64,000 bases of DNA, taken from the NCBI RefSeq assembly GCF_963678165.1, contig NZ_OY782755.1, positions 2,852,001 through 2,916,000 on the forward strand, written 5' to 3'. Shown in pieces: positions 1 through 64,000 of this stretch. The notes under the pieces are model-generated. The model saw only the letters and a program-made list of their open reading frames with translations, was not told the origin of the DNA and did not search any database. A program made the position numbers and the translations under genes. Source of the DNA: an uncultured Acetobacteroides sp. (GTDB lineage Bacteria > Bacteroidota > Bacteroidia > Bacteroidales > ZOR0009). How positions within the stretch are numbered: position 1 is the stretch's first letter; each line of letters opens with the position of its first letter.

Positions 1-314
1 TGATCAATCTTGTCCTGCTTGGCAGTTTGATAAATTACCCGTAACGACTTATCGTCGGGTAAGGCATTCTGCAAATTACCCTCCTTCGATTGCATGCTCT
101 TCATCAGATCAAGCTTGTAGGTCTCAAACGAGGCCAAATTATTCGCGGAAAACCCTGCATGCAGCGGATCGGTTTTATCGATTACCGCATTTACGAAGTT
201 GGTTACGCAAATAATGAACGTTATTACGGATACCAGGCAAACAATATACCCGTAGATGTGCGTAAAACGGTTTGACTTTTCCATAGACGCGCTTTTGATT
301 CGTTGATTTTGCAT
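1..314 (-). CDS. Partial membrane protein gene (5' end only, runs off left edge)
   Basis: Reading the minus strand from the ATG at 314 gives an open frame of about 104 codons to the window edge. It begins MQNQRIKSASMEKSNRF and a second in-frame ATG (MEKSNR, 284) is an equally good start. A hydrophobic stretch at about residues 20-44 (GYIVCLVSVITFIICVTNFV) is a single membrane helix, followed by a polar region with many Lys, Asp and Gln. The remainder of the gene lies outside the window, so the family cannot be named. The plus-strand frame across the same bases lacks any such protein-like pattern. I infer a small inner-membrane protein; function unknown. Confidence 0.6.
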   Translation of the reverse strand, partial: MQNQRIKSASMEKSNRFTHIYGYIVCLVSVITFIICVTNFVNAVIDKTDPLHAGFSANNLASFETYKLDLMKSMQSKEGNLQNALPDDKSLRVIYQTAKQDKID

Positions 315-605
315 CTAATTTATGACACACCTCCTACTAAAATCAACCATTGATGGGGTTTTATCTATTTCATTCGATTTTAAACGTACCTTAAATTAGT
401 AATTGACCTATAAGAAAATGAATCCGTGAAAACGGCAGTTGTTAGACACACAGCCAATACTTGGCAACACATAGATTTTCATCTACTTTATAAGCGGTAG
501 CTTCAATCAGAAAGTGTAAATAGTGAGCAGCCTTAGCATCGAAATAAAGGAAAACGCTACTTTAGCAATCATCATTTTATCAGACTTAATTAATTGCAAT
601 GTAAT

Positions 606-2201
606 ATGAAACCTAACCTACTTTCGCTTACGATACTCCTAGGGGGATTGGCAACGGCAAGCTCGGCAGCACAAGGCGACCTACCATTGGTGGCAAAGCA
701 GCCCGAGAGAACCATTAGCGTAGACTACGGCAAGGCCAAGGGCCCGCTAAATACTATGTTTAAAGAGTGCGTTGGGGCAGGACGCGCCAACGAAGGGCTA
801 CGCGCCGACTGGCAGCAGCAGCTGGCCTTCGTAAAAAAGGGATGCGACTTTAAGTATATCCGCATGCACGGCCTGCTTACCGACGACATGGCGGTGTACC
901 GCGAGGATAGCAAAGGTAATCCGGAGTACAACTACCAGTATGTCGATGCGCTATTCGACTACTTGCTGAGTATCGGCATTAGACCGTTTGTGGAGCTGGG
1001 ATTTATGCCATCGGCGCTGGCCAGCGGCAGCCAGACTATCTTCTGGTGGCGAGGGAATGTTACTCCACCGAAGGACTACAACAAGTGGGAGGGGCTAATT
1101 CGCAACATGACAGAGCACTTTACCGAGCGCTACGGAGCCGATGAGGTGAAAACGTGGTACTTTGAGGTGTGGAACGAGCCCAACCTAAACGGATTTTGGG
1201 CGGGGACGCAGGAGGAGTACTTCAAGCTGTACGCCTACACCGCGAAGGCGGTAAAGAGCGTAAACAGGGAGTACCGAGTTGGAGGGCCAGCCACAGCAGG
1301 TGCTGCGTGGGTACCCGAAACGATAAGCTACTGCAGCAAAAACGCGCAGCCGCTCGACTTCATCAGCACGCATAGCTACGGCGTTAAGCAAGGGTTTCTG
1401 GATGAGTTCGGAAACTCAGGAACAGTGCTAAGCAAGGATCCGATGGCCGTAAGCGGCGACATCCTTAACTCGCGCAGTCAGATTTCGGCAAGCGCAATGC
1501 CCAACTTGGAGCTGCACTACACCGAGTGGAGCGCATCGTACACCCCTGCCGATCCGATACACGACAGCTACCACGAAGCGGCGTATATCCTCCAGAAAAT
1601 AAAGCAGGTGGGAACGGCGGCAAACTCGATGTCGTACTGGGTATTTACCGATATCTTTGAAGAGGCTGGCCCTCGATTTACCCCATTCCACGGCGGATTT
1701 GGACTGCTGAACACCCAAGGAATCGCTAAGCCTGCATATTTTGCGTACATGCTGATGAATAAACTGGGAAGTACTGAGCTGAGCAATGCGGACAGCTGCT
1801 CGTGGGCCTCGAAGGATGGAAAAGGTGGCGTACAGGTGCTACTATGGGACTTTACAAACACCCATCCCGGCGACTCGGTGAACAACCAGGCATACTACGT
1901 CCGCGATCTTCCATCGAAGGCAAAGGGAAAGGTAAAAGTCAGCATCGCCAGCGTGCCAGCAGGCACGTACAAGCTGGAGGTGTACAAGGTGGGCTACCGC
2001 GCCAACGATGCCTTTACGAGCTACATTGAGATGGGCCGGCCTCAGCAGCTCACCAAGCAGCAGGTGGAGAAGCTTAAGCGGGAGAGCAGCGGTTTGCCCG
2101 TATCGACGGAGCTGGTGAAGGTAAAGGGCAACGCGCCATTTTTACACGAGGTTGCGATTCGCGAAAACGATGTCGTCCTGCTAAACATGGTGAAGCAGTA
2201 A
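606..2201 (+). CDS. GH39-family glycoside hydrolase (beta-xylosidase-like), secreted
   Basis: Predicted exported glycosidase of 531 aa. An upstream in-frame TTG at 594 is possible, but the ATG at 606 starts a clean signal peptide (MKPNLLSLTILLGGLATASS). The (beta/alpha)8 fold of GH39 is indicated by the acid/base motif EVWNEPNLNGFW (Glu about 191) and the nucleophile motif LHYTEWSASY (Glu about 307). A beta-sandwich tail follows. GH39 includes beta-xylosidases, alpha-L-iduronidases and some arabinofuranosidases; beta-xylosidase-like activity on plant glycans is the best guess from the neighbouring GH2, GH3 and GH31 genes, not a proven substrate. It is transcribed convergently with the GH3 operon and ends in a strong terminator. 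Confidence 0.85.
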   Translation: MKPNLLSLTILLGGLATASSAAQGDLPLVAKQPERTISVDYGKAKGPLNTMFKECVGAGRANEGLRADWQQQLAFVKKGCDFKYIRMHGLLTDDMAVYREDSKGNPEYNYQYVDALFDYLLSIGIRPFVELGFMPSALASGSQTIFWWRGNVTPPKDYNKWEGLIRNMTEHFTERYGADEVKTWYFEVWNEPNLNGFWAGTQEEYFKLYAYTAKAVKSVNREYRVGGPATAGAAWVPETISYCSKNAQPLDFISTHSYGVKQGFLDEFGNSGTVLSKDPMAVSGDILNSRSQISASAMPNLELHYTEWSASYTPADPIHDSYHEAAYILQKIKQVGTAANSMSYWVFTDIFEEAGPRFTPFHGGFGLLNTQGIAKPAYFAYMLMNKLGSTELSNADSCSWASKDGKGGVQVLLWDFTNTHPGDSVNNQAYYVRDLPSKAKGKVKVSIASVPAGTYKLEVYKVGYRANDAFTSYIEMGRPQQLTKQQVEKLKRESSGLPVSTELVKVKGNAPFLHEVAIRENDVVLLNMVKQ

Positions 2202-2221
2202 GCATACTTAGGGATAAAACC

Positions 2222-2253
2222 AAAGGGATAGGCGGGTTGCCTATCCCTTTTTT
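2222..2253 (+). terminator. Rho-independent terminator of the GH39 gene
   Basis: Stem AAAGGGATAGGC (2222-2233) pairs with GCCTATCCCTTT (2239-2250) and is followed by further T residues, 20 nt after the GH39 stop codon. Confidence 0.9.
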
Positions 2254-2491
2254 GTGCGCTAATGACTGATGTGCCACCCGCACATAGCCATCATACTTCC
2301 CCAAGCGCTGCAGGTTAAGCACCTGCTCCAATCTGGTTGATAATCATACCGCCCCTATACTACCACAGAATTCACCCTCTCTGATTCGAGGACTCCACGT
2401 TCGATGGTATAAAAGGTTCCTGCAGCTATCAACGCCCAACAACGGCGCCCCATTTGCACCGATATATTCAGGGATACCGAATAGAATTGCC

Positions 2492-2528
2492 AAAAAAAGG
2501 GGCTGTCCTATACATTTAGGACAGCCCC
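2492..2528 (-). terminator. Rho-independent terminator of the GH2-GH3 operon
   Basis: GGGGCTGTCCT (2499-2509) pairs with AGGACAGCCCC (2518-2528); on the minus strand the stem is followed by seven T residues (2492-2498). It lies 35 nt past the GH3 stop. The remaining bases 2254-2491 show no gene or repeat that I can support. Confidence 0.9.
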
Positions 2529-2562
2529 TTCCATCAGATGCCACGAGGCATCTCAAACCAAA

Positions 2563-4746
2563 TTATCTGACATTGAATAAAACCTGCTGACGAATATCGC
2601 GAGACGAAGCCCCCAGAAGAAATTCGAAGCGTCCACTCTCCACTATCCACGATTTCGATTGCTCGTTGTAGTAGGCAAGGTCAGACACCTTAACCTTCAG
2701 CTCAACGCGCTTCTCCTGGCCAGGTTGCAACCATACCTTTTTGAATCCTTTGAGTTCCTTAACTGGGCGAAGCACGGATGCCTTTGGCTGGCTCATGTAT
2801 AGCTGAGCCACCTCGGCACCAGCCACCTTTCCAGTGTTCTTAAGCGTAAACGAAACCTTAACGACATCATCCTTCGAATAGGCTGGCCGATCGACCTTAA
2901 GGCTATCGTACTTAAATTGGGTGTACGAAAGCCCATATCCGAAGGGGTATTCTGGAGTGATATTCTTTGTATCGAACCAGCGGTAGCCAACCAAAATATC
3001 CTCCTCGTAGTTCACCTTTAGATTTCGGCCTGGAAAATTACCAAGAGCATGTGCAGGCGATTGCTCCAACGATACAGGAAGCGTAAATGGCATCTTGCCC
3101 GAAGGGTTAACCTTTCCGGAGAGAACATCAGCAATAGCGTTGCCGCCCTCCATACCGTTGTACCACCCCCACAGGATTGCTGGCACACGATTATCTATTC
3201 CAGCAAGTTCTACTGGAGAGCCCGCAATAATTACCACCACTGTTCTAGGATTTACCTTTGCCACCTCCTGGATGAGCTTCACCTGTCCGTAAGGGAGTTT
3301 CATATCCGGCTTATCGGTTGATTCGGTGTCGAAGTCGTGGTTTAGCCCGCAAAATACAAAGGCTACATCCGACTTCTTAGCTAGCGCAACCGCTTCGTCG
3401 ATAAGCACCCAATCAACCTTATTGTAGTCTACGGTACCCTTTGCTACCTCCTCGAACGATTTCGATTGTTTGGCATACCCTTGCGCAAATGCTAGGTTTA
3501 CAGCAGTTCCAAACTTCCTCTGCAACGCTTCGAAAGGAGTAACCTCATATAGGGCCTTAATCTCTGAACTTAACCCACCATTGGAGTGCTTACGCGTTGC
3601 ATTATCGCCGATAACGGCAACCGATTTTAAGTTCGTAAAATCGAAAGGAAGCGTACCTCCATCGTTTTTGAGCAGCACGATAGACTCGCATGCGGTGTTA
3701 TAGGCAACCTGCTGATGCTCCTTCGTATTAAAAGCACCATGAGCCCTAGCATTGGGTTCGAGCACCTTAGTGCGAAGTATTACCCTAAGAATATTAGCCA
3801 CCTTTTCGTTAACGGTAGCCTCCGAGACCTCGCCTCTTTTAACGGCATCCACCAAGGGTTTGGCGAAGTACCACTGGTTGTAATCCTTAATCTCGGTTCC
3901 CATTTCGAGGTCTAGACCTGCGTTGGCAGCCTTTACGGTAGAGTGCACGGCATCCCAGTCGCTCATGAACACACCTTTAAAACCCAATTCGTCGCGAAGA
4001 ACGGTACGCCCTAGGTAGCTGTTTTCCGAGCACCAATCGCCTCTAAACTTATTATAGGCACACATTACCGTTAGCGCATCGCCATCCTGAATGGCAGCCT
4101 TAAAGGCTGGAAGATATATCTCGCGGAAGGCACGCTCGCTCATGCTAACGTCAACGGTCCCCCTATTGATCTCTTGGTTATTTGCGGCGTAATGCTTAAT
4201 GCTTGCAGCAACATCTTTAGATTGAAGCCCCTTTACGTAAGGGACTGCCATTTGAGCATTCAGGTAAGGATCTTCGCTTAGATATTCGAAATTACGGCCA
4301 CAAAGTGGCGTTCTAATAATGTTCATTCCAGGACCAAGCAGAACATCTTTACCCCTAGCTCGGGCTTCCTCACCTAGCGCCTGTCCGCGCACAAACGCAA
4401 TATCCCTATTCCACGTTGCCGCCAAAGCAGTACCTGTAGGCATGTAGGTCGACGAATCGTCCGTTTGTCCGGTGTAGTTCCAGTTGTCCCTATTGATCTC
4501 GGCACGTACACCATGAGGGCCGTCAGAGAGAGTCCACTCAGGAATCCCCAAGCGCTTAATTGCCCCAATGCGAAACTTAGAGTTGGCATGCAGAAGCGTA
4601 CACTTCTCCTCCAGCGTCATTTTAGAGAGCAGCTGCTTAATTTTAGCCTCATCCTTAGCCGGCAGACCTGTACCCTGCCCGCTTGTAGCACTACCAGCAC
4701 AGATTATGCAGGTAGCCATCAGCAAAACTTTTCTAGTTAACTTCAT
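2563..4746 (-). CDS. bglX: GH3 beta-glucosidase (BglX-like), exported
   Basis: Family 3 glycoside hydrolase, 727 aa from the ATG at 4746. A GTG at 4755 would overlap the GH2 stop as GTGA, but the ATG gives a standard signal peptide (MKLTRKVLLMATCIICAGSA). Domain order is the usual one: N-terminal TIM barrel with KHYAANNQE (substrate-binding Lys-His) and the nucleophile motif VFMSDWDAV (Asp about 263), a C-terminal alpha/beta sandwich, then a fibronectin type III-like domain (about 630-715). The family removes non-reducing beta-glucosyl or beta-xylosyl residues from oligosaccharides in the periplasm. It is the last gene of an operon, 5 nt after GH2, suggesting sequential trimming of the same oligosaccharide. 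The symbol is by family resemblance only. Confidence 0.9.
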   Translation of the reverse strand: MKLTRKVLLMATCIICAGSATSGQGTGLPAKDEAKIKQLLSKMTLEEKCTLLHANSKFRIGAIKRLGIPEWTLSDGPHGVRAEINRDNWNYTGQTDDSSTYMPTGTALAATWNRDIAFVRGQALGEEARARGKDVLLGPGMNIIRTPLCGRNFEYLSEDPYLNAQMAVPYVKGLQSKDVAASIKHYAANNQEINRGTVDVSMSERAFREIYLPAFKAAIQDGDALTVMCAYNKFRGDWCSENSYLGRTVLRDELGFKGVFMSDWDAVHSTVKAANAGLDLEMGTEIKDYNQWYFAKPLVDAVKRGEVSEATVNEKVANILRVILRTKVLEPNARAHGAFNTKEHQQVAYNTACESIVLLKNDGGTLPFDFTNLKSVAVIGDNATRKHSNGGLSSEIKALYEVTPFEALQRKFGTAVNLAFAQGYAKQSKSFEEVAKGTVDYNKVDWVLIDEAVALAKKSDVAFVFCGLNHDFDTESTDKPDMKLPYGQVKLIQEVAKVNPRTVVVIIAGSPVELAGIDNRVPAILWGWYNGMEGGNAIADVLSGKVNPSGKMPFTLPVSLEQSPAHALGNFPGRNLKVNYEEDILVGYRWFDTKNITPEYPFGYGLSYTQFKYDSLKVDRPAYSKDDVVKVSFTLKNTGKVAGAEVAQLYMSQPKASVLRPVKELKGFKKVWLQPGQEKRVELKVKVSDLAYYNEQSKSWIVESGRFEFLLGASSRDIRQQVLFNVR

Positions 4747-4751
4747 AAAAA

Positions 4752-7202
4752 TCACTTTGCAAGTATTTGAACTTCGGCATCCATCAAGCCAACAGATGCC
4801 GCCTTAAGTATAATCGTTCCTTTTACCCCATTGGCATGAATAACAGCCAAACATTTTCCATGAAAAGCCGTAATCGACGATGCCTTTAAAGACTCTAAAT
4901 AGGTTGGGCTACCGTTGTCAACCCCCGCAATTCCACCCTCGCCCCGAATGGAAAATGAAACGAGATTATTGGCGTTGGGGCATTCGTTGCCATCCTTATC
5001 CTGAACCGAAACGCTCACAAACGAAAGATCCTTTCCATCGGCTAGGATAGTTTTTCTATCAGCCTGTAGAACAATCTTTGCAGGAGTTCCGGCTGTTTTA
5101 CGAATATCAGTCTTCACAACCTTTCCATTTTTTAGCGATACCGCTTTAAGCACGCCTGGCTCAAAAGGGACCCGCCACATTACGTGCAAGTCGTCGTTCA
5201 ACTTACGCTTAACACCAAGCGAGCGCCCATTAAGGAACAGCTCCACCTCGTCGGCATTGTTGTAGTAAGCCCAAACATCCACCAGCTGCCCTGGGGCCCA
5301 ATTCCAATGAGGGAAAAGATGCAGCACCGTGCTATTTGTCCACTCGCTCTGATACATGTAGTATACATCTTTGGGGAAACCAGCAAGGTCAACAACTCCA
5401 AAGTAGGAGCTACGGGCTGGCCATGGATAAGGCGTAGGCTCGCCAAGGTAGTCAAAGCCCGTCCAAATAAACTGTCCCGATAGGAATTCGTTCTTTTTCA
5501 TCACCTTCCACGTTTCTTCATGGGTCGATCCCCATGGAGTTCTACAATTCTCGTATGCCGAGCACGATAAATCAGCATTCCCTTTTTCGAGAGGCAGATC
5601 CCATCGTGTAGGCCAAATACGAACGCTATCCGATGGCAAGTCGTAGCTTCCACGGGTTTGTAATGCCGAGACCGTTTCGGTTGCTATGAATTTCTTTCCA
5701 GGATAATCCTTATGAAAATCGGCAAACTTAGAGTGGTTGTAGTTGTATCCGATAAGATCGAGCGCACCAGATTGAATTAGGTTATTCCCCTGACCAACTT
5801 CGTTATTGGCAGCTGTTATAGGACGTGTAGAATCTAAGTCGCGAACAATAGCTGCAAGCTCGCGAGTAATCTGCTTGCCTGTAGAATCGCCCCACTGCTC
5901 AGGAATTTCATTGCCAATACTCCATATCATAACCGAAGGATGATTTCTATCTCGCTTAATTTGAGCAATCAGATCCTTTTTATGCCATTCATCCCAGTAT
6001 AGATGGTAGTCGTGAGGGTTCTTTTGCTTCTTCCACATATCGAAAGCCTCATCCATAACAATAAAACCAAGGCTGTCGCAGAGCAGAAGAAGTTCTGGAG
6101 CAGGTGGATTATGCGATGTACGGATGCCGTTGCATCCCATTGCCTTCAGTATCTGAAGTTGGCGCTCCAGCGCCCTTGTATTAACGGCAGCACCTAGGCA
6201 GCCAAGATCGTGATGAAGGCAAACTCCATTTATCTTCATGCTCCGACCATTCAACGAAAATCCTTTATCTGGATCAAACTGAAATTGGCGAATGCCAAGC
6301 GGAGTGGTGTAGCTATCAACCCTTACCCCATCAACCCAAACCTCCGATAACATCTTGTACATATAGGGTCTATCTGTAGCCCAAAGTTTCGGATTAGCGA
6401 CTTTCAGACGTTGGGGAAATTCGAGCGTATCGTCAATTGAAATATTCTTAACTATTCCGTTCTTAGCAACGACCTTCCCCTTCGAATCAACAATCGACGT
6501 TTGCAAGTTTATCTTTGATCTCTTTGACGAAGAATTAACAAGGGTCGTCTTCACATCAACCGTTGCAAAACTCTTCGCTATTTCGGAAACTACAATATGC
6601 GTTCCCCATTGAGGAATATGAACTGGATTAACAGCAACCAATCGAACATTCCGATATATCCCCGATCCAGAATACCATCTCGAATTTGGTTGCTTCGAGT
6701 TATCAACCTTAACTGCAATTACATTTTCTCCGCCATTAAGCTTAATATAAGGAGTTAACTCGTAGCCAAAAGAGATGTAGCCATAAGGTCGGCGTCCTAA
6801 ATAGTGATCATTAATCCAAACTTCACTATTCATGTAAATGCCGTCAAACTCAACAAATATTTGCTTTTCTACAAATGAATTGTCGAGTTTGAAAGTTTTA
6901 CGATACCACCCAATACCACCAGGTAAAGCTCCACCTCCAGGAGTTGCTGGATTGTCTTTGCTAAACTTGCCTTCAATGCTCCAATCGTGAGGGAGATTTA
7001 GGAGCCTCCACCCTGCATCATCAAAGCCAACCTTCGAAGCCTCCCCCCTTTCTACGGAGCTAAACCTCCAAGATTTGTTGAAATTTTGAATTAGTCGATC
7101 GCTGGTTTTCGAAAATGCGGAACTAAAACCAACAGAAAAGAAAAGCACCAATAAAAAAGCATTATGCCTTATTCTAAATAGTCCAAACAACACATTAAAC
7201 AT
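4752..7202 (-). CDS. GH2 beta-galactosidase-like glycoside hydrolase, exported
   Basis: Family 2 glycoside hydrolase, 816 aa from the ATG at 7202 (an upstream TTG at 7205 adds one residue). A signal peptide precedes the sugar-binding jelly roll (about 45-200), an immunoglobulin-like domain, and the TIM barrel. The acid/base is in SIGNEIPEQWG (Glu about 432) and the nucleophile in IATETVSALQTRG (Glu about 509), a signature typical of Bacteroidetes GH2 beta-galactosidases. C-terminal Ig-like domains complete the chain. In xyloglucan loci such an enzyme strips galactose from side chains; the substrate here is inferred from context. It begins 12 nt after a YD-type lipoprotein gene and is followed closely by GH3, so the three are probably co-transcribed. 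Confidence 0.88.
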   Translation of the reverse strand: MFNVLFGLFRIRHNAFLLVLFFSVGFSSAFSKTSDRLIQNFNKSWRFSSVERGEASKVGFDDAGWRLLNLPHDWSIEGKFSKDNPATPGGGALPGGIGWYRKTFKLDNSFVEKQIFVEFDGIYMNSEVWINDHYLGRRPYGYISFGYELTPYIKLNGGENVIAVKVDNSKQPNSRWYSGSGIYRNVRLVAVNPVHIPQWGTHIVVSEIAKSFATVDVKTTLVNSSSKRSKINLQTSIVDSKGKVVAKNGIVKNISIDDTLEFPQRLKVANPKLWATDRPYMYKMLSEVWVDGVRVDSYTTPLGIRQFQFDPDKGFSLNGRSMKINGVCLHHDLGCLGAAVNTRALERQLQILKAMGCNGIRTSHNPPAPELLLLCDSLGFIVMDEAFDMWKKQKNPHDYHLYWDEWHKKDLIAQIKRDRNHPSVMIWSIGNEIPEQWGDSTGKQITRELAAIVRDLDSTRPITAANNEVGQGNNLIQSGALDLIGYNYNHSKFADFHKDYPGKKFIATETVSALQTRGSYDLPSDSVRIWPTRWDLPLEKGNADLSCSAYENCRTPWGSTHEETWKVMKKNEFLSGQFIWTGFDYLGEPTPYPWPARSSYFGVVDLAGFPKDVYYMYQSEWTNSTVLHLFPHWNWAPGQLVDVWAYYNNADEVELFLNGRSLGVKRKLNDDLHVMWRVPFEPGVLKAVSLKNGKVVKTDIRKTAGTPAKIVLQADRKTILADGKDLSFVSVSVQDKDGNECPNANNLVSFSIRGEGGIAGVDNGSPTYLESLKASSITAFHGKCLAVIHANGVKGTIILKAASVGLMDAEVQILAK

Positions 7203-7214
7203 CAACCTCTTTTA

Positions 7215-8102
7215 TTAATTGTAGTATTGAATATCACGAGTGGTGGTACATTCCAAATCCCCATTTACGTATTCTAGTAAAAAAGTATAATTACCATGTT
7301 TATCATACTTATACACATACGTCCTTCTTTCCTTTATAGAGTTATCACCTGATAGAGTAATCACTTTTGTTTTATTTCCATGCGAATCATACACATAAGA
7401 AGTTTTCATTATCGGTCTATTTCTTCCATCAAATTGTCGTACATCTACAATTCTATCCTTTTCGTCATAAGTGTAAGTCTGCCTTAACAAAAGGCTATCA
7501 TACATTGTCTTGTTTGCACTCTCTGTCAGTAATCCACTACTATATTTATTGATTTGTCGCCATGTTTGATGAATTGTTGAATCAACAAATACCTGTTCTA
7601 TAATTCTATTCTCCTTGTCGTACTTATATGTAATTTTCAGACTTGCATTTTTTTTAGAGCTATAATAAAATTCTTCCGCCTTATTCTTATTACTATCATA
7701 AATAAATCGAGAATCTACATAGGAATATCCATTAGAATTAAGTTGTATAGTATAATTCAGTTTCCCCATCTTATTATAGAAGTATCGAGTAATGTATGAT
7801 AATGAATCATTCATTACATAACATATTTTCTTAATTGGTTGATTATGCATATTATATTCAAAGATCCACGTCCGAATCAGCGAACCATCAGGATTATATC
7901 CAGATTGCTTACTCACAAACCCTGAAGTAGTAAAGTTTACAACAGTAGCTCTTTTCCCCGATAGCGAATAACACGTCTCAATTATTGATTTCACTTCACC
8001 TTTAAGTAGTTGCCTGGTGCGGTCGTTTTCAACCTGCTTTGTCGAACATGAAACAATCGATAAAGAAAAAACTACCATCCAAAACATACAAATCCTCATC
8101 AT
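7215..8102 (-). CDS. Lipoprotein with degenerate YD-type repeats
   Basis: A 295-aa protein starting MMRICMFWMVVFSLSIVSCS, where SIVSC is a lipobox, so it is probably anchored in the outer or inner membrane. The body contains six or more degenerate repeats of YD/RHS type, for example YNPDGSLIRTWIFEYN, YKYDKENRIIEQ, YTYDEKDRIVDV and YVYDSHGNKTKV, spaced about 20-30 residues apart. Such short repeat proteins bind carbohydrate or act as surface scaffolds in some Bacteroidetes, but no precise function is known. Base composition is clearly more AT-rich than the flanking GH genes. It is the first gene of the operon with GH2 and GH3, an unusual partner that may capture or present substrate (inference). 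Confidence 0.7.
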   Translation of the reverse strand: MMRICMFWMVVFSLSIVSCSTKQVENDRTRQLLKGEVKSIIETCYSLSGKRATVVNFTTSGFVSKQSGYNPDGSLIRTWIFEYNMHNQPIKKICYVMNDSLSYITRYFYNKMGKLNYTIQLNSNGYSYVDSRFIYDSNKNKAEEFYYSSKKNASLKITYKYDKENRIIEQVFVDSTIHQTWRQINKYSSGLLTESANKTMYDSLLLRQTYTYDEKDRIVDVRQFDGRNRPIMKTSYVYDSHGNKTKVITLSGDNSIKERRTYVYKYDKHGNYTFLLEYVNGDLECTTTRDIQYYN

Positions 8103-8150
8103 TCAACCAAATTTGGGAAACATTAAAAATACCAATTATTAATATCAAGT

Positions 8151-8183
8151 AAGACCGCCTCAAACTTACGTCAAGGCGGCCTT
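8151..8183 (-). terminator. Hairpin downstream of the PUL surface lipoprotein gene
   Basis: AAGACCGCCT (8151-8160) pairs with AGGCGGCCTT (8174-8183) with one mismatch. It lies 24 nt past the lipoprotein stop and separates the GH31-SusCD operon from the lipoprotein-GH2-GH3 operon. The trailing T-run is poor, so read-through is possible; I see no clear promoter in 8103-8206. Confidence 0.55.
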
Positions 8184-8206
8184 ATCTATTTTAGGGAAAG
8201 TAGGCG

Positions 8207-9013
8207 TTAATAGGTAAACCCTTTACGCTTGTACATCGCAACATTATAAGCACCATACTCATGTATCGACAATTCATCATCGGTCATATTTGTAATATGG
8301 TACTTGCTGACAGCAGGCCAAGGAAAGTGTCCTCCAAGAACTTCGAATGCAGAGTATTTACTTTCACCATCGACAAAAGGTGCACCATTAAGCACATTAA
8401 AGAATGCTTTAACCTTACTGCCATCTGCTTTTGTATACACAAAGTTCGCAGACCCCTTAAGATCCATATAAACCTCATCGTTAATAACAGGTTTCGTTAT
8501 GTCAGCATTATTTGCATCCAATGTCCACCACTCTGGTTTTACGCAGCCCACAGGTCCATTGCCAGCTATTTTCTTGGTTGGATCATTTGCATCGGTTGCC
8601 CACACCCATGTTTTACCATTACCACCACCTGTTAAACCATACCACGCAGGATCTTTCTCAAAAAAAGTTGGGTCATTTTTTGCAATAGTAAATGTTCGAG
8701 TCGTTGATACAGTTCCACCATCACAAAATGCAGTGTAGGTAATCGTAAAAGTACCTCCAAAAGGAATGTAAACCTCTGCTACATTTTTATTCGAATAACC
8801 GCCATTCCACTCCCAATATGAGATAACGTTTGGCACATTACTTTTAAAGATAAGCGAATTTGAACCAGGAGTCTTTTGTATAATTTCAAGAGCGCCCTCC
8901 TTATCAAGCTGTTCTTTGCTCAAAATCGAGCCCAATTCATCGCGATCTTCAATGGTATCGCATGCTGTAAACAGCATACATAAACCAGCAAAACACAATA
9001 TAATTCTCTTCAT
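8207..9013 (-). CDS. PUL surface glycan-binding-type lipoprotein (SusE/F position)
   Basis: A 268-aa lipoprotein with lipobox FTAC (MKRIILCFAGLCMLFTACD). Residues 45-115 (FKSNVPNVISYWEWNGG ... YIPFGGTFTITYTAFCDGG) look like a PKD or immunoglobulin-like beta-sandwich. The C-terminal two thirds is rich in Trp and Tyr, as in carbohydrate-binding surfaces, and resembles proteins found directly after SusD in Bacteroidetes loci. The family is not one I can name firmly. By position it is the surface glycan-binding protein that would pass oligosaccharides to the SusCD pair. It is separated from susD by a 149-nt spacer containing a strong hairpin. Confidence 0.7.
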   Translation of the reverse strand: MKRIILCFAGLCMLFTACDTIEDRDELGSILSKEQLDKEGALEIIQKTPGSNSLIFKSNVPNVISYWEWNGGYSNKNVAEVYIPFGGTFTITYTAFCDGGTVSTTRTFTIAKNDPTFFEKDPAWYGLTGGGNGKTWVWATDANDPTKKIAGNGPVGCVKPEWWTLDANNADITKPVINDEVYMDLKGSANFVYTKADGSKVKAFFNVLNGAPFVDGESKYSAFEVLGGHFPWPAVSKYHITNMTDDELSIHEYGAYNVAMYKRKGFTY

Positions 9014-9061
9014 ACTAATTGTCTTTTAAAATTTGAGCGATTAGCCGACACTCGTCTATTT

Positions 9062-9109
9062 CGAAGAGAGGAGTCTTCTCCATAAAGTCAAAAACAACGC
9101 CTCTCTTCG
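9062..9109 (-). promoter_or_regulatory. Intercistronic hairpin between susD and the surface lipoprotein
   Basis: CGAAGAGAGG (9062-9071) and CCTCTCTTCG (9100-9109) are perfect complements around a 28-nt loop, within the 149-nt spacer. There is no good T-run on the minus strand, so an attenuator or RNA-stability element is more likely than a simple terminator. Confidence 0.5.
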
Positions 9110-9162
9110 TTCTAGAATTGAGTATTATCGCAAATAATCAATGATCAAAAGCCATTTTCCAA

Positions 9163-10860
9163 TTAGAAAATGTAATCGGAAGAGTTTGTATAACCAGGAT
9201 TCTGTACCAAAACTCCTTTTGAAAGTTGAATTTGATTGTTTGGAATCATAAGAAAACCACCAGTTGCTTTAACTCTCGCATCGATCTGATCGAAATAACC
9301 ATTATTACGATCAGCATTAATGGTACTTGGAACCTTCATATTAAATATTTTAGCCCCAGTCATATTCTTCTTAAGCTGAACGCCAGCCTCTTTACCATAC
9401 CAACGTAGCATATCAAAATAGCGAATACCTTCAAAAGCAAGTTCGTAACGACGCTCCTTCATAATGTTATCCAAATTTACAGGAACTGAAGTCAGTCCTA
9501 CTCGACCACGAACATCGTCAAAATACTTTTGGGCATATTTACTTCCCAATTCTGCACCCATTAACATTACATCAGCTAAACGGAGAACAACGACATTTTG
9601 AGTATTATTCAATGAGAAATCGTCGTCAGCCCCATATAATTTAACGCTATAGTTCTGCTTTTTCCCACCATTAAGGACATTAATTGGAATATATTTTTTA
9701 GCAATATAGCCCGTTTCCTGCCACATCATATCCGCACCCCAAACAAAGGTGTCAGTACCTTCAGAGGTATCATCAACCTTCCAGATAGACCCTTGTTTTC
9801 TAATGTCGTCATTAGGCCACTCTTCATAAAACTTAGGGTTAACAGGCCCCATGCCCCAACCATGCCCAAAAGGAATTTGAGCTTCTGCATTTCTAAGACC
9901 AAAGAAGAGGTTAATCTTGTTACAATAGTAATTCTTCTCGCCCCAAACACTAGATTTAATAAAGTTGAAGTTTATTTGGAATATATTTTCCTTATTTGCA
10001 CCTGTTTCGCCAACCCATACCAACTTATTGGCCTTTGCATAACCATACGAATCTTGAGCAATAGAATATGGCCACTGATTTCTAAAATCGCCAACCAACG
10101 AATGTCCGCTATGGGCAATACAATCGTCTACCCAGTCGATAACATTTTGCTTGGTAATAGTACCTCCTCCAGGTAAAGCAATTTCTGTTTTATTATAGTA
10201 TCCAGTGTAGAAAAGAAACATTCTAGCCATTATACCTTCTGCAGCCCACTTTGTTGCACGCCCCATATTTTCGGTAGTTAATGGCTTTGCAGGAAGATCT
10301 TCTATTGCCGTTTTTAAATCTAACGCTATTTGACCATAGATTTCCTCTGGTGTAGCCTTGGGTAAGTTTACAGGTTCGGCAGTAAGTACTAATGGAACCT
10401 GACCAAACAAACGAGCTAAGTCGAAGTAGAAGTAAGCACGTAAGAAACTGGTTTCTCCAATAATTTTCTTTTTACTATCCTCACTCGTAAACTTAGCATT
10501 TCCGATAGTACTTAACAGCGAATTACAACGATATATCCCCTTGTAATAAGTTGCCCAACAACTGTTGTATTGATTATCATTGGTTACACGAAAAACATTC
10601 ATCGCTTGAGGTTCTCTGTCATTTTGTCCACCACCACCAAAACGATCATCTGACATCAATTCCGAAATAAGCAAAATGTTATCGGTACCTGCAAAAGAAG
10701 GCAGTATGCTATAGGCTCCTACCAATGCTTGATTGGCTTCTTCTTCTGTTCCTGGGAAGTTTGACCCTGTTTTCTTTGTTAACTCTTCAGTATCCAGAAA
10801 ACTCTGACTACATCCTACAAAAAAGAGCGCACAAAGTGCTAATAAATATATCTGTTTCAT
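9163..10860 (-). CDS. susD: RagB/SusD family outer-membrane lipoprotein
   Basis: SusD-like starch/glycan-binding lipoprotein of 565 aa with lipobox FVGC (MKQIYLLALCALFFVGCSQS). Typical landmarks are EEANQALVGAYSILP near the N terminus, the TPR-like region with FLRAYFYFDLARLFGQVPL, and the conserved C-terminal RRYELAFEGIRYFDMLRWY. It forms the lid of the SusC transporter at the cell surface and determines which oligosaccharides enter. It follows susC by 11 nt, so the pair is translated from one message. The symbol indicates family, not starch specificity; specificity cannot be read from the sequence. Confidence 0.93.
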   Translation of the reverse strand: MKQIYLLALCALFFVGCSQSFLDTEELTKKTGSNFPGTEEEANQALVGAYSILPSFAGTDNILLISELMSDDRFGGGGQNDREPQAMNVFRVTNDNQYNSCWATYYKGIYRCNSLLSTIGNAKFTSEDSKKKIIGETSFLRAYFYFDLARLFGQVPLVLTAEPVNLPKATPEEIYGQIALDLKTAIEDLPAKPLTTENMGRATKWAAEGIMARMFLFYTGYYNKTEIALPGGGTITKQNVIDWVDDCIAHSGHSLVGDFRNQWPYSIAQDSYGYAKANKLVWVGETGANKENIFQINFNFIKSSVWGEKNYYCNKINLFFGLRNAEAQIPFGHGWGMGPVNPKFYEEWPNDDIRKQGSIWKVDDTSEGTDTFVWGADMMWQETGYIAKKYIPINVLNGGKKQNYSVKLYGADDDFSLNNTQNVVVLRLADVMLMGAELGSKYAQKYFDDVRGRVGLTSVPVNLDNIMKERRYELAFEGIRYFDMLRWYGKEAGVQLKKNMTGAKIFNMKVPSTINADRNNGYFDQIDARVKATGGFLMIPNNQIQLSKGVLVQNPGYTNSSDYIF

Positions 10861-10871
10861 AAATTAACGAA

Positions 10872-13800
10872 TTAGAATTTAATACTTGCACCAATTAGGA
10901 ATGTACGAGGTGTTGGGTAAAAACCTATATCAACACCACGAACCCATCCATATGCTGTATCGTCAGAACTGGTTCCAATTTCTGGATCCATACCTGAATA
11001 TTTAGTAAAGGTATACAGGTTTTGAACAGTAGCATATAGCCTGATTTGTTGAAATGGAAGTTTCTTTAACAAGTTCTTGAAGTTGTAACCAAAGGTTACA
11101 TTGTTAATTCTTAGGTAATCTCCATTCTCAATATCCAAATCAGATGTGTTCATTAGATTGATGCTAGACCCACTTAGTACTCTGGGTATTCTGTTAGAGG
11201 TTCCCTCTCCATGCCACCGATTTAAAACATCGGTAGTATAGTTATCTTCTGGGCTTCCAGCACTATGAAACTGACGAGCAATCTGGTTACCTGCAACCCC
11301 ATTGGCAGATACAGAAAAGTCGAAACCTTTATACTCACAGTTAAAGTTAATGGCATAAAGCGCATCAGGATTACCATCACCTAGATTAGTTTTATCCTTA
11401 TCGTCGATAACACCATTGCCATCTTTATCCACAAAAATAACATCACCAGGCTCAGCAGAGGGTTGAATGACCTTACCATCCGCATTTTTGTAGTCTAAAA
11501 TTTGCTGAGCATTTTGAAAAATACCTTTGGTTTCGTATCCCCAAAAGTAGCCAACAGGTTTGCCAACCTCAGCTCTTGCAATATAGGTTCCATTACCCCA
11601 TAGCTTGACATTTGATGCCGCAATTATACCTTGACTATTGGCAATACGTGTTACCTCATTCTTATTGTAAGAAAGATTTGCTGAAACACCATACTTAAAA
11701 TCGCCGAGGCGATCGTTCCAGTTTAGGCTTAATTCAAAACCTTTATTCTCGATGTCTCCTCCATTAATATAAGGCGCTGAATTTTCATCGATACCCCAAC
11801 TAGCAAGAACAGGTGCCGCTAGAAGCCAATCAATTGTTTTCTTTTTATATAAGTCAAAAGAAATACCTAATCGGTTTGATAAAAGACGAGCATCAAAACC
11901 TAAATCCAATTGCTCCGAGGTTTCCCAAGACAAATCGGAAGTAGCAAGGTTCCCTGGATACGCACCTAACGATGGGGTACTCTTGGTATCACCAAAATAG
12001 TAGTTAGATGGTGCGGATGGTGCATTAAAACTAATTAATGAAAGATATTGAAAAGCTGGAATATTAGCGTTACCGTTGCGTCCCCAACTTGCGCGCAATT
12101 TTAAGAAATCGAGAGTACCTTTTAAGGAATTCATAAACGATTCGTTGGTAATCACCCAACCTGCAGAAGCAGATGGAAAATACCCCCAACGATTGCCCTT
12201 TGCAAAGTTTGACGATGCGTCTGCTCTAACTATCATCGACAACATATAGGTTTCCTTATAGTCGTAGTTGGCTCTACCAAAGTAGGATATTATTCTATTT
12301 GGTGCATAAGGTTTTCCCCCTATTGTTGCGGTACTTGCAACCTTTGCATTATCAATATAGGCATGTTTGTAATCATCAAAAATGCTGTTATCATTTGATA
12401 CAGAAAGATCTTCACCAATACCGCTCTTTTCAGCCGAAGTACCAACTACCGCATTTATACTATGCACATCATTAATCTTAGTGGCATAAGACAGCGTATG
12501 TTCCATACTCCAGTTGTAGCCCATTCCCATATTCTGTGTAGTTCCATCAGAGGTTCTTTGGGCACTAGGACTTAACTCGTATGTAGGTACGTAGCTGCGA
12601 TAAGAATTAGAATTTTGATTGTAGCTAAAACTGCCACGATAGGTTAGCCCCTTAATTGGTTGGACCGTAATATACGCGTTGCTATTTATGCTATAATTTT
12701 TCGAAAGATTTAAACCGTGACCATAGTACATCAAACCAATTGGATTCGCTTGGTTAGATGTAAATGGAATAGATTTATGATAGGTTCCAACAATATCATT
12801 TCCATTTGCATCACGAGCATACAGAGGTAGAAATGGATTAACACGGATAGCCTGATTAATGTCGTTGTACCACATGTTACCAGTTGCAATAACATGATTC
12901 TCTGACTTAGAATAGTTCAAATTTTCCCCAACTTTAACCACATCCCGTCCATTAACCTTATAAATGGTATGTTCCGAATTTAACCTAAAACTGTAACGCT
13001 CATAATGCGAAGGTACAGGTGTTCCAAAAATACCATCCTGAGAAGAATAGGTAAACCCTGACGAAAAGACAGATTGGTCTCCTCCTCCTGTAATGCTTAC
13101 AGAATGGCTTTGAATTGGAGCATTCTTATTCTCCAATTCCTTAAGCCAATTCGTTCCACTCCAAGTCCCGTTCTGTATTCTATCCCAATCTCCAGCATCC
13201 ATCATCGAAGCAAAATCATATGGTTTTAGATTCGAGTTAACCGCTGCCTCGTTCTGAATCATCGCATACTGTTTAGCATCTAGCATTGGAAGACGCTTGT
13301 ACAAATTTTGTACTCCATAATAACCATCGTACGAAAGAGATACCTTGCCAGACTTACCCTGCTTTGTGGTTACGAGTACAACACCATTTGCAGCACGAGA
13401 GCCATAAATTGCAGCAGAGGCGGCATCCTTTAGAATATCTATTGATTCAATGCTTGAAGGATCGAGATAGTCGATATTACCAAGCACTACTCCATCTACA
13501 ACATACAAGGGTTGAGAGTTTCCAATTGTTCCTATACCACGAATATTCACCTTAAAGCCGGCTCCTGGTTCTCCTGAATTTTTGACAATGTTCACACCTG
13601 GAGTTTGGGTTTTCAGTGCATTTAGGGGTGATACCGTACTCATCTTTTGGATTTGGTCTCCTTTTACCTGCACAGTTGCTCCCGTAGAAAGCTTCTTTTT
13701 TTGAACTCCATAACCGACCACCACAACTTCGTCAATTGCCTGTGCATTATCTTTAAGCACAACTTTGATTGGTTGTCCGTTGTACTTAACTATCTGGCCT

Positions 13801-14087
13801 TCGTAGCCAATAAAAGAGAATACCAGTTCCTGCCCGATAGCCACAGAAATTGAGAATCTACCATCAATATTAGTAACGGCACCATTCGTTGTTCCCTTAA
13901 CCAATACGCTAACGCCAGGCAATGGACTGTTATCTGCAGCAGATACAACTACCCCATCTACCTTTTTTGCTTGGGCATACAAATCGGATGCACCTAGCAT
14001 AAGAATACTAAACATTACTGCCGCCAGAACTAACCTGACATTCAGCAGACAGTACCTACAAGGTTCTGTTTTGTTTGGTCTTTTCAT
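10872..14087 (-). CDS. susC: SusC/RagA family TonB-dependent outer-membrane transporter
   Basis: TonB-linked oligosaccharide importer, 1071 aa. After a signal segment ending near DLYAQA there is a carboxypeptidase-D regulatory-like domain (VDGVVVSAADNSPLPGVSV), then the SusC signature and TonB-box region EVVVVGYGVQKKKLSTGA, the plug domain (NIRGIGTIGNSQPLYVVDG), and a 22-strand barrel ending in phenylalanine (LIGASIKF), as outer-membrane proteins do. Together with the adjacent SusD it imports oligosaccharides. It is the second gene of the operon, 37 nt after GH31. The N-terminal extension before the hydrophobic core (MKRPNKTEPCRYC) is slightly long but common in SusC proteins. Confidence 0.94.
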   Translation of the reverse strand: MKRPNKTEPCRYCLLNVRLVLAAVMFSILMLGASDLYAQAKKVDGVVVSAADNSPLPGVSVLVKGTTNGAVTNIDGRFSISVAIGQELVFSFIGYEGQIVKYNGQPIKVVLKDNAQAIDEVVVVGYGVQKKKLSTGATVQVKGDQIQKMSTVSPLNALKTQTPGVNIVKNSGEPGAGFKVNIRGIGTIGNSQPLYVVDGVVLGNIDYLDPSSIESIDILKDAASAAIYGSRAANGVVLVTTKQGKSGKVSLSYDGYYGVQNLYKRLPMLDAKQYAMIQNEAAVNSNLKPYDFASMMDAGDWDRIQNGTWSGTNWLKELENKNAPIQSHSVSITGGGDQSVFSSGFTYSSQDGIFGTPVPSHYERYSFRLNSEHTIYKVNGRDVVKVGENLNYSKSENHVIATGNMWYNDINQAIRVNPFLPLYARDANGNDIVGTYHKSIPFTSNQANPIGLMYYGHGLNLSKNYSINSNAYITVQPIKGLTYRGSFSYNQNSNSYRSYVPTYELSPSAQRTSDGTTQNMGMGYNWSMEHTLSYATKINDVHSINAVVGTSAEKSGIGEDLSVSNDNSIFDDYKHAYIDNAKVASTATIGGKPYAPNRIISYFGRANYDYKETYMLSMIVRADASSNFAKGNRWGYFPSASAGWVITNESFMNSLKGTLDFLKLRASWGRNGNANIPAFQYLSLISFNAPSAPSNYYFGDTKSTPSLGAYPGNLATSDLSWETSEQLDLGFDARLLSNRLGISFDLYKKKTIDWLLAAPVLASWGIDENSAPYINGGDIENKGFELSLNWNDRLGDFKYGVSANLSYNKNEVTRIANSQGIIAASNVKLWGNGTYIARAEVGKPVGYFWGYETKGIFQNAQQILDYKNADGKVIQPSAEPGDVIFVDKDGNGVIDDKDKTNLGDGNPDALYAINFNCEYKGFDFSVSANGVAGNQIARQFHSAGSPEDNYTTDVLNRWHGEGTSNRIPRVLSGSSINLMNTSDLDIENGDYLRINNVTFGYNFKNLLKKLPFQQIRLYATVQNLYTFTKYSGMDPEIGTSSDDTAYGWVRGVDIGFYPTPRTFLIGASIKF

Positions 14088-14124
14088 AAAATTCTAAATT
14101 AGGTTATTCACAGTTTTCGTTCCG

Positions 14125-16962
14125 TTATTTTACAAGGACGACAACCTTGTTGCCATCATATTCTATCTGCTCATCGGCAGGAGATTCTATTGTTTTAGGT
14201 GTTTGTTTACCAACCCAAACGATGTTAAAGCGAATGTTCTTCTGCATTTCAGGGTATTCGCCTTGTCGATTGCCAATTGTTAGGGTTTTATCTTTCTCGT
14301 TGTAGCTTATGTCTATAGTGGAGAAGTGTCCGTTTTGATAGCCATACGAGGTTCCATCGTCGTTGTACAGCCTAAAGGTTGCGTCCTTACCCGTATAAAC
14401 CATCAAGGTTATTGGTTCGCTTGACTTCTCAGCAGCATATTGAACAGCAGGACCTACAGGAATTATCGACCCCTCCTTTGCAAATAGAGGCATCAGACCG
14501 TAAGGTGCTGCAACCGCTTTGGTTTGTCCTCCATCGGTGAAGGTTCCGGTATAGAAATCGTACCAGCCATTCCCCGAAGGGAAGTAAACACTACGCTCGC
14601 GCTGCTTATACTTATACACCGGGCAAACCATGAGCGCCGAACCAAACATGTACTGATCGGAAATGGTAAGCACATTGTGGTCGCTGGCGTAATCCATAAC
14701 AAGCGCACGCATTATAGTGTAATCATCGAAAAAGGTTTTGCCAGCTAGCGTATAGATGTACGGCATTAGGCGGTAGCGAAGCTTATCATAATAAACCATG
14801 CTCTGATAGGCTGGATGCGTTTCTGGCGCGAGGTTGTAGATTTCGCGGTAAGGATACTGACCATGCACGCGGAATAGAGGGCAGAATGCACCAAACTGCA
14901 ACCATCGGGTGTTGAGCTCGCGCCACTCCTCCAAATCTTCGCTTCCCTCTTTGGCCACCTCGTAGCGATGCTCGACGCAGAATCCGCCGATATCCATAGT
15001 CCAGTAAGGAATACCAGCAATGGCAAAGTTTAGGCCTGCTGAGATCTGCGCCTTCATATCCTCCCAACGGGTGCCAATATCGCCACTCCACACCGCTGTT
15101 GAGTACTTCTGCAGCCCAGCAAATCCGGAACGGGTAAGCAGGAAAACACGCTTATTGGCATCAACCGAGCGCTGTCCATTATAGATTGCCATCGCATTCA
15201 TCAAGGCGTAGGTGTTGAAGTACTGGGTTGAAGAACCTAAGGCTGTTGGGGTCATGAGTTTCTTGCGGTACTCGATGCTGGAGTTCGAAAGAATATCGGG
15301 TTCCGAGGCGTCCATCCACCAAGCATCCATGCCCTTCGAGTAGATGTGCTCGTTCATCTGATTCCAGAATAACTTACGGGCATCGGCATTGTAGGCATCG
15401 TAAAAAGAACCAAGGTAGCCGTTGCCAATCCAGTCGAGGATGCTATCCTTTATGGCCTGCTTGTACATCCACCCCTTGCTGTCAAACTCTTTGTAATGCT
15501 GGGTGGTGGCATAGAACTTTGGCCAAACCGATATCATGATATGGGCGTTCAAGCCATGCACATCATCTATCATCTGCTTGGGATCAGGGAAGCGGCTTTT
15601 TTCGAATTCGTGGCTTCCCCAGGCATTTTCGGGCCAGTACGACCAGTCGAGCACAATATTATCCAATGGGATGCTCCGCTTGCGGTACTCCTTTATAACC
15701 CCAAGAATCTCGTCGGCGGTTTTGTACCGCTCGCGGCTCTGCCAGAAGCCCATGGCCCACTTGGGCATGATGGGAGCCTTACCAGTTAGCGCACGGTACC
15801 CTTTTACCACCTCATCGGCATTTGCCCCTTGTATAAAGTAGTAGTCGATCTGATTGGCCATTTCGGACCACAGCGACAGCCTGCCCTGCTCTTTGGGAGC
15901 AACTGGGCTGAGCGCCTTAAGGCTTATGTAGGACTTTCCTCCATCGGGTTTCCACTCTAGGCGGATATCGTACTTCTTCCCCTTCTCGAGCTTCATGTCG
16001 AACTTGTAGGTGTTCGGATTCCAGGCGGTTCTCCAACGTTCGGCAACCACCTCCTTGTTATCCACGTAAACCTTGGTGTAACCAGCGTAGTAAAGGCTGA
16101 ACTTGAAGATTCCAGATTCCTTAGGTTCAATCTTCCCTTTCCATACAATCTTCGAGTTGTAGAATGGAAACTTATCGGGAAAATTGGTGATTGTCGTAAG
16201 GTTCTCGTAGTCTACGGAAGCCTCGCTACGCACGAGCATGGGCTTGATGGTATCGCCATTGGCATAGTATAGCGCAGATAAAGTACCTGGCTTGCCATTA
16301 GCATCGTAGAGATTAAACTGGTTTAGGTTCGCATACGCGCGGGGATCCCCAAATCTGGTGAGCGAATAGCAATCCCAAAGGATACCGTACCCCTTGTTCG
16401 ATTGAACAACTGGGTTGGATACTTTTGTATTGTACTGGAACAGCGTCTCGTTTTTCCCCTTATAGTTGAACTCATCGGATTGATGCTGGCCAAGGCCATA
16501 AAACGCCTCGTCGGCGGGCGATTCGAATACCTGACGAATGGTGTACCCGTTGGTATTCTCTACGGTAATGGGGGCGAATGACTTTTCACCTCCGACCTTT
16601 TCCTGTAGTAGCACCTTACCCTTTGCATCGAAGAAGGTAACCGCCCCTGTTGCCTTGGCTACACTTGCGGTTAGCTTAGCGGTTTGTAGAAGCACCGAAG
16701 CCTTATCCTCCTTTACGGAAAAAGGAGCTGTTGCCCTTGCCGATTCATCAACTATTAGGCTTGGAGTAGCATTAAATGCAGCATCGGGGGTGGCCGTTAC
16801 CCTTATGATATTGTCGGCATACACCTTTAGCCTAATCTGCCTTACGCCATGCTCCCCTTTCTTCTTCAGCATTACAGTCACGCCATCACTGCTCTTTGTG
16901 CCCTGAAATCCGAGCGTGACAACTGGTAGTAAAACAGCTAGCGAAAAAATTAGTCTTCTCAT
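14125..16962 (-). CDS. GH31 alpha-xylosidase with PA14 insert, exported
   Basis: Family 31 glycoside hydrolase of 945 aa with signal peptide (MRRLIFSLAVLLPVVTLGFQ). An N-terminal beta-sandwich carries a PA14 domain insertion at about 240-365 (KFPFYNSKIVWKGKI ... YYAGYTKVYVDNKEV). The TIM barrel has DWSYWPENAWGSHEF, the nucleophile in WWMDASEPD (Asp about 551) and the acid/base in SGDIGTRWEDM (Asp about 628). The PA14-in-N-domain layout is known from xyloglucan-active alpha-xylosidases such as Cellvibrio Xyl31A and Bacteroides ovatus GH31A, and is the best substrate clue in this locus; other alpha-glycosidase activities are possible. It is the first gene of the GH31-susC-susD-lipoprotein operon. 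Confidence 0.9.
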   Translation of the reverse strand: MRRLIFSLAVLLPVVTLGFQGTKSSDGVTVMLKKKGEHGVRQIRLKVYADNIIRVTATPDAAFNATPSLIVDESARATAPFSVKEDKASVLLQTAKLTASVAKATGAVTFFDAKGKVLLQEKVGGEKSFAPITVENTNGYTIRQVFESPADEAFYGLGQHQSDEFNYKGKNETLFQYNTKVSNPVVQSNKGYGILWDCYSLTRFGDPRAYANLNQFNLYDANGKPGTLSALYYANGDTIKPMLVRSEASVDYENLTTITNFPDKFPFYNSKIVWKGKIEPKESGIFKFSLYYAGYTKVYVDNKEVVAERWRTAWNPNTYKFDMKLEKGKKYDIRLEWKPDGGKSYISLKALSPVAPKEQGRLSLWSEMANQIDYYFIQGANADEVVKGYRALTGKAPIMPKWAMGFWQSRERYKTADEILGVIKEYRKRSIPLDNIVLDWSYWPENAWGSHEFEKSRFPDPKQMIDDVHGLNAHIMISVWPKFYATTQHYKEFDSKGWMYKQAIKDSILDWIGNGYLGSFYDAYNADARKLFWNQMNEHIYSKGMDAWWMDASEPDILSNSSIEYRKKLMTPTALGSSTQYFNTYALMNAMAIYNGQRSVDANKRVFLLTRSGFAGLQKYSTAVWSGDIGTRWEDMKAQISAGLNFAIAGIPYWTMDIGGFCVEHRYEVAKEGSEDLEEWRELNTRWLQFGAFCPLFRVHGQYPYREIYNLAPETHPAYQSMVYYDKLRYRLMPYIYTLAGKTFFDDYTIMRALVMDYASDHNVLTISDQYMFGSALMVCPVYKYKQRERSVYFPSGNGWYDFYTGTFTDGGQTKAVAAPYGLMPLFAKEGSIIPVGPAVQYAAEKSSEPITLMVYTGKDATFRLYNDDGTSYGYQNGHFSTIDISYNEKDKTLTIGNRQGEYPEMQKNIRFNIVWVGKQTPKTIESPADEQIEYDGNKVVVLVK

Positions 16963-17397
16963 CTATAAATCTCTTTTCAGCCTTAACGGGCAGATGTGTT
17001 TGCATTCATTAACGCAGCCAAAGTATTACAATATGGGATTACCTACGGGGGTGATTTGATTTTGACAAGGGGGTTAAATGTATTTGGCGTACGATTTAAC
17101 ACTAAAACCCAGCGATTATCGCCAATTTATTACCAACACCCCCTACCTAGAGTTAACATTTAGTATGTCAACCAGTGCTAACTACGTTAAGCACAGTACC
17201 GCCTCCATGGCAGGTATGCAACAGGGCAAGTGAGCCACTACAAAGTAGGACTGCCGCCAATTTTAGAGTGGTAGTCAGAAAAAAGCGACCTAGCACAGGG
17301 AACCTTCGCGAAGAGCCGAGGAATTTCACTTCTAAAAGGTAGCAGTATGGGGCAGAACGTCGCTCCCACGAAGACCGAAGAGGCTGCCCCCCCCTAT
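16963..17397 (-). promoter_or_regulatory. Upstream region of the GH31-SusCD operon
   Basis: This 435-bp gene-free stretch must hold the operon promoter and the binding site of the adjacent hybrid regulator. On the minus strand ATACTTTG (around 17025) only partly matches the TAnnTTTG -7 consensus, so I do not assign a promoter. No direct repeat typical of a regulator site could be assigned with confidence. Confidence 0.35.
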
Positions 17398-17658
17398 CGT
17401 ATAGCTACGGCAGCTCTAATCGGTACCCGGAACTACTACCGTATAGCTACGGTAGCTCTAATCGGAACCCAAAACATCTGCCGTATAGCTACGGTAGTTC
17501 TAACCGGAACCGGAAACACCTTCCGTATAGCTACGGTAGTTCTAATCGGAACCGGAAACATCTTCCGTATAGCTACGGCAGCTCTAATCGGTACCCAAAA
17601 CTCCTACCGTATAGCTACGGTAGCTCTAATCGGAACCGGAAACACCTTCCGTACATGC
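17398..17658. repeat. Tandem array 1: six 42-bp units plus a partial seventh
   Basis: Unit starts fall at 17398, 17440, 17482, 17524, 17566, 17608 and (partial) 17650, so every step is exactly 42 bp. Each unit opens with CGTATAGCTACGG; with the preceding C, present in most copies, this makes a 5-bp inverted repeat CCGTA/TACGG around TAGC. The rest, for example TCTAATCGGAACCGGAAACA, varies by a few bases. Because 42 is divisible by three, a 116-codon frame is open across it (17347-17697), but it has no supporting signal and I do not treat it as a gene. Confidence 0.92.
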
Positions 17659-17843
17659 ATGGAAACTCCCGTTGAAACTCAAAGATCCAACTTGTGAAGG
17701 TGCAAACCTCTGCCAGCTTTATCTCAACAGCTAGTAACCTGCTTGAACTGCTACGGCTGAAACAGCGTCAACCGACAGAGCACGGCAACGCCAGCCATTC
17801 GGCGACTGGCTTCTCACCAAAAGAGAGGAAATAGTTGATAGGG

Positions 17844-17885
17844 CGGCAGGCTACAGCCCTACGGTAAAAGAGCGACAGCCTGCCG
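17844..17885. other. Inverted repeat near the 3' end of the regulator gene
   Basis: CGGCAGGCT (17844-17852) is perfectly complementary to AGCCTGCCG (17877-17885). It lies 17 nt beyond the stop of the minus-strand hybrid regulator and may end or stabilise its transcript, but a T-run is lacking. The rest of 17659-17901 shows nothing else. Confidence 0.5.
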
Positions 17886-17901
17886 AGTTTGATTCTCGGC
17901 G

Positions 17902-20900
17902 CTACACGCTATCCGACTCGCCAGGCTTGTCAAACTTCTGCTTGTACTCCGACGGCAGCACCCCAAATTCGTCCTTGAAGTAGCGACGGAAGATCTTCGG
18001 ATCGTTAAAGCCCACCTTATACGCCACCTCCGACACGGCCAGCTGGCTCTTTTCGAAGTACTGCGCGGCGCGCTTTAACCGCAGGATGCGGATGAACTCG
18101 ATGGGGGTTTTCCCGGTTATCGAAAGGAGCTTCTTGTAGAGGTGCACGCGGCTCATGGCCAGGTGGCTGCTGAGTTCCTCGACGGAGAGGTCGGGGTTGC
18201 CGATGTTGGCCTCAACGTAGTCGACCGCCTTCTTCAGCAGCTTATCGTCGAGCGAGCTGATGCTAATCTCCGACGGCTTAATCTCCTTCTTCTGCTGAAA
18301 CTTCTGCTGTACGCTCCTTCGAAGCTCCACCAGCCGCTTTATTTTCAGCAGCAGCTCGTCCATAACGAATGGCTTGGAGAGGTAGTCGTTGGCGCCAGCC
18401 TCTAGGCCGGTCAGTTTGCTCTCCTCGCCCAGCTTTGCCGTTAGCAGGATAATGGGGATGTGCGATGTCCTAACGTCGTTCTGCATGCGCCGGCACAGCT
18501 CAAAACCATCCATTTCGGGCATCATCACATCGCTAACCACCATATCGGGGATTGCCTCCACAACCAGCTCCCAAGCCTCCTTCCCGTTCGGTGCCGTAAT
18601 AACGTTGTACGACTCCTTGAGGATCGAAACCATAAAGTCGAGGAACTCGTCGTTGTCGTCCACCACCAGCAGCGTTGGAGCGTTGATTAGCACCTGGGTG
18701 TGCGCATCTTCGTAGGCAATTTCTGTACTAGTCCCCTCCTCTTGCTCCTCGATAAAGTTCTCCGGAACAAACGCCACCCGCTTTACGGGTAAGCTGATGG
18801 TGAATTCGCTTCCTCCACCAAGTTCGCTTTTTACATCGATAGTTCCCTCGTGCATCTGCACAAACTCGTAGGCGATATTTAGCCCAATGCCCGTTCCTGT
18901 CACCGTCTGGTCGTTGGGCTCTACCCTGTAGAATCGGTCGAAAATGTGCGGCTGATCCTCGGGACTTATCCCCTTGCCCGTATCGCGAACGATGATTTGG
19001 AGCACCTCGTCCTCCTCCTCTCCCGCGGCAGCTACCTCTACGGCCACCTTTCCGCCATCAGGCGTATACTTAAAGGCGTTCGAAACAATGTTGGCCACGG
19101 CCTTGTACAGCTTATCCGAATCGAAATCGGTGTAGTAGCTTTGTAGCGTCGAACTAAAGGAGAAATGCACCTGCTTCTTAGCCGAAACCTCCTCAAACGA
19201 GGAACAAATCTCCCGCACAAGGGATACTATATCGCCAGTAGACTTCTTTATGGTATGCGCATTGGCATCAATCTTTCTAAAATCCAGCAGCTGATTAACC
19301 ATATTGAGCAGTCGAATGGAATTACGATGTGCCACCGATACAATTTTCTTATCCTCCACGTTGGATATCCGCCTAGCCAAGCGCTCCAACGGAGAAATAA
19401 TGAGCGTAAGGGGAGTGCGCAGCTCGTGGCTGAGGTTGGTGAAGAACTGCAGCTTCATCTCGTCCAAGTCGAGCCGCTGCTGGGTTTCAAACCACTCCTG
19501 CTTCTCGGCAAAGATTTTTTCCTGCCTTCGGATAAAGAACATAACAATGCTGTAGATTCCATATACGGCCAACAGAAGATAGAAGATAAAAGCAGCAGGA
19601 GTAGCCCAAAATGGAGGTGCAATAGTAATTTCAAGCTTGGTAGGCCTCGAACTCCAAACCCCATCATTGTTGGCACCCTCCACCATAAAGGTGTACTTTC
19701 CCGGATTGAGGTTGGTGTAGGTAACCTTTCGGGCGCTGGCATTCACCTCGGTCCACTGCTTATCAAACCCCTCCATGAAATACCGGTATCTATTTTTCTG
19801 AGGGAGGAAGTAACTTAGCGCGGCAAACTGCAAGCTAAAGTTGCGCTCGTTATATTTTAGGTGGATGGTTTGAACCCGATCCTCTTCGTTAAGGAGCCCA
19901 ATACTGCTACGGATGCTATCCTTCTTGCTAATCGACGAGTTTAGAACCGAGAAATCGGTAAAGGCAATCTTCGGAACAACCCTGTTATAAATAATTCGGG
20001 TAGGATCAAATCGATTAAATCCGCTTGGCCCGCCAAAAACGACCTCCCCCTTCGATGTCAGAAAGGCACTATTAACATTAAACTCATTTCCCTGAAGCCC
20101 ATCGCTTTTATCAAACTCCTTCACGAAATACGAGTAATCACCATTCTGGTTTTGCTTTAGTTTAAGCACAAATAGCCCATTACACGTCCCAAGCCAAATG
20201 CTTCCCTGCCGATCTTCAGCAATGGTAACAACCGTTTCATGGAGCACATCCGACTTAACAGGTAGATTCTCAAACCGCGATTTGGCGTAGTTGAATACCT
20301 TTATTCCCTCCTTGGTAGCAATCCAAAGTAGGCCCCTACGGTCAACATGCACATCGTTTACAAACAAGTTTGTGGAGACCCGCTTGCTCCCCTTGACATA
20401 AAAGTACGGGCTGCTTGCACCTGTCGCTGGGTTAAGCCGAGTAATACCACTAGAGTGGGCAACGAGTAGGTACCCCTCAGGGTCCTCAACAACACGGCAT
20501 ATTTGCCCACCTCCCATTTTATAGTGAACGAACTTCCCAGTTCTTCCATCGAACCGATCCAAATCGCCATTAAGCGTACCAACCCAGAGATTCTTGCGCC
20601 TATCAACATACAAGCTGTAAATGCTATTTGAAGAGATACTTGTGCTTTTGACAGGATCCTTTTTATAGTGAACAAAGGTTTTACCATTAAAATAGTCTAG
20701 CCCTCCCATATAGGTTCCAATCCAAAGGTTTCCCTTCCCATCACCTTTAAGGCTCACTACAATATTGCTCGATATCGAATTGGCACCCTCACCAGAATGC
20801 TTATAAACAATCGGACTACCACCCTTTCTATCGTACTTAATAAGGCCACCCCCATTTGTTCCAACCCATAGGCAACCGCTATTATCTTCATAGTAGCAGT

Positions 20901-21999
20901 TGCAGTCATTTTTCAGATAATCTTCCGATTTCGATTGAGGATAAACCGTTGTCTTGAACTTAAAGACGCTCTCGTGATAGTAGGACACCCCCTGTTTATA
21001 GGTTCCAACCCACATTATGCCAAGGTTGTCGCGATAAACGCATGTCGCCGAGTTTTGTGCCAACGACTGCATATTAGTAGGATCACTCCTTAGGTAGTCC
21101 ACCTTATTCGACCTAATATCGATAATATTAATTCCCCCATGATCAGTTGCTACCCATATTCTCTTTTTTGAATCCTCTTCCAATCCAAAAACCAAATTAG
21201 AGGAAAGTCTCATCCCCGAAGAACTGCTGCTGATACAATTCCAATACCGTGTACCCCTACTGTAATGGAATATACCATCATTCAACGAATAGGAGTAAAT
21301 CCAAATATCCTCGTTACTATCTATAAACAGCTGGCTTGTCTTCGAAGTACTATACTTTTTTATAAGCAATCCATTCGATGATAAACGAGCATTAGAGAGA
21401 GAACTATAGCAATCAACTCTCCCATTACTATATAATATCCAAACCTTCCCTTTTCGAGAAAAAATGTCAACTACACGCAAGCCATTAGGTTGAACGCTCC
21501 GAAAAAAGCAGATTAGCTTCTTTCCACGATAATCCCTCTTGTATAGCGTTCCATTGGCAAGCAGGAACCAAATATTTTTACCCTTATCAAAAAAGATATT
21601 GTCCACGCCACTTCTTATCCCAAATCTTAGCAGCTCGCTTTTTGCATCTTTGATAAACGAATCCGATAAAGGATCATACACTGAATAACCACTTGCAGTT
21701 TTCACCCACAAATGCCCATCATATGACTCACCTATCTTTTTTATGATGTTATTGCCAATGGAATTTGGCATACTAGAGTTATGCTTGTAAACTTTAAAGT
21801 TGTACCCATCGAAGCGATTTAGCCCCGATGCTGTACCAATCCAAAGAAATCCTCTACTATCCTTCTGAATACAGCTGATTTCGTTGTTCGACAGCCCATC
21901 GGACATAGAAATCCTGCTAAAATTGATTGACTGTGCGCTTGTTCGTAAGGCAATAAGCAAACAAGCGGCAACAATCAGCCTAGCAACGCATTTTACCAT
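17902..21999 (-). CDS. Hybrid two-component system regulator (HTCS) of the PUL
   Basis: One-protein sensor kinase and transcription factor of 1365 aa. After a signal peptide (MVKCVARLIVAACLLIALRT) come about 14 regulator-propeller repeats (GLWIGT/LWVGT motifs), a Y_Y_Y domain (about 700-780), a membrane helix (AAFIFYLLLAVYGIYSIVMF), a HisKA domain with NLSHELRTPL (His about 858), an HATPase domain with GTGIGLNIAYEF, a receiver domain with VSDVMMPEMDG (Asp about 1157), and a C-terminal AraC-type helix-turn-helix (FNDPKIFRRYFKDEFG). The periplasmic propeller senses an oligosaccharide released by the locus enzymes, and the AraC domain activates the PUL promoter. It is encoded just upstream of the GH31 operon on the same strand, with array 1 between them. 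Confidence 0.95.
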   Translation of the reverse strand: MVKCVARLIVAACLLIALRTSAQSINFSRISMSDGLSNNEISCIQKDSRGFLWIGTASGLNRFDGYNFKVYKHNSSMPNSIGNNIIKKIGESYDGHLWVKTASGYSVYDPLSDSFIKDAKSELLRFGIRSGVDNIFFDKGKNIWFLLANGTLYKRDYRGKKLICFFRSVQPNGLRVVDIFSRKGKVWILYSNGRVDCYSSLSNARLSSNGLLIKKYSTSKTSQLFIDSNEDIWIYSYSLNDGIFHYSRGTRYWNCISSSSSGMRLSSNLVFGLEEDSKKRIWVATDHGGINIIDIRSNKVDYLRSDPTNMQSLAQNSATCVYRDNLGIMWVGTYKQGVSYYHESVFKFKTTVYPQSKSEDYLKNDCNCYYEDNSGCLWVGTNGGGLIKYDRKGGSPIVYKHSGEGANSISSNIVVSLKGDGKGNLWIGTYMGGLDYFNGKTFVHYKKDPVKSTSISSNSIYSLYVDRRKNLWVGTLNGDLDRFDGRTGKFVHYKMGGGQICRVVEDPEGYLLVAHSSGITRLNPATGASSPYFYVKGSKRVSTNLFVNDVHVDRRGLLWIATKEGIKVFNYAKSRFENLPVKSDVLHETVVTIAEDRQGSIWLGTCNGLFVLKLKQNQNGDYSYFVKEFDKSDGLQGNEFNVNSAFLTSKGEVVFGGPSGFNRFDPTRIIYNRVVPKIAFTDFSVLNSSISKKDSIRSSIGLLNEEDRVQTIHLKYNERNFSLQFAALSYFLPQKNRYRYFMEGFDKQWTEVNASARKVTYTNLNPGKYTFMVEGANNDGVWSSRPTKLEITIAPPFWATPAAFIFYLLLAVYGIYSIVMFFIRRQEKIFAEKQEWFETQQRLDLDEMKLQFFTNLSHELRTPLTLIISPLERLARRISNVEDKKIVSVAHRNSIRLLNMVNQLLDFRKIDANAHTIKKSTGDIVSLVREICSSFEEVSAKKQVHFSFSSTLQSYYTDFDSDKLYKAVANIVSNAFKYTPDGGKVAVEVAAAGEEEDEVLQIIVRDTGKGISPEDQPHIFDRFYRVEPNDQTVTGTGIGLNIAYEFVQMHEGTIDVKSELGGGSEFTISLPVKRVAFVPENFIEEQEEGTSTEIAYEDAHTQVLINAPTLLVVDDNDEFLDFMVSILKESYNVITAPNGKEAWELVVEAIPDMVVSDVMMPEMDGFELCRRMQNDVRTSHIPIILLTAKLGEESKLTGLEAGANDYLSKPFVMDELLLKIKRLVELRRSVQQKFQQKKEIKPSEISISSLDDKLLKKAVDYVEANIGNPDLSVEELSSHLAMSRVHLYKKLLSITGKTPIEFIRILRLKRAAQYFEKSQLAVSEVAYKVGFNDPKIFRRYFKDEFGVLPSEYKQKFDKPGESDSV

Positions 22000-22480
22000 T
22001 ATTCAAGTGTTAATTTCGGCAGACCAAAATAACACTTATTTACATAAAAAACACTTCGCAATGGATTTTTTCCCTATATACCCCATTCTATTCCCTCCTA
22101 TAAAAACAAACCCACACAACACTATAGTTTTCACAAGCATAAAAACCAATCTGAAGAATATTCAAAAATAAGCATTCCTGTTTTTTGACCCTAACTACAT
22201 TCTAATGGAATATTCAACGTTAACGTAGCGGAACAATCAGCTAAGAGGTGATGGTGTGCAGCATCCCCTTGTAGGGTGTTAACGCCTCAAGGGTAGTTTT
22301 ATTCTACTCTAGCACATTTCTACTTTCTAGTTTTCGTATGATGACAAGACTCGTTCCCCAATCGTTAATGAGAAGTAGCCCCACTTTGTGGTGGTAGTTT
22401 TTCATCGCAATACAAAGATTTTATCCTTGGGATTAATCTCTGATTGCACTTCAAACTTGAATCTTGCTTTCAAAAAATAA
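22000..22480. other. Intergenic region upstream of the HTCS gene
   Basis: This 481-bp stretch lies between the HTCS start and the terminator of the S9 peptidase gene. It is AT-rich near the HTCS. On the minus strand TTATTTTG (22025-22032) is one base off a TAnnTTTG -7 element, without a correctly spaced TTTG. I see no gene, array or convincing hairpin. Confidence 0.4.
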
Positions 22481-22508
22481 AAAAGCGCGAGCATTGCCCG
22501 CGCTTTTT
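22481..22508. terminator. Rho-independent terminator after the S9 peptidase gene
   Basis: AGCGCG (22484-22489) pairs with CGCGCT (22499-22504), flanked by an A-run on the left and TTTTT on the right, so it can work in both directions. It lies about 33 nt past the peptidase stop. Confidence 0.85.
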
Positions 22509-22524
22509 CTATTTCTATCGATTA

Positions 22525-22548
22525 AAGACTACATCTAACATCTACTTC
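22525..22548. repeat. Copy of the ACATCTAACATCTA dispersed repeat
   Basis: AAAGACTACATCTAACATCT spans the stop codon of the S9 peptidase gene. Related sequences occur at 27766-27795 and as an inverted pair at 38782-38858 (TAGATGTTAGACTTTAGATA family). Confidence 0.5.
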
Positions 22549-24605
22549 AGCCACTTATCCAGCCAACCGTAGAACTCGCGCTGCCAGAGAATGCCGTTCT
22601 GAGGCTTGAGCACCCAGTGGTTCTCGCTGGGCAAAAAGACAAACTTCGAGGGAATGTTCTTCAGTTGCGCAGCGTTAAAGGCAGCCATTCCCTGGGTGTA
22701 GGGAATGCGGAAGTCGCGGCCACCCTCGAAGATGAGCATTGGGGTATCCCAGTTCTGCACAAAGCGGTGGGGCGACTGGGCGTAGCTCTTCTGCGCAACA
22801 GCGTTGTTAACCTCCCACGATGGGCCGCCCATCTCCCAGGTATCGAAGAACAGTTCGTCGGTGGTGATGTACTCCATCTCGGAGTTGAACACGCCGCAGT
22901 GCGCAATAAAGGCCTTAAAGCGCTTGTTGTGGTTGCCAGCCATCCAGTAAACGGTGTATCCACCATAGCTAGGGCCAACACAGCCAATGCGCGCATCATC
23001 GAGCCAAGTCTCCTTCTTAACCGAGTCGACAGCCGCAAAGAGGTCGCGCATCTCCTGCCCGCCATGATCCTTGCTGATTTGGTTAGTCCACTCCTGCCCC
23101 ATGCCTGTAGTACCGCGACGGTTAGGTAGGATTACCACGTAACCCTGCGAAGCCATCAGGGCAAAGTTCCAGCGATAGCTGAAGCCTTGGCTAACGGGCG
23201 ACTGTGGCCCACCTTGGCAGTAGAGGATACCGGGGTACGACTTCTTGGCGTCGAACTTAGGAGGTAGCACCACCCAGGTGAGCATCTTCTTGCCATCGGT
23301 GGTGTTGATCCAGCGCTTCTCGAAGGTCGGCATCACCAGCTGATCGAGGATACCTTTATTAATAGAGGTAAGCTGGGTAACAGCACCACTCTTTAAGCTT
23401 ATAGAGTAAAGATCGGCAGGAGCAACCAGCTGGGTACGATCGGTAATAACCGCGCCGTTGGCAAGCGCACAGCTGTGGTAGTCGTAGTCGCCCGAGGTTA
23501 TAGCGGTGATGGTTTCCTTCTCCACATCGAGTTTGTGCACCTGCGAGGTGGCCTGAACATATGCGGTAAAGTAGATCGCCTTCGAGGCCTTATCCCACTG
23601 TAGGTTGTCGGCGCTGTAAGTCCAATTGGCAAACAGGTTGGCCTTCTTGCCCGAAGCCAAATCCATCACCATAATGCGGTTTTGGTCGGCCTCGAAACCA
23701 TCGCGCTCCATGCTCAGCCAGGCCACCTTTTTACCATCGGGCGAGAAGCAGGGGCTCTTGTCGTAGCCCATCATCCCCTCAGTAAGGTTGGTGGTGGTGC
23801 CGCTGGCTAGGCTGTACAGGTATATGTCGGAGTTGGTGGTAAGCGTACGCTCCTTGCCCACCTTCTTCACGCAGGTGTAGGCAATGGCCGATCCATCGGC
23901 ATTCCAGGCCACCTCCTCCATGCCCCCAAAGGGCTTAAGGGGGCTATCCCAACGCTCGCCGGGCATGATATCCTTTAGGTTCGAGGCGCGGCCGTTGGCG
24001 TAGTCGGCCAGGTAGATGTGGCTGTAGAGGCCATCCTCCCAGGTATCCCAGTGGCGGTACATCAGCTGGTCGTAGATCATTGCATCGGTTTTAGGAAGAT
24101 CGGGGTAAACCTCCTGCGTTGTTTTATCCACCTTCGTTTCGATGGCGAAGAGGATTTTATCCCCCTTTGGCGAAAAGCTGTACCCCGAGATATCGGTTGC
24201 CTCGTCGGTTACAGCCTCCTCCTTGGTGGTATTGACGTCCATCTCCCAAAGCCTGCCGCCACGAAGGAAGGCCAGCCTAGCGCCATTGGCCCTCCACGAG
24301 AGGCTGTTTTCGCCCTGTGGGGTGTAGGTAAGCCTACGCTGGTTCTTTCCGTCGATATCCATCAGGTAGATCTCGGCGTTGCCCTTGTTCTGCGCCACAT
24401 CGTAGTACGATACGGTGTAGGCAATCCTTTTTCCATCGGGCGATACCGCGTACTCGCCCAAGCGGCCCAACGACCAGAGCACCTCGGGGGTAAGCCGATC
24501 GCTGGCAAGCGTTACATCCTTAGGCCCAATTACGGCAGGCTTCTCCTGGCCCATTAGGGCGGTGGAGGCCATCATCAGGCAGAGGGTTGTGCTAAGAAGC
24601 TTCAT
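22542..24605 (-). CDS. S9-family serine peptidase (DPP5/acylaminoacyl-peptidase-like), exported
   Basis: Prolyl-oligopeptidase family peptidase of 687 aa with signal peptide (MKLLSTTLCLMMASTALMGQ). The N-terminal half is a WD-like beta-propeller (repeated SPDGKRIAYT, SPKGDKILFA, SPDGKKVAWL segments), the C-terminal half an alpha/beta hydrolase with the nucleophile elbow GPSYGGY (Ser about 546), catalytic Asp in EGGRDFRIPY and His in PSENHWVLK. Length and layout match periplasmic dipeptidyl-peptidase 5 of Porphyromonas and relatives, which removes N-terminal dipeptides from oligopeptides. It appears monocistronic. Peptide nutrition in the periplasm is the likely role; exact specificity is inferred. 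Confidence 0.88.
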   Translation of the reverse strand: MKLLSTTLCLMMASTALMGQEKPAVIGPKDVTLASDRLTPEVLWSLGRLGEYAVSPDGKRIAYTVSYYDVAQNKGNAEIYLMDIDGKNQRRLTYTPQGENSLSWRANGARLAFLRGGRLWEMDVNTTKEEAVTDEATDISGYSFSPKGDKILFAIETKVDKTTQEVYPDLPKTDAMIYDQLMYRHWDTWEDGLYSHIYLADYANGRASNLKDIMPGERWDSPLKPFGGMEEVAWNADGSAIAYTCVKKVGKERTLTTNSDIYLYSLASGTTTNLTEGMMGYDKSPCFSPDGKKVAWLSMERDGFEADQNRIMVMDLASGKKANLFANWTYSADNLQWDKASKAIYFTAYVQATSQVHKLDVEKETITAITSGDYDYHSCALANGAVITDRTQLVAPADLYSISLKSGAVTQLTSINKGILDQLVMPTFEKRWINTTDGKKMLTWVVLPPKFDAKKSYPGILYCQGGPQSPVSQGFSYRWNFALMASQGYVVILPNRRGTTGMGQEWTNQISKDHGGQEMRDLFAAVDSVKKETWLDDARIGCVGPSYGGYTVYWMAGNHNKRFKAFIAHCGVFNSEMEYITTDELFFDTWEMGGPSWEVNNAVAQKSYAQSPHRFVQNWDTPMLIFEGGRDFRIPYTQGMAAFNAAQLKNIPSKFVFLPSENHWVLKPQNGILWQREFYGWLDKWLK

Positions 24606-24699
24606 CTGCTACGTTTTTTTATGATTTGAGGGGATGAAGATAGCGATTAGTGCCGCAGGTTGAGCGGCAATCTTCTAAAAGATTCGCTTGTGATTAGGC

Positions 24700-24960
24700 T
24701 TACAGGGGGGTAAGCCATCCACCAGAAGAGCGGCGGAGCACTTACAGGGGTGTAAGTCGTCCACCGGAGAGCGGCGGAGCAATTGCAGGGGTGAAAGTCG
24801 TTCACCGGAGAGCGGCGGAGCAATTGCAGGGGTGCAAGTCGTCCACCGGAGAGCGGCGGAGCAATTGCAGGGGTGAAAGTCGTTCACCGGAGAGCGGCGG
24901 AGCAATTGCAGGGGTGAAAGTCGTCCACCAGAAGGCGGCGGAGCAATTGCAGGGGTGCAA
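24700..24960. repeat. Tandem array 2: about seven 41-bp units
   Basis: The landmark AATTGCAGGGGTG recurs at 24781, 24822, 24863, 24904 and 24945, each 41 bp apart, with earlier, more divergent copies (CTTACAGGGG) near 24740 and 24699. Each later unit contains the perfect 8-bp palindrome GCAATTGC followed by AGGGGTG(A/C)AAGTCGT and the block CACCGGAGAGCGGCGGA. The array lies between the divergently transcribed S9 peptidase and TPR-like genes. The flanks 24606-24699 and 24961-25148 hold no recognisable gene; they must contain both promoters. Confidence 0.9.
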
Positions 24961-25148
24961 GCGTCCCTCCTTGCCATGTTCCTACGCAGAATCGCCAAGG
25001 AAGGGGAAAGGCCAACCAACAAAATCGAGCGCCCGACAGCTAACATCCGTAGCCGATGCTCGTGATGGTTCGTAATGCGCTTTTTGTTACCTTGCCCGTC
25101 CGTTACTGGCATGTGCCCCTTTAGGCGCCAACTACTGCTAGAACGTAA

Positions 25149-25928
25149 ATGAGAATGAGATACAGCTCCTTTGCAGTACTGCTGCTCGCCACCGTAGCGC
25201 TAACGCTATCGACCTCCGGGAAAGGCCAATCGTCTAGCCCAGCTGAGGGATACCGCTGCCACATCTACAAGTGCTACGTGGAGGGCTCCATGGGCGGGTG
25301 GCTTAGCAGCCTAAAGGCCATGGAGAACACCTATGCAAAAGAGAAGAGCGACGAGCTGCTGCTCGAAATCGTCCGCACCTACTACGGCTACATCGCCTAC
25401 GCGCTTAACCAGGAGCGTAAGGCCGAGGCGGACTCGATGCTCGATAGGGCATTCGCCTACCTCGACAGCTACCGCCACCGCCACCCCAACGATGCCGAGG
25501 CCACGGCCATCTACTCCTCCCTGTTGGGCTTTCGGCTGGCCGTTCACCCCACCCAGGCACTTACGCTTGGCCTCCAGAGCCAGCATCTTATTGCAAAAGC
25601 CATGAAGCAGGCCCCCAATAACCCTTGGGTGATGTACGAGCAGGCCAACGCGCTGCTCTACACCCCAGCATTCTTTGGCGGCGCTCCCCAACAGGCCCTC
25701 AGGCTCTACCTCCGCGCCATCGCCCTGCTCGAGAAGCAGGGGGGCAACGGCTGCTCGTGGAACTACCTAAACGCCTACATCAACCTAGCCTACTGCCAGA
25801 TTAAGCTAAAGCAGTACGCCGCCGCCCAGCAGACCTACAGCCAGCTGCTAGCCATCGCCCCTACCTTTAAATGGGTACGGCAGGTGCTGGTGCCCAAGCT
25901 TCAGCAGAAGATGAGGAACAAGCGGTAA
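25149..25928 (+). CDS. Exported TPR-like protein of unknown function
   Basis: A 259-aa protein with a signal peptide (MRMRYSSFAVLLLATVALTL, cleavage near GKGQS). The mature part is almost all alpha-helical, with helix pairs that look like divergent tetratricopeptide repeats: ELLLEIVRTYYGYIAYALNQ, AEADSMLDRAFAYLDSYRHR, PWVMYEQANALLYTPAFF and NLAYCQIKLKQYAAAQQTY. A Gly-Gly-Ala-Pro segment (FFGGAPQQALRLYLRAIALL) resembles the TPR-associated motif of proteins with metabolite-binding TPR folds. I do not recognise a named family. It stands alone between array 2 and the antiporter gene, so context gives no further hint. Confidence 0.75.
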   Translation: MRMRYSSFAVLLLATVALTLSTSGKGQSSSPAEGYRCHIYKCYVEGSMGGWLSSLKAMENTYAKEKSDELLLEIVRTYYGYIAYALNQERKAEADSMLDRAFAYLDSYRHRHPNDAEATAIYSSLLGFRLAVHPTQALTLGLQSQHLIAKAMKQAPNNPWVMYEQANALLYTPAFFGGAPQQALRLYLRAIALLEKQGGNGCSWNYLNAYINLAYCQIKLKQYAAAQQTYSQLLAIAPTFKWVRQVLVPKLQQKMRNKR

Positions 25929-26053
25929 ATGTGGGACATACAGGGGGCTCGTTGCCCGATTCTTTGCCGATTTGTGTTCTTCAGCATTAAGCGCATAACT
26001 ATCCCGTTTTTTTCATCACATTTGCCGAGCTTTACAATCAACACTAACGTTCT

Positions 26054-27427
26054 ATGACGCATAGCATCTTCCATCCGTTGGATGGAGCAACCCTTTCCAC
26101 CATTTGGGCACTTCCCTTTTTGGGGATCATTCTTTCGATAGCCCTACTCCCACTGTTTGCACCCAACTTCTGGTCGAAGCACTACGGTAAAGTGTCGCTG
26201 TTCTGGGCGCTTCTGGTTATTGTGGGCGTTGGGGCGCTAAAGGGTGTCGGCATTTCGCTGCACACCGTTGCCCAGGTGATGTTCGAGCAGTTCCTGCCCT
26301 TCATCTTTCTTCTCCTAGCCCTCTATACCATTACCGGGGGGATAAAGATTCGGGGATCGCTAAAGGGCACGCCCAAATTCAACACCCTAATGCTGGCCCT
26401 AGGCGGGCTGCTTTCGAGCTGGCTGGGAACTACCGGAGCGGCGGTGCTCTTCATCCGCCCGCTGCTTAAGGCCAACCAGCATCGCCACAACAAGGTTCAC
26501 ACCATCATCTTCTTCATCTTTATTGTGGGCAACATTGGGGGAACGCTTACCCCGGTAGGGAATCCGCCCCTGCTGATGGGGTACATCAGCAAGATCCCGT
26601 TCTTTTGGACGCTCACCAACATGTTCCTGCCAACCCTGCTCACCACCGGCATACTGCTTGCGCTATACTACTGCATCGACCTTTACTACTTCAAAAAGCA
26701 GAAGAGCCACATGCACGATGCCGACTTCGTGCACATGGGCATCGAAGGAGCCTTGAACCTCGTGCTGCTCCTGTTTGCCATTGCGGCTGTGGTGATATCG
26801 AGCCAAGATTTAGGCATCGCATTTACGCTCTTCGGGGTAGAGGTTAACAACGCCGTGGTTATCGAATTGGCGATGCTAGCCCTCCTCGCCTGGGTATCCA
26901 TGAAGGTTACCGCTACGGAAATACGCGAGTACAACAACTTTACCTGGCACCCAATTCTCGAAGTGGGGAAGCTATTTGCCGGGATTTTTATAACCATGGC
27001 TCCGCTTATTGCCATCCTACGTGCCGGAGAAACGGGCGCCATGGGGGGACTCATTGGCAGCCTTACCCATGCCGACGGCACGCCTGCCAACGGCTTCTTC
27101 TACTGGGCTTCGGGCATGCTGTCGGCGTTCCTGGATAGCGCTCCAGCCTACCTCGTATTCTTCAACATTGCGGCGGCGCCTGCCGAGAGCTTCAACATTC
27201 TCTCGCAAACCTATATGATTGAGAATATACCTCAAACCCTGATTGCCATTACCATGGGCGCATCGTTTATGGGTGCCCTCAGCTACATTGGAAACGCGCC
27301 CAACATGATGATTAAAGCCATTGCCGAGGAGAACGGCGTAAAGATGCCCTCGTTCTTCGGGTACATGCTCTGGTCGTTTGGCATTCTGATTCCGATCTTC
27401 CTCCTAATGCAGTGGATATTCCTGTAG
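26054..27427 (+). CDS. NhaD-like sodium:proton antiporter / ion transporter superfamily permease
   Basis: A 457-aa inner-membrane permease with about 11-12 hydrophobic helices. The signature loops VGNIGGTLTPVGNPPLLMGY and SYIGNAPNMMIKAIAEE are the paired re-entrant elements of the ion transporter (ArsB/NhaD/CitM) superfamily, and LDSAPAYLVFFN is another conserved segment. In Bacteroidetes this group is annotated as Na+/H+ antiporter; substrate could also be an organic anion. Sodium/proton exchange would fit with the downstream respiratory complex, but that is inference. It ends in an unusually long perfect terminator hairpin and looks monocistronic. Confidence 0.82.
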   Translation: MTHSIFHPLDGATLSTIWALPFLGIILSIALLPLFAPNFWSKHYGKVSLFWALLVIVGVGALKGVGISLHTVAQVMFEQFLPFIFLLLALYTITGGIKIRGSLKGTPKFNTLMLALGGLLSSWLGTTGAAVLFIRPLLKANQHRHNKVHTIIFFIFIVGNIGGTLTPVGNPPLLMGYISKIPFFWTLTNMFLPTLLTTGILLALYYCIDLYYFKKQKSHMHDADFVHMGIEGALNLVLLLFAIAAVVISSQDLGIAFTLFGVEVNNAVVIELAMLALLAWVSMKVTATEIREYNNFTWHPILEVGKLFAGIFITMAPLIAILRAGETGAMGGLIGSLTHADGTPANGFFYWASGMLSAFLDSAPAYLVFFNIAAAPAESFNILSQTYMIENIPQTLIAITMGASFMGALSYIGNAPNMMIKAIAEENGVKMPSFFGYMLWSFGILIPIFLLMQWIFL

Positions 27428-27439
27428 CGCATACGGTAC

Positions 27440-27491
27440 GATATACGAAAAAGGCTGCCTCAAGCATTTGAGGCAGCCTTTTTCGTATATC
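27440..27491. terminator. Very strong bidirectional terminator after the antiporter gene
   Basis: A perfect 23-bp stem (27440-27462 with 27469-27491) with a 6-nt loop AGCATT; the core AAAAAGGCTGCCTCA is followed by TTTTT on either strand. It sits between the antiporter (+) and the Cys-rich FeoB-partner gene (-), so it can serve both. Confidence 0.93.
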
Positions 27492-27551
27492 TCTTTATGT
27501 TGAATAAATTCAGCAGCATAAACTACCCGATGAAAATACTACTGAACGGAT

Positions 27552-27758
27552 TCAGCAAGGTTTCTTCCCTATTTCAGCTTTAATCTTTCGGGCATAGCTC
27601 TCCTTGAGCTCGTTCTTGATGCCGCAGCTGGGGCATCCGTGGCTGGTACAGCCATCCTGAGGCTTTCGGGTAAAGAGGCGAACCAGCGCCACCACCAGGT
27701 AGGCCACTGCGCCACCCACTACCAGCCAAGTGAGAATAGTTTGAATTTGCTCGTTCAT
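27552..27758 (-). CDS. FeoB-associated Cys-rich membrane protein
   Basis: A 68-aa protein with one N-terminal membrane helix (TWLVVGGAVAYLVVALVRLF) and a cytoplasmic tail holding CTSHGCPSCG and a final Cys. This is the arrangement of the small Cys-rich proteins encoded next to feoB (FeoB_associated family). It is thought to assist ferrous iron uptake, perhaps as an iron-binding or regulatory subunit. It lies 79 nt downstream of feoB on the same strand; the spacer holds a copy of the TAGATGTTAGA repeat. Confidence 0.88.
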   Translation of the reverse strand: MNEQIQTILTWLVVGGAVAYLVVALVRLFTRKPQDGCTSHGCPSCGIKNELKESYARKIKAEIGKKPC

Positions 27759-27765
27759 TTCTTAA

Positions 27766-27795
27766 GACTCTAGATGTTAGACTTTAGATATTAGA
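27766..27795. repeat. Copy of the TAGATGTTAGACTTTAGATA dispersed repeat
   Basis: This 30-bp sequence lies in the spacer between feoB and its Cys-rich partner. It matches, with few changes, the inverted pair in the nuoI-nuoJ spacer (38782-38858) and resembles 22525-22548. Internally it repeats a TTAGAtnT motif every 8-9 bp. Confidence 0.6.
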
Positions 27796-27837
27796 AAAAC
27801 CAATCGGACCCGCATTCCTTAGCCTTGATACTTGTAT

Positions 27838-30357
27838 CTATAAAACCATCTTGGCCACGTTGAAGACAATAAACGACACCACCCACGCCAGCGCAGTGGT
27901 GTAGAAAATGGTAAACAGCGCCCATCGCCAGCTGCCCGACTCCTTCTTAAGCGCAGCCACCACCGCCACGCAGGGGAAGTAGATAAGCACAAATACCAGA
28001 AATGAGAGCGCCACGGGCTGCGAAAAGACGCGCTCGCCCTTTTGTGGGCCAACCGTGTAGCTGTCGTCCTGCAGCTTCTTCATCAGCGACGAGGTGTTGC
28101 TGTCGTCAGAATCCTCCACCTGGTAGATTACGCCCATGGTGCTCACCACAATCTCTTTGGCTGGCAGCGCCGACAGCAGCGAGATGCTCATCTTCCAGTC
28201 GAAGCCCAACGGGCGCATGGCAGGTTCAATAGCCACGCCAATTCGCCCCAGGTATGAATTCTTCTGCCTTTCGGACTGCATCTCTGCATCGATATGCTTA
28301 ATAAGGCTAGCGCGTTGCGATTCAAGTAGCACGTAATCGGCAGTATTGCCACCAAGCGATGCGGTTTGCAGCGTAAAGGCTTGCTCGATGGTCTTCTTCT
28401 TCCCCTCATAATCCTGCGAATACCTTACGCTACGGGGGTAGTATGATAGCACCCAAATAAAGATTACGGCAACCAGAATAATGCCCCCCATCTTGCGCAG
28501 GTACTGTGATCCCTTAAACCACATGTGGCGCGTAGTTGCCTTAAGCGTTGGAATGCGATAGGGCGGCAGCTCCATCACAAATGGAACATCTTTATGCCTA
28601 AACATCGTCTTCTTAAAGAGGAGCGCCATAGCAACGGCCAGCACAATCCCCAGCAGGTAGATGCCAAAAAGCATCGACCCTGCATTCTTTGGGAAGAACG
28701 CCCCCAGCACCAGGATGTACACCGGAAGGCGTGCGCTGCACGACATCAGCGGCGATATCAGCATGGTGAGGATGCGGTTGCTACGGCTCTCGATGGTGCG
28801 CGTGGCCATAATGGCGGGCACGTTGCACCCAAACCCCATAATTAGGGGGATGAACGACTTGCCGTGCAGCCCAATCTTGTGCATCAGCTTATCCATAATA
28901 AAGGCGGCACGCGCCATGTAGCCGGTATCCTCGAGCAGCGAGATGAAGAAGAACAGGATAAGGATGTTGGGCAGGAAGACGATTACATTCCCCACCCCGT
29001 TAATGATCCCGTTAAGCAGCAAATCCTTAAATGGTCCTTCGGACATCGAGCCATTCAGAAGGTTCATCAGCTTATCGATGCCCAGCTCCAGCAGCCCCTT
29101 GGGGTACTCGCCCAGCGCAAAGGTTGCGTAAAAGGTTACCCAAATGAAGAAGAAGAAAATTGGGAACCCGAAAAACCTATGGGTCATAAAGGCATCTATA
29201 GCCTCGGTATTCTTACGCTTGCGGCGACCACCCTCCTTGAACGTCTCCTTAAGGGCTCCAGCCACAAAGGCATACTTGGCATCGGTGATGATGGTTTCGC
29301 TATCGTCGTTGAGGTGCTTCTCCAGCTTCTTGATCTCCCTATCGGCAATGGCGATGATCTCGCTGCCGTTGTGCAGCGTCTCCACCAGCTTGCGGGCCTC
29401 CCTATCCTTATCCAGCAGCTTTATGGCGATAAAACGGGTAGAGTAGCGCACCAGCTGATGCCTATTCTCGGGCAAGCGTAGCAGCTGCTGCAGCGTGCAG
29501 ATGGCAGGTTCTACGTCGTGCCCGTAGTTAATATGGATGTGGCGCGAAGTTTTATCGTGGTCGGTATAAACGTTGATGATGGTATCGTAGAGCTGCGTAA
29601 GCCCGCGCCCCTTCGATCCAACGGTAGGCACAAACGGAACGCCAATCATCTCGCCCAGCGCCTTATGGTCGAAGCGATCGCCGCTGCGCTCCAGCTCGTC
29701 GTACATGTTCAGGTCTACCACCACCTTCAGATCCATGTCGATGAGCTGCGTGGTAAGGTAGAGGTTGCGCTCGAGGTTCGAGGCATCCACCACGTTTACG
29801 ATTACATCTGGGTTATTATCGGCAATGTAGTTTCTTACGTAAACCTCCTCAGGCGTGTAGGCCGATAGCGAGTAGGTACCTGGCAAATCGGTAATATTAA
29901 AGGTATAGCCCTTATACTTAAACTGCGCCTCCTTGTAGTCTACCGTAACGCCCGAATAGTTGCCCACATGCTCGTGCGAGCCCGATGCAAAGTTAAACAC
30001 CGATGTTTTGCCAGCATTGGGGTTACCTACCAGCGCAACGTTGATCGTCTTTCCCAACGTCTTAGCGCTTTCCTTTAGCACATCGTCGGTAATAACGCCG
30101 TTGAAGTTATCCAGCACGGTATGCTTGGCCTCCTCCAGGGTTATAACATCAATGAGCGCAGCCTCATTCCTTCGAAGAGAAACCTCGTACCCCATAATGT
30201 TGTACTCCACCGGATCGAGCAGCGGCGCATTCTTCACCACATTAACGGTTTTTCCCTTCACAAACCCCATCTCGGTAATGCGCTTACGAAAGGCTCCACG
30301 TCCCGAAACCTTCGTAATAACGCCCGACTCTCCGGTGCTTAGCTCGCTTAACTTCAT
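27838..30357 (-). CDS. feoB: Ferrous iron transporter FeoB with fused N-terminal FeoA domain
   Basis: Fe(II) uptake permease of 839 aa. Residues 1-75 are a FeoA (SH3-like) domain (MKLSELSTGESGVITKVSG), fused to the FeoB G domain with P-loop GNPNAGKTSVFN, G3 motif DLPGTYSL and a guanine dissociation inhibitor-like helical region, followed by the membrane part with the two conserved Gate domains (GCNVPAIMATRTIES and SALPAKEIVVSTMGVIYQ). The FeoAB fusion is common in Bacteroidetes. It imports ferrous iron, as needed for the many Fe-S clusters of the nearby complex I. On the minus strand a perfect -7 element precedes it by about 25 nt. Confidence 0.95.
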   Translation of the reverse strand: MKLSELSTGESGVITKVSGRGAFRKRITEMGFVKGKTVNVVKNAPLLDPVEYNIMGYEVSLRRNEAALIDVITLEEAKHTVLDNFNGVITDDVLKESAKTLGKTINVALVGNPNAGKTSVFNFASGSHEHVGNYSGVTVDYKEAQFKYKGYTFNITDLPGTYSLSAYTPEEVYVRNYIADNNPDVIVNVVDASNLERNLYLTTQLIDMDLKVVVDLNMYDELERSGDRFDHKALGEMIGVPFVPTVGSKGRGLTQLYDTIINVYTDHDKTSRHIHINYGHDVEPAICTLQQLLRLPENRHQLVRYSTRFIAIKLLDKDREARKLVETLHNGSEIIAIADREIKKLEKHLNDDSETIITDAKYAFVAGALKETFKEGGRRKRKNTEAIDAFMTHRFFGFPIFFFFIWVTFYATFALGEYPKGLLELGIDKLMNLLNGSMSEGPFKDLLLNGIINGVGNVIVFLPNILILFFFISLLEDTGYMARAAFIMDKLMHKIGLHGKSFIPLIMGFGCNVPAIMATRTIESRSNRILTMLISPLMSCSARLPVYILVLGAFFPKNAGSMLFGIYLLGIVLAVAMALLFKKTMFRHKDVPFVMELPPYRIPTLKATTRHMWFKGSQYLRKMGGIILVAVIFIWVLSYYPRSVRYSQDYEGKKKTIEQAFTLQTASLGGNTADYVLLESQRASLIKHIDAEMQSERQKNSYLGRIGVAIEPAMRPLGFDWKMSISLLSALPAKEIVVSTMGVIYQVEDSDDSNTSSLMKKLQDDSYTVGPQKGERVFSQPVALSFLVFVLIYFPCVAVVAALKKESGSWRWALFTIFYTTALAWVVSFIVFNVAKMVL

Positions 30358-30381
30358 CTATGATTCCAATATTTAGCGATA

Positions 30382-30389
30382 CAAATGTA
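30382..30389 (-). promoter_or_regulatory. Candidate -7 promoter element for feoAB
   Basis: On the minus strand this reads TACATTTG, a perfect match to the Bacteroidetes TAnnTTTG -7 box, 24 nt upstream of the feoB ATG. No TTTG at the proper -33 spacing was found, so assignment is tentative. Confidence 0.5.
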
Positions 30390-30543
30390 CCCACAATACT
30401 ACCGTTCCCTATACCAATAATTAGGTATTTGTTGATAGCGGCAAGATGTCTGATGTAAGGTTTTCGGGATTGCCCCATACTCACCACCTCAATCATCCCC
30501 CCAAACAAAACCCAACGCGAAATGTTATACGCTAAAAATCGTT

Positions 30544-31173
30544 ATGCGAAACCTACTCATCCCGCTTGCAATGCTGCTCGGATGCGGTACACAAGCGCCA
30601 CAAAACAATACGAACATGGAAAATGAGAATGCCCACAAGTACGAAGTTGCCACATTCGGACAGGGCTGCTTCTGGTGCGCAGAGGCCATCTTCAAGGAAC
30701 TTAATGGCGTCACAAAGGTAGAAAGCGGCTACTCAGGAGGGACGATTGCAAATCCCACCTATAAGGAGGTTTGCTCGGGCCAAACCGGGCATGCCGAGGT
30801 GATCCAAATCACCTTCGACCCAAGCAAAATCAGCTACGACGAGCTGCTGGAAGTATTCTGGAAAACCCACAATCCCACCACCCTCAACCGACAGGGCAAC
30901 GATATAGGCACGCAGTACCGCTCGGTTATCTTCTACCACAACGAGGAACAGAAACGTCTTGCCGAAGCCTATAAAAAGAAGCTAGCTGACGAAAAGATTT
31001 GGGACAACCCCATAGTTACCGAAATATCCCTCTACACCAAATTTTACAAAGCCGAGGATTACCATCAGAACTACTATGAAAACAATCCCAACCAAGCCTA
31101 CTGCCAGTACGTAATAGTTCCTAAACTCGAAAAGTTTGAAAAGATCTTTAAAGCAAAGGTTAAGAAAAGGTAG
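30544..31173 (+). CDS. msrA: Peptide-methionine (S)-S-oxide reductase MsrA, lipoprotein form
   Basis: MsrA of 209 aa that reduces methionine-S-sulfoxide in oxidised proteins. The catalytic motif is GCFWCAE (about residues 40-46), followed by the family motifs VESGYSGG and GHAEVIQI. The N terminus MRNLLIPLAMLLGCGTQAP has a lipobox (MLLGC), implying an exported, membrane-anchored enzyme; an internal ATG at 30616 (MENENAHKY) would give the cytoplasmic form instead. There is no fused or adjacent MsrB. It is divergent from feoAB with a 186-bp shared upstream region, consistent with joint iron/oxidative-stress control, which is inference. Confidence 0.92.
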   Translation: MRNLLIPLAMLLGCGTQAPQNNTNMENENAHKYEVATFGQGCFWCAEAIFKELNGVTKVESGYSGGTIANPTYKEVCSGQTGHAEVIQITFDPSKISYDELLEVFWKTHNPTTLNRQGNDIGTQYRSVIFYHNEEQKRLAEAYKKKLADEKIWDNPIVTEISLYTKFYKAEDYHQNYYENNPNQAYCQYVIVPKLEKFEKIFKAKVKKR

Positions 31174-31202
31174 TAGTAACGCCAATTTTTCTCCGTTTAC
31201 AA

Positions 31203-31235
31203 CCCTTTTCTCTGTTTAGAGATGCGAGAAAAGGG
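31203..31235 (+). terminator. Terminator-like hairpin after msrA
   Basis: CCCTTTTCTC (31203-31212) pairs perfectly with GAGAAAAGGG (31226-31235) 30 nt past the msrA stop. Confidence 0.65.
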
Positions 31236-31266
31236 GCTTTCAAAAGGGATGAACGATCTCAGATTA

Positions 31267-31563
31267 TCAAATAATGTGAACTAATCTTTTTGCAATGCCC
31301 CTAGCCAGAAAAATTAGAAAAAAAGGAGATCTCGCACCTGTCAGTGTTATTACACTAACAAACAATAGAATAATAATGATTCCTAAAAAAATGAAGCGTA
31401 CACATGGAAGTTTGGTTATTAGTGTTAGCACGATAACTGTTACAGTAATAACATTAAAACTTGTTAAAGGATAAAGAACAGCGGTTTTATAGAATTTTAA
31501 GTTGTTTTTTTTGGCCAAATTTGGACTCGCTTTCAACAAGAAGTTAAATTTCAATTTTATCAT
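31267..31563 (-). CDS. Possible small two-helix membrane protein, divergent to nuoA
   Basis: A 98-aa frame from the ATG at 31563, with two hydrophobic segments (SFNVITVTVIVLTLITKL and FIFLGIIIILLFVSVITL) and a basic C terminus. Base composition is AT-rich compared with msrA and nuo. No homologue is recognised, and its 5' end lies only 22 nt from the nuoA start, so it covers the region where the nuo promoter must sit. It may be a real membrane peptide or a chance frame in AT-rich DNA; I lean to uncertain. Confidence 0.3.
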   Translation of the reverse strand: MIKLKFNFLLKASPNLAKKNNLKFYKTAVLYPLTSFNVITVTVIVLTLITKLPCVRFIFLGIIIILLFVSVITLTGARSPFFLIFLARGIAKRLVHII

Positions 31564-31585
31564 AAACTTAAAAAACGCCAAAAAG

Positions 31586-31996
31586 ATGGAGCAACCTGCC
31601 ATACACACTCCGTACGATTACCTGCCGATACTCATTCAGGCAGCGGTTGCACTTGGGTTTGTCGTTTTCGTTCTTATAGTTACCCACTACCTAGGACCAA
31701 AACGCAAAACCAGCCAAAAGTTGGAAAACTTCGAATGTGGAGTAGACCAAATAGGGAATGCTCGTAACCGATACTCGGTAAAGTATTTCCTCATTGCCAT
31801 CCTCTTCGTCCTATTCGATGTAGAAGTAATTTTCATGTACCCCTGGGCTGTAAACTTTCGGGAGCTTGGAGCATTTGGTCTTTGGGAAATGGTAACCTTT
31901 ACGCTTGTTTTCGTTGCCGGATTCTTCTACGTTCTTCTCCGCGGAGCATTCAACTGGTATAAAGATGCCGACACTTTCGAACCAATTAAAGAATAA
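31586..31996 (+). CDS. nuoA: NADH-quinone oxidoreductase subunit A
   Basis: Small membrane subunit of respiratory complex I, 136 aa from the ATG at 31586; the longer frame starting at 31502 has no family-like extension. Three membrane helices, with the conserved loop KLENFECGVDQIGNARNRYSVKY fragment GNARNRYSVKYFL and the second helix AILFVLFDVEVIFMYPWA carrying the acidic pair conserved in NuoA. It helps form the quinone-binding junction with NuoB, NuoD and NuoH. It is the first gene of a 14-gene operon read in the standard order A to N. Confidence 0.95.
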   Translation: MEQPAIHTPYDYLPILIQAAVALGFVVFVLIVTHYLGPKRKTSQKLENFECGVDQIGNARNRYSVKYFLIAILFVLFDVEVIFMYPWAVNFRELGAFGLWEMVTFTLVFVAGFFYVLLRGAFNWYKDADTFEPIKE

Positions 31997-32002
31997 CATA
32001 CC

Positions 32003-32563
32003 ATGTCTGACCAAAATAAAGAGACTACCAACCTAAGGCTCGATAACGAAGACATTACTGGCCGCGGGTACATGACCACCCGCCTAGACGTTTTGATTGG
32101 CCTTGCTCGTAAAAACTCGCTATGGCCACTCCCCTTCGCCACCTCGTGCTGCGGTATCGAGTTTATGTCGACTATGGCTCCGCACTACGATCTTGCCCGC
32201 TTTGGAATGGAGCGCCTTAGCTTTTCGCCCCGACAAAGCGATATGCTAATGGTTATGGGAACTATCTCCAAGAAAATGGGTCCAGTTCTTCAGCAAGTTT
32301 ACCTACAAATGGCAGAACCTCGCTGGGTGATTGCAATAGGAGCCTGCGCTTCGAGCGGTGGCATATTCGACACCTACAGCGTGCTACAAGGCATCGACAA
32401 GGTTATTCCTGTTGATGTTTACGTACCTGGCTGCCCACCTCGTCCCGAGCAAATAATTGAGGGCGTAATGAAAATCCAGGAGCTTACCCACAAGCACGAG
32501 CCACTACGCCGTAGGAACTCAGACGAATACAAAGAATTACTATCAAAATACGGTATAGAGTAA
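32003..32563 (+). CDS. nuoB: NADH-quinone oxidoreductase subunit B
   Basis: Peripheral-arm subunit of 186 aa that holds the terminal Fe-S cluster N2. The cluster ligands are visible: the tandem cysteines in SCCGIEFMS, the Cys in [12 protein letters not shown], and the Cys in PGCPPRPEQ. It passes electrons to quinone at the interface with NuoD. The stop codon overlaps the nuoC start (TAATG), indicating translational coupling. Confidence 0.97.
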
Positions 32564-33075
32564 TGTACACAATTAATACCAGTTTTATCGAAGAGGTACA
32601 TTCGAACCTTAAGAAGCAGTTTGGCGATGCCATATACAGCTTCGAGATAGTAGGCGACATGCCTCAACTTACGGTACAAAAGGAAAAGGTTGCAGACATA
32701 CTCGAATACCTTTTCAATACGGAAGAACTCGGTTTTACCTTTCTTACTACTCTTTGCGGTGTGCACTACCCCGATCAGGAGTTGGCATTTGCAGTGGTTT
32801 ACCATCTGCACAACTTGTATAAGAATCAGCGCATCCGCATAAAGGCATTTGCCAAAGCCGACGACATCACCTTTCCTACGGCAACAAAGGTGTTTGCTAC
32901 CGCCAACTGGATGGAGCGGGAAACCTACGATTTCTACGGAATCATTTTCGAGGGACATCCTAACCTTAAGCGCATCCTTAACATGGATGACATGGACTAC
33001 TTTCCAATGCGTAAGGAGTACCCGTTAGAAGATGCCACCCGCGATGACAAGGATGACAAGATGTTTGGACGCTAA
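32563..33075 (+). CDS. nuoC: NADH-quinone oxidoreductase subunit C
   Basis: 30-kDa-type subunit of 170 aa with the family signature WMERETYDFYGIIFEGHPNL and the C-terminal PLEDATRDDK. It is a separate gene, not fused to nuoD as in Bacteroides and enterobacteria. It packs against NuoD at the base of the peripheral arm and has no cofactor of its own. Confidence 0.95.
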   Translation: MYTINTSFIEEVHSNLKKQFGDAIYSFEIVGDMPQLTVQKEKVADILEYLFNTEELGFTFLTTLCGVHYPDQELAFAVVYHLHNLYKNQRIRIKAFAKADDITFPTATKVFATANWMERETYDFYGIIFEGHPNLKRILNMDDMDYFPMRKEYPLEDATRDDKDDKMFGR

Positions 33076-33101
33076 CCGTCGAATACCTAGACATTGATAC
33101 A

Positions 33102-34337
33102 ATGATGAAAAACGATAATAACATGGTTCATCCATCAGACGATGTGGTAAAAAGCGAGCAACTCGAATACAATACGATAAACCTCGGTCCTACCCACCCT
33201 GCAACGCACGGTATCTTTCAGAACGTGCTCACGATGGATGGCGAATACATAGTAGACTCGGAGCAAACTATAGGGTATATACACCGAGCCTTCGAGAAAA
33301 TCGCCGAAAGAAGGGCATTCTACCAGATTACCCCTTTAACTGACCGAATGAACTACTGCTCCTCTCCTATCAACAACATGGGATGGCACATGACCGTGGA
33401 AAAACTCCTTGGAATTGAGCTTCCAAAGCGAGTCGAATATATGCGCGTTATCATTATGGAACTTTCTCGCATTACCGACCACCTGGTTTGCAACAGTGTA
33501 ATTGGGGTAGATACAGGTGCACTTACCCCATTCTGCTACATCTTTCAGGCAAGAGAGTGGGCTTACGAGGTTTTCGAAGAGATTTCAGGCTCGCGCTTAA
33601 CCACCAACATTGGACGTATTGGTGGATTTGAACGCAACTTCAGCCAAAGGGCTTGGGATAAACTCAACTTCTTTATGGAGAACTACCCTCCTATGCTCAA
33701 GGAGTTCGAAGACCTGCTGATGCGAAACCGCATTTTTATGGATAGGACTATCGGTACAGGATCAATATCTGCCGAAAGAGCGCTAAACTATGGTTTTACA
33801 GGACCAAACCTCAGAGCTGCCGGTGTCGATTACGATGTTAGGGTGATGAATCCCTACTCGTCGTACGAAGATTTTGACTTCATCATTCCTGTCGGTCAAA
33901 ATGGCGATACCTACGACCGCTTTATGGTGCGTGAAGAGGAAATGTGGCAAAGCCTAAGCATTATTCGTCAGGCGATGGAGAAACTCGACAAGATGGGCGA
34001 TAAGGAAACATTTAGGGCTGATGCTCCTGATTTTGTTCTTCCTCCAAAAGAAAAGGTGTACAACAACATGGAGGCACTTATTTACCACTTTAAGCAGGTT
34101 ATGGGCGAGATGCCAATCCCAACAACCGAGATTTACCACTCTGTCGAAGGTGGAAATGGCGAGCTAGGATTCTACCTCATTGCCGATGGAACTCGTACTC
34201 CTTACAGGCTACACTTCCGCCGTCCATGCTTCATATACTACCAAGCTTATCCCGAAATGATAAAAGGAGGACTACTCTCTGATGCAATTGTAACCATGAG
34301 TAGCCTCAACGTTATTGCCGGGGAGCTGGATGCATAG
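33102..34337 (+). CDS. nuoD: NADH-quinone oxidoreductase subunit D
   Basis: 49-kDa-type subunit of 411 aa, related to the large subunit of NiFe hydrogenases but without Ni-binding cysteines. The quinone-site motif LGPTHPATHG with its His pair is near residue 30, and ELSRITDHLV and RIGGFERNFS are further family signatures. Two ATGs stand in tandem (33102, 33105); the first ten residues are not conserved. It forms the quinone pocket with NuoB. Confidence 0.96.
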   Translation: MMKNDNNMVHPSDDVVKSEQLEYNTINLGPTHPATHGIFQNVLTMDGEYIVDSEQTIGYIHRAFEKIAERRAFYQITPLTDRMNYCSSPINNMGWHMTVEKLLGIELPKRVEYMRVIIMELSRITDHLVCNSVIGVDTGALTPFCYIFQAREWAYEVFEEISGSRLTTNIGRIGGFERNFSQRAWDKLNFFMENYPPMLKEFEDLLMRNRIFMDRTIGTGSISAERALNYGFTGPNLRAAGVDYDVRVMNPYSSYEDFDFIIPVGQNGDTYDRFMVREEEMWQSLSIIRQAMEKLDKMGDKETFRADAPDFVLPPKEKVYNNMEALIYHFKQVMGEMPIPTTEIYHSVEGGNGELGFYLIADGTRTPYRLHFRRPCFIYYQAYPEMIKGGLLSDAIVTMSSLNVIAGELDA

Positions 34338-34375
34338 TAAACCTGCCGTAGCAAAATTGAAAAAAGAAGTAACCA

Positions 34376-34903
34376 ATGAATAATACAGCACAACCACAAT
34401 TTTCGCCAGAATCTCTAGAGCTGGTTGAAAAGATAAAGAAGCGCTACCCTGCAGGCAAAGAGCGTTCGGCGTTGCTGCCTATACTGCACATAGCGCAAGC
34501 AGAGTTCAGTGGATGGCTAAGTACAGAAACGATGGACTATGTTGCATCGCTCCTAGGCATCCTGCCCATAGAGGTGTACGAGGTTGCCACCTTCTACACC
34601 ATGTACAACCTCGAACCTACAGGCAACTGCGTTATCGAAGTATGTCAAACAGGTCCCTGCCAGCTAAAAGGAGCAGGCGACATCATCAAGCATTTTGAGA
34701 ATAAGCTAGGAATCAAGGTGGGCGAAACCACAGCTGATGGCAAGTTTACCCTTCGTGGAGTTGAATGTCTTGCCGCTTGCGGAACGGCTCCTGTAATGAA
34801 GGTGGGCTGGGACTACCACGAAAATCTCACCACCGAAAAGGTAGATGCTTTCTTGGAAGAGCAGATGAAGACCTGCAAATCGTCGCACACTAATCCATAT
34901 TAA
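34376..34903 (+). CDS. nuoE: NADH-quinone oxidoreductase subunit E
   Basis: 24-kDa-type subunit of 175 aa with a thioredoxin-like 2Fe-2S domain. The four ligands of cluster N1a are in CQTGPC (C-x4-C) and CLAAC (C-x3-C), about 40 residues apart. It sits beside NuoF in the NADH dehydrogenase module. Its presence shows that this complex takes electrons from NADH and not from ferredoxin through a bare complex. Confidence 0.96.
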   Translation: MNNTAQPQFSPESLELVEKIKKRYPAGKERSALLPILHIAQAEFSGWLSTETMDYVASLLGILPIEVYEVATFYTMYNLEPTGNCVIEVCQTGPCQLKGAGDIIKHFENKLGIKVGETTADGKFTLRGVECLAACGTAPVMKVGWDYHENLTTEKVDAFLEEQMKTCKSSHTNPY

Positions 34904-34914
34904 TTAAGGGAGAT

Positions 34915-36225
34915 ATGGTAAAAATATTAACGGAAAATATAGACAACCCTAATCTACACAAGATTGACGAGTACCAACGACTTGGAGGGTACCGTTCGAT
35001 AGAAAAGGCGTTGAAAACCATGACCCCAGATGAGGTGGTTGAAGAGGTTAAGAAATCGGGGCTCCGCGGACGTGGTGGTGCCGGTTTCCCAACCGGAATG
35101 AAGTGGAGCTTCATCGACAAGAAATCGGGAAACCCACGATACCTTGTTTGTAATGCCGACGAGGGAGAACCTGGAACGTTTAAGGATAGATATCTTATGC
35201 AGCTAAATCCCCACTCGCTTATCGAGGGGATGATAACCTCGAGTTACGCGCTTGGTGCAAACACCGCTTATATCTACGTTCGTGGCGAACTATTCTACGT
35301 TATTCGTATCCTCGAAAAAGCCATTGAAGAAGCCTACGCAAAAGGATTTCTTGGCAAAAACATACTCGGAACAGGATTCGACCTCGACCTATACTGCCAA
35401 CCCGGTGGTGGAGCATATATCTGCGGCGAAGAAACTGCGCTTATAGAAAGCCTTGAAGGAAAACGCGGAAACCCACGCCTTAAGCCTCCATTTCCTGCAG
35501 TTTCGGGATTGTACAACAACCCAACGGTGGTAAACAACGTTGAAACGTTGGCTACAATACCTTGGATCGTAAATAACGGTGGCGATGAATATGCCAAAAT
35601 TGGCATTGGCAGAAGCACCGGAACAAAGTTGATCTCGGCTAGTGGTCATATCAACAAACCTGGTGTTTACGAAATTGCCATGGGTATTCTCGTTGAGGAG
35701 TTTATCTACTCCGATGAGTATTGCGGGGGCATCCTCGCAGGACATGAGCTTAAGGCTGTAATCCCAGGAGGTTCATCAGTACCTATCCTTCCAAAGGATT
35801 TGATGCTGAAAACCGTCAACGGTGATGCTCGTCTTATGTCCTACGAAAGCCTTGCTGATGGCGGTTTTGAAACAGGAACTATGCTTGGCTCTGGGGGCTT
35901 TATCGTAATGGACGAAACCACCTGCATCGTACGCAACACGCTCAACTTTGCACGATTCTACCACCACGAATCATGCGGACAGTGCAGTCCCTGCCGAGAA
36001 GGAACAGGCTGGCTTGAGAAAATTCTACATCGCTTCGAGTACGGAGGTGCCTCTATGAAAGACATCAACCTGCTTGTAAGCATTTCTAATAATATCGAGG
36101 GGAAAACGATTTGTCCGCTTGGTGATGCTGCTGCTTGGCCTGTAGGTAGCGCGGTTCGCCACTTTAGGCACGAATTCGAAGAGCACGTTCGCAACAACGG
36201 CTGCACCTTCCATAACCAACATTAG
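34915..36225 (+). CDS. nuoF: NADH-quinone oxidoreductase subunit F
   Basis: 51-kDa-type flavoprotein of 436 aa that oxidises NADH. Visible motifs are the NADH site GLRGRGGAGFPTGMKW, the FMN site YICGEETALIESLEG, and the N3 cluster ligands in SCGQCSPCREGTGW with the distal Cys in TICPLGDAAAW. It starts 11 nt after nuoE with a purine-rich AAGGGAG stretch that is a better Shine-Dalgarno than most in the window. Confidence 0.97.
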   Translation: MVKILTENIDNPNLHKIDEYQRLGGYRSIEKALKTMTPDEVVEEVKKSGLRGRGGAGFPTGMKWSFIDKKSGNPRYLVCNADEGEPGTFKDRYLMQLNPHSLIEGMITSSYALGANTAYIYVRGELFYVIRILEKAIEEAYAKGFLGKNILGTGFDLDLYCQPGGGAYICGEETALIESLEGKRGNPRLKPPFPAVSGLYNNPTVVNNVETLATIPWIVNNGGDEYAKIGIGRSTGTKLISASGHINKPGVYEIAMGILVEEFIYSDEYCGGILAGHELKAVIPGGSSVPILPKDLMLKTVNGDARLMSYESLADGGFETGTMLGSGGFIVMDETTCIVRNTLNFARFYHHESCGQCSPCREGTGWLEKILHRFEYGGASMKDINLLVSISNNIEGKTICPLGDAAAWPVGSAVRHFRHEFEEHVRNNGCTFHNQH

Positions 36226-36232
36226 AAGTAAA

Positions 36233-37171
36233 ATGACAATGATAAAACTAACCATAGATAATATCGAGGTTGAGGTAGAACCAGGAACAACCATCCTGAA
36301 TGCTGCTCGCAAAATTGGCGGAAAGGTTGTACCTCCTGCCATGTGCTACAACTCGAAAATTGATTGTACGGGAGGAAAATGCCGCGTATGCTTGGTTAAG
36401 GTTACCAAGGGAAGCAATGCCGATCCACGTCCAATGCCTAAACTGGTAGCCTCATGCTCTACGGCTGCTCAAGATGGAATGGTGGTTCAGAACATCACCT
36501 CACCTGAAGTGCTTGAAGCGCGTCGAGGCATCGTGGAGTTTCTGCTACTTAATCACCCGCTCGATTGCCCTATTTGCGATCAGGCTGGCGAGTGCGATCT
36601 TCAAGATTTAGCAATGAATCATGGATCGGTAGAAACACGTACCGAGGAAACCCGCAATACCTACCACGAAACCGACTTTGGCAAGTACATCAAGTTAAAT
36701 AAGAATCGCTGCATTCTTTGCTACCGCTGCGTATACCTAGCCAACCAAATCACCGATAAGCGCAGCCATGGCGTACTTTTCCGTGGCGACCATTCCGAGA
36801 TTTCGACCTACGTAAATAAGGCTATCGATAACGATTTCTCTGGAAATATTATTGATGTGTGTCCAGTAGGTGCACTTACCGACAACACCTTCCGTTTCAA
36901 GAGCCGCGTATGGTTTACCAAACCTTACGACGCCCACCGCGACTGCCCCCACTGCTCGGGCAAGGTGGTGCTTTGGATGAAGGGCGATGAGGTACTCCGC
37001 GTTAGCGCGCCTAAAGACAAGTATGGCGAAACCGAGCATTTCATCTGCAACGAGTGCCGTTTCGAAAAGAAGCAGCTGTCGGATTGGACGCTCGACGGTC
37101 CTCGCAATATTGAGCGTGCGTCGGTAATTTCGACAAACCTATATGTAAACATCGACAAACTGAAAAAATAG
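36233..37171 (+). CDS. nuoG: NADH-quinone oxidoreductase subunit G, short form
   Basis: A 312-aa NuoG containing only the Fe-S part of the usual 700-900 aa subunit. In order: 2Fe-2S domain (CYNSKIDCTGGKCRVC), the His-Cys 4Fe-4S motif HPLDCPICDQAGEC, the N4 cluster domain (CILCYRCV ... CPVGAL), and a C-terminal zinc-ribbon-like pair CPHC-x30-CNEC where longer homologues start the molybdopterin-type domain. That large domain, which holds no molybdenum in complex I, is absent. The next gene nuoH follows by two nt, so this is not an assembly truncation. Short NuoG proteins of this kind occur in other Bacteroidetes. Confidence 0.93.
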   Translation: MTMIKLTIDNIEVEVEPGTTILNAARKIGGKVVPPAMCYNSKIDCTGGKCRVCLVKVTKGSNADPRPMPKLVASCSTAAQDGMVVQNITSPEVLEARRGIVEFLLLNHPLDCPICDQAGECDLQDLAMNHGSVETRTEETRNTYHETDFGKYIKLNKNRCILCYRCVYLANQITDKRSHGVLFRGDHSEISTYVNKAIDNDFSGNIIDVCPVGALTDNTFRFKSRVWFTKPYDAHRDCPHCSGKVVLWMKGDEVLRVSAPKDKYGETEHFICNECRFEKKQLSDWTLDGPRNIERASVISTNLYVNIDKLKK

Positions 37172-37173
37172 AG

Positions 37174-38202
37174 ATGACGATGGATCTATACGATTTACTA
37201 TTTAAGGCAGCACTGGTAGTGGTTATCTTTATGATATCGCTAGTGGTTGCCATGTATGCAACCTACGGCGAGCGTAAAATTGCCGCTGTTATTCAGGACC
37301 GCATCGGTCCGGATCGTGCAGGCCCTTGGGGAATACTTCAACCCGTTGCCGACGGTGTTAAGATGTTCATGAAGGAGGAGATAATCCCCACCATGGCCAA
37401 CAAGTGGCTCTTTATACTGGGTCCTGGCATCGCCATGACAACCGCCTGTATGACCAGCGCTGTAATCCCTTGGGGTGGGAACCTCGAAATTATGGGACGT
37501 ACCTACACCCTACAGGTTGCCAATCCTAACATCGGTATCTTATACGTTTTTGCGATGGTATCGATAGGTGTTTACGGAATCATGATTGGAGGATGGGCAT
37601 CTAACAACAAGTACTCGCTGCTAGGCTCTGTTCGTGCCGCATCACAAATGATCAGCTACGAATTGGCAATGGGTATGGCTATCGTGGCGCTTATCATGCT
37701 AAACGATTCGCTTAGCCTCACCGACATCGTAACCCATCAGAAGAACTTCCACTGGAATATCATTTACCAGCCACTAGGCTTTCTGATATTTATGACCACT
37801 GCCCTAGCCGAGTGTAACCGCGCACCTTTCGACCTGCCAGAGTGCGAATCGGAGCTTATTGGCGGCTACCACACCGAGTACAGCTCTATGAAGCTGGGCT
37901 TCTACCTCTTTGCCGAGTACATCAACATGTTCATAAGCTCTGCCATAATATCAACTCTCTACTTTGGTGGCTACGATATTCCATTTGGTGATAGCCTTGG
38001 ACTGTCGACCAACGTACTAACGCTGCTTGGGGTAGCATTCCTATTTGTCAAGATACTCTTCTTCATCTTCTTCTTTATGTGGATTAGATGGACGCTCCCA
38101 CGTTTCCGCTACGATCAGCTGATGAATCTGGGTTGGAAGGTTCTTGTTCCACTAGCCATTTTGAATATGCTGATTACCGGCTTTATGATAACCTACCTCT
38201 AA
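37174..38202 (+). CDS. nuoH: NADH-quinone oxidoreductase subunit H
   Basis: Membrane subunit of 342 aa with eight or nine helices. It carries the conserved cytoplasmic loops YGERKIAAVIQDRIGPDRAG (segment RIGPDRAGPWG) and DLPECESELIGGYHTEYS, whose acidic residues line the quinone channel and start the proton pathway. It links the peripheral arm to the antiporter-like subunits. Confidence 0.97.
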   Translation: MTMDLYDLLFKAALVVVIFMISLVVAMYATYGERKIAAVIQDRIGPDRAGPWGILQPVADGVKMFMKEEIIPTMANKWLFILGPGIAMTTACMTSAVIPWGGNLEIMGRTYTLQVANPNIGILYVFAMVSIGVYGIMIGGWASNNKYSLLGSVRAASQMISYELAMGMAIVALIMLNDSLSLTDIVTHQKNFHWNIIYQPLGFLIFMTTALAECNRAPFDLPECESELIGGYHTEYSSMKLGFYLFAEYINMFISSAIISTLYFGGYDIPFGDSLGLSTNVLTLLGVAFLFVKILFFIFFFMWIRWTLPRFRYDQLMNLGWKVLVPLAILNMLITGFMITYL

Positions 38203-38214
38203 AATTGAGCTGCA

Positions 38215-38784
38215 ATGGAAAGATTAACCAATAGAAGTAAAGAGGTATCGAACAAAAAGATGACGTTTGCCGAACTGATATACCTACCTGCGGTACTATC
38301 AGGACTGGCAATCACCTTTGGCCACATCTTTAAAAAGAAGGCAACTCTAAAATACCCCGAAAAGAAGCGCGAATATAGCGCCGTTTACCGAGGCATGCAC
38401 GTCCTTAAGCTCGATGACGAAGGTCGCGAACGCTGCACAGCATGTGGACTTTGTGCTCTTGCATGCCCTGCAGAGGCAATCACCATGACTGCTGCCGAGC
38501 ACAAGCCTGGCGAAGAAAACCTCTACCGCGAGGAGAAATACGCTGCTGTTTACGAAATAAACATGCTTCGCTGTATTTACTGCGGCTTGTGCGAGGACGC
38601 ATGTCCGAAGGAAGCCATCTTCCTAACACCTCGAATCGTGCCACCAGAGTACAAGCGCAAGTCTTTCATTTACGGAAAAGATTTCCTTGTTGAAAAGCCT
38701 GATGCGCGAATCGACATAAGCAAACGTCAAACCGATGCCGTTCGCGAGTTTAAATTAGACAAGCGATTTAAGCATAATAAGTAG
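38215..38784 (+). CDS. nuoI: NADH-quinone oxidoreductase subunit I
   Basis: Ferredoxin-like subunit of 189 aa with two 4Fe-4S motifs, CTACGLCALACP and CIYCGLCEDACP, which bind clusters N6a and N6b between NuoG and NuoB. The N-terminal amphipathic region (LAITFGHIFKKKATLKYPEK) anchors it to the membrane. After it the operon has a 97-nt spacer, the longest between any two nuo genes, filled by an inverted pair of a dispersed repeat. Confidence 0.96.
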   Translation: MERLTNRSKEVSNKKMTFAELIYLPAVLSGLAITFGHIFKKKATLKYPEKKREYSAVYRGMHVLKLDDEGRERCTACGLCALACPAEAITMTAAEHKPGEENLYREEKYAAVYEINMLRCIYCGLCEDACPKEAIFLTPRIVPPEYKRKSFIYGKDFLVEKPDARIDISKRQTDAVREFKLDKRFKHNK

Positions 38785-38858
38785 ATACTAGATGCTAGAC
38801 ATTAGATTTTAGACTCAGTTGGTGCAAAATCATCTAACATCTAATATCTAAAGTCCAA
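38782..38858. repeat. Inverted pair of dispersed repeats in the nuoI-nuoJ spacer
   Basis: The left copy TAGATGCTAGACATTAGATT (within 38782-38815) and the right copy CATCTAACATCTAATATCTA (within 38828-38858) are imperfect inverted repeats around a short centre. The transcript could fold into a long imperfect hairpin in mid-operon. The same sequence family occurs at 27766-27795 and 22525-22548. Confidence 0.75.
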
Positions 38859-38881
38859 ATTTTGGATAACAATATAAAAGT

Positions 38882-39382
38882 ATGAGTCTTATATTTTACA
38901 TTTTGGCCACGTTAGCAGTGATATCAGCGCTTGGTGTGGTGTTCGTAAAGAACCCTATCAATAGCGTACTACTGCTAATCTGCACCTTCCTTACCATTGC
39001 GGGGCAGTACATTCTGCTCAACGCACAATTCTTGGCGGTAGTGCATGTTATCGTGTATATGGGGGCTATAATGGTGCTGTTTATCTTCGTGATTATGCTC
39101 CTAAACCTCAACAAAGAGAAAGAGTCGTTCCAAAAGCTAATGGTAAAAGTCGCGGCACTGCTCACATCAGGACTGCTTTTGCTTGTGCTTCTTGCAGCAG
39201 CAGCCAAGGTAAGCCTTGCAGCACCGAATGCAGCACCTTCAGCCGACTTGGGATTGGTTCGCAACTTAGGATTGGTGCTCTTCCGCGACTACTTATTCCC
39301 CTTCGAAACTGCATCGGTGCTGTTCCTTGCAGCAATGGTTGGTGCGGTTGTGCTGGGTAAACGTGAACCTAAAAAGGCGTAA
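38882..39382 (+). CDS. nuoJ: NADH-quinone oxidoreductase subunit J
   Basis: Membrane subunit of 166 aa with five hydrophobic helices and the conserved second-to-third helix segment VIVYMGAIMVLFIFVIMLLN, site of the pi-bulge helix that moves during coupling. It overlaps functionally with NuoK and NuoA and follows the repeat-bearing spacer. Confidence 0.95.
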   Translation: MSLIFYILATLAVISALGVVFVKNPINSVLLLICTFLTIAGQYILLNAQFLAVVHVIVYMGAIMVLFIFVIMLLNLNKEKESFQKLMVKVAALLTSGLLLLVLLAAAAKVSLAAPNAAPSADLGLVRNLGLVLFRDYLFPFETASVLFLAAMVGAVVLGKREPKKA

Positions 39383-39384
39383 CC

Positions 39385-39714
39385 ATGGAAAAAATTATTA
39401 GCGCAATACAAGTAGTACCCATAGAGCACTACATCGTACTTAGCCTAGTGCTTTTCTGCATTGGGGTTATGGGCGTGCTCTTCCGCAAGAATGCCATTGT
39501 CATTCTCATGTGCATCGAGCTTATGCTCAACTCCGTGAATCTTCTGTTGGCAGCCTTTTCGGCCTACCACAACGATCCCAGCGGACAAATATTCGTATTC
39601 TTCATCATGGTGGTGGCAGCTGCCGAGGTCGCAATAGGTCTATCTATCCTAGTTACAATGAAACGTAACAACGATTCGGTTGACATCGACCTGCTGAAAC
39701 GCCTTAAGGGTTAA
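39385..39714 (+). CDS. nuoK: NADH-quinone oxidoreductase subunit K
   Basis: MrpC-like membrane subunit of 109 aa with three helices. The conserved acidic residue of the proton path is in MCIELMLNSVNLLL, and the second in AAAEVAIGLSI. It begins 2 nt after nuoJ. Confidence 0.96.
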   Translation: MEKIISAIQVVPIEHYIVLSLVLFCIGVMGVLFRKNAIVILMCIELMLNSVNLLLAAFSAYHNDPSGQIFVFFIMVVAAAEVAIGLSILVTMKRNNDSVDIDLLKRLKG

Positions 39715-39736
39715 ACTTAAATCTAAACAGTAAAAC

Positions 39737-41626
39737 ATGACACAGATTATTGCATGGGCCATCCCACTTTTCCCGCTGCTTGGATTTATGGTAACCTACC
39801 TCTTTAGGTTAAAACTCCCAGCCAAGGTTGCAGGTACCCTCGCATCTACAATGGTGCTTATTCCATTTATCATAAGCGCTATCCTGTTCTTTAATGTAGA
39901 AGGAAAGGAAACTGTAGAACTATTCAACTGGATTAAGGCTGGCGCCATAAACGTTCCCTTTAGCTTCTTTATCGATCCGCTATCGATAACCATGATGCTG
40001 ATAGTTACCGGCGTTGGTTTCCTTATCCACGTCTACTCCATTGGCTACATGGGACACGACGAGAATGCAAATACCTTCTTCTCGTACCTTAACCTGTTCA
40101 TCTTCTTTATGCTGATGCTGGTTATGGGAGCCAACTACGTGATTTTATTTATTGGATGGGAAGGTGTAGGGCTTTGCTCGTACCTACTTATTGGCTTCTG
40201 GTACAAGAATACCGACTACAACAACGCTGCCCGCAAGGCATTTGTGATGAACCGTATTGGCGACCTTGGTTTCCTTATCGGCATCATCCTTATATTTTTC
40301 ACCTTTGGAACAGCAACCTATACTGATGTATTTGCTCAGGCTGGAACACTAGGTTCAGGAAATCAAACCTTAACCCTTATTACCCTGCTTCTGCTGGTAG
40401 GTGCAATTGGTAAGAGTGCCCAAATTCCGCTCTTCACTTGGTTACCCGATGCAATGGCTGGTCCAACTCCTGTTTCGGCACTTATCCACGCCGCAACCAT
40501 GGTAACGGCAGGTGTTTACCTTATTTCCCGTAGCAGCATCTTGTACGCGCTTACGCCATTTACCCTAGATGTGGTAATGGTTGTAGGACTTACAACTGCG
40601 GTATTTGCAGCAACCATTGGTATTTTCCAAAACGACATCAAAAAGGTGCTGGCCTACTCTACCGTTAGCCAACTTGGCTACATGTTCTTTGCACTTGGAC
40701 TAGGCGCCTTTTCGGCTGCCATGTTCCATGTTACCACCCACGCATTCTTCAAGGCGCTTCTATTCCTTGGTGCTGGTAGCGTTATCCACGCACTGAGTGG
40801 CGAGCAGGATATTCGTAACATGGGAGGTCTCAGTAAGGCAATACCTGTTACCTACGCAACATTCCTAATCGGTACGCTTGCCATCTCGGGAATTCCGCCA
40901 TTGGCAGGATTCTTCTCTAAGGATTCGATCCTTGCAGCAGCATTCGAGCATAATCCTTGGCTTTGGGGTATTGGCGTTGCAACCGCCTTTATCACCTGCT
41001 TCTACATGTTCCGCGTTGTGTACCTCACCTTCTTTGGAGAATTTAGAGGAACGGCAGAACAGAAGCACCACATGCACGAGTCACCTAAGGTGATTACCAT
41101 TCCGCTCATTATCCTTGCTGCTCTTTCTATTGGCGGTGGATTCCTAAACGTACCCGCCATCTTTGGTGGTGCAGATAGGTTTACCAGCTACCTTAAGCCT
41201 TCGCTAGGCGGACAAAACTTCGAGCCTGCGGCTGTAGAGCATACCACCGAACTGCTAACCATGTTTATTCCGGTAATTATGCTGCTTGCCATCATCTACA
41301 TTGCCTATAAACTGTACGTTAGCAAGAATGTGGTTCCTGAAGCCGATAGCATCGAGCGTAAGGGACTTGCCAAGGTTATCTACCACAAGTACTATATCGA
41401 CGAGATCTACAACGCCATCTTCGTAAGGCCCTACAACAAGCTCTCGGAAGTTGTTCTTTCGTGGTTCGACAATTCCGTTATCGATGGTGCGGTAAATGGT
41501 CTAGGCGTAGTAATGATGCGCTGCGGATCGCTGGTTCGCAGGGTGCAGAGCGGAAGCATCAACCTGTACCTTTACTTGATGGCTGGTGGACTGCTTGCCA
41601 TCCTCATTTACCTGCTGGTAGCATAA
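39737..41626 (+). CDS. nuoL: NADH-quinone oxidoreductase subunit L
   Basis: Antiporter-like proton-pumping subunit of 629 aa with about 14 core helices and a C-terminal extension that provides the lateral helix along the membrane arm. Family motifs include FIGWEGVGLCSYLLIGFWY with the key Glu, PLFTWLPDAMAGPTPVSALI with the key Lys region, and FFKALLFLGAGSVIH. Confidence 0.97.
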   Translation: MTQIIAWAIPLFPLLGFMVTYLFRLKLPAKVAGTLASTMVLIPFIISAILFFNVEGKETVELFNWIKAGAINVPFSFFIDPLSITMMLIVTGVGFLIHVYSIGYMGHDENANTFFSYLNLFIFFMLMLVMGANYVILFIGWEGVGLCSYLLIGFWYKNTDYNNAARKAFVMNRIGDLGFLIGIILIFFTFGTATYTDVFAQAGTLGSGNQTLTLITLLLLVGAIGKSAQIPLFTWLPDAMAGPTPVSALIHAATMVTAGVYLISRSSILYALTPFTLDVVMVVGLTTAVFAATIGIFQNDIKKVLAYSTVSQLGYMFFALGLGAFSAAMFHVTTHAFFKALLFLGAGSVIHALSGEQDIRNMGGLSKAIPVTYATFLIGTLAISGIPPLAGFFSKDSILAAAFEHNPWLWGIGVATAFITCFYMFRVVYLTFFGEFRGTAEQKHHMHESPKVITIPLIILAALSIGGGFLNVPAIFGGADRFTSYLKPSLGGQNFEPAAVEHTTELLTMFIPVIMLLAIIYIAYKLYVSKNVVPEADSIERKGLAKVIYHKYYIDEIYNAIFVRPYNKLSEVVLSWFDNSVIDGAVNGLGVVMMRCGSLVRRVQSGSINLYLYLMAGGLLAILIYLLVA

Positions 41627-41656
41627 CCGAGTGTAAAATCTACTTAAAAGAAATAT

Positions 41657-43096
41657 ATGCTTACAATACTACTCATACTTCTTCCTTTTGTGGCCGGCAG
41701 CCTACTGCTCGCCTTTAAGGACGAAAAGATGGTAAAAAGAGCCGCGCTAGGAATGTCGGTTGCCATATTTGCAGCAACATCCATCGCGCTTGCGCTCTTC
41801 TCGAACACATCGCTCTTTACCATTGACGTGATGTGGATCGCAGCAATCGGTTCGCATCTACACCTTGGGCTCGACGGTATCAGCATCGCAATGGTGCTGC
41901 TCACCACCGGACTAATGCCCTTTATCTTTTCGGTTAACGATGGAGAGATTCGTCGCGGAAAGGTATTCTACGCGCTGATGTTCTTTGCACAAGGTGCCAT
42001 CCTTGGCGTGTTTACCGCCCTCGATGGCTTCCTGTTCTACATCTTCTGGGAACTATCGTTGATCCCCATCTACTTCATCATCCTGCTTTGGGGTGGCGAG
42101 GGTAGCCGTAGGACAACGCTCAAATTTTTTATCTACACCGCTGCGGGTAGCCTTTTGATGCTAGTTGCCTACATCTTCGTCTTTATGAACTCGAGCACCC
42201 ACTCGTTCGACATTACGGGGATGTACAACCAGCACATTTCGGCGGGCAACCAAAGCTGGCTATTCTGGATGATCTTTGTGGCATTTGCCATTAAGGCTCC
42301 CGTGTTCCCGCTCCATACCTGGATGCCCGAAACCTACACCAAAGCGCCCATGAAGGGCACCATGCTCCTTTCGGCCATCATGTCGAAGATGGGGATCTAC
42401 GGGATGATCCGCTGGATGCTTCCAATTGTTCCACTTGGCTCGGCACAGTGGGGAAACACCGTTATGGTTCTGGCCATCATCGGCGTGGTGTACGCCTCCA
42501 TCATTACCCTAAAGCAAAAAGACCTGAAGACCTTCTCGGCCTACTCGTCAATGGCCCACATCGGACTTATTGTTGCCGGACTTTTTGCCTTTAACCTTGT
42601 GGGTATGCAGGGGGTAATCTTCCAGATGGTTGCCCACGGCATCAACATCGTTGGCTTGCTCTACATCATCAGCATAATGGAAACCGAAGGTGGCAGCCGC
42701 CTTATCAGCAGCTTTGGAGGTTTGCGCAGCAACACCCCTCGCCTGTCGTCGCTGTTTATGATTATCACCTTTGGAATGGTTGCCCTTCCGCTTACCAACG
42801 CCTTTATTGGCGAGTTCCTCCTTATTACGGGAATCTTTAAGGTGAGCATCTGGATGGCTGCTACGGCAGGGCTATCTATCATCCTTGGGGCAATCTACAT
42901 GCTCTACATGTTCCAAAAGACCATGCTGGGAACAGCAGGTCCCGAATCTGCCAAGATTATCGATGTTAAGGGTTGCGCGTTTACGGCTCTTGCCATCATC
43001 GCCCTACTAATTGTGGTAACGGGCGTGATGCCTCAACCTATACTCGACGTTACCTCGTCGGCTGTAGATAGCATCCTAGCTTACCTTAACTGCTAA
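41657..43096 (+). CDS. nuoM: NADH-quinone oxidoreductase subunit M
   Basis: Antiporter-like proton-pumping subunit of 479 aa. Visible signatures are FYIFWELSLIPIYFIILLWG with the conserved Glu, KAPVFPLHTWMPETYTKAP, and YSSMAHIGLIVAGL. About 14 membrane helices. It sits between NuoL and NuoN in the membrane arm. Confidence 0.97.
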   Translation: MLTILLILLPFVAGSLLLAFKDEKMVKRAALGMSVAIFAATSIALALFSNTSLFTIDVMWIAAIGSHLHLGLDGISIAMVLLTTGLMPFIFSVNDGEIRRGKVFYALMFFAQGAILGVFTALDGFLFYIFWELSLIPIYFIILLWGGEGSRRTTLKFFIYTAAGSLLMLVAYIFVFMNSSTHSFDITGMYNQHISAGNQSWLFWMIFVAFAIKAPVFPLHTWMPETYTKAPMKGTMLLSAIMSKMGIYGMIRWMLPIVPLGSAQWGNTVMVLAIIGVVYASIITLKQKDLKTFSAYSSMAHIGLIVAGLFAFNLVGMQGVIFQMVAHGINIVGLLYIISIMETEGGSRLISSFGGLRSNTPRLSSLFMIITFGMVALPLTNAFIGEFLLITGIFKVSIWMAATAGLSIILGAIYMLYMFQKTMLGTAGPESAKIIDVKGCAFTALAIIALLIVVTGVMPQPILDVTSSAVDSILAYLNC

Positions 43097-43114
43097 CCCT
43101 AAACCGACGACGAA

Positions 43115-44494
43115 ATGGAAGCATTAATATCCTTAACAGTGTTTGGTATAGCACTTATCTATACCGAACTATTGAAAAATAAGAAGAAGCTGCAGGTATC
43201 CGTTGCCCTTTTAGGGGTGCTGGTTACCGCCGCGCTTACCTTCATGTGCTGGAACAACCCAACAACCTACTTCAACCGCCTATGCGTGGTTAACAACTTT
43301 GCCGTAGGCTTTAACGGCGCCATGCTGCTAAGCTTAGCGCTGATACTGGGCGTTTCGGGCTACTACTACCGCAACTTTAAGGAACACGTAAGCGAGATAT
43401 TCGGGTTGATGTTCTTCTCGGTGTTTGGCGGATACCTTATCACCGGGTACAGCAGCCTTATCATGCTCTACCTGGGCATCGAGACGCTATCGATACCTCT
43501 TTACGTTTTGGCAGGTACCCGCAAGCAATCGTACCGCTCCAACGAGGCATCGTTTAAGTACTTTATGATGGGCTCGTTTGCCTCTACGATTATGCTCCTA
43601 GGCATTGCGCTGCTCTACGGTGCAACTGGAACCTTTAGCGTAGATGTATACAGCAGCTACCTGACCTCGACACCACAGGTGCCAACCATCTTTTACATGG
43701 GCGTGCTGCTCATCCTAGTTGGTATGCTGTTTAAGGTGGCCGCCATGCCCTTCCACTTTTGGGCTCCCGACGTATACGACGGCTCGCCAACCATCATCAC
43801 CTCGTTTATGGCAACCGTGGTTAAGATTGCCGCCTTTGCCGCCTTCTACCTGCTCTTCTCGAAAGCGCTAATAGGTGTAATGAATATCTGGAGCCCCGTG
43901 ATATGGGCTGCAGCACTGCTTACCCTTATTGCCAGCAACGTAGTTGCCATCAACCAAACCAGCGTAAAGCGCCTAATGGCCTACGCCAGCATCTCCAGCT
44001 CGGGATTCCTGCTGCTGGCAATTCTGGCAAGCAATGCCACATCGGCATCGGCCATACTCTACTACATGGTAGCCTATGCCGTTTCGGCGATCCCCGCATT
44101 TGCCGTGATTATCGCCATCCGCAAGGTTAACTGCGGCGACGACTCGTACGATGCCTTCAACGGATTGGTGAAGCGTAGCCCCCTACTGGCCTTCACCTTT
44201 GCCATTGCCCTGCTATCGCTAGCTGGTATTCCTATCACCGCCGGATTCTTTGCCAAGTACTACCTGTTTCTGGCAGCCATCCAAAGCGGCTTCATCTGGA
44301 TTACCATTGTGGCCGTTGCGGCAGCCCTGCTGGGTATCTACTACTTCTTCCGCCTGCTCAACCGCATCTTCCTTGCCGAAAGCAACGCGGCCCCCATTGA
44401 GGTTCCCCTTGCAACCAAGCTGGTGCTCATCATCTCGTCGATTATTACCATTGTGCTGGGTGTTGCGCCAGGGCTCATTACCGGACTAATCTAG
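43115..44494 (+). CDS. nuoN: NADH-quinone oxidoreductase subunit N
   Basis: Antiporter-like subunit of 459 aa and last gene of the operon. Motifs are MLYLGIETLSIPLYVLAG with the conserved Glu, KVAAMPFHFWAPDVYDGSP, and LMAYASISSSGFLLL. It ends at a strong terminator shared with the convergent AraC regulator gene. Confidence 0.96.
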   Translation: MEALISLTVFGIALIYTELLKNKKKLQVSVALLGVLVTAALTFMCWNNPTTYFNRLCVVNNFAVGFNGAMLLSLALILGVSGYYYRNFKEHVSEIFGLMFFSVFGGYLITGYSSLIMLYLGIETLSIPLYVLAGTRKQSYRSNEASFKYFMMGSFASTIMLLGIALLYGATGTFSVDVYSSYLTSTPQVPTIFYMGVLLILVGMLFKVAAMPFHFWAPDVYDGSPTIITSFMATVVKIAAFAAFYLLFSKALIGVMNIWSPVIWAAALLTLIASNVVAINQTSVKRLMAYASISSSGFLLLAILASNATSASAILYYMVAYAVSAIPAFAVIIAIRKVNCGDDSYDAFNGLVKRSPLLAFTFAIALLSLAGIPITAGFFAKYYLFLAAIQSGFIWITIVAVAAALLGIYYFFRLLNRIFLAESNAAPIEVPLATKLVLIISSIITIVLGVAPGLITGLI

Positions 44495-44513
44495 CCAATA
44501 GGTTACCCTTCAT

Positions 44514-44552
44514 AAAAACACCCGATAGGCAGAGCGCTTATCGGGTGTTTTT
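44514..44552. terminator. Bidirectional terminator of the nuo operon
   Basis: AAAAACACCCGATA (44514-44527) pairs perfectly with TATCGGGTGTTTTT (44539-44552). It lies between the convergent ends of nuoN and the AraC regulator and suits both strands. Confidence 0.95.
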
Positions 44553-44593
44553 GTATAAGGGGCTGTTGTAAATGTTGGATAAACAGGAAAAGG

Positions 44594-45403
44594 CTACAAA
44601 AAGTAGTCGGAATAGGGCTCGCACTCCGAGAAGTACTGGGAGGGCGTTTTGCCCGACAGCTTCTTGTAGTCCGATATCATGTGCGACTGGTCGTAGTAGC
44701 CGCACCTGTACGCCAGCTCGGTTAACGACAGGTCGGCATGCTGCTGCTTCTCGAACAGGGTACTCTGAAACCGCACGGCCCGCAAAAACTGCTTGGGCGA
44801 TGCGCCAATGTACGACAGGAAAGAGCGCTCGAGCTGCTTTCGGCTTAGGCATGCCTCCGAGGCAAGCTCGTCGATAGCCACCATTCCTCGCTGCCGGTTT
44901 ACCAGAGCGAGGCAGTGGGCCATCCGGTTTACCTCGTACTCCTTGCTGCTCTTCCGTAGCTGGTTCAGCAGAAAGCGCTCGGCAATACCAACCCTTCCCT
45001 CAAACGTGCAAGCCTCGTACAAGCGGCACTCCAACTCGGCAACCGCATCTTTTACCAGAAGCTTTAGGGGGATACTTTGGTCGAAGAGCTCGTTGGCCCG
45101 GATATCAAAAAACATGCTTGCCCCGTGGGGGTGGAAGGATATGGTAAACATGGAGAGCGGCTCGGAGATGGCCAGGTCGTAGAACCCATTTTGCTGACCG
45201 CTCAGGATGGAGGTATCCTGCAAATGCCGGCTGCTATCGATAACCGATGGATGCGCCCCCAGGTAGAACATCAGCTCCATGAGCCCGTTGGGCACAATGC
45301 GCTGGATATGCTCTGCCCCACCCGCTACGCAGCTTTCTATAGCCCAGTACTGCTTTACGAAGAGGGACAGGGGATACGATGGCGTTGCGGTTTGGTAGTT
45401 CAC
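44594..45403 (-). CDS. AraC-family transcriptional regulator
   Basis: A 269-aa regulator if started at the GTG at 45403 (MNYQTATPSYPLSLFVKQYW); a TTG at 45451 would add 16 residues (PLFRKTSTFTTNSHA) that do not look conserved. The N-terminal 150 residues form the ligand/sensor domain common to Bacteroidetes AraC regulators (motifs IVPNGLMELMFYLG and TISFHPHGASMFF). The C-terminal 100 residues hold two helix-turn-helix units (IDELASEACLSRKQLERSF and LTELAYRCGYYDQSHMI). It probably controls the VOC gene directly upstream in the same transcription unit; the inducer is unknown. Confidence 0.88.
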   Translation of the reverse strand: MNYQTATPSYPLSLFVKQYWAIESCVAGGAEHIQRIVPNGLMELMFYLGAHPSVIDSSRHLQDTSILSGQQNGFYDLAISEPLSMFTISFHPHGASMFFDIRANELFDQSIPLKLLVKDAVAELECRLYEACTFEGRVGIAERFLLNQLRKSSKEYEVNRMAHCLALVNRQRGMVAIDELASEACLSRKQLERSFLSYIGASPKQFLRAVRFQSTLFEKQQHADLSLTELAYRCGYYDQSHMISDYKKLSGKTPSQYFSECEPYSDYFL

Positions 45404-45481
45404 GGCGTGGGAATTTGTGGTAAAGGTAGATGTTTTCCGAAAAAGGGGCAATTCCCTAATGGAACCACCCCTCCAATATTT

Positions 45482-45841
45482 CTAGCTATCGCCGTACAGG
45501 CCAACCTTGTTCCCCTCGCTGTCGATGAACAGGGCAAAGTAGCCGCGCCCCTCTACCTCGATCTTGGTTTTGGGTTGAACCACCTTGCCACCATTCGCCA
45601 CCACTCGTCGGAGGGCACCATCCAAGTCGTTGCCGGTATTGAGGCTTACCAAAGTACCCTCCTTTGATGGTTTAAAATCGGGAGCATACGCAATTGATCC
45701 ATCGCCCGAGGGGAAGCACGCCATCTTCTCGGTTCCACACTCAAACGCCTCCAGCTCGATGCCCAGCACGGCATTGTAGAACTTTACGGCCCTCTTAAAA
45801 TCGGCTGCGGGGATGTCTACCCACGTCACTAGCTTTTCCAT
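45482..45841 (-). CDS. VOC-family (glyoxalase-like) protein
   Basis: A 119-aa protein from the ATG at 45841; the longer frame to 45982 adds 47 residues with no relation to the family. It has one vicinal-oxygen-chelate fold made of two beta-alpha-beta-beta-beta modules: VTWVDIPAADFKRAVKFYNA at the start and LVSLNTGNDLDGALRRVVAN with FALFIDSEGNKVGLYGD at the end. Members include glyoxalases, dioxygenases and antibiotic-binding proteins; this short form is often of unknown function. It precedes the AraC gene on the same strand by about 78 nt. Confidence 0.85.
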   Translation of the reverse strand: MEKLVTWVDIPAADFKRAVKFYNAVLGIELEAFECGTEKMACFPSGDGSIAYAPDFKPSKEGTLVSLNTGNDLDGALRRVVANGGKVVQPKTKIEVEGRGYFALFIDSEGNKVGLYGDS

Positions 45842-46111
45842 TTCTCTTGCTGTTAAGATTAAACATTCGATAACGGTGCAAAAGTAGGCTTGGGCTAAAG
45901 AGCAAAATTGTAAAATTGCGACATTGTGCCACGCGATGGCAGCACCATTAACCGAGCAAGAAGCCGTAGCGTTTAGGACCACCGCTTTATGAACCGCTTG
46001 CCAAAATTGGCCATCTCCGCCTCCCTCCTTTCAATAGCATTTTTACAATTAACTATCTTTTTATATTTTTAGGCCGAAACTTAATCTTTTTTAAACCAAT
46101 ACCAATTACAA

Positions 46112-46840
46112 ATGGCACTACGTAAGTACCGAGGCACCGATGTACAGATGCTGCTGGCATTGGGCCAAATTGCCGACCACGGCGTAGAGCACGTTGAGGT
46201 TCTCAGCGCACGCCGTCCACAGTGGAAGAATCCGTACTTCCCCAACCTAAAAGCAACGATTACCGCCGCCCTCAGCAAAAATGTTGGGGTAGATCCTCTC
46301 GCACAAGTTAAGGAAGCAACCGCCTCCGTAGACAGCACCCTCGAAGCCGCCCACCGCGGGCTTATGAACCTAAAGGTTGAAATTGAGGTTGGCTTTACGA
46401 AAAACCCAACCCACATGGATGCCCTTCTCACGCTCCTCGGCCTTAAGCAGCTGAAGGCTAAGAACAGCAAGCAGTCTACCTACATCGACACCATGCTTAC
46501 CCTAAAGAAAAACCTCACCCCTACCGTTAAGGCCGAGCTGGTGGAGGCCGGATCGAATCCCGATGCCATCGATGCGCTGCTGCTACAAGCCATGCAGCTC
46601 GTAGCGGCCAACGAAAAGCAGGAAGGGCTAAAGACCAACCGTAAGGGGACAAACTCGGTTAACGTGGATGAGCTCAACGCCATCTACGAAGAGGTGATAT
46701 CGGTATGCAAGCTGGTTGACACCTACTTTGTAGGCAACGATACGCTACTGGAAAAGTTCAACTTCGTTAAGGCGCTAAAGGATCAGGGATACGTTCCACC
46801 CGTAAAGAAGAAGACCCCTCCCAAAACGGACAACAAGTAA
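46112..46840 (+). CDS. Conserved-looking hypothetical protein, 242 aa
   Basis: A soluble, mostly helical protein without signal peptide or membrane segment. The N terminus MALRKYRGTDVQMLLALGQI is followed by an Ala/Leu-rich helical region, the segment KNPTHMDALLTLLGLKQLKA, and a Lys/Pro-rich tail (VPPVKKKTPPKTDNK). The pattern of amphipathic helices suggests a helical bundle. I do not recognise the family. Codon use and composition match the neighbouring housekeeping genes, and a strong terminator follows, so I regard it as a real, separately transcribed gene. TATCTTTT near 46046 resembles a -7 box, without a firm -33 element. Confidence 0.75.
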   Translation: MALRKYRGTDVQMLLALGQIADHGVEHVEVLSARRPQWKNPYFPNLKATITAALSKNVGVDPLAQVKEATASVDSTLEAAHRGLMNLKVEIEVGFTKNPTHMDALLTLLGLKQLKAKNSKQSTYIDTMLTLKKNLTPTVKAELVEAGSNPDAIDALLLQAMQLVAANEKQEGLKTNRKGTNSVNVDELNAIYEEVISVCKLVDTYFVGNDTLLEKFNFVKALKDQGYVPPVKKKTPPKTDNK

Positions 46841-46855
46841 GCACCCCTCTCGCAT

Positions 46856-46892
46856 AAAAAAAGCGGCAACCACTTCTGGTTGCCGCTTTTTT
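46856..46892 (+). terminator. Rho-independent terminator after the 242-aa gene
   Basis: AAGCGGCAACC (ending 46871) pairs with GGTTGCCGCTT (from 46878), followed by TTTT; loop ACTTCT. Confidence 0.93.
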
Positions 46893-47016
46893 ACACCCAT
46901 ATCCAGTTGGCAAACGTGCATTTCGAGAACCAGCACATGATTTTAGCCTAGCTAAATGTGCATCTGCCAATACAAAGCGTGCATTTAAAGAGATATACCG
47001 TGTAGTTAGCAATTCA

Positions 47017-47310
47017 GAGCATGTGGCTAGGTAATCAGAACGTGTGGCTGGAAATTCAGAGCATGCGGCTAGACAATCAGAACGTGTGGCTGGAAATTTA
47101 GAGCGTGCGGCGAAACAATTAGAGCGTGTGGCTGGAAATTTAGAGCATGCGGCTAAACAATCAGAGCGTGCAGAAGGAAATTTAGAGCATGCGGCTAAAC
47201 AATCAGAACGTGCAGAAGGAAATTCAGAGCATGCGGCTAAACAATCAGAACGTGCAGAAGGAAATTCAGAGCATGCGGCTAAACATTTAGAGCATGCATT
47301 TCGAAAGGTA
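47017..47310. repeat. Tandem array 3: seven 42-bp units, each of two 21-bp halves
   Basis: The landmark GAGC(A/G)TG starts at 47017, 47059, 47101, 47143, 47185, 47227 and 47269, always 42 bp apart, with a final half-unit at 47290. Each unit is made of two related 21-bp halves, GAGCATGCGGCTAAACAATC and GAACGTGCAGAAGGAAATTC. Most first halves contain the palindrome GCATGC. Fainter 21-bp copies extend upstream to about 46950. A frame encoding heptad-like repeats (HAAKQSERAEGNSE) stays open over the array, simply because 42 is a multiple of three. The array lies between convergent genes. Confidence 0.92.
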
Positions 47311-47387
47311 GCATGTGCAGCAGGACGCCTGCCACATGCAGGTAGGCAGCCAGCGCCACCAGAACCCTTATACTCGCGAGGAGTACC

Positions 47388-47564
47388 CTACTCGTTCCTC
47401 CTATTCTTCTTTCCCAGCACAGCTCCAGCAATGTACATAACGCCCCCAAGCGTTAGGGATATCGCCTCAACCGACTTCTCGCTTACGTACAGGTAGCCAT
47501 TCCAAACGATCAGCAGCAGCCCCACGCCTGCGAGAATGTACCCGATCACCAGTTTTGCTTTCAT
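47388..47564 (-). CDS. Small two-helix membrane protein, 58 aa
   Basis: Reading the minus strand from the ATG at 47564 gives 58 residues ending at a TAG at 47388. It begins MKAKLVIGYILAGVGLLLIV, has a second hydrophobic stretch (ISLTLGGVMYIAGAVL), and finishes with a basic tail GKKNRRNE. The pattern of helix, short loop and positively charged end is that of a genuine small membrane protein. It starts 45 nt after the 264-aa gene on the same strand and is likely the last gene of the YtxH/holin-like cluster. Function unknown. Confidence 0.72.
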   Translation of the reverse strand: MKAKLVIGYILAGVGLLLIVWNGYLYVSEKSVEAISLTLGGVMYIAGAVLGKKNRRNE

Positions 47565-47609
47565 CCGAGAGCTAGCTCAGGAGATGAATCGTCGCCGAAA
47601 TCAGGAGCC

Positions 47610-48404
47610 TTACGCATCCTCGTCGTCAAAGATCCGGTCGCGCAGGTCGGGCCGCTTTTCCCAAAGCTCCTGCAGCTTTTCCGAGAACTCCTTGTAGGGC
47701 ATGTGCAGGTCCTCCTCCGGGAATTCGAACTGGATGAACGTGGAGATATGGTCGCACCGCATCATGTAGTCCTGGTAATCCTCGCGGATATGAACGGCGT
47801 ATATGATCCACCCATCGTGGTTCAGCTCGAGGAGCTCCTTGAAGTGCTTGAAGAGTATGGGCTGAACAATATCGTAGAACTCCCGCTGGCGCCCCTCCTT
47901 CCAGTCAAAGGCCTCCTGCGCCTCCTTGCGGTCTTCCTCTATCATCTGCTGCTTCTGCTCGTCGGTGAGCCAATTAAACTGGTCGAAGAACGACTCCTCC
48001 AGCACCCTAGGCGTATCCGGGCGGGCATAGAAATCGACCAGCTTCTCGAAGTCGGTATACTTCTCGCGCAGGTCCACCCCAGCATTTTCGTCGTACACCA
48101 GCTCGTAGAGGCGCACCAGCAGGTAGGGCCCAACCAAGCCGGCAATCCTATCCAGCTCGTCCAGCACGGCCTGCCGCGTCTCCTTCTTGATGATGGGGTA
48201 CTGCTTATCCATCAGCTTTCGGATGGGCGGGGTAAGCTCCCGCATCGCCTTACAGAATACGTTGGTGTGGAAGCACTGCACCTCCACATCGTCGTAGCCG
48301 GTTGTCCGCAGCTCTACTGGAAAGTACATGAAGTAGGTATCGAACCAATCCTCAAATTCGGTCCTCTCGTATTCCTCTTCGTCGTCTTCGCTATCGTCAA
48401 ACAT
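47610..48404 (-). CDS. Hypothetical acidic protein, 264 aa
   Basis: Soluble, strongly acidic protein; start placed at the ATG at 48404 (MFDDSEDDEEEYERTEFEDW), since the upstream start at 48428 is a TTG. It is rich in Glu, Asp and aromatic residues, with helices such as MRELTPPIRKLMDKQYPIIK and WEKRPDLRDRIFDDEDA at the end. No catalytic or binding motif is evident, and I do not recognise the family. It is the fourth gene of a minus-strand cluster following YtxH, the holin-like protein and a 140-aa protein. Confidence 0.72.
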   Translation of the reverse strand: MFDDSEDDEEEYERTEFEDWFDTYFMYFPVELRTTGYDDVEVQCFHTNVFCKAMRELTPPIRKLMDKQYPIIKKETRQAVLDELDRIAGLVGPYLLVRLYELVYDENAGVDLREKYTDFEKLVDFYARPDTPRVLEESFFDQFNWLTDEQKQQMIEEDRKEAQEAFDWKEGRQREFYDIVQPILFKHFKELLELNHDGWIIYAVHIREDYQDYMMRCDHISTFIQFEFPEEDLHMPYKEFSEKLQELWEKRPDLRDRIFDDEDA

Positions 48405-48446
48405 ACCGCATAAGTTTGGGTTGAACAATGTAGAACCGCTACGGGC

Positions 48447-48869
48447 CTATTCATCGAGGTCGCCGGTCTCCTCCTTTCCGTTATCATGCTTGTGCAGTAG
48501 CAAATTTAGCATGCTAGAGATTAAGGCCTTCATGTGATCGGAATATTTTGCAGCGAGGGAGGAAAAGGCCATTTGAAGCGTAACGCCCAGCAGCTGCTTC
48601 AGCATATTTGGGGGGGGCGAGGTGGTAATGTCCGCTATTTTTTTAGAGATGAACCGGGAGACAACAAGCAGCATTGCTTCGATAAAATCGGTTTGCACGT
48701 CGTGCGAGGCCACTATGTCATGCAGCGTTTTTCTGATAATATTGGTGGGCTTCAAGCTCTCGTAGGCAACGTAGAGCTGCTCCTTGAGTTCTTTCATCTC
48801 GGCCGATCGCCTTTCTTCTAGCTGTAGTATCTGTTCCTTGAGTTGGTCTGCTGCGTCGGGCTTCCTCAT
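48447..48869 (-). CDS. Hypothetical protein, 140 aa, N-terminal coiled coil
   Basis: The first 45 residues (ADQLKEQILQLEERRSAEMK and following) are a probable coiled coil; the rest is helical with a moderately hydrophobic region (FIEAMLLVVSRFISKKIADI, LLGVTLQMAFSSLAAKY), then an acidic tail. Its start overlaps the stop of the holin-like gene by 4 nt (ATGA), so both are translationally coupled. Such proteins often follow a YtxH/holin-III pair in Bacteroidetes; function unknown, possibly a peripheral membrane partner. Confidence 0.75.
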   Translation of the reverse strand: MRKPDAADQLKEQILQLEERRSAEMKELKEQLYVAYESLKPTNIIRKTLHDIVASHDVQTDFIEAMLLVVSRFISKKIADITTSPPPNMLKQLLGVTLQMAFSSLAAKYSDHMKALISSMLNLLLHKHDNGKEETGDLDE

Positions 48870-49219
48870 TGCGCCGTTTTTTTAAGAAGTTGCCTAATGA
48901 TCAGATTCCGGAGCGGTCGCTTAATCCAGCGCATCCGGCATATAAATATCGTTACCGCAACAAGGGCAAAGAATGCTCCGACCATAAAGAACCCCATGTA
49001 GGGCTTGCCCATGGCAGTGCCAACCCATATCGCCAGCCCAATGCTCAGAAGTATGAAGGAGAAAACAACAGGCACCACAACCGCCCATATGCTAGCCACC
49101 GACGAAATTGCTTCGGATGCTTTATCCACGCCCTTTAGCTTAAGCAATTCGATGTTCGTCTTGCCATACTGCTGCGTTTTCTCTATAAGCGATTCTACCT
49201 GTAATGTTTTATCCTCCAT
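48866..49219 (-). CDS. Phage-holin superfamily III-like membrane protein, 117 aa
   Basis: Two long membrane helices (IWAVVVPVVFSFILLSIGLA and FFMVGAFFALVAVTIFICRM) follow an amphipathic N-terminal region (VESLIEKTQQYGKTNIELLK) and precede a basic tail. The pattern matches the DUF1469/holin-III group, which in most bacteria is a chromosomal envelope protein and not part of a phage; I see no phage genes nearby. It follows the YtxH gene by 59 nt and overlaps the next gene by four bases. Confidence 0.8.
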   Translation of the reverse strand: MEDKTLQVESLIEKTQQYGKTNIELLKLKGVDKASEAISSVASIWAVVVPVVFSFILLSIGLAIWVGTAMGKPYMGFFMVGAFFALVAVTIFICRMRWIKRPLRNLIIRQLLKKTAQ

Positions 49220-49278
49220 ACGCTGTTTGGGGTTTAAGCTGGTATTAACTCGTTCATCTCCGAGAGAGGAACTTTCGG

Positions 49279-49497
49279 CTAGGTTGTAGCCTCCTCTTCC
49301 TCGCCACCGCCATGCTTCCCGGCAAGGTCATCTACAATTTTGGAGAAGCGTTCCTTGATATCCTCCGCCACATCGTGGCTCTTTTTGGATATCTTCCTAC
49401 GAGTTTCGCATCCCTTATCGGGCGCAAACAAAACGCCGATGAGCGCACCTACAGCTACGCCTGCCAATACGCCTACTACAATCTTTCCCGTGCTCAT
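49279..49497 (-). CDS. YtxH domain-containing small protein
   Basis: A 72-aa protein with a glycine-rich membrane helix (GKIVVGVLAGVAVGALIGVL) followed by FAPDKGCETRRKISKKSHD and an amphipathic helix, the hallmark of the YtxH family (general-stress proteins of Gram-positives and many Bacteroidetes). It is the first gene of the five-gene minus-strand cluster down to 47388, suggesting an envelope-stress function for the group; that is inference from the family. Confidence 0.88.
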   Translation of the reverse strand: MSTGKIVVGVLAGVAVGALIGVLFAPDKGCETRRKISKKSHDVAEDIKERFSKIVDDLAGKHGGGEEEEATT

Positions 49498-49638
49498 CTC
49501 ATATTAGGTTTTAATGATTAAACTTACCATAGGAGTAACAGCTGGCTAATGCTTATAGAAAAAAATACACCGTGTAAATGTGTTAAATTTCCGAATAGGG
49601 CAGCGCTGATATCCCTTCGTTAAGATGATGATAGGCAA

Positions 49639-49669
49639 TTTGCAAACGTTCTCGTTTTGTATAATTTCG
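49639..49669 (+). promoter_or_regulatory. Bacteroidetes-type promoter for the outer-membrane protein gene
   Basis: TTTG (49639-49642), a 19-nt spacer, and TAATTTCG (49662-49669), one base off TAnnTTTG. Transcription should start near 49676, about 10 nt before the ATG at 49686. This is the best-spaced promoter in the window. Confidence 0.7.
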
Positions 49670-49685
49670 CCACAAAAAAATTAGA

Positions 49686-50420
49686 ATGAGAAGCATCCTA
49701 ACCTATGCCATCTTTGCCGTACTTTCGCTTCAGGCGGTAGCAGCAGCAGCCGAAAGTGTCGACTCTACAGCCGCAAAGCCAAGCGACTTGTCGCTCTCGC
49801 TCGAGGTTAAATCGCGCCACGCCTGGCGTGGAGGCCTTACCACCCGCAGCTGGAACATGCAGCCAACCCTCGAGTACGCCGGCATCAAAAACCTAACGCT
49901 TGGTGCCTGGGGATGCTACACCATAAACAACGAGTACGCCGAGGTTGACCTCTACGCCGCTTACGGCCTAGGCCCATTTTGCGTTACGGTGTACGACTAC
50001 TTTAACCCCATGCCCAACGAGGATGCGCAGAGCCACCACTTCTTCAACTTCGACAAAAAGGTTACGGGACACCTTATTGATGCCACCATCGACTATGCCT
50101 TCGGCAGCATTCCGCTAAAGCTGATGGCCAGCACCATTGTTTACGGAGCCGACCTTAACGATAGCGGGCATAACCGATACTCCACCTACTTCGAGGCGAG
50201 CTACGAGCATACGCTTGGCAGCGGGCAAACCATCAGCTACTTTGTTGGAGGCACCCCACACACGAGCATGTACTACAGCAATGCCAACGTGGTAAATGTA
50301 GGCATGAAGGTATCGCAGGATGTAAAGATTGGCAGCTACACGCTTCCCGTAAACGGATCGATCATCGTAAATCCGGCTAGGGGAAACACCTACTTCATTG
50401 TTGGCTTTTGCCCCTTCTAG
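49686..50420 (+). CDS. Outer-membrane beta-barrel protein, TorF-like
   Basis: A 244-aa protein with signal peptide (MRSILTYAIFAVLSLQAVAA). The mature part consists of alternating beta strands typical of a 10-12-strand porin-like barrel, starting LSLSLEVKSRHAWRGGLTTR and ending in an aromatic residue (YFIVGFCPF). The opening motif, in which an Arg-His-x-Trp-Arg-Gly segment begins the first strands, is common to the TorF-type putative porins. Substrate unknown. It is monocistronic with its own promoter. Confidence 0.75.
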   Translation: MRSILTYAIFAVLSLQAVAAAAESVDSTAAKPSDLSLSLEVKSRHAWRGGLTTRSWNMQPTLEYAGIKNLTLGAWGCYTINNEYAEVDLYAAYGLGPFCVTVYDYFNPMPNEDAQSHHFFNFDKKVTGHLIDATIDYAFGSIPLKLMASTIVYGADLNDSGHNRYSTYFEASYEHTLGSGQTISYFVGGTPHTSMYYSNANVVNVGMKVSQDVKIGSYTLPVNGSIIVNPARGNTYFIVGFCPF

Positions 50421-50823
50421 CGTTAACCTGAAGTATCAGGTATCAAGACGCAAGTATTAAGACGATGTTTTGCAAAACATTTTGGGTAATGCTTCGGAAA
50501 AAATAGAAAAGGGCTGTTGCGATGGTGCAACGGTCTCCTTTATTTCTGGCTATCATAAAAACCCGCTGCATCATCCCTTTTGATTGCTAAAAAGTAAATG
50601 TTACCGCCTTAGGCAGGAGCCAACCAAGGCAGCTTATTCTCAAGGCATAACCATTCCCCTCTTCGGGTGCAATGGGAAACGGCATCGGCAAGCGAACCCC
50701 GATTGATACCCCATTTTTGCTATCTTCACCCGAGCTAACGGGCAAAGCCCCTGATTGGGAACAGGTGGCGCCCCTACAAGCACTAAATGGCTGATGATTC
50801 TTTTAATTTAAATCGATACTACT
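50421..50823. other. Gene-free region with small repeats
   Basis: It begins with direct repeats of the type AGTATCAGGTATCAAGACGC/AAGTATTAAGACG (50431-50464), then the perfect 16-bp palindrome ATGTTTTGCAAAACAT (50464-50479). A short hairpin GTTGC/GCAAC near 50515-50532 may end the upstream transcript. TATCTTCA near 50721 weakly resembles a -7 box for the next gene. No coding frame is credible here. Confidence 0.45.
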
Positions 50824-51297
50824 ATGAGAAAGCTAATTCTAGCAGCGGTTGTTGCCTGTGCTGCACTTTTCACCACCTCGTGCGATAAGGATAACGATGG
50901 AAACATCATTATCCCAGCCATAAGCGCCACCATCGACGGCCAAGAGTGGATGGGACTTGCCCCAAAGGGTTTACTAACCAGCGGGGTGCTAACCATCGCC
51001 AGCACATCGCTCGATGGCAAGGCTATTGATATCACCGTAAAGGGAGATAAGGAGGGTACCTACAAGCTTGAAATTGGTTATGCTCAATGCCTAGCATTAT
51101 ACAAGCCATCGCTGCTAACCACCACAGAAGCATCTTTGGCCAGCACCACCGGCAAGGTTGTTATTACCAAGTTCGATACCACCAAGAAAAGGGTTTCGGG
51201 AACATTTGAGTTTACGCTTGTCAACACATCGCTTACCGCCACTGCACAAATCACCAAGGGAACCTTCACCGATGTGTCGTACACTACGGTGCAGTAG
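50824..51297 (+). CDS. Small lipoprotein, beta-rich, unknown function
   Basis: A 157-aa lipoprotein with lipobox FTTSC (MRKLILAAVVACAALFTTSC). The mature part begins DKDNDGN, then a beta-sandwich-like sequence (ISATIDGQEWMGLAPKGLL ... VSGTFEFTLVNTS) as in many Bacteroidetes surface lipoproteins of the DUF6252 kind. The DxDxDG stretch straight after the lipid anchor may bind calcium but could equally be an acidic surface-export signal. Followed by a clear terminator and array 4. Confidence 0.78.
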   Translation: MRKLILAAVVACAALFTTSCDKDNDGNIIIPAISATIDGQEWMGLAPKGLLTSGVLTIASTSLDGKAIDITVKGDKEGTYKLEIGYAQCLALYKPSLLTTTEASLASTTGKVVITKFDTTKKRVSGTFEFTLVNTSLTATAQITKGTFTDVSYTTVQ

Positions 51298-51316
51298 AAC
51301 CTAAGCAAAGAATAGC

Positions 51317-51366
51317 AAAGCTCCGCTCCGCAATGATTCGCTCATTCGGAACGGAGCTTTTTCTTT
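51317..51366 (+). terminator. Rho-independent terminator after the small lipoprotein gene
   Basis: AAAGCTCCG (51317-51325) pairs with CGGAGCTTT (51352-51360), followed by TTCTTTT. Confidence 0.88.
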
Positions 51367-51387
51367 TCTACCCCTAGGCCTCATCGT

Positions 51388-51750
51388 CCTAAAAAATAGA
51401 AAGGAAGCGAGGGGTGACCTCTTCATCGGCCTAAAAAATGAAAAGGAAGCGGGGGATGACCTCTTCATCGACCAAAAAATGAAAAGGAAGCGGGGGGTGA
51501 CCATTTCATCGGCCTAAAAAATGGAAAGGAAGCGGGGGGTGACCTCTTCATCGACCTAAAAAACGGAAAGGAAGCGGGGGATGACCTCTTCATCGACCTA
51601 AAAAATGAAAAGGAAGCAAGGGGTGACCTCTTCATCGACCTAAAAAACGAAAAGGAAGCGGGGGATGACCTCTTCATCGACCTAAAAAATGAAAAGGAAG
51701 CAAGGGGTGACCATTTCATCGACCTAAAAAATGGAAAGGAAGCAGGGGAT
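51388..51750. repeat. Tandem array 4: nine units of 42 bp (one 41)
   Basis: Units start at 51388, 51430, 51472, 51513, 51555, 51597, 51639, 51681 and 51723. The unit reads CCTAAAAAATGAAAAGGAAG then CG(G/A)GGG(A/G)TGACC and TCTTCATCGA, with two main subtypes (GGGGATGACC and GGGGTGACC) that tend to alternate. One unit has lost a T. The minus-strand frame is open through the whole array (repeating FFRSMKRSPPASFS), an effect of the period. The last unit ends 16 bp before a candidate -7 box of the next gene. Confidence 0.92.
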
Positions 51751-51766
51751 GCATCTGCGAATATGC

Positions 51767-51806
51767 TACTTTTGCCTCCCAGCAGCAGGCTGACATCGGC
51801 TGCTGG
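51767..51806 (+). promoter_or_regulatory. Candidate -7 box and leader hairpin of the BNR_4-type gene
   Basis: TACTTTTG (51767-51774) perfectly matches TAnnTTTG, though no TTTG lies at -33. In the presumed leader CCAGCAGC (51779-51786) pairs with GCTGCTGG (51799-51806), which could affect translation of the gene starting at 51838. Confidence 0.5.
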
Positions 51807-51837
51807 CGTTTCAGGAATCACCAAAAAATATGGAAAG

Positions 51838-53181
51838 ATGAAGCATAGAGCAACCCTACTACTAGCCCTACTGGCCATCCCGGCATGCCAGGCGCTAGCC
51901 CAGCTGTCGCAAGTTGGACTAGGATGGGCGAAGAATGCCGTCAACGCTCCCGTTTTCCGGAAGAACTCCGTGGTGTCGTTCAACGGCACGCAGTACACGG
52001 CCTACTACGACTCCACCGCGCACCTGGTGGTGGCCAAGCGGAAGTACCCCAGCAACCACTGGGAGGTCAGGCAAACCAAGTTCACCGGCAAGGTGAGCGA
52101 CGCACACAACTCCATCAGCATTATGGTGGATGGCGACGGCTACCTGCATGTGGCCTGGGACCACCACAACAACCAGCTCCGCTACTGCAAAAGCCTTTCG
52201 CCAAACTCGCTCGACATGTCGGAGCTATCGCCCATGGTAGGTACCCAGGAGAACGATGTAACCTACCCCGAATTCTTTAAGCTGCCCAGCGGCGACCTCC
52301 TGTTCATGTACCGATACGGCATATCGGGCAACGGCAACCTGATCATCAACAAGTACAGCATAAAGGAAAAAACATGGAAGCGCCTACACGATGTGCTGAT
52401 TGACGGCGAAGGCGAACGGAATGCCTACTGGCAGGCATGCGTCGATGCGAGGGGCACCATCCACATCTCGTGGGTTTGGAGGGAGACCTGGGATGTATCC
52501 ACCAACCACGACCTCTGCTACGCCAAGTCTACCGACGGCGGGCTAACCTGGCAGAACTCCAAGGGGGCTGCCTATAAGCTCCCCATAACCGCAGCTACCG
52601 CCGAATACGTTAGCCGCATCCCGCAGAAGAGCGAGCTAATCAACCAAACCTCCATGTGCGCCGACTCGAAGGGGAACGCCTACATTGCCTCCTACTGGAA
52701 GCCCAAGGGCGAGCAGGTTCCGCAATACCACCTGGTGTACTACTGCAGCGATAGCGCAAGATGGATCACCAAGCAGGCATCTAACCGGCAAACGGCCTTC
52801 TCGCTTAGCGGAGGGGGGACCAAAAAGATTCCCATATCGCGCCCTCAGCTACTGCTAAAGGAGAACAAGGGGAAACCGACCACCATCTACCTCGTTTACC
52901 GCGATGCTGAGCGCAACAGCAAGGTATCGCTCAACATTAGCAATGATGCTAGGTATTCGAAGTGGGAGACCTTCGACCTCACCGACTTCTCGGTGAACAG
53001 CTGGGAGCCAAGCTACGACACCGAGCTCTGGAAGCAGGCGTCTACGCTAAGCCTATTTGTTCAGAATATGGGGCAAGGCGATGGCGAACACCTGGAGAGC
53101 CTCCCTGCCCAGCCGGTATACATCCTATCGCTGCCAGCAAAGCTTAAGGCAAAGAGCAAAGGCTCCTTTACAACCAAGTAA
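51838..53181 (+). CDS. BNR_4-type seven-bladed propeller protein, candidate polysaccharide lyase
   Basis: A 447-aa exported protein from the ATG at 51838 (MKHRATLLLALLAIPACQAL); the longer frame from 51763 runs through the leader hairpin. The beta-propeller is shown by repeated strands, for example ISIMVDGDGYLHVAWDHHNN, NEYAEV-like blades and SPNSLDMSELSPMVG. The family motif WDHHNNQLRY contains the paired His that is part of the active site region in ulvan lyases of families PL24/PL25, which share this domain; other BNR_4 proteins are of unknown activity. The convergent neighbour is a GH88 unsaturated-glucuronyl hydrolase, which normally acts on lyase products. I therefore suggest, without certainty, a polysaccharide lyase. 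Confidence 0.75.
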   Translation: MKHRATLLLALLAIPACQALAQLSQVGLGWAKNAVNAPVFRKNSVVSFNGTQYTAYYDSTAHLVVAKRKYPSNHWEVRQTKFTGKVSDAHNSISIMVDGDGYLHVAWDHHNNQLRYCKSLSPNSLDMSELSPMVGTQENDVTYPEFFKLPSGDLLFMYRYGISGNGNLIINKYSIKEKTWKRLHDVLIDGEGERNAYWQACVDARGTIHISWVWRETWDVSTNHDLCYAKSTDGGLTWQNSKGAAYKLPITAATAEYVSRIPQKSELINQTSMCADSKGNAYIASYWKPKGEQVPQYHLVYYCSDSARWITKQASNRQTAFSLSGGGTKKIPISRPQLLLKENKGKPTTIYLVYRDAERNSKVSLNISNDARYSKWETFDLTDFSVNSWEPSYDTELWKQASTLSLFVQNMGQGDGEHLESLPAQPVYILSLPAKLKAKSKGSFTTK

Positions 53182-53202
53182 GCCTCGGCACCGAGCTATA
53201 AA

Positions 53203-53240
53203 AAATAAGAGGGTACTCCCAGCGGAGCACCCTCTTATTT
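53203..53240. terminator. Bidirectional terminator between the BNR_4-type and GH88 genes
   Basis: AAATAAGAGGGT (53203-53214) pairs with ACCCTCTTATTT (53229-53240), with A-run and T-run on the two sides. It lies between convergent genes. Confidence 0.9.
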
Positions 53241-53273
53241 TTATACCGTAGCAGCAGTCGCTGCAGGAAGCGG

Positions 53274-54500
53274 CTAATGCTTTGCGTCTAGTACAACCTT
53301 CTTGTAGCGGAGCATTGCCTCAATAAAGTAGTAATCGGCATAGCTTAGCGGAACATCTACTTCCGTCTTTCCGGGAATCGAGCCTACGCTGTGCTTAAGG
53401 ATAAACCCGCCATTCTTCCCAAGCTCGGCCCTGTAGGGTGCTGCCGATAGGCTTCGAATCTGCTGCTCGGCAATTGCCAGATACCTCTTTGCGGTAGCCT
53501 TGTCAACATACTGGCTAAGTTCGATAAGCGCCGAGCAGGTAAGCGCACCTGCCGATGCATCGCGGTAAGCATCGGGGATATTGGGCGCATTGTAGTCCCA
53601 GTAGGGAATTTTATCCTCGATAGGCTTCAGCTGCTCCATCACGTATTCGGCAATACGGCGAGCCCAGTCTAGGTACTTCTTGTCCTTCGTCTCGCGGTAC
53701 ATCACCGTGTAACCGTATAGCGCCCATCCTTGCCCTCTCGACCACGACGAGCCATCGGCATACCCCTGCTCGGTTTGCTGCCTGCGCACGCTTCCGTCGG
53801 CAAGGTTGTAGTCTACCACATGGAACGAGCTGTAGTCGGGTCGAAAGTGGTTCTCCATGGTAACGTTGGCATGGCTAACGGCAATTTTGTAGAACGACGA
53901 ATCACCAGACATACGGGTAGCCTCGGCCAGCAGCTCAAGGTTCATCATGTTGTCGATAATAACAGGGCATTGCCACCCCCTATTTTTATTCCACGAGACA
54001 ATATCCCACGACTGAATGCATCCAACCTTCTCCCTAAAGCGGGTAGAAAGCGACTTAGCTCCGGTAACAAGCACCTCCTTATAGGCCTTGTTTCCCGTTA
54101 TGCGATAGCCATTGCCAAAGCTGCAGTAGAGCATAAAACCCACATCGTGATTATCGGTGGTGTACTTCTGGTTCTCCACCCTCGCCGTGTACAGCTCGGC
54201 CATTTTCTTCACCTGCTCGTTCTTTGAGTACTCGAACAGGTACCACAACGATCCTGGAAAAAAGCCGCTTGTCCACCAGTCGGACTTACAGGTAACCAGC
54301 TTACTGTTCCAGTCGGTAGTTTTGGGCAGCAATGTCGATGAATCTTTTAGCGTGTTGGCTAAAAACATGTGCTGCTTTACGGCAAAGTCCATCGAATTCT
54401 TTACCACTTCGGACATAGGCTGCACCCGAGGCTTTTGGCCCATCAGCGCACCCGAAATGCATAGCGCAATAAGAATAGTAACTCCCTTCTTCATTTCCAT
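53274..54500 (-). CDS. GH88 unsaturated glucuronyl hydrolase, exported
   Basis: An (alpha/alpha)6-barrel enzyme of 408 aa from the ATG at 54500 (MEMKKGVTILIALCISGALM); 54494 is an alternative and 54539 a poor one, since it would put polar residues before the signal peptide. Family markers are NHDVGFMLYC with the first catalytic Asp (about 119), VIIDNMMNLELL with the second Asp (about 183), and SSWSRGQGWALYGYTVMY. GH88 hydrates the 4,5-unsaturated uronic acid left by polysaccharide lyases, so that it falls off as a keto-acid. The convergent BNR_4-type protein is a possible source of its substrate. Confidence 0.9.
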   Translation of the reverse strand: MEMKKGVTILIALCISGALMGQKPRVQPMSEVVKNSMDFAVKQHMFLANTLKDSSTLLPKTTDWNSKLVTCKSDWWTSGFFPGSLWYLFEYSKNEQVKKMAELYTARVENQKYTTDNHDVGFMLYCSFGNGYRITGNKAYKEVLVTGAKSLSTRFREKVGCIQSWDIVSWNKNRGWQCPVIIDNMMNLELLAEATRMSGDSSFYKIAVSHANVTMENHFRPDYSSFHVVDYNLADGSVRRQQTEQGYADGSSWSRGQGWALYGYTVMYRETKDKKYLDWARRIAEYVMEQLKPIEDKIPYWDYNAPNIPDAYRDASAGALTCSALIELSQYVDKATAKRYLAIAEQQIRSLSAAPYRAELGKNGGFILKHSVGSIPGKTEVDVPLSYADYYFIEAMLRYKKVVLDAKH

Positions 54501-54636
54501 AGGTTTAAATACGCCGATTCTCCATCCAAATTTAGGCATCCTATTTCCTAAGAAGGAAACCTAAACTATCAGCTAAGGAGTACAGCTTCTAAATTTTACT
54601 GATTTCGCCAAAGATATACGAAGCAGTACAAATTAC

Positions 54637-54669
54637 AAACCCCACCAAGGAGTCTCCTTAATGGGGTTT
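54637..54669 (-). terminator. Hairpin terminator of the proline operon
   Basis: AAACCCCA (54637-54644) pairs with TGGGGTTT (54662-54669), with an inner AAGGAG/CTCCTT stem. It is 21 nt past the proA stop. Confidence 0.8.
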
Positions 54670-54689
54670 CCATAAATAAGAAATGGCCG

Positions 54690-55940
54690 CTACTGCCGCA
54701 CCTGCCCATTACCCTCCACAATCCACTTGTACGAGGTTAGCTCCTCCACTCCCATCGGACCACGAGCATGCAGCTTCTGGGTGCTGATACCAATCTCGGC
54801 ACCGAGCCCAAACTGGGCGCCATCGGTAAATGCAGTTGATGCGTTGGCGTACACCGCAGCAGCATCAACCCTCTTTAGGAATTGATCCACCCGATCCTTA
54901 TCCTCCGAGATGATAGCCTCGCTATGCTTGGAGCTGTAGGTGGCAATATGGTCGAGCGCCTCATCAAACGAGTTAACCGTTTTAATGGACATCTTGTAGT
55001 CCAAGAACTCGGTTCCGAAATGCTCGTCAGCAGCATGCTGAAGTAATTCTGCAGGGTAATTCTCGTCAAGGGCAACATAGGCTCTGGCATCGGCGTATAT
55101 GGTTACCTTTTTCTCCGCAAGCTTGGCGCAAAGAAATGGCAAATCAGGAAGCCGCTCCCTATCGATAACCAGGCAGTCGAGCGCATTGCATACGCTTACC
55201 CGGCGGGTTTTTGCGTTGGTGATAATAGCTTGCCCCCTTGCCGAATCGCCAGAACTCTCGAAGTAGGTATGGCAGATGCCGGCTCCTGTCTCTATAATAG
55301 GAATTGAAGAGTGCTTTCGTACAAAATTGATGAGTGCTTGACCTCCACGAGGGATAATAACATCCACCAAGCCATTTGCCGAAAGCAGCTCGGCAGCGGC
55401 AACCCTATCAATTGGCAGCAGGTTTACAATGTTCGTATCAACCCCGAAATCGGTAAGCACACTCTTTATCAAAGACACAATGGCAACATTCGAATGATGG
55501 GCATCCGAGCCTCCTTTCAGGATGGTAGCGTTGCCCGACTTAAGGCAGAGCGCAAACACATCGAACGTAACGTTAGGACGTGCCTCGAAGATAACCCCTA
55601 CAACCCCCAGCGGCACCGACACCTTGGTTAGCTTTAGCCCATTGGCTAGCGTTCGCTGCTCTCTGATCCGATTTAAAGGAGAAGGTAGCTCCGCCACATT
55701 CCGCAGATCGCTAGCGATAGCCTCAATGCGCTCCCCACTTAGCAGCAAACGGTCGTACCTAGGATCGTCGTATCTCATTGCTGCCGCATCTTTGGCATTT
55801 GCCTTAAGAATGACATCAGCGTGGGCAATCGCTCTATCGGCAACAGCATTCAGGATGCTGCCTACAAGAGCATCATCCAGGAAGCCCACCGCTCTCGATG
55901 CCCGTTGCGTATTTTCCAGTATCGATTTAATGCTACCCAT
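54690..55940 (-). CDS. proA: Gamma-glutamyl phosphate reductase
   Basis: Second enzyme of proline synthesis, 416 aa, reducing gamma-glutamyl phosphate to glutamate semialdehyde with NADPH. Aldehyde-dehydrogenase fold; signatures are [17 protein letters not shown], the catalytic Cys in [14 protein letters not shown], and [15 protein letters not shown] near the end. Last gene of the operon, 64 nt after proB. Confidence 0.96.
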
Positions 55941-56004
55941 TCTAATGGTATTATATTAAAAGGAGATGGATGTAATATTGCACCTCTACCATTTGTCCCT
56001 TGAG

Positions 56005-57093
56005 TTACTCGGGAAGGTAGAGATAGTCGTAGTGAATAAACGGCTTTGCCTTTTTGCTGCCAAGCAGCGCCTGGGTTTTAACCGAATCGTACTGAGCCTT
56101 GCCAACACCCAGCTGGTTACCCTTAGCATCGTAAATAGAAACCAGATCGCCCTTCTTGAAGTACCCCTCCACCGAGTCGATACCGATAAGCAGCAGGCTG
56201 GAAGCCTTATCGGAAAGCAGCACCTCGCGTGCACCATCGTTCACCACAACAGCCCCCTTGGCAAAACTCTCGGAGTGGGCGAGCCACTTCTTGATGGTTG
56301 ACGAAGGCTTAACCGATGGAACAAAGTGCGTATTGGGCACGTCCTTGTTGCTGTCGAGCAAATCTACCAGCACATTCTCGCGTTTGCCGTTGGCGATATG
56401 CACGTTGATACCCTGCTTGGCAATCTTACGGGCAATGCTAGCCTTGGTAATCATGCCACCACGGCCAAACTCCGATTTAGTTTCGCTGATGTAATCCGAC
56501 AGTCCCTTGGCGTTATCCTTTACCTCACGAATAAGCGTAGAGTCGGGTTCGCTAGGATGCCCCGTATAGACACCATCGACATTGCTAAGGATGATGAGCG
56601 CCTCGAACCCCATCATAGAGGCGATAAGCCCCGAAAGCTCGTCGTTGTCAGTAAACATCAGCTCGGTAATGGAGATGGTGTCGTTCTCGTTAATTATAGG
56701 AATAACCCCATTCTCCAGAAGCGTCGTCAAGCAGTTCTTCATGTTGAGGTAGTGCCTGCGGTCCTTAAAGTTTTCCTTAGTAGTAAGCACCTGCGCGCAG
56801 GTAATGCCGCACTCGCGAAACAGGTCGTAGTAGCGGTTGATGAGGCGCACCTGCCCAATAGCCGACCACAGCTGGCGAGAGGAGACGTCGTCGAGCTTAC
56901 GCGCCGGCTGCAGCTCGCTGCGCCCTGCCGCTACTGCCCCCGACGAAATTAGCACAACCTCTACCCCCTCCTTTTTCAGCCTCGAAAGCTGATCGACCAG
57001 CGCAGCCATACGTGCCACGTCGAGCATCTTATCGGCTCGCGTAAGCACGTTGCTACCAACCTTTACGGCTACCCGTTTATAGCGCGCATCCAT
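56005..57093 (-). CDS. proB: Glutamate 5-kinase
   Basis: First enzyme of proline synthesis, 362 aa. The amino-acid-kinase domain begins VAVKVGSNVLTR and holds VEVVLISSGAVAAG and the glutamate/ATP motifs IINENDTISI and FGRGGMITKASIA. A C-terminal PUA domain (about 275-350, ending GSKKAKPFIHYDYLYLPE) is present, as in the long form that is feedback-inhibited by proline. It starts one nt after the proC stop, so translation is likely coupled. Confidence 0.96.
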   Translation of the reverse strand: MDARYKRVAVKVGSNVLTRADKMLDVARMAALVDQLSRLKKEGVEVVLISSGAVAAGRSELQPARKLDDVSSRQLWSAIGQVRLINRYYDLFRECGITCAQVLTTKENFKDRRHYLNMKNCLTTLLENGVIPIINENDTISITELMFTDNDELSGLIASMMGFEALIILSNVDGVYTGHPSEPDSTLIREVKDNAKGLSDYISETKSEFGRGGMITKASIARKIAKQGINVHIANGKRENVLVDLLDSNKDVPNTHFVPSVKPSSTIKKWLAHSESFAKGAVVVNDGAREVLLSDKASSLLLIGIDSVEGYFKKGDLVSIYDAKGNQLGVGKAQYDSVKTQALLGSKKAKPFIHYDYLYLPE

Positions 57094-57094
57094 A

Positions 57095-57895
57095 CTACTT
57101 CTTTTTATCTATCTTCTTGTACGATGTTACAAGTCCTTGAATAAGCGATGAACTGAATCCCTGATGCTCCATCTCGTTAAGCCCCGATATGGTAATGCCC
57201 ATTGGCGTAGTTACCTTATCGATCTCCCTCTCGGGATGGTGACCCGATTTCAAAATAAGCTCACTTGCCCCCTTCATTGTTTGAGCGGTAATAAACTGAG
57301 CCATCTCGGCGCTAAAGCCAATCTCGATTCCGCCCTGCGTTGCGGCACGCATAAAGCGCAGCGCAAAGGCAATACCGCACGATCCGAGCACCGTAGCTGC
57401 CGCCATCAGCTCCTCGTTGATAATTGCCGTGGAGCCTAACCCATTAAACAGCGATTCTACGATATCCTGCTTATCGCTCCACTTCTTGTCGAAGGCAATA
57501 CAGGTCATCGACTCGCCAAGGGCAATAGCGGTGTTGGGCATCGCCCTGAAAACAGGGACTTCGGTACCGGCAGCTTTCTGCAGCTCGGCTAGATTTACTC
57601 CGGCAACAAACGACACCACAATCTTACCCGAATTTAGCGCCCCCTTTACTTCTTGTAAAACATCAATAACCTGATAAGGTTTTATGGCAAGTATAATGAT
57701 ATCGCAAGCGGCTACCGCATCGACGTTGCTCGATAGCACGTTAACCTTTCTCTCCTTTAGGTGGTCGAGCAGATGGGTTCTGCGCCGAGTGATGTACACA
57801 TTCTCGGCAGCCATTGTTTGAGTGTGAAGAATTCCCTCAACAAGGGCTGAGCCCAAGTTTCCTCCGCCAATAATGGCAACTTTTTTTTCGTTCAT
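57095..57895 (-). CDS. proC: Pyrroline-5-carboxylate reductase
   Basis: Last step of proline synthesis, 266 aa. The Rossmann motif GGGNLGSALVEGIL is at the N terminus, and the family signature around VLGSCGIAFALRFM and KVTTPMGITISGLNEMEHQG (active site loop) is clear. The gene order proC-proB-proA differs from the widespread proBA arrangement with an unlinked proC. Confidence 0.95.
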   Translation of the reverse strand: MNEKKVAIIGGGNLGSALVEGILHTQTMAAENVYITRRRTHLLDHLKERKVNVLSSNVDAVAACDIIILAIKPYQVIDVLQEVKGALNSGKIVVSFVAGVNLAELQKAAGTEVPVFRAMPNTAIALGESMTCIAFDKKWSDKQDIVESLFNGLGSTAIINEELMAAATVLGSCGIAFALRFMRAATQGGIEIGFSAEMAQFITAQTMKGASELILKSGHHPEREIDKVTTPMGITISGLNEMEHQGFSSSLIQGLVTSYKKIDKKK

Positions 57896-57913
57896 AGTCC
57901 TTCGGTATATTTT

Positions 57914-58357
57914 CTAGTCGATCTCCTGATCGTACTTCTTGCAAAGATCGCAAATTCCCCTGTAAGGGCAAGCCAGCTCGTGGGTCGTGCAAGGCTCTAT
58001 AATCCTAGGGGTGTAGTATAGCGCCTTCGAATCGTCGAGCCACAGGTCGCGAAGAAAGGTGTAGCGCATATGCAAGGGCAAATTTGCAGGAAACGCCACA
58101 ATTTTACCTAGCGCATTAAAGGCATTCTCTAGCGCATTGGCTAGCGAGCCCGCTTGCTCGTGGCTAAGCGTAGCCACCTCAGGCAGTCCAACCCTTTCGA
58201 CCTTATACCTGCGGTTGAAGATACCGAAGTAGGTACTAATGGATAGGGCTTGGTTTTTTACCTTTTGTGATTTGGTGGTTGCCGCGGAGGATATTACTGA
58301 ACCCATTTCGGCAATATCCACAATACGCCTTAGCGATTGGTTTATGCAAAGTTCCAT
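57914..58357 (-). CDS. Cys-cluster protein at the head of the proline operon, 147 aa
   Basis: A soluble protein of unknown family that starts 18 nt upstream of proC. The N-terminal half is helical (MELCINQSLRRIVDIAEMGS, LANALENAFNALGKIVAF); the C-terminal 25 residues carry CTTHELACPYRGICDLC, four cysteines and one histidine with spacing C-x6-C-x5-C-x2-C, as expected of a zinc or Fe-S site. It could be a regulator or a partner of the pathway, but sequence alone does not show which. The spacing argues for co-transcription with the pro genes. Confidence 0.7.
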   Translation of the reverse strand: MELCINQSLRRIVDIAEMGSVISSAATTKSQKVKNQALSISTYFGIFNRRYKVERVGLPEVATLSHEQAGSLANALENAFNALGKIVAFPANLPLHMRYTFLRDLWLDDSKALYYTPRIIEPCTTHELACPYRGICDLCKKYDQEID

Positions 58358-58792
58358 AACGAAAAAAATATTGAAGGATGAAAAAAGTTTACTTACCCAA
58401 GGGAGGTGGGGGATGCGCGGTTGCTACCGCACTTTTTGCCAAAAGCGCCGTGCAAATCTTTCCGGGTAATTTCGATGATACTGGTTAATCATAGTTGAAG
58501 ATTGTGACACGATTCGAGGGCAATATAGAAACTAAAATCACACCTGATACCGAACCTATATTTTATTACTATTCTTTAACAGCACCCTAAACCTAAACAG
58601 GGGGACGGCAGCAAAAACATACAGTTTATCTTAACATCACCCCAAAACAAAGCACCCCACAAAAGCAAAAACCAGAAAGAGGTTTCATCTTTCAGGTTTC
58701 AATATGTAAGTTTTCTACAATACATAAATATCCTACGGACAATAGCTGTACTGTAAAAGTACCGCGTGGCGGTTATAGTTTGGTTTTATAAC
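58358..58792. other. Intergenic region upstream of the proline operon
   Basis: About 435 bp with no credible gene. It should contain the operon promoter, but no minus-strand TAnnTTTG is present near 58357. It is AT-rich from 58500 onward. Confidence 0.35.
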
Positions 58793-59085
58793 GAAAAGGG
58801 TAGGTATTAGTGATGAGTTAACCCTTTTCTTAGAGAATATATTCAACCCCTTGGGGGTTGTTTTCATCTTCCGATCAAATTCCCCGAGTTTCACTCGGGG
58901 CTATTAAAGTTAAAGCCCTTACGGGCTTCAAGTAGTAGAGATGATAGGTTGATTCTATACTAATGTAGAGTATTATCGCATAATGGTTGCTAATCTACAA
59001 TCCGAAAGGATTGAATTCTAATAGCCCCGCATGCAATGCGGGGAAACAAAGTCTAGTATAATCACAACCGCAGCGCGGTTGAATA
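58793..59085. repeat. Cluster of short hairpins with mirror-image organisation
   Basis: Seven stem-loops lie in 290 bp: AAAAGGGT/ACCCTTTT (from 58794), CAACCCC/GGGGTTG (58850-58870), CCCCGAG/CTCGGGG (58882-58900), AAGCCC/GGGCTT (58913-58928), CAATCC/GGATTG (58998-59013), CCCCGCAT/ATGCGGGG (59025-59043) and CAACCGC/GCGGTTG (59065-59081). The third and fourth, and on the opposite strand the sixth and fifth, share the linker GGGGCTATTA followed by an A-rich stretch, while their stem sequences differ. The unit therefore forms a structural inverted repeat. No gene is visible in it or in 59086-59228. Confidence 0.8.
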
Positions 59086-59228
59086 GCGAAATGAAAAGAG
59101 GACATTCCTCACCCAAAACGTTATGAGCCTATAGTTTTGTAAAGTTCCCTTCCACCCTTATTGTTCTTATTCTCCGAAAAGAAATGTTGTAATATTTTTA
59201 CAGATGCACGTCCGTGCCTTTCCTCGCC

Positions 59229-60206
59229 CTACTCGTGGCTGCTATAGTAGCGCATAAACTGCGACCGCTCGTAAACACCCAGGTCGCCCAGATTTCTAGG
59301 GTTCATCAAGCCCCTAAAGTCTTCTATCGACTCGTACTGATGCCGATCCATCCATCCGCCAATAGAATCGAGCATCTCGCCAATGGTACTAAGCCCTTTT
59401 TTGTAGAGCACCGAGCAAACCTCCACCACGGTGGCTCCGGCAAGCAGCTGCTTGATGGCCGCCTCGCCGCCGTGAATGCCCGTTGATGCGGCAACATCAA
59501 TCGTAGGAACTGCCGCCGAAACAATGCCCACCCAGCGCAACGACTCGCGGATGTCGGAGGGCGTACTGTAGACGCTGGCCGACCCTACCTCCAGGGTTTC
59601 GATGTTGATATCGGGCTCGTAGAAGCGGTTGAAGAGCACCACCCCGTTAATCTTACGGAAGTAGAGCTGATCGACCATGTGGGGAATGCTGGTGAAGGTC
59701 TTGGCCATCTTCACCGATAGCGGAATGGAAACAATGCTGCGCAGCCTGGTGGCGATGGCCAGGTACTGCTCCTCGTACGCTGCCGCATTCAGCTCCTTTT
59801 TCGATGCTAGGAAGTAGATGTTCAGCTCCAGCGCATCGGCACCGGCGGCCTCTATCCGCTTGGCGAAGTTCACCCACTCGCCCACCGAGGTGCAGCTAAT
59901 GCTGGCGATTACGGGAATCGACACCGCCATTTTTGCCTCGCGAATCAGCGTCAGGTACTCCTCCACCGAGTTGTTCACGGCGTAGCTCATGATGTAGTCG
60001 TGGGCCTCGGGGTAGTCGCCCTCGCGCTCGTAGGCGTGCGCATCGTGGGTAAGCTGCTCCTGAAAAAGCGACTTAAGCACCACCGCAGCGGCACCGGCAT
60101 CCTCCATCTTTTTTATGTTTTCGACGGATGATGTCAAGCCCGAGCTGCTTACGACTACTGGATTTTTAAGGGATAGCCCAAGATACCTTACGCCTAATGA
60201 TTTCAT
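59229..60206 (-). CDS. Dihydroorotate dehydrogenase-like flavoprotein
   Basis: A 325-aa TIM-barrel protein from the ATG at 60206 (MKSLGVRYLGLSLKNPVVVS). FMN-binding features of the DHOD superfamily are present (LKNPVVVSSSGLTSS, IPLSVKMAKTFTSI with the FMN-contacting Lys, and VAASTGIHGGEAAIKQLLAG at the phosphate site). The catalytic-base loop of class 1 DHOD, NxSCPN, is replaced by LELNIYFLASKK, so orotate synthesis is doubtful. Proteins like this are widespread in Bacteroidetes under the name dihydroorotate dehydrogenase-like; their reaction is not established. Neighbours give no pyrimidine context. Confidence 0.82.
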   Translation of the reverse strand: MKSLGVRYLGLSLKNPVVVSSSGLTSSVENIKKMEDAGAAAVVLKSLFQEQLTHDAHAYEREGDYPEAHDYIMSYAVNNSVEEYLTLIREAKMAVSIPVIASISCTSVGEWVNFAKRIEAAGADALELNIYFLASKKELNAAAYEEQYLAIATRLRSIVSIPLSVKMAKTFTSIPHMVDQLYFRKINGVVLFNRFYEPDINIETLEVGSASVYSTPSDIRESLRWVGIVSAAVPTIDVAASTGIHGGEAAIKQLLAGATVVEVCSVLYKKGLSTIGEMLDSIGGWMDRHQYESIEDFRGLMNPRNLGDLGVYERSQFMRYYSSHE

Positions 60207-60468
60207 GGCCAAATGTCGTTTTGATGAATCACCAGACAAGTTATGAAATCATCGGGAGGAATGCACCTAAGGATTGGGCATAAAGCCCATATCGCTAAAC
60301 GAATGTGATTTTTGAAAGAAGATTGATGGTAAACACTAGGGGCTGTTTTTCCTCTCGCTTAGGCAATGTCATTAACTTAAGCATATCGTTCAATCAGCGC
60401 TGTCATTCCGGGCTTGTCCCGGGATCTCCTGAGGATATAAAATTGCATTCTGGAGGAGATCCCGGCCC

Positions 60469-60715
60469 ATAGCCGTCAAGCTAAGCCTGAATTCAAAAGG
60501 ATAAATGCCCAATAGCAGCACGTTATCCCCTCCTCGGGAGGGGTAGGGGTGGGTTAAGAACGCGAAGAGAAGCGGGAAATGTTTATTTAAACGAACAAAC
60601 CCACCCCCTGCCCCTCCAAGGAGGGGATAACCAATTTCAATCATGCACTAATGCTTGATATCTATCTTTATCCTTTCAAAACGTAGCACTAAGCATCCTT
60701 AGCTTGACGGCTATG
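60469..60715. mobile_element. MITE-like element, about 247 bp, with 18-bp terminal inverted repeats
   Basis: The left end CATAGCCGTCAAGCTAAG (60469-60486, counting from the C) is the exact reverse complement of CTTAGCTTGACGGCTATG at the right end. The same 10-bp GATCCCGGCC stands just outside both ends (60459-60468 and 60716-60725), as expected of a target-site duplication. There is no transposase frame inside. Near the middle a 34-bp imperfect inverted repeat (60522-60555 and 60598-60631, GTTATCCCCTCCT type) is enclosed. I infer a non-autonomous mobile element. End positions may shift by one or two bases. Confidence 0.7.
60522..60631. repeat. Inner 34-bp imperfect inverted repeat
   Basis: GTTATCCCCTCCTCGGGAGG (from 60522) opposes CCTCCAAGGAGGGGATAAC (to 60631); the complete arms are 34 bp with a few differences around a 42-bp centre. 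It lies within the MITE-like element and may be a further nested insertion. Confidence 0.75.
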
Positions 60716-60793
60716 GATCCCGGCCTTCGCCATGGTGTTTACGGAAGAAGGTTATACGAAACTGCTAAACTTGCCTCCCTAAAAAGAACCGTC

Positions 60794-61468
60794 TTATTTT
60801 AAGTACACCCGCCCGCCAAAGATTGCCGAGCCCACGCGTACCATGGTGCTGCCCTCCTCGATGGCAATGCGGAAATCGTCCGACATGCCCATCGAGATCT
60901 CCTTAAACGAGGGCTCGCTGGCGTAGTACTTCTGCTTGATCTTCGTATATATCTCCTTAAGGTTGTGGAACTCGCCGCGCACCTGCTCCACGTTGTCGGT
61001 AAAGGTGGCCATGCCCATCACGCCCACCATGCGGACGTTGCGGAGTTCGGCCAGCGCGCCCGATTCGAGGAGCTCCGCCAGCTCGGCGTAGTCGAAGCCA
61101 AACTTGGTCTCCTCCTGGGCGATGTACATCTGAAAGAGGCAGTCGATTACGCGGCCACACTTGGCGGCCTCCTTGTCGATTACCGCCAGCAGCTTGGGCG
61201 AATCTACCGAGTGGATGAGCGCCACAAACGGCGCGATGTACTTCACCTTGTTGGTTTGCAGGTGGCCAATCATGTGCCACTCGATATCCTTGGGCAGGTC
61301 GGCCCACTTCTGGGTTAGCTCCTGCGGCTTGTTCTCGCCAAACACGCGCTGCCCGGCCTGGTAGGCCTCCTCGATGGCCTCGTTGGGCTTGGTCTTCGAT
61401 ACGGCTATCAGCGTTACGCCGGCAGGCACGTCCTTTCTTATCTCGCTTAGGTTTTCTCTTACGCTCAT
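60794..61468 (-). CDS. YggS-family pyridoxal-phosphate homeostasis protein
   Basis: A 224-aa PLP-binding protein from the ATG at 61468 (MSVRENLSEIRKDVPAGVTL); the TTG start at 61501 adds only MVPLVPKKQSE. Single-domain TIM barrel of the alanine-racemase N-terminal type. The PLP Lys is in LIAVSKTKPNE, and WHMIGHLQTNKVKYI and SMGMSDDFRIAIEEGSTMVR are family signatures. It maintains free PLP levels and has no known catalytic reaction. Stands alone between the repeat cluster and a hypothetical gene. Confidence 0.93.
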   Translation of the reverse strand: MSVRENLSEIRKDVPAGVTLIAVSKTKPNEAIEEAYQAGQRVFGENKPQELTQKWADLPKDIEWHMIGHLQTNKVKYIAPFVALIHSVDSPKLLAVIDKEAAKCGRVIDCLFQMYIAQEETKFGFDYAELAELLESGALAELRNVRMVGVMGMATFTDNVEQVRGEFHNLKEIYTKIKQKYYASEPSFKEISMGMSDDFRIAIEEGSTMVRVGSAIFGGRVYLK

Positions 61469-61645
61469 CTCGCTCTGTTTTTTCGGCACCAAAGGTACCA
61501 AAGGCGGAGGAATTGCGAAGGGGTGCTGCTCGTTTTTGTGCAGCTATTCGGAAGGTAGACGAAAAAGATTTCGCGTTTTCCCCCTAGCTGCTGCATCAAT
61601 TCGAGACGCACTGCTCGCGTCTCTAAATTGCCATCCCCGTTCCAC

Positions 61646-61678
61646 CAAACAAAAAGCCCCTCGCCGAACGACGAAGGG
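61646..61678 (-). terminator. Terminator of the 163-aa gene
   Basis: GCCCCTCG (61655-61662) pairs with CGAAGGGC (61671-61678) with one mismatch; on the minus strand it is followed by a T-run. Confidence 0.7.
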
Positions 61679-61720
61679 CCTACCTGTGCCTTGGTTTGTA
61701 ATAGGTTTAGTGCTTCTTAC

Positions 61721-62212
61721 TTACTTGTTAGGTTGATCTTTCTTAGGTTTACTCTCCGCCTTGCGGGCACGCGTAAAGAACTCCTTAAGCGCATTGTAGC
61801 TAGCCTCGGCACCAGGGGTGTCCGAGCGACGTTTGAAATCAATATACCGGTAAAGTACCAACGAATCGTTGTAGTTATCGTAGTCGTGCATCATCTTGGC
61901 GCTCTCGAAACGGCTGATGATACCATTGGCAAGCAGCAGAACGCTCTCGTAGAACATCCGTGCGCTATAGTCCTTTTCGTACTCTACCCAGTCCACCTCT
62001 AGCGGAGCCAGCTGTGGGTTAATAGTCTTAATCTCTCTAGACTTGTTGATAAAGAGCTTATTCTTTTCGTTAACCGAACCGAAGAAGCCCCGTTTATCCG
62101 CATTCAGATCAGGTAGCTTAGCATCAACAATAGCCTTAATGCTGTTTAGGGCCGTATTTATCGTCTTCTTTTCCTCCTCCGTGAGAAGGTCTACAATTAC
62201 ATTAGAATCCAT
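61721..62212 (-). CDS. Hypothetical protein, 163 aa
   Basis: Soluble, mostly helical protein with no signal peptide. It begins MDSNVIVDLLTEEEKKTINT and ends in a charged Lys/Pro tail (RARKAESKPKKDQPNK), similar in style to the tail of the 242-aa protein at 46112. A central region (SARMFYESVLLLANGIISRF) forms an amphipathic helix. Family not recognised. Its own terminator and typical codon use support a real gene. Confidence 0.72.
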   Translation of the reverse strand: MDSNVIVDLLTEEEKKTINTALNSIKAIVDAKLPDLNADKRGFFGSVNEKNKLFINKSREIKTINPQLAPLEVDWVEYEKDYSARMFYESVLLLANGIISRFESAKMMHDYDNYNDSLVLYRYIDFKRRSDTPGAEASYNALKEFFTRARKAESKPKKDQPNK

Positions 62213-62509
62213 AATTTATTCATTTTTTAAGGCACAGGTAACGTGCGATATTAGTATTTTTTAGGTTTACTACAAAGTATTGCCATCTTTATTTTTCATT
62301 TCATCAAAAATAGTAGGCGCATACCATGCACACCTACTGTCCTATATCGATTATACATGTCGAGCATTCCCAAAACGGCAACTATTAACATCCACTATGC
62401 ACGAGCTGCTGCAATTAGCAAACGGTAACACCTCCGATAGGCATTGGAACACCCCCAATACCCGAGCAACCACCCCTACACGCCCTTGGTTTAGGTTCGG
62501 AACCTAAAC

Positions 62510-62752
62510 GGACCACCTGTATAGGTGGTTCCGACCACCTCCATAGGTGTTCCGTACCACCTTCGAGGCCCATCCGACCACCTCTATAGGTGGTAGCGAC
62601 CACCCCAACAGGTGTATCGGACCACCTGTATAGGTATTCCCGACCACCTCCATAGGTGTTCCGTACCACCTTCGAGGCCCAACCGACCACCCTTGTAGGT
62701 GGTAGCGATTACCCCAACAGGTGTAACAAACCACCTTGGAGGCTCACCATTG
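62510..62752. repeat. Tandem array 5: eleven 21-22-bp units in a 109-bp higher-order repeat
   Basis: Units of the form GACCACCTnnATAGGTGGTnCC follow each other. The five-unit block from 62510 (lengths 22, 21, 22, 22, 22) recurs from 62619, giving a 109-bp higher-order period. Several units hold the perfect hairpin ACCACCT/AGGTGGT around four bases (for example 62512-62529). All three minus-strand frames are open over it. The array lies between divergent genes. The flanks 62213-62509 and 62753-62900 show no gene. Confidence 0.9.
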
Positions 62753-62910
62753 CACCTAGTATTCAAACCCGAGGCTTGGCTTAGCCTTGTGGATGCTTTT
62801 TCATACAGCTAACAAGTACAACGGCACAAAATAATGCCTACTTTAGCCGCCAATCTTTATTATCAAAAACCTTAGAAAACGGATTTGGTAGTGGACTATT
62901 TTAGTTAAGT

Positions 62911-62973
62911 TCCAATTCGGGATAAAAAGTTGTGTTTGTTGCGAAATAGAATTGGAATGAGGAACTACGTTTG
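62911..62973. other. Inverted repeat and possible -7 box upstream of the AT-rich gene
   Basis: CCAATTC and GAATTGG form a perfect 7-bp inverted repeat, extended by AGTT/GGAACT at the outer sides (about 62907-62965). TACGTTTG (62966-62973) matches TAnnTTTG on the plus strand, but lacks a properly spaced -33 box and is 120 nt from the ATG. Confidence 0.4.
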
Positions 62974-63093
62974 TTTTTCGATTTTTGGATAATGTAGTAG
63001 TTACGACTCAATATTAATATAATCATAATGTAAATACAATTACACGAGAACACCCAATATAACAAGTAACAAATCAACGCTAAAAAAACTAAC

Positions 63094-63849
63094 ATGAAAA
63101 TTAGAACATCTTTAAAACGAAATTCAATCATTTTCTTTTCAACAAGTATTATTGTCTTGTCTATTTACTCTTATTATCAGAAAACAAACATTGAGCATCT
63201 TGAAAGCAGAATTGACACATTAAACAATAATTTCAGGACTCTAGTTTTAAAAGATTCTTCTTTTATTGATAGAATAAAACTAATCCAATTCAAAGAAGAT
63301 TCTTATATAAAGCAATTAGATAGAGATACAAATCTCATACTTTGGTTTATTGCAATTGTTTTTGGTTTATTTGGTTTAATATCTTATTCATCTTTCAATA
63401 GAAGAGTGCAGATAGTAGAAGAGGACCTTCAAGAAAAATTCAACAATTCAGTAGGTGAGTTAGACCAACTTAAGGATAGCCTAATTAATATTAGAGCAGA
63501 TTTAGAATCTGAGTCTTCAACTGTAAACTCACAGTTAGCAGAAGGTTTCCTAAAAGAAGGAAATTCTGACTACTATTTATTCTATAGTTTATTATCATTA
63601 AACAAAAACGCATCATGTTATTCACGAATATCAAATAACAAACAGCTTTCAGAAGCAACATTAAAGTCCATTACTACACATCTTGTTTGCGTAAATTCAA
63701 AATTAGACACTATTAAACCTAAGCCTAAAATATCAGAAGATACATACTTAAACATAACTTATAGTATAAGATCTATAAACGACATCGAATTGATTGAATT
63801 ATTATCAACAACCAATAGGTTAATTACTATAGAAAAAAACATGTCGTAA
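63094..63849 (+). CDS. AT-rich membrane protein with coiled coil, unknown function
   Basis: A 251-aa protein with two membrane helices (IIFFSTSIIVLSIYSYY at about 12-28 and LILWFIAIVFGLFGLISYSS at about 78-97), a short loop between, and a cytoplasmic coiled coil (VEEDLQEKFNNSVGELDQLK ... DSLINIRADLESE). The C-terminal 90 residues are polar without recognisable motif. Composition is far more AT-rich than the housekeeping genes around it, and codon use (AAT, TTA, AGA, ATA) also differs. This points to horizontal acquisition. I do not recognise the family; a role as membrane anchor for an unseen downstream partner is possible. Confidence 0.72.
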   Translation: MKIRTSLKRNSIIFFSTSIIVLSIYSYYQKTNIEHLESRIDTLNNNFRTLVLKDSSFIDRIKLIQFKEDSYIKQLDRDTNLILWFIAIVFGLFGLISYSSFNRRVQIVEEDLQEKFNNSVGELDQLKDSLINIRADLESESSTVNSQLAEGFLKEGNSDYYLFYSLLSLNKNASCYSRISNNKQLSEATLKSITTHLVCVNSKLDTIKPKPKISEDTYLNITYSIRSINDIELIELLSTTNRLITIEKNMS

Positions 63850-63887
63850 TTAAAAATACCCTAGTTCGCCGTAGCCTAAATCGAAGT

Positions 63888-63991
63888 AAAGGTTCGGCAA
63901 CCTTTGCATTGTCCGTCGAACATAAATAGAGGATTTAAGCAGAAGGCAATCGTGGTTATTTCGTAGAGCCGTTGTACTGCAACGGCTCTAC
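63888..63991. repeat. Two strong inverted repeats at the right edge
   Basis: AAAGGTT/AACCTTT (63888-63905, loop CGGC) and GTAGAGCCGTTG/CAACGGCTCTAC (63963-63974 and 63980-63991, loop TACTG). The second is a perfect 12-bp stem without a T-run. They may be part of a dispersed repeat continuing outside the window. No gene is visible in 63850-64000. Confidence 0.6.
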
Positions 63992-64000
63992 CACTACAAT

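What the first reader, a model, noticed from the sequence alone, without database searches (positions are those of the whole stretch)
17398..62752. Five intergenic tandem arrays with unrelated units but a shared period near 42 or 21 bp
Arrays at 17.4, 24.7, 47.0, 51.4 and 62.5 kb have no sequence in common, yet their periods are 42, 41, 42 (2 x 21), 42 (one 41-bp step) and 21-22 bp. Forty-two bp is four turns of B-DNA and 21 bp two turns, so in three arrays each unit faces the same side of the helix. Most unit types contain a small palindrome. Copy numbers are 6 to 11 and all arrays are outside genes, in every kind of neighbour orientation. This suggests one process, such as binding of a nucleoid protein or a copying mechanism, that constrains period and not sequence. 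The helical argument is inference.
Basis: partly seen in the sequence, partly recalled or inferred. Interest (0 to 1): 0.72.

Follow-up and report, generated by a model that had tools for sequence, protein, structure and literature searches.

The report
Evenly spaced, period-locked intergenic repeat arrays
A bacterium and its two sampled sister species carry many intergenic tandem repeats whose sequences mostly differ but whose repeat length is nearly always about 21 or 42 base pairs, and these arrays keep several kilobases apart along the chromosome, as if the cell read spacing rather than sequence.

Summary
In 1.66 Mb sampled from the 4.30 Mb genome, 87 of 90 tandem arrays with periods of 10-60 bp lie at 20-23 or 40-44 bp. 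Two same-genus genomes give 23 of 23 and 10 of 10; samples of 12 other-family genomes of the order give 1 of 3. Within the sample, 92 of 131 arrays have no detected relative, though both window arrays searched genome-wide did have some. Indels are scarce: 75 gaps against 302 in simulated neutral arrays, and 2 gaps per 194 substitutions between related arrays. Units of 40-44 bp are rich in hairpins with 3-4 base loops; units of 20-23 bp are not. A new result: arrays avoid each other below about 6 kb (6 gaps observed, 20.4 expected), in two species separately.

Best reading: chromosome-architecture or topology sites read by spacing rather than sequence, turned over by local amplification and module exchange. 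This mechanism is inferred (confidence 0.37). The main rival is a mutational process with a fixed step. Coding, RNA-only and one-mobile-repeat readings fit poorly.

The parts
17393..17653 (.). array 1, 42-bp unit, 6.2 copies; one half holds a hairpin CTACCGTA-TAGC-TACGGTAG, the other half (AATCGGAACC..) recurs in other arrays of the genome
24703..24966 (.). array 2, 41-bp unit, 6.4 copies; divergent neighbours; the syntenic interval of G002 is 1.6 kb long and has no array
47011..47285 (.). array 3, 42-bp unit made of two related 21-bp halves; convergent neighbours; no array in the syntenic 0.5-kb interval of G002
51381..51748 (.). array 4, 42-bp unit, 8.8 copies; co-directional neighbours; lies in a segment (about 51.3-54.7 kb) absent from G002, where the flanks are 85 bp apart
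62507..62736 (.). array 5, ~22-bp unit, several with the hairpin ACCACCT..AGGTGGT, in a five-unit higher-order repeat of 109 bp; divergent neighbours

Best explanation
The arrays belong to a set of non-coding sites found in all three sampled species of the genus (about 225 in this genome by extrapolation from 87 in 1.664 Mb). Each is a run of contiguous repeats whose length is ~21 bp (two helical turns) or ~42 bp, 228 bp long in all at the median. What is kept is the repeat length and register, and in the 42-bp class a short palindrome; the letters are largely free to change. A few loci indicate that copies arise by local amplification and that modules are swapped in register. Most likely, by inference, the arrays are chromosome-architecture or topology sites, one per ~17-19 kb on average with an exclusion zone of about 6 kb, read by a protein or topoisomerase that contacts DNA every two or four turns rather than by a sequence-specific factor (a BIME-2-like role). 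Shown by computation: period lock, scarce indels, hairpin excess in the 42-bp class, turnover, mutual avoidance. Inferred: any bound protein and any topological role.
For: Period lock: 87 of 90, 23 of 23 and 10 of 10 arrays of period 10-60 bp in three species, against 1 of 3 in samples of 12 other-family genomes. Few indels: 2959 substitutions to 75 gaps in 120 arrays, against 2990 to 302 when neutral indels are simulated; 194 substitutions to 2 gaps between 23 related pairs, where noncoding own-G002 DNA gives 8.5 substitutions per gap; unit-by-unit pairing that does not favour equal periods agrees (22 of 23 pairs within the 40-44 class have equal period). Hairpins in 40-44 bp units: 25 four-base loops against 5.2 expected from ordinary noncoding DNA, 12 three-base loops against 5.0. 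Modules swapped in register: L093 5971-6110 and L081/L105, L061 15795-16140. Spacing: 6 of 50 gaps under 6 kb against 20.4 with a null matched for neighbour class and intergenic length, 0 of 1000 as low; own genome 6 against 15.1 (P 0.00025) and G002 0 against 5.6 (P 0.0005) separately.
Against: Units of 20-23 bp show no hairpin excess (4 of 31), so shape cannot be the general signal. Within arrays, stem positions show no excess of double changes (0.123 against 0.161 in slid controls; 25 of 59 double changes keep pairing). Outside arrays hairpins show no 21-bp spacing. Curvature is not selected. With permissive gap costs the indel shortage is smaller, 2010 substitutions to 127 gaps in 87 arrays against 8.7 to 1. 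Positions turn over: 7 of 9 orthologous intervals found automatically have no array in the other species, odd for an essential site. No binding protein was identified. The spacing test rests on 50 gaps, and G001 gave none.
Confidence: 0.37

Rival explanations
1. Mutational ruler: in this genus a replication or repair process makes tandem duplications of a fixed step (~21 or ~42 nt); arrays are neutral by-products, and palindromes are perfected by template switching.
For: Units can resemble DNA next to them: the G002 array in L110 repeats the core of an inverted repeat followed by a T run that stands beside it, and the L050 and L112 arrays of two species start with the same 24 bases and then run on with different 42-bp units. 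The substitution spectrum inside arrays is ordinary (Ti/Tv 1.44). Loop inversions (TGTC/GACA; GTG/CAC) fit template switching. Hairpins are absent as an excess from 20-23 bp units, so shape need not be selected.
Against: A neutral array should gather indels like its surroundings and should not avoid other arrays within 6 kb. The 41-bp arrays lack a 20-21 bp sub-repeat. L082 and L103 keep about five units and what looks like one shared short step in two species.
Confidence: 0.3
2. Arrays of operators or centromere-like sites, each bound by its own sequence-specific dimeric protein, as in sopC of plasmid F.
For: sopC has twelve 43-bp repeats with ten 16-bp inverted repeats (passage in PMC6238139). 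Some families here keep half-sites and vary a 4-bp spacer, e.g. GTACTG-NNNN-CAGTAC in three arrays. An AraC-type HTH regulator gene lies beside array 1 (17902-21999).
Against: It would need many proteins: in the sample there are 17 small families and 92 singletons. No ParB or Rep match among 15 window proteins tested, but 6 of them had no Pfam match at all.
Confidence: 0.13
3. Transcribed strings of RNA hairpins (UTR or small-RNA elements).
For: 3-4 base loops dominate in 40-44 bp units; in one G002 array stem pairs change T-A to C-G between units (by eye, site 2); single arrays lean to one strand in their wobble pairs (chi-square 56.8 on 25 arrays), though shared descent of copies could cause that.
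Against: No overall strand preference of wobble pairs (G-T 128, A-C 136) and no excess of double changes; all neighbour orientations; no Rfam match in the window at gathering thresholds; 20-23 bp units lack hairpins.
Confidence: 0.1
4. A mobile repeat family spread over the genome (REP/RAYT- or MITE-like).
For: 39 of 131 sampled arrays fall in 17 families at different loci; the two window arrays searched genome-wide have relatives at five other places and at two other own places plus one in G002; five intact Y1 transposase genes.
Against: Families have 2-4 sampled members; five related pairs compared with their flanks match over the array only; I saw no common end motif by eye; none of the four Y1 loci read (3.3 kb each, of five intact genes) carries a 21/42-bp array.
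Confidence: 0.06
5. Remains of protein-coding 7- or 14-residue repeats.
For: 21 and 42 are multiples of three, and my gene caller placed 14 of 87 own arrays in mostly short ORFs.
Against: 28 of the 87 own arrays have periods that are not multiples of three (22, 40, 41, 43, 44).
Confidence: 0.02

Closest known systems
REP / BIME-2 elements of enterobacteria
   Same: intergenic, palindromic, in clusters, many per chromosome; [quoted passage not shown] passages of PMC3733652)
   Different: REP families share a sequence and a GTAG or CGTC tag; here most sampled units are unrelated, and period is the shared trait
sopC centromere of plasmid F (plasmid iterons: recalled)
   Same: twelve contiguous repeats of 43 bp with ten 16-bp inverted repeats (passage of PMC6238139)
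   Different: one site, one sequence, one cognate ParB; here an estimated 200 or more sites with many sequences
Bacterial minisatellites / VNTRs
   Same: intergenic tandem arrays evolving by copying of a unit
   Different: period is normally arbitrary from locus to locus (recalled); here it is quantised at ~21 and ~42 bp, with few indels and mutual avoidance
Eukaryotic centromeric satellites (recalled)
   Same: unit length held while sequence turns over quickly
   Different: nucleosome-sized units in one large block per chromosome

Membership tests
minisatellite / VNTR | contiguous tandem copies of a short unit | tested here: met
minisatellite / VNTR | unit length unconstrained from locus to locus (definition recalled) | tested here: not met
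   87 of 90, 23 of 23 and 10 of 10 in two narrow classes
REP / BIME | many copies of one or a few related palindromes | tested here: not met
   within the sample 92 of 131 arrays without a relative, families of 2-4
REP / BIME | palindromic unit | tested here: inconclusive
   65 of 89 units of 40-44 bp with a stem of 5 bp or more (background 0.52), 4 of 31 units of 20-23 bp (background 0.14)
REP / BIME | Y1 (RAYT) gene flanked by the repeats | tested here: not met
   five intact Y1 genes; no 21/42-bp array in the four loci read, 3.3 kb each
REP / BIME | gyrase binding (BIME-2) | not testable with these tools
   needs Topo-Seq or binding assays
sopC-like ParB centromere / iterons | cognate ParB or Rep gene beside the site | tested here: inconclusive
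   no ParB or Rep match among 15 window proteins, 6 of which had no Pfam match; only the window was tested
CRISPR | near-identical repeats separated by unique spacers | tested here: not met
   units repeat without spacers
mobile repeat from one ancestor | descent of most copies from one element | tested here: not met
   33 related pairs among 131 sampled arrays, 0 against column-shuffled arrays; the unsampled 61% of the genome was not compared array by array
coding repeats | period a multiple of three | tested here: not met
   28 of 87 own arrays are not

The most novel reading that the evidence does not exclude
A bacterial chromosome is punctuated about every 17-19 kb by sequence-free landmarks: arrays recognised by a two- or four-turn repeat spacing, kept about 6 kb or more apart, that set supercoiling domains or load a nucleoid or topology machine, while their letters turn over freely.
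Probability: 0.31. Interest if true: 0.93.

Novelty: categorically new. Interest (0 to 1): 0.82.

Why it matters
Repeats are normally grouped by sequence. Here the shared trait is length, register and placement, which sequence-based searches do not see. If the arrays are architectural sites, they give a direct handle on an open question: how a bacterial chromosome can mark domains without a boundary sequence. If they are mutational instead, there is a copying process with a built-in 21-nt ruler, which would be equally new to me. I found no description of such arrays in the listings of six full-text searches (three of them returned no paper), which cover only the held open-access library and only the words I chose.

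Tried and rejected
Helical phase alone: not enough, since 31-32 and 52-53 bp are nearly absent. Curved DNA: no excess over column-shuffled arrays (wedge parameters recalled, not looked up); arrays are more curved than flanks (0.891 against 0.928), as any in-phase repetition would be. A 10-11 bp A/T rhythm: none. RNA covariation: none within arrays overall. Hairpin spacing of 21 bp outside arrays: none; an earlier count that seemed to show it included arrays, where two palindromes tiling a unit lie half a period apart by geometry. Flank hairpins in phase with the array (stems of 6 bp: 12 of 20 against 5.0; of 5 bp: 35 of 94 against 23.5) may be decayed copies, so I give them little weight. My first hairpin control was too weak: shuffled units gave 69 of 120 against 37.2, but 42-mers 20-300 bp outside arrays also had a stem in 113 of 237, 119 of 235 and 113 of 232 cases (same call). 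Against ordinary noncoding DNA the excess holds for the 40-44 bp class only. Diversity-generating retroelement: no RVT_1 match in the genome, ordinary substitution spectrum. Shared motif: weak enrichment only, TCCGA in 17 of 87 family representatives against 4.5 expected. My first coding call was misled by ORFs opened by the repeats and was replaced. Organism name: not obtained; the one named hit is an uncultured Bacteroidetes genome with 62% identity in one protein.

Weak points: own-genome stretches were taken every 40 kb up to 1.6 Mb, every 60 kb up to about 3.8 Mb and more thinly after that; three (L065, L067, L099) were moved or chosen so that they cover hits, which slightly favours arrays, and the window was known to hold five. 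Five G002 stretches and eight G001 stretches were placed round hits of an unrelated protein search. G001 is a draft of about 130 contigs. Gene calls are my own simple model. Related pairs are not independent (families of 3-4). TRF disfavours arrays with many indels. One search counted 33 related pairs, which reads one direction only, 32.
Full report
What was checked. The window is bases 2852001-2916000 of a single-contig genome of 4,298,710 bp. Two genomes of the same genus are held, G001 and G002; the other 28 relatives returned are of other families in the same order. TRF confirms the five arrays, and the sequences are as described.

Genome-scale test. I read 80 stretches of 20 kb of the own genome plus the window (1.664 Mb), 0.396 Mb of G002, 0.377 Mb of G001 and 0.399 Mb from 12 genomes of other families. 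Counting arrays of at least 100 bp and two copies: the own sample has 109 arrays, 90 of them with a period of 10-60 bp, and 87 of those 90 lie at 20-23 or 40-44 bp (21: 19, 22: 4, 40: 1, 41: 17, 42: 40, 43: 5, 44: 1; the other three are 31, 46 and 54). G002 gives 23 of 23, G001 10 of 10, the other families 1 of 3. A lag spectrum made without TRF shows peaks at 21, 41-42, 63, 82-84, 105 and 123-126 and little between. Density over all periods is 65.5, 63.1 and 34.5 arrays per Mb in the three species and 17.5 in the controls. By extrapolation the own genome holds about 225 arrays of this class. Array length in the own genome is 228 bp at the median and 135 to 334 bp between the 10th and 90th percentiles.

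Sequence content. Of 131 sampled arrays of the three species, 39 fall into 17 families of two to four (E 1e-6) and 92 stand alone; at E 1e-4 there are 33 related pairs, and none against column-shuffled arrays. This understates kinship, because only 39% of the own genome was sampled: the two window arrays searched through the whole genome both had relatives, at five other loci and at two other own loci plus one in G002. The 42-bp units are mostly not dimers of 21: self-match at lag 21 is 0.33 against a background near 0.25, and 41-bp arrays show nothing at 20-21. Copies within an array are nearly equally similar at any distance (0.823 at one step, 0.843 at two, 0.800 at six), and end copies are about as good as inner ones (0.847 and 0.856).

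Register is kept. Against the array consensus, 120 arrays show 2959 substitutions and 75 gaps, and 92 have no gap; simulated arrays with one indel per 8.5 substitutions gave 302 gaps for 2990 substitutions. The ratio 8.5 is that of noncoding DNA aligned between the own genome and G002. With more permissive gap costs the shortage is smaller: 2010 substitutions to 127 gaps in 87 own arrays, 15.8 to 1 against 8.7. Between 23 of 32 related pairs (both periods 40-44; nine pairs of other period classes were set aside) there are 194 substitutions and 2 gaps, with equal period in 22. Pairing unit by unit, which does not favour equal periods, gives 22 equal of 23 within that class, plus one 31/43 pair. 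Families keep even odd lengths: three related arrays are all 41 bp, and three pair up at 43 bp.

Hairpins. In units of 40-44 bp, stems of at least 5 bp occur in 65 of 89, against 0.52 of 7068 ordinary noncoding 42-mers; four-base loops number 25 against 5.2 and three-base loops 12 against 5.0. Units of 20-23 bp show no excess (4 of 31; background 0.14). Some arrays swap one stem for another in register: L093 runs AAATCTAA/TTAGATTT and then TCTCACA/TGTGAGA beside a recognisable partner module; L081 and its G002 counterpart L105 change GCATGC to a CCC-ATA-GGG type; L061 changes CATTTGG/CCAAATG to CTACGCC/GGCGTAG. These were seen by eye. Against a general RNA reading, stem positions show no excess of double changes and G-T equals A-C over 49 arrays, though single arrays lean to one strand (chi-square 56.8 on 25).

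Origin and turnover. One G002 array (L110) repeats the core of an inverted repeat followed by a T run that stands beside it. At L050/L112 both species start with the same 24 bases and then run on with related but different 42-bp units. Sites shared between species are L082/L103, which keeps about five units and what looks like one shared short step, L081/L105, L050/L112 and L091/L116. Other sites are empty in a sister: own L054 against G001 (104 bp between the flanks) and G002 L100 against own L083 (125 bp). Of nine orthologous intervals found automatically by flanking genes, two hold an array in the other species and seven do not. In the window, the intervals syntenic to the arrays at 24.7, 47.0 and 51.4 kb carry none in G002; the arrays at 17.4 and 62.5 kb could not be judged.

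Placement. Arrays lie between genes in all orientations: 49 of 545 co-directional, 29 of 141 convergent, 33 of 228 divergent and 11 of 66 edge regions carry one. The unexpected result is that arrays avoid each other. With arrays closer than 1.5 kb merged, 6 of 50 gaps are under 6 kb against 20.4 when the same number is placed within the same segments by a null matched for neighbour class and intergenic length (0 of 1000 as low). Simpler nulls agree. A region-level version without merging gives 6 against 15.1 in the own genome (P 0.00025) and 0 against 5.6 in G002 (P 0.0005); G001 gave no gaps to test. One 299-kb contig of G002 has 18 arrays with a coefficient of variation of 0.60 against 0.89 (P 0.02-0.03).

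Reading. Many sequences with one length class, scarce indels, and mutual avoidance along the chromosome together point to sites that are read by spacing and that act at the scale of the chromosome; in the 42-bp class hairpin shape may add to it. E. coli BIME-2 elements, which gyrase prefers (PMC6379681, passages), are the nearest functional parallel; sopC of plasmid F (twelve 43-bp repeats with ten 16-bp inverted repeats; PMC6238139, passage) is the nearest in anatomy. Neither is a family to which these arrays belong, since both are defined by a shared sequence. The strongest rival is a mutational process with a fixed step; it explains local origin, loop inversion and the lack of hairpins in short units, but not the scarcity of indels or the avoidance. 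I put 0.37 on the architectural reading (0.40) and about 0.97 on the observation itself.

Noticed in passing
L083:10136-10594 and L124:11084-11553: Higher-order arrays of 151 bp (own) and 171 bp (G001) share words such as CGGATACGTTGCA; similar words stand beside the L073 array, so this family may be old in the genus.
   Followed up: no
window 51300-54690: A segment with a BNR_4 protein gene (51763-53181) and array 4 is absent from G002, where the flanks are 85 bp apart.
   Followed up: partly
L061:15795-16140; L069 and L074 arrays: Hairpin loops occur in both orientations (TGTC/GACA, GTG/CAC) inside otherwise similar stems, a sign of template switching or hairpin inversion.
   Followed up: partly
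arrays of all three genomes: Array units are richer in G+C (0.490) than other noncoding DNA (0.412), close to the genome sample (0.474); biased gene conversion among copies could do this.
   Followed up: no
L081:13369-13794 and L105:10717-11135: Nearly identical tandem tRNA-like units of 114 bp (own) and 112 bp (G002).
   Followed up: no
window 17902-21999: A hybrid two-component regulator with an AraC-type HTH lies beside array 1; no link to the array was tested.
   Followed up: no
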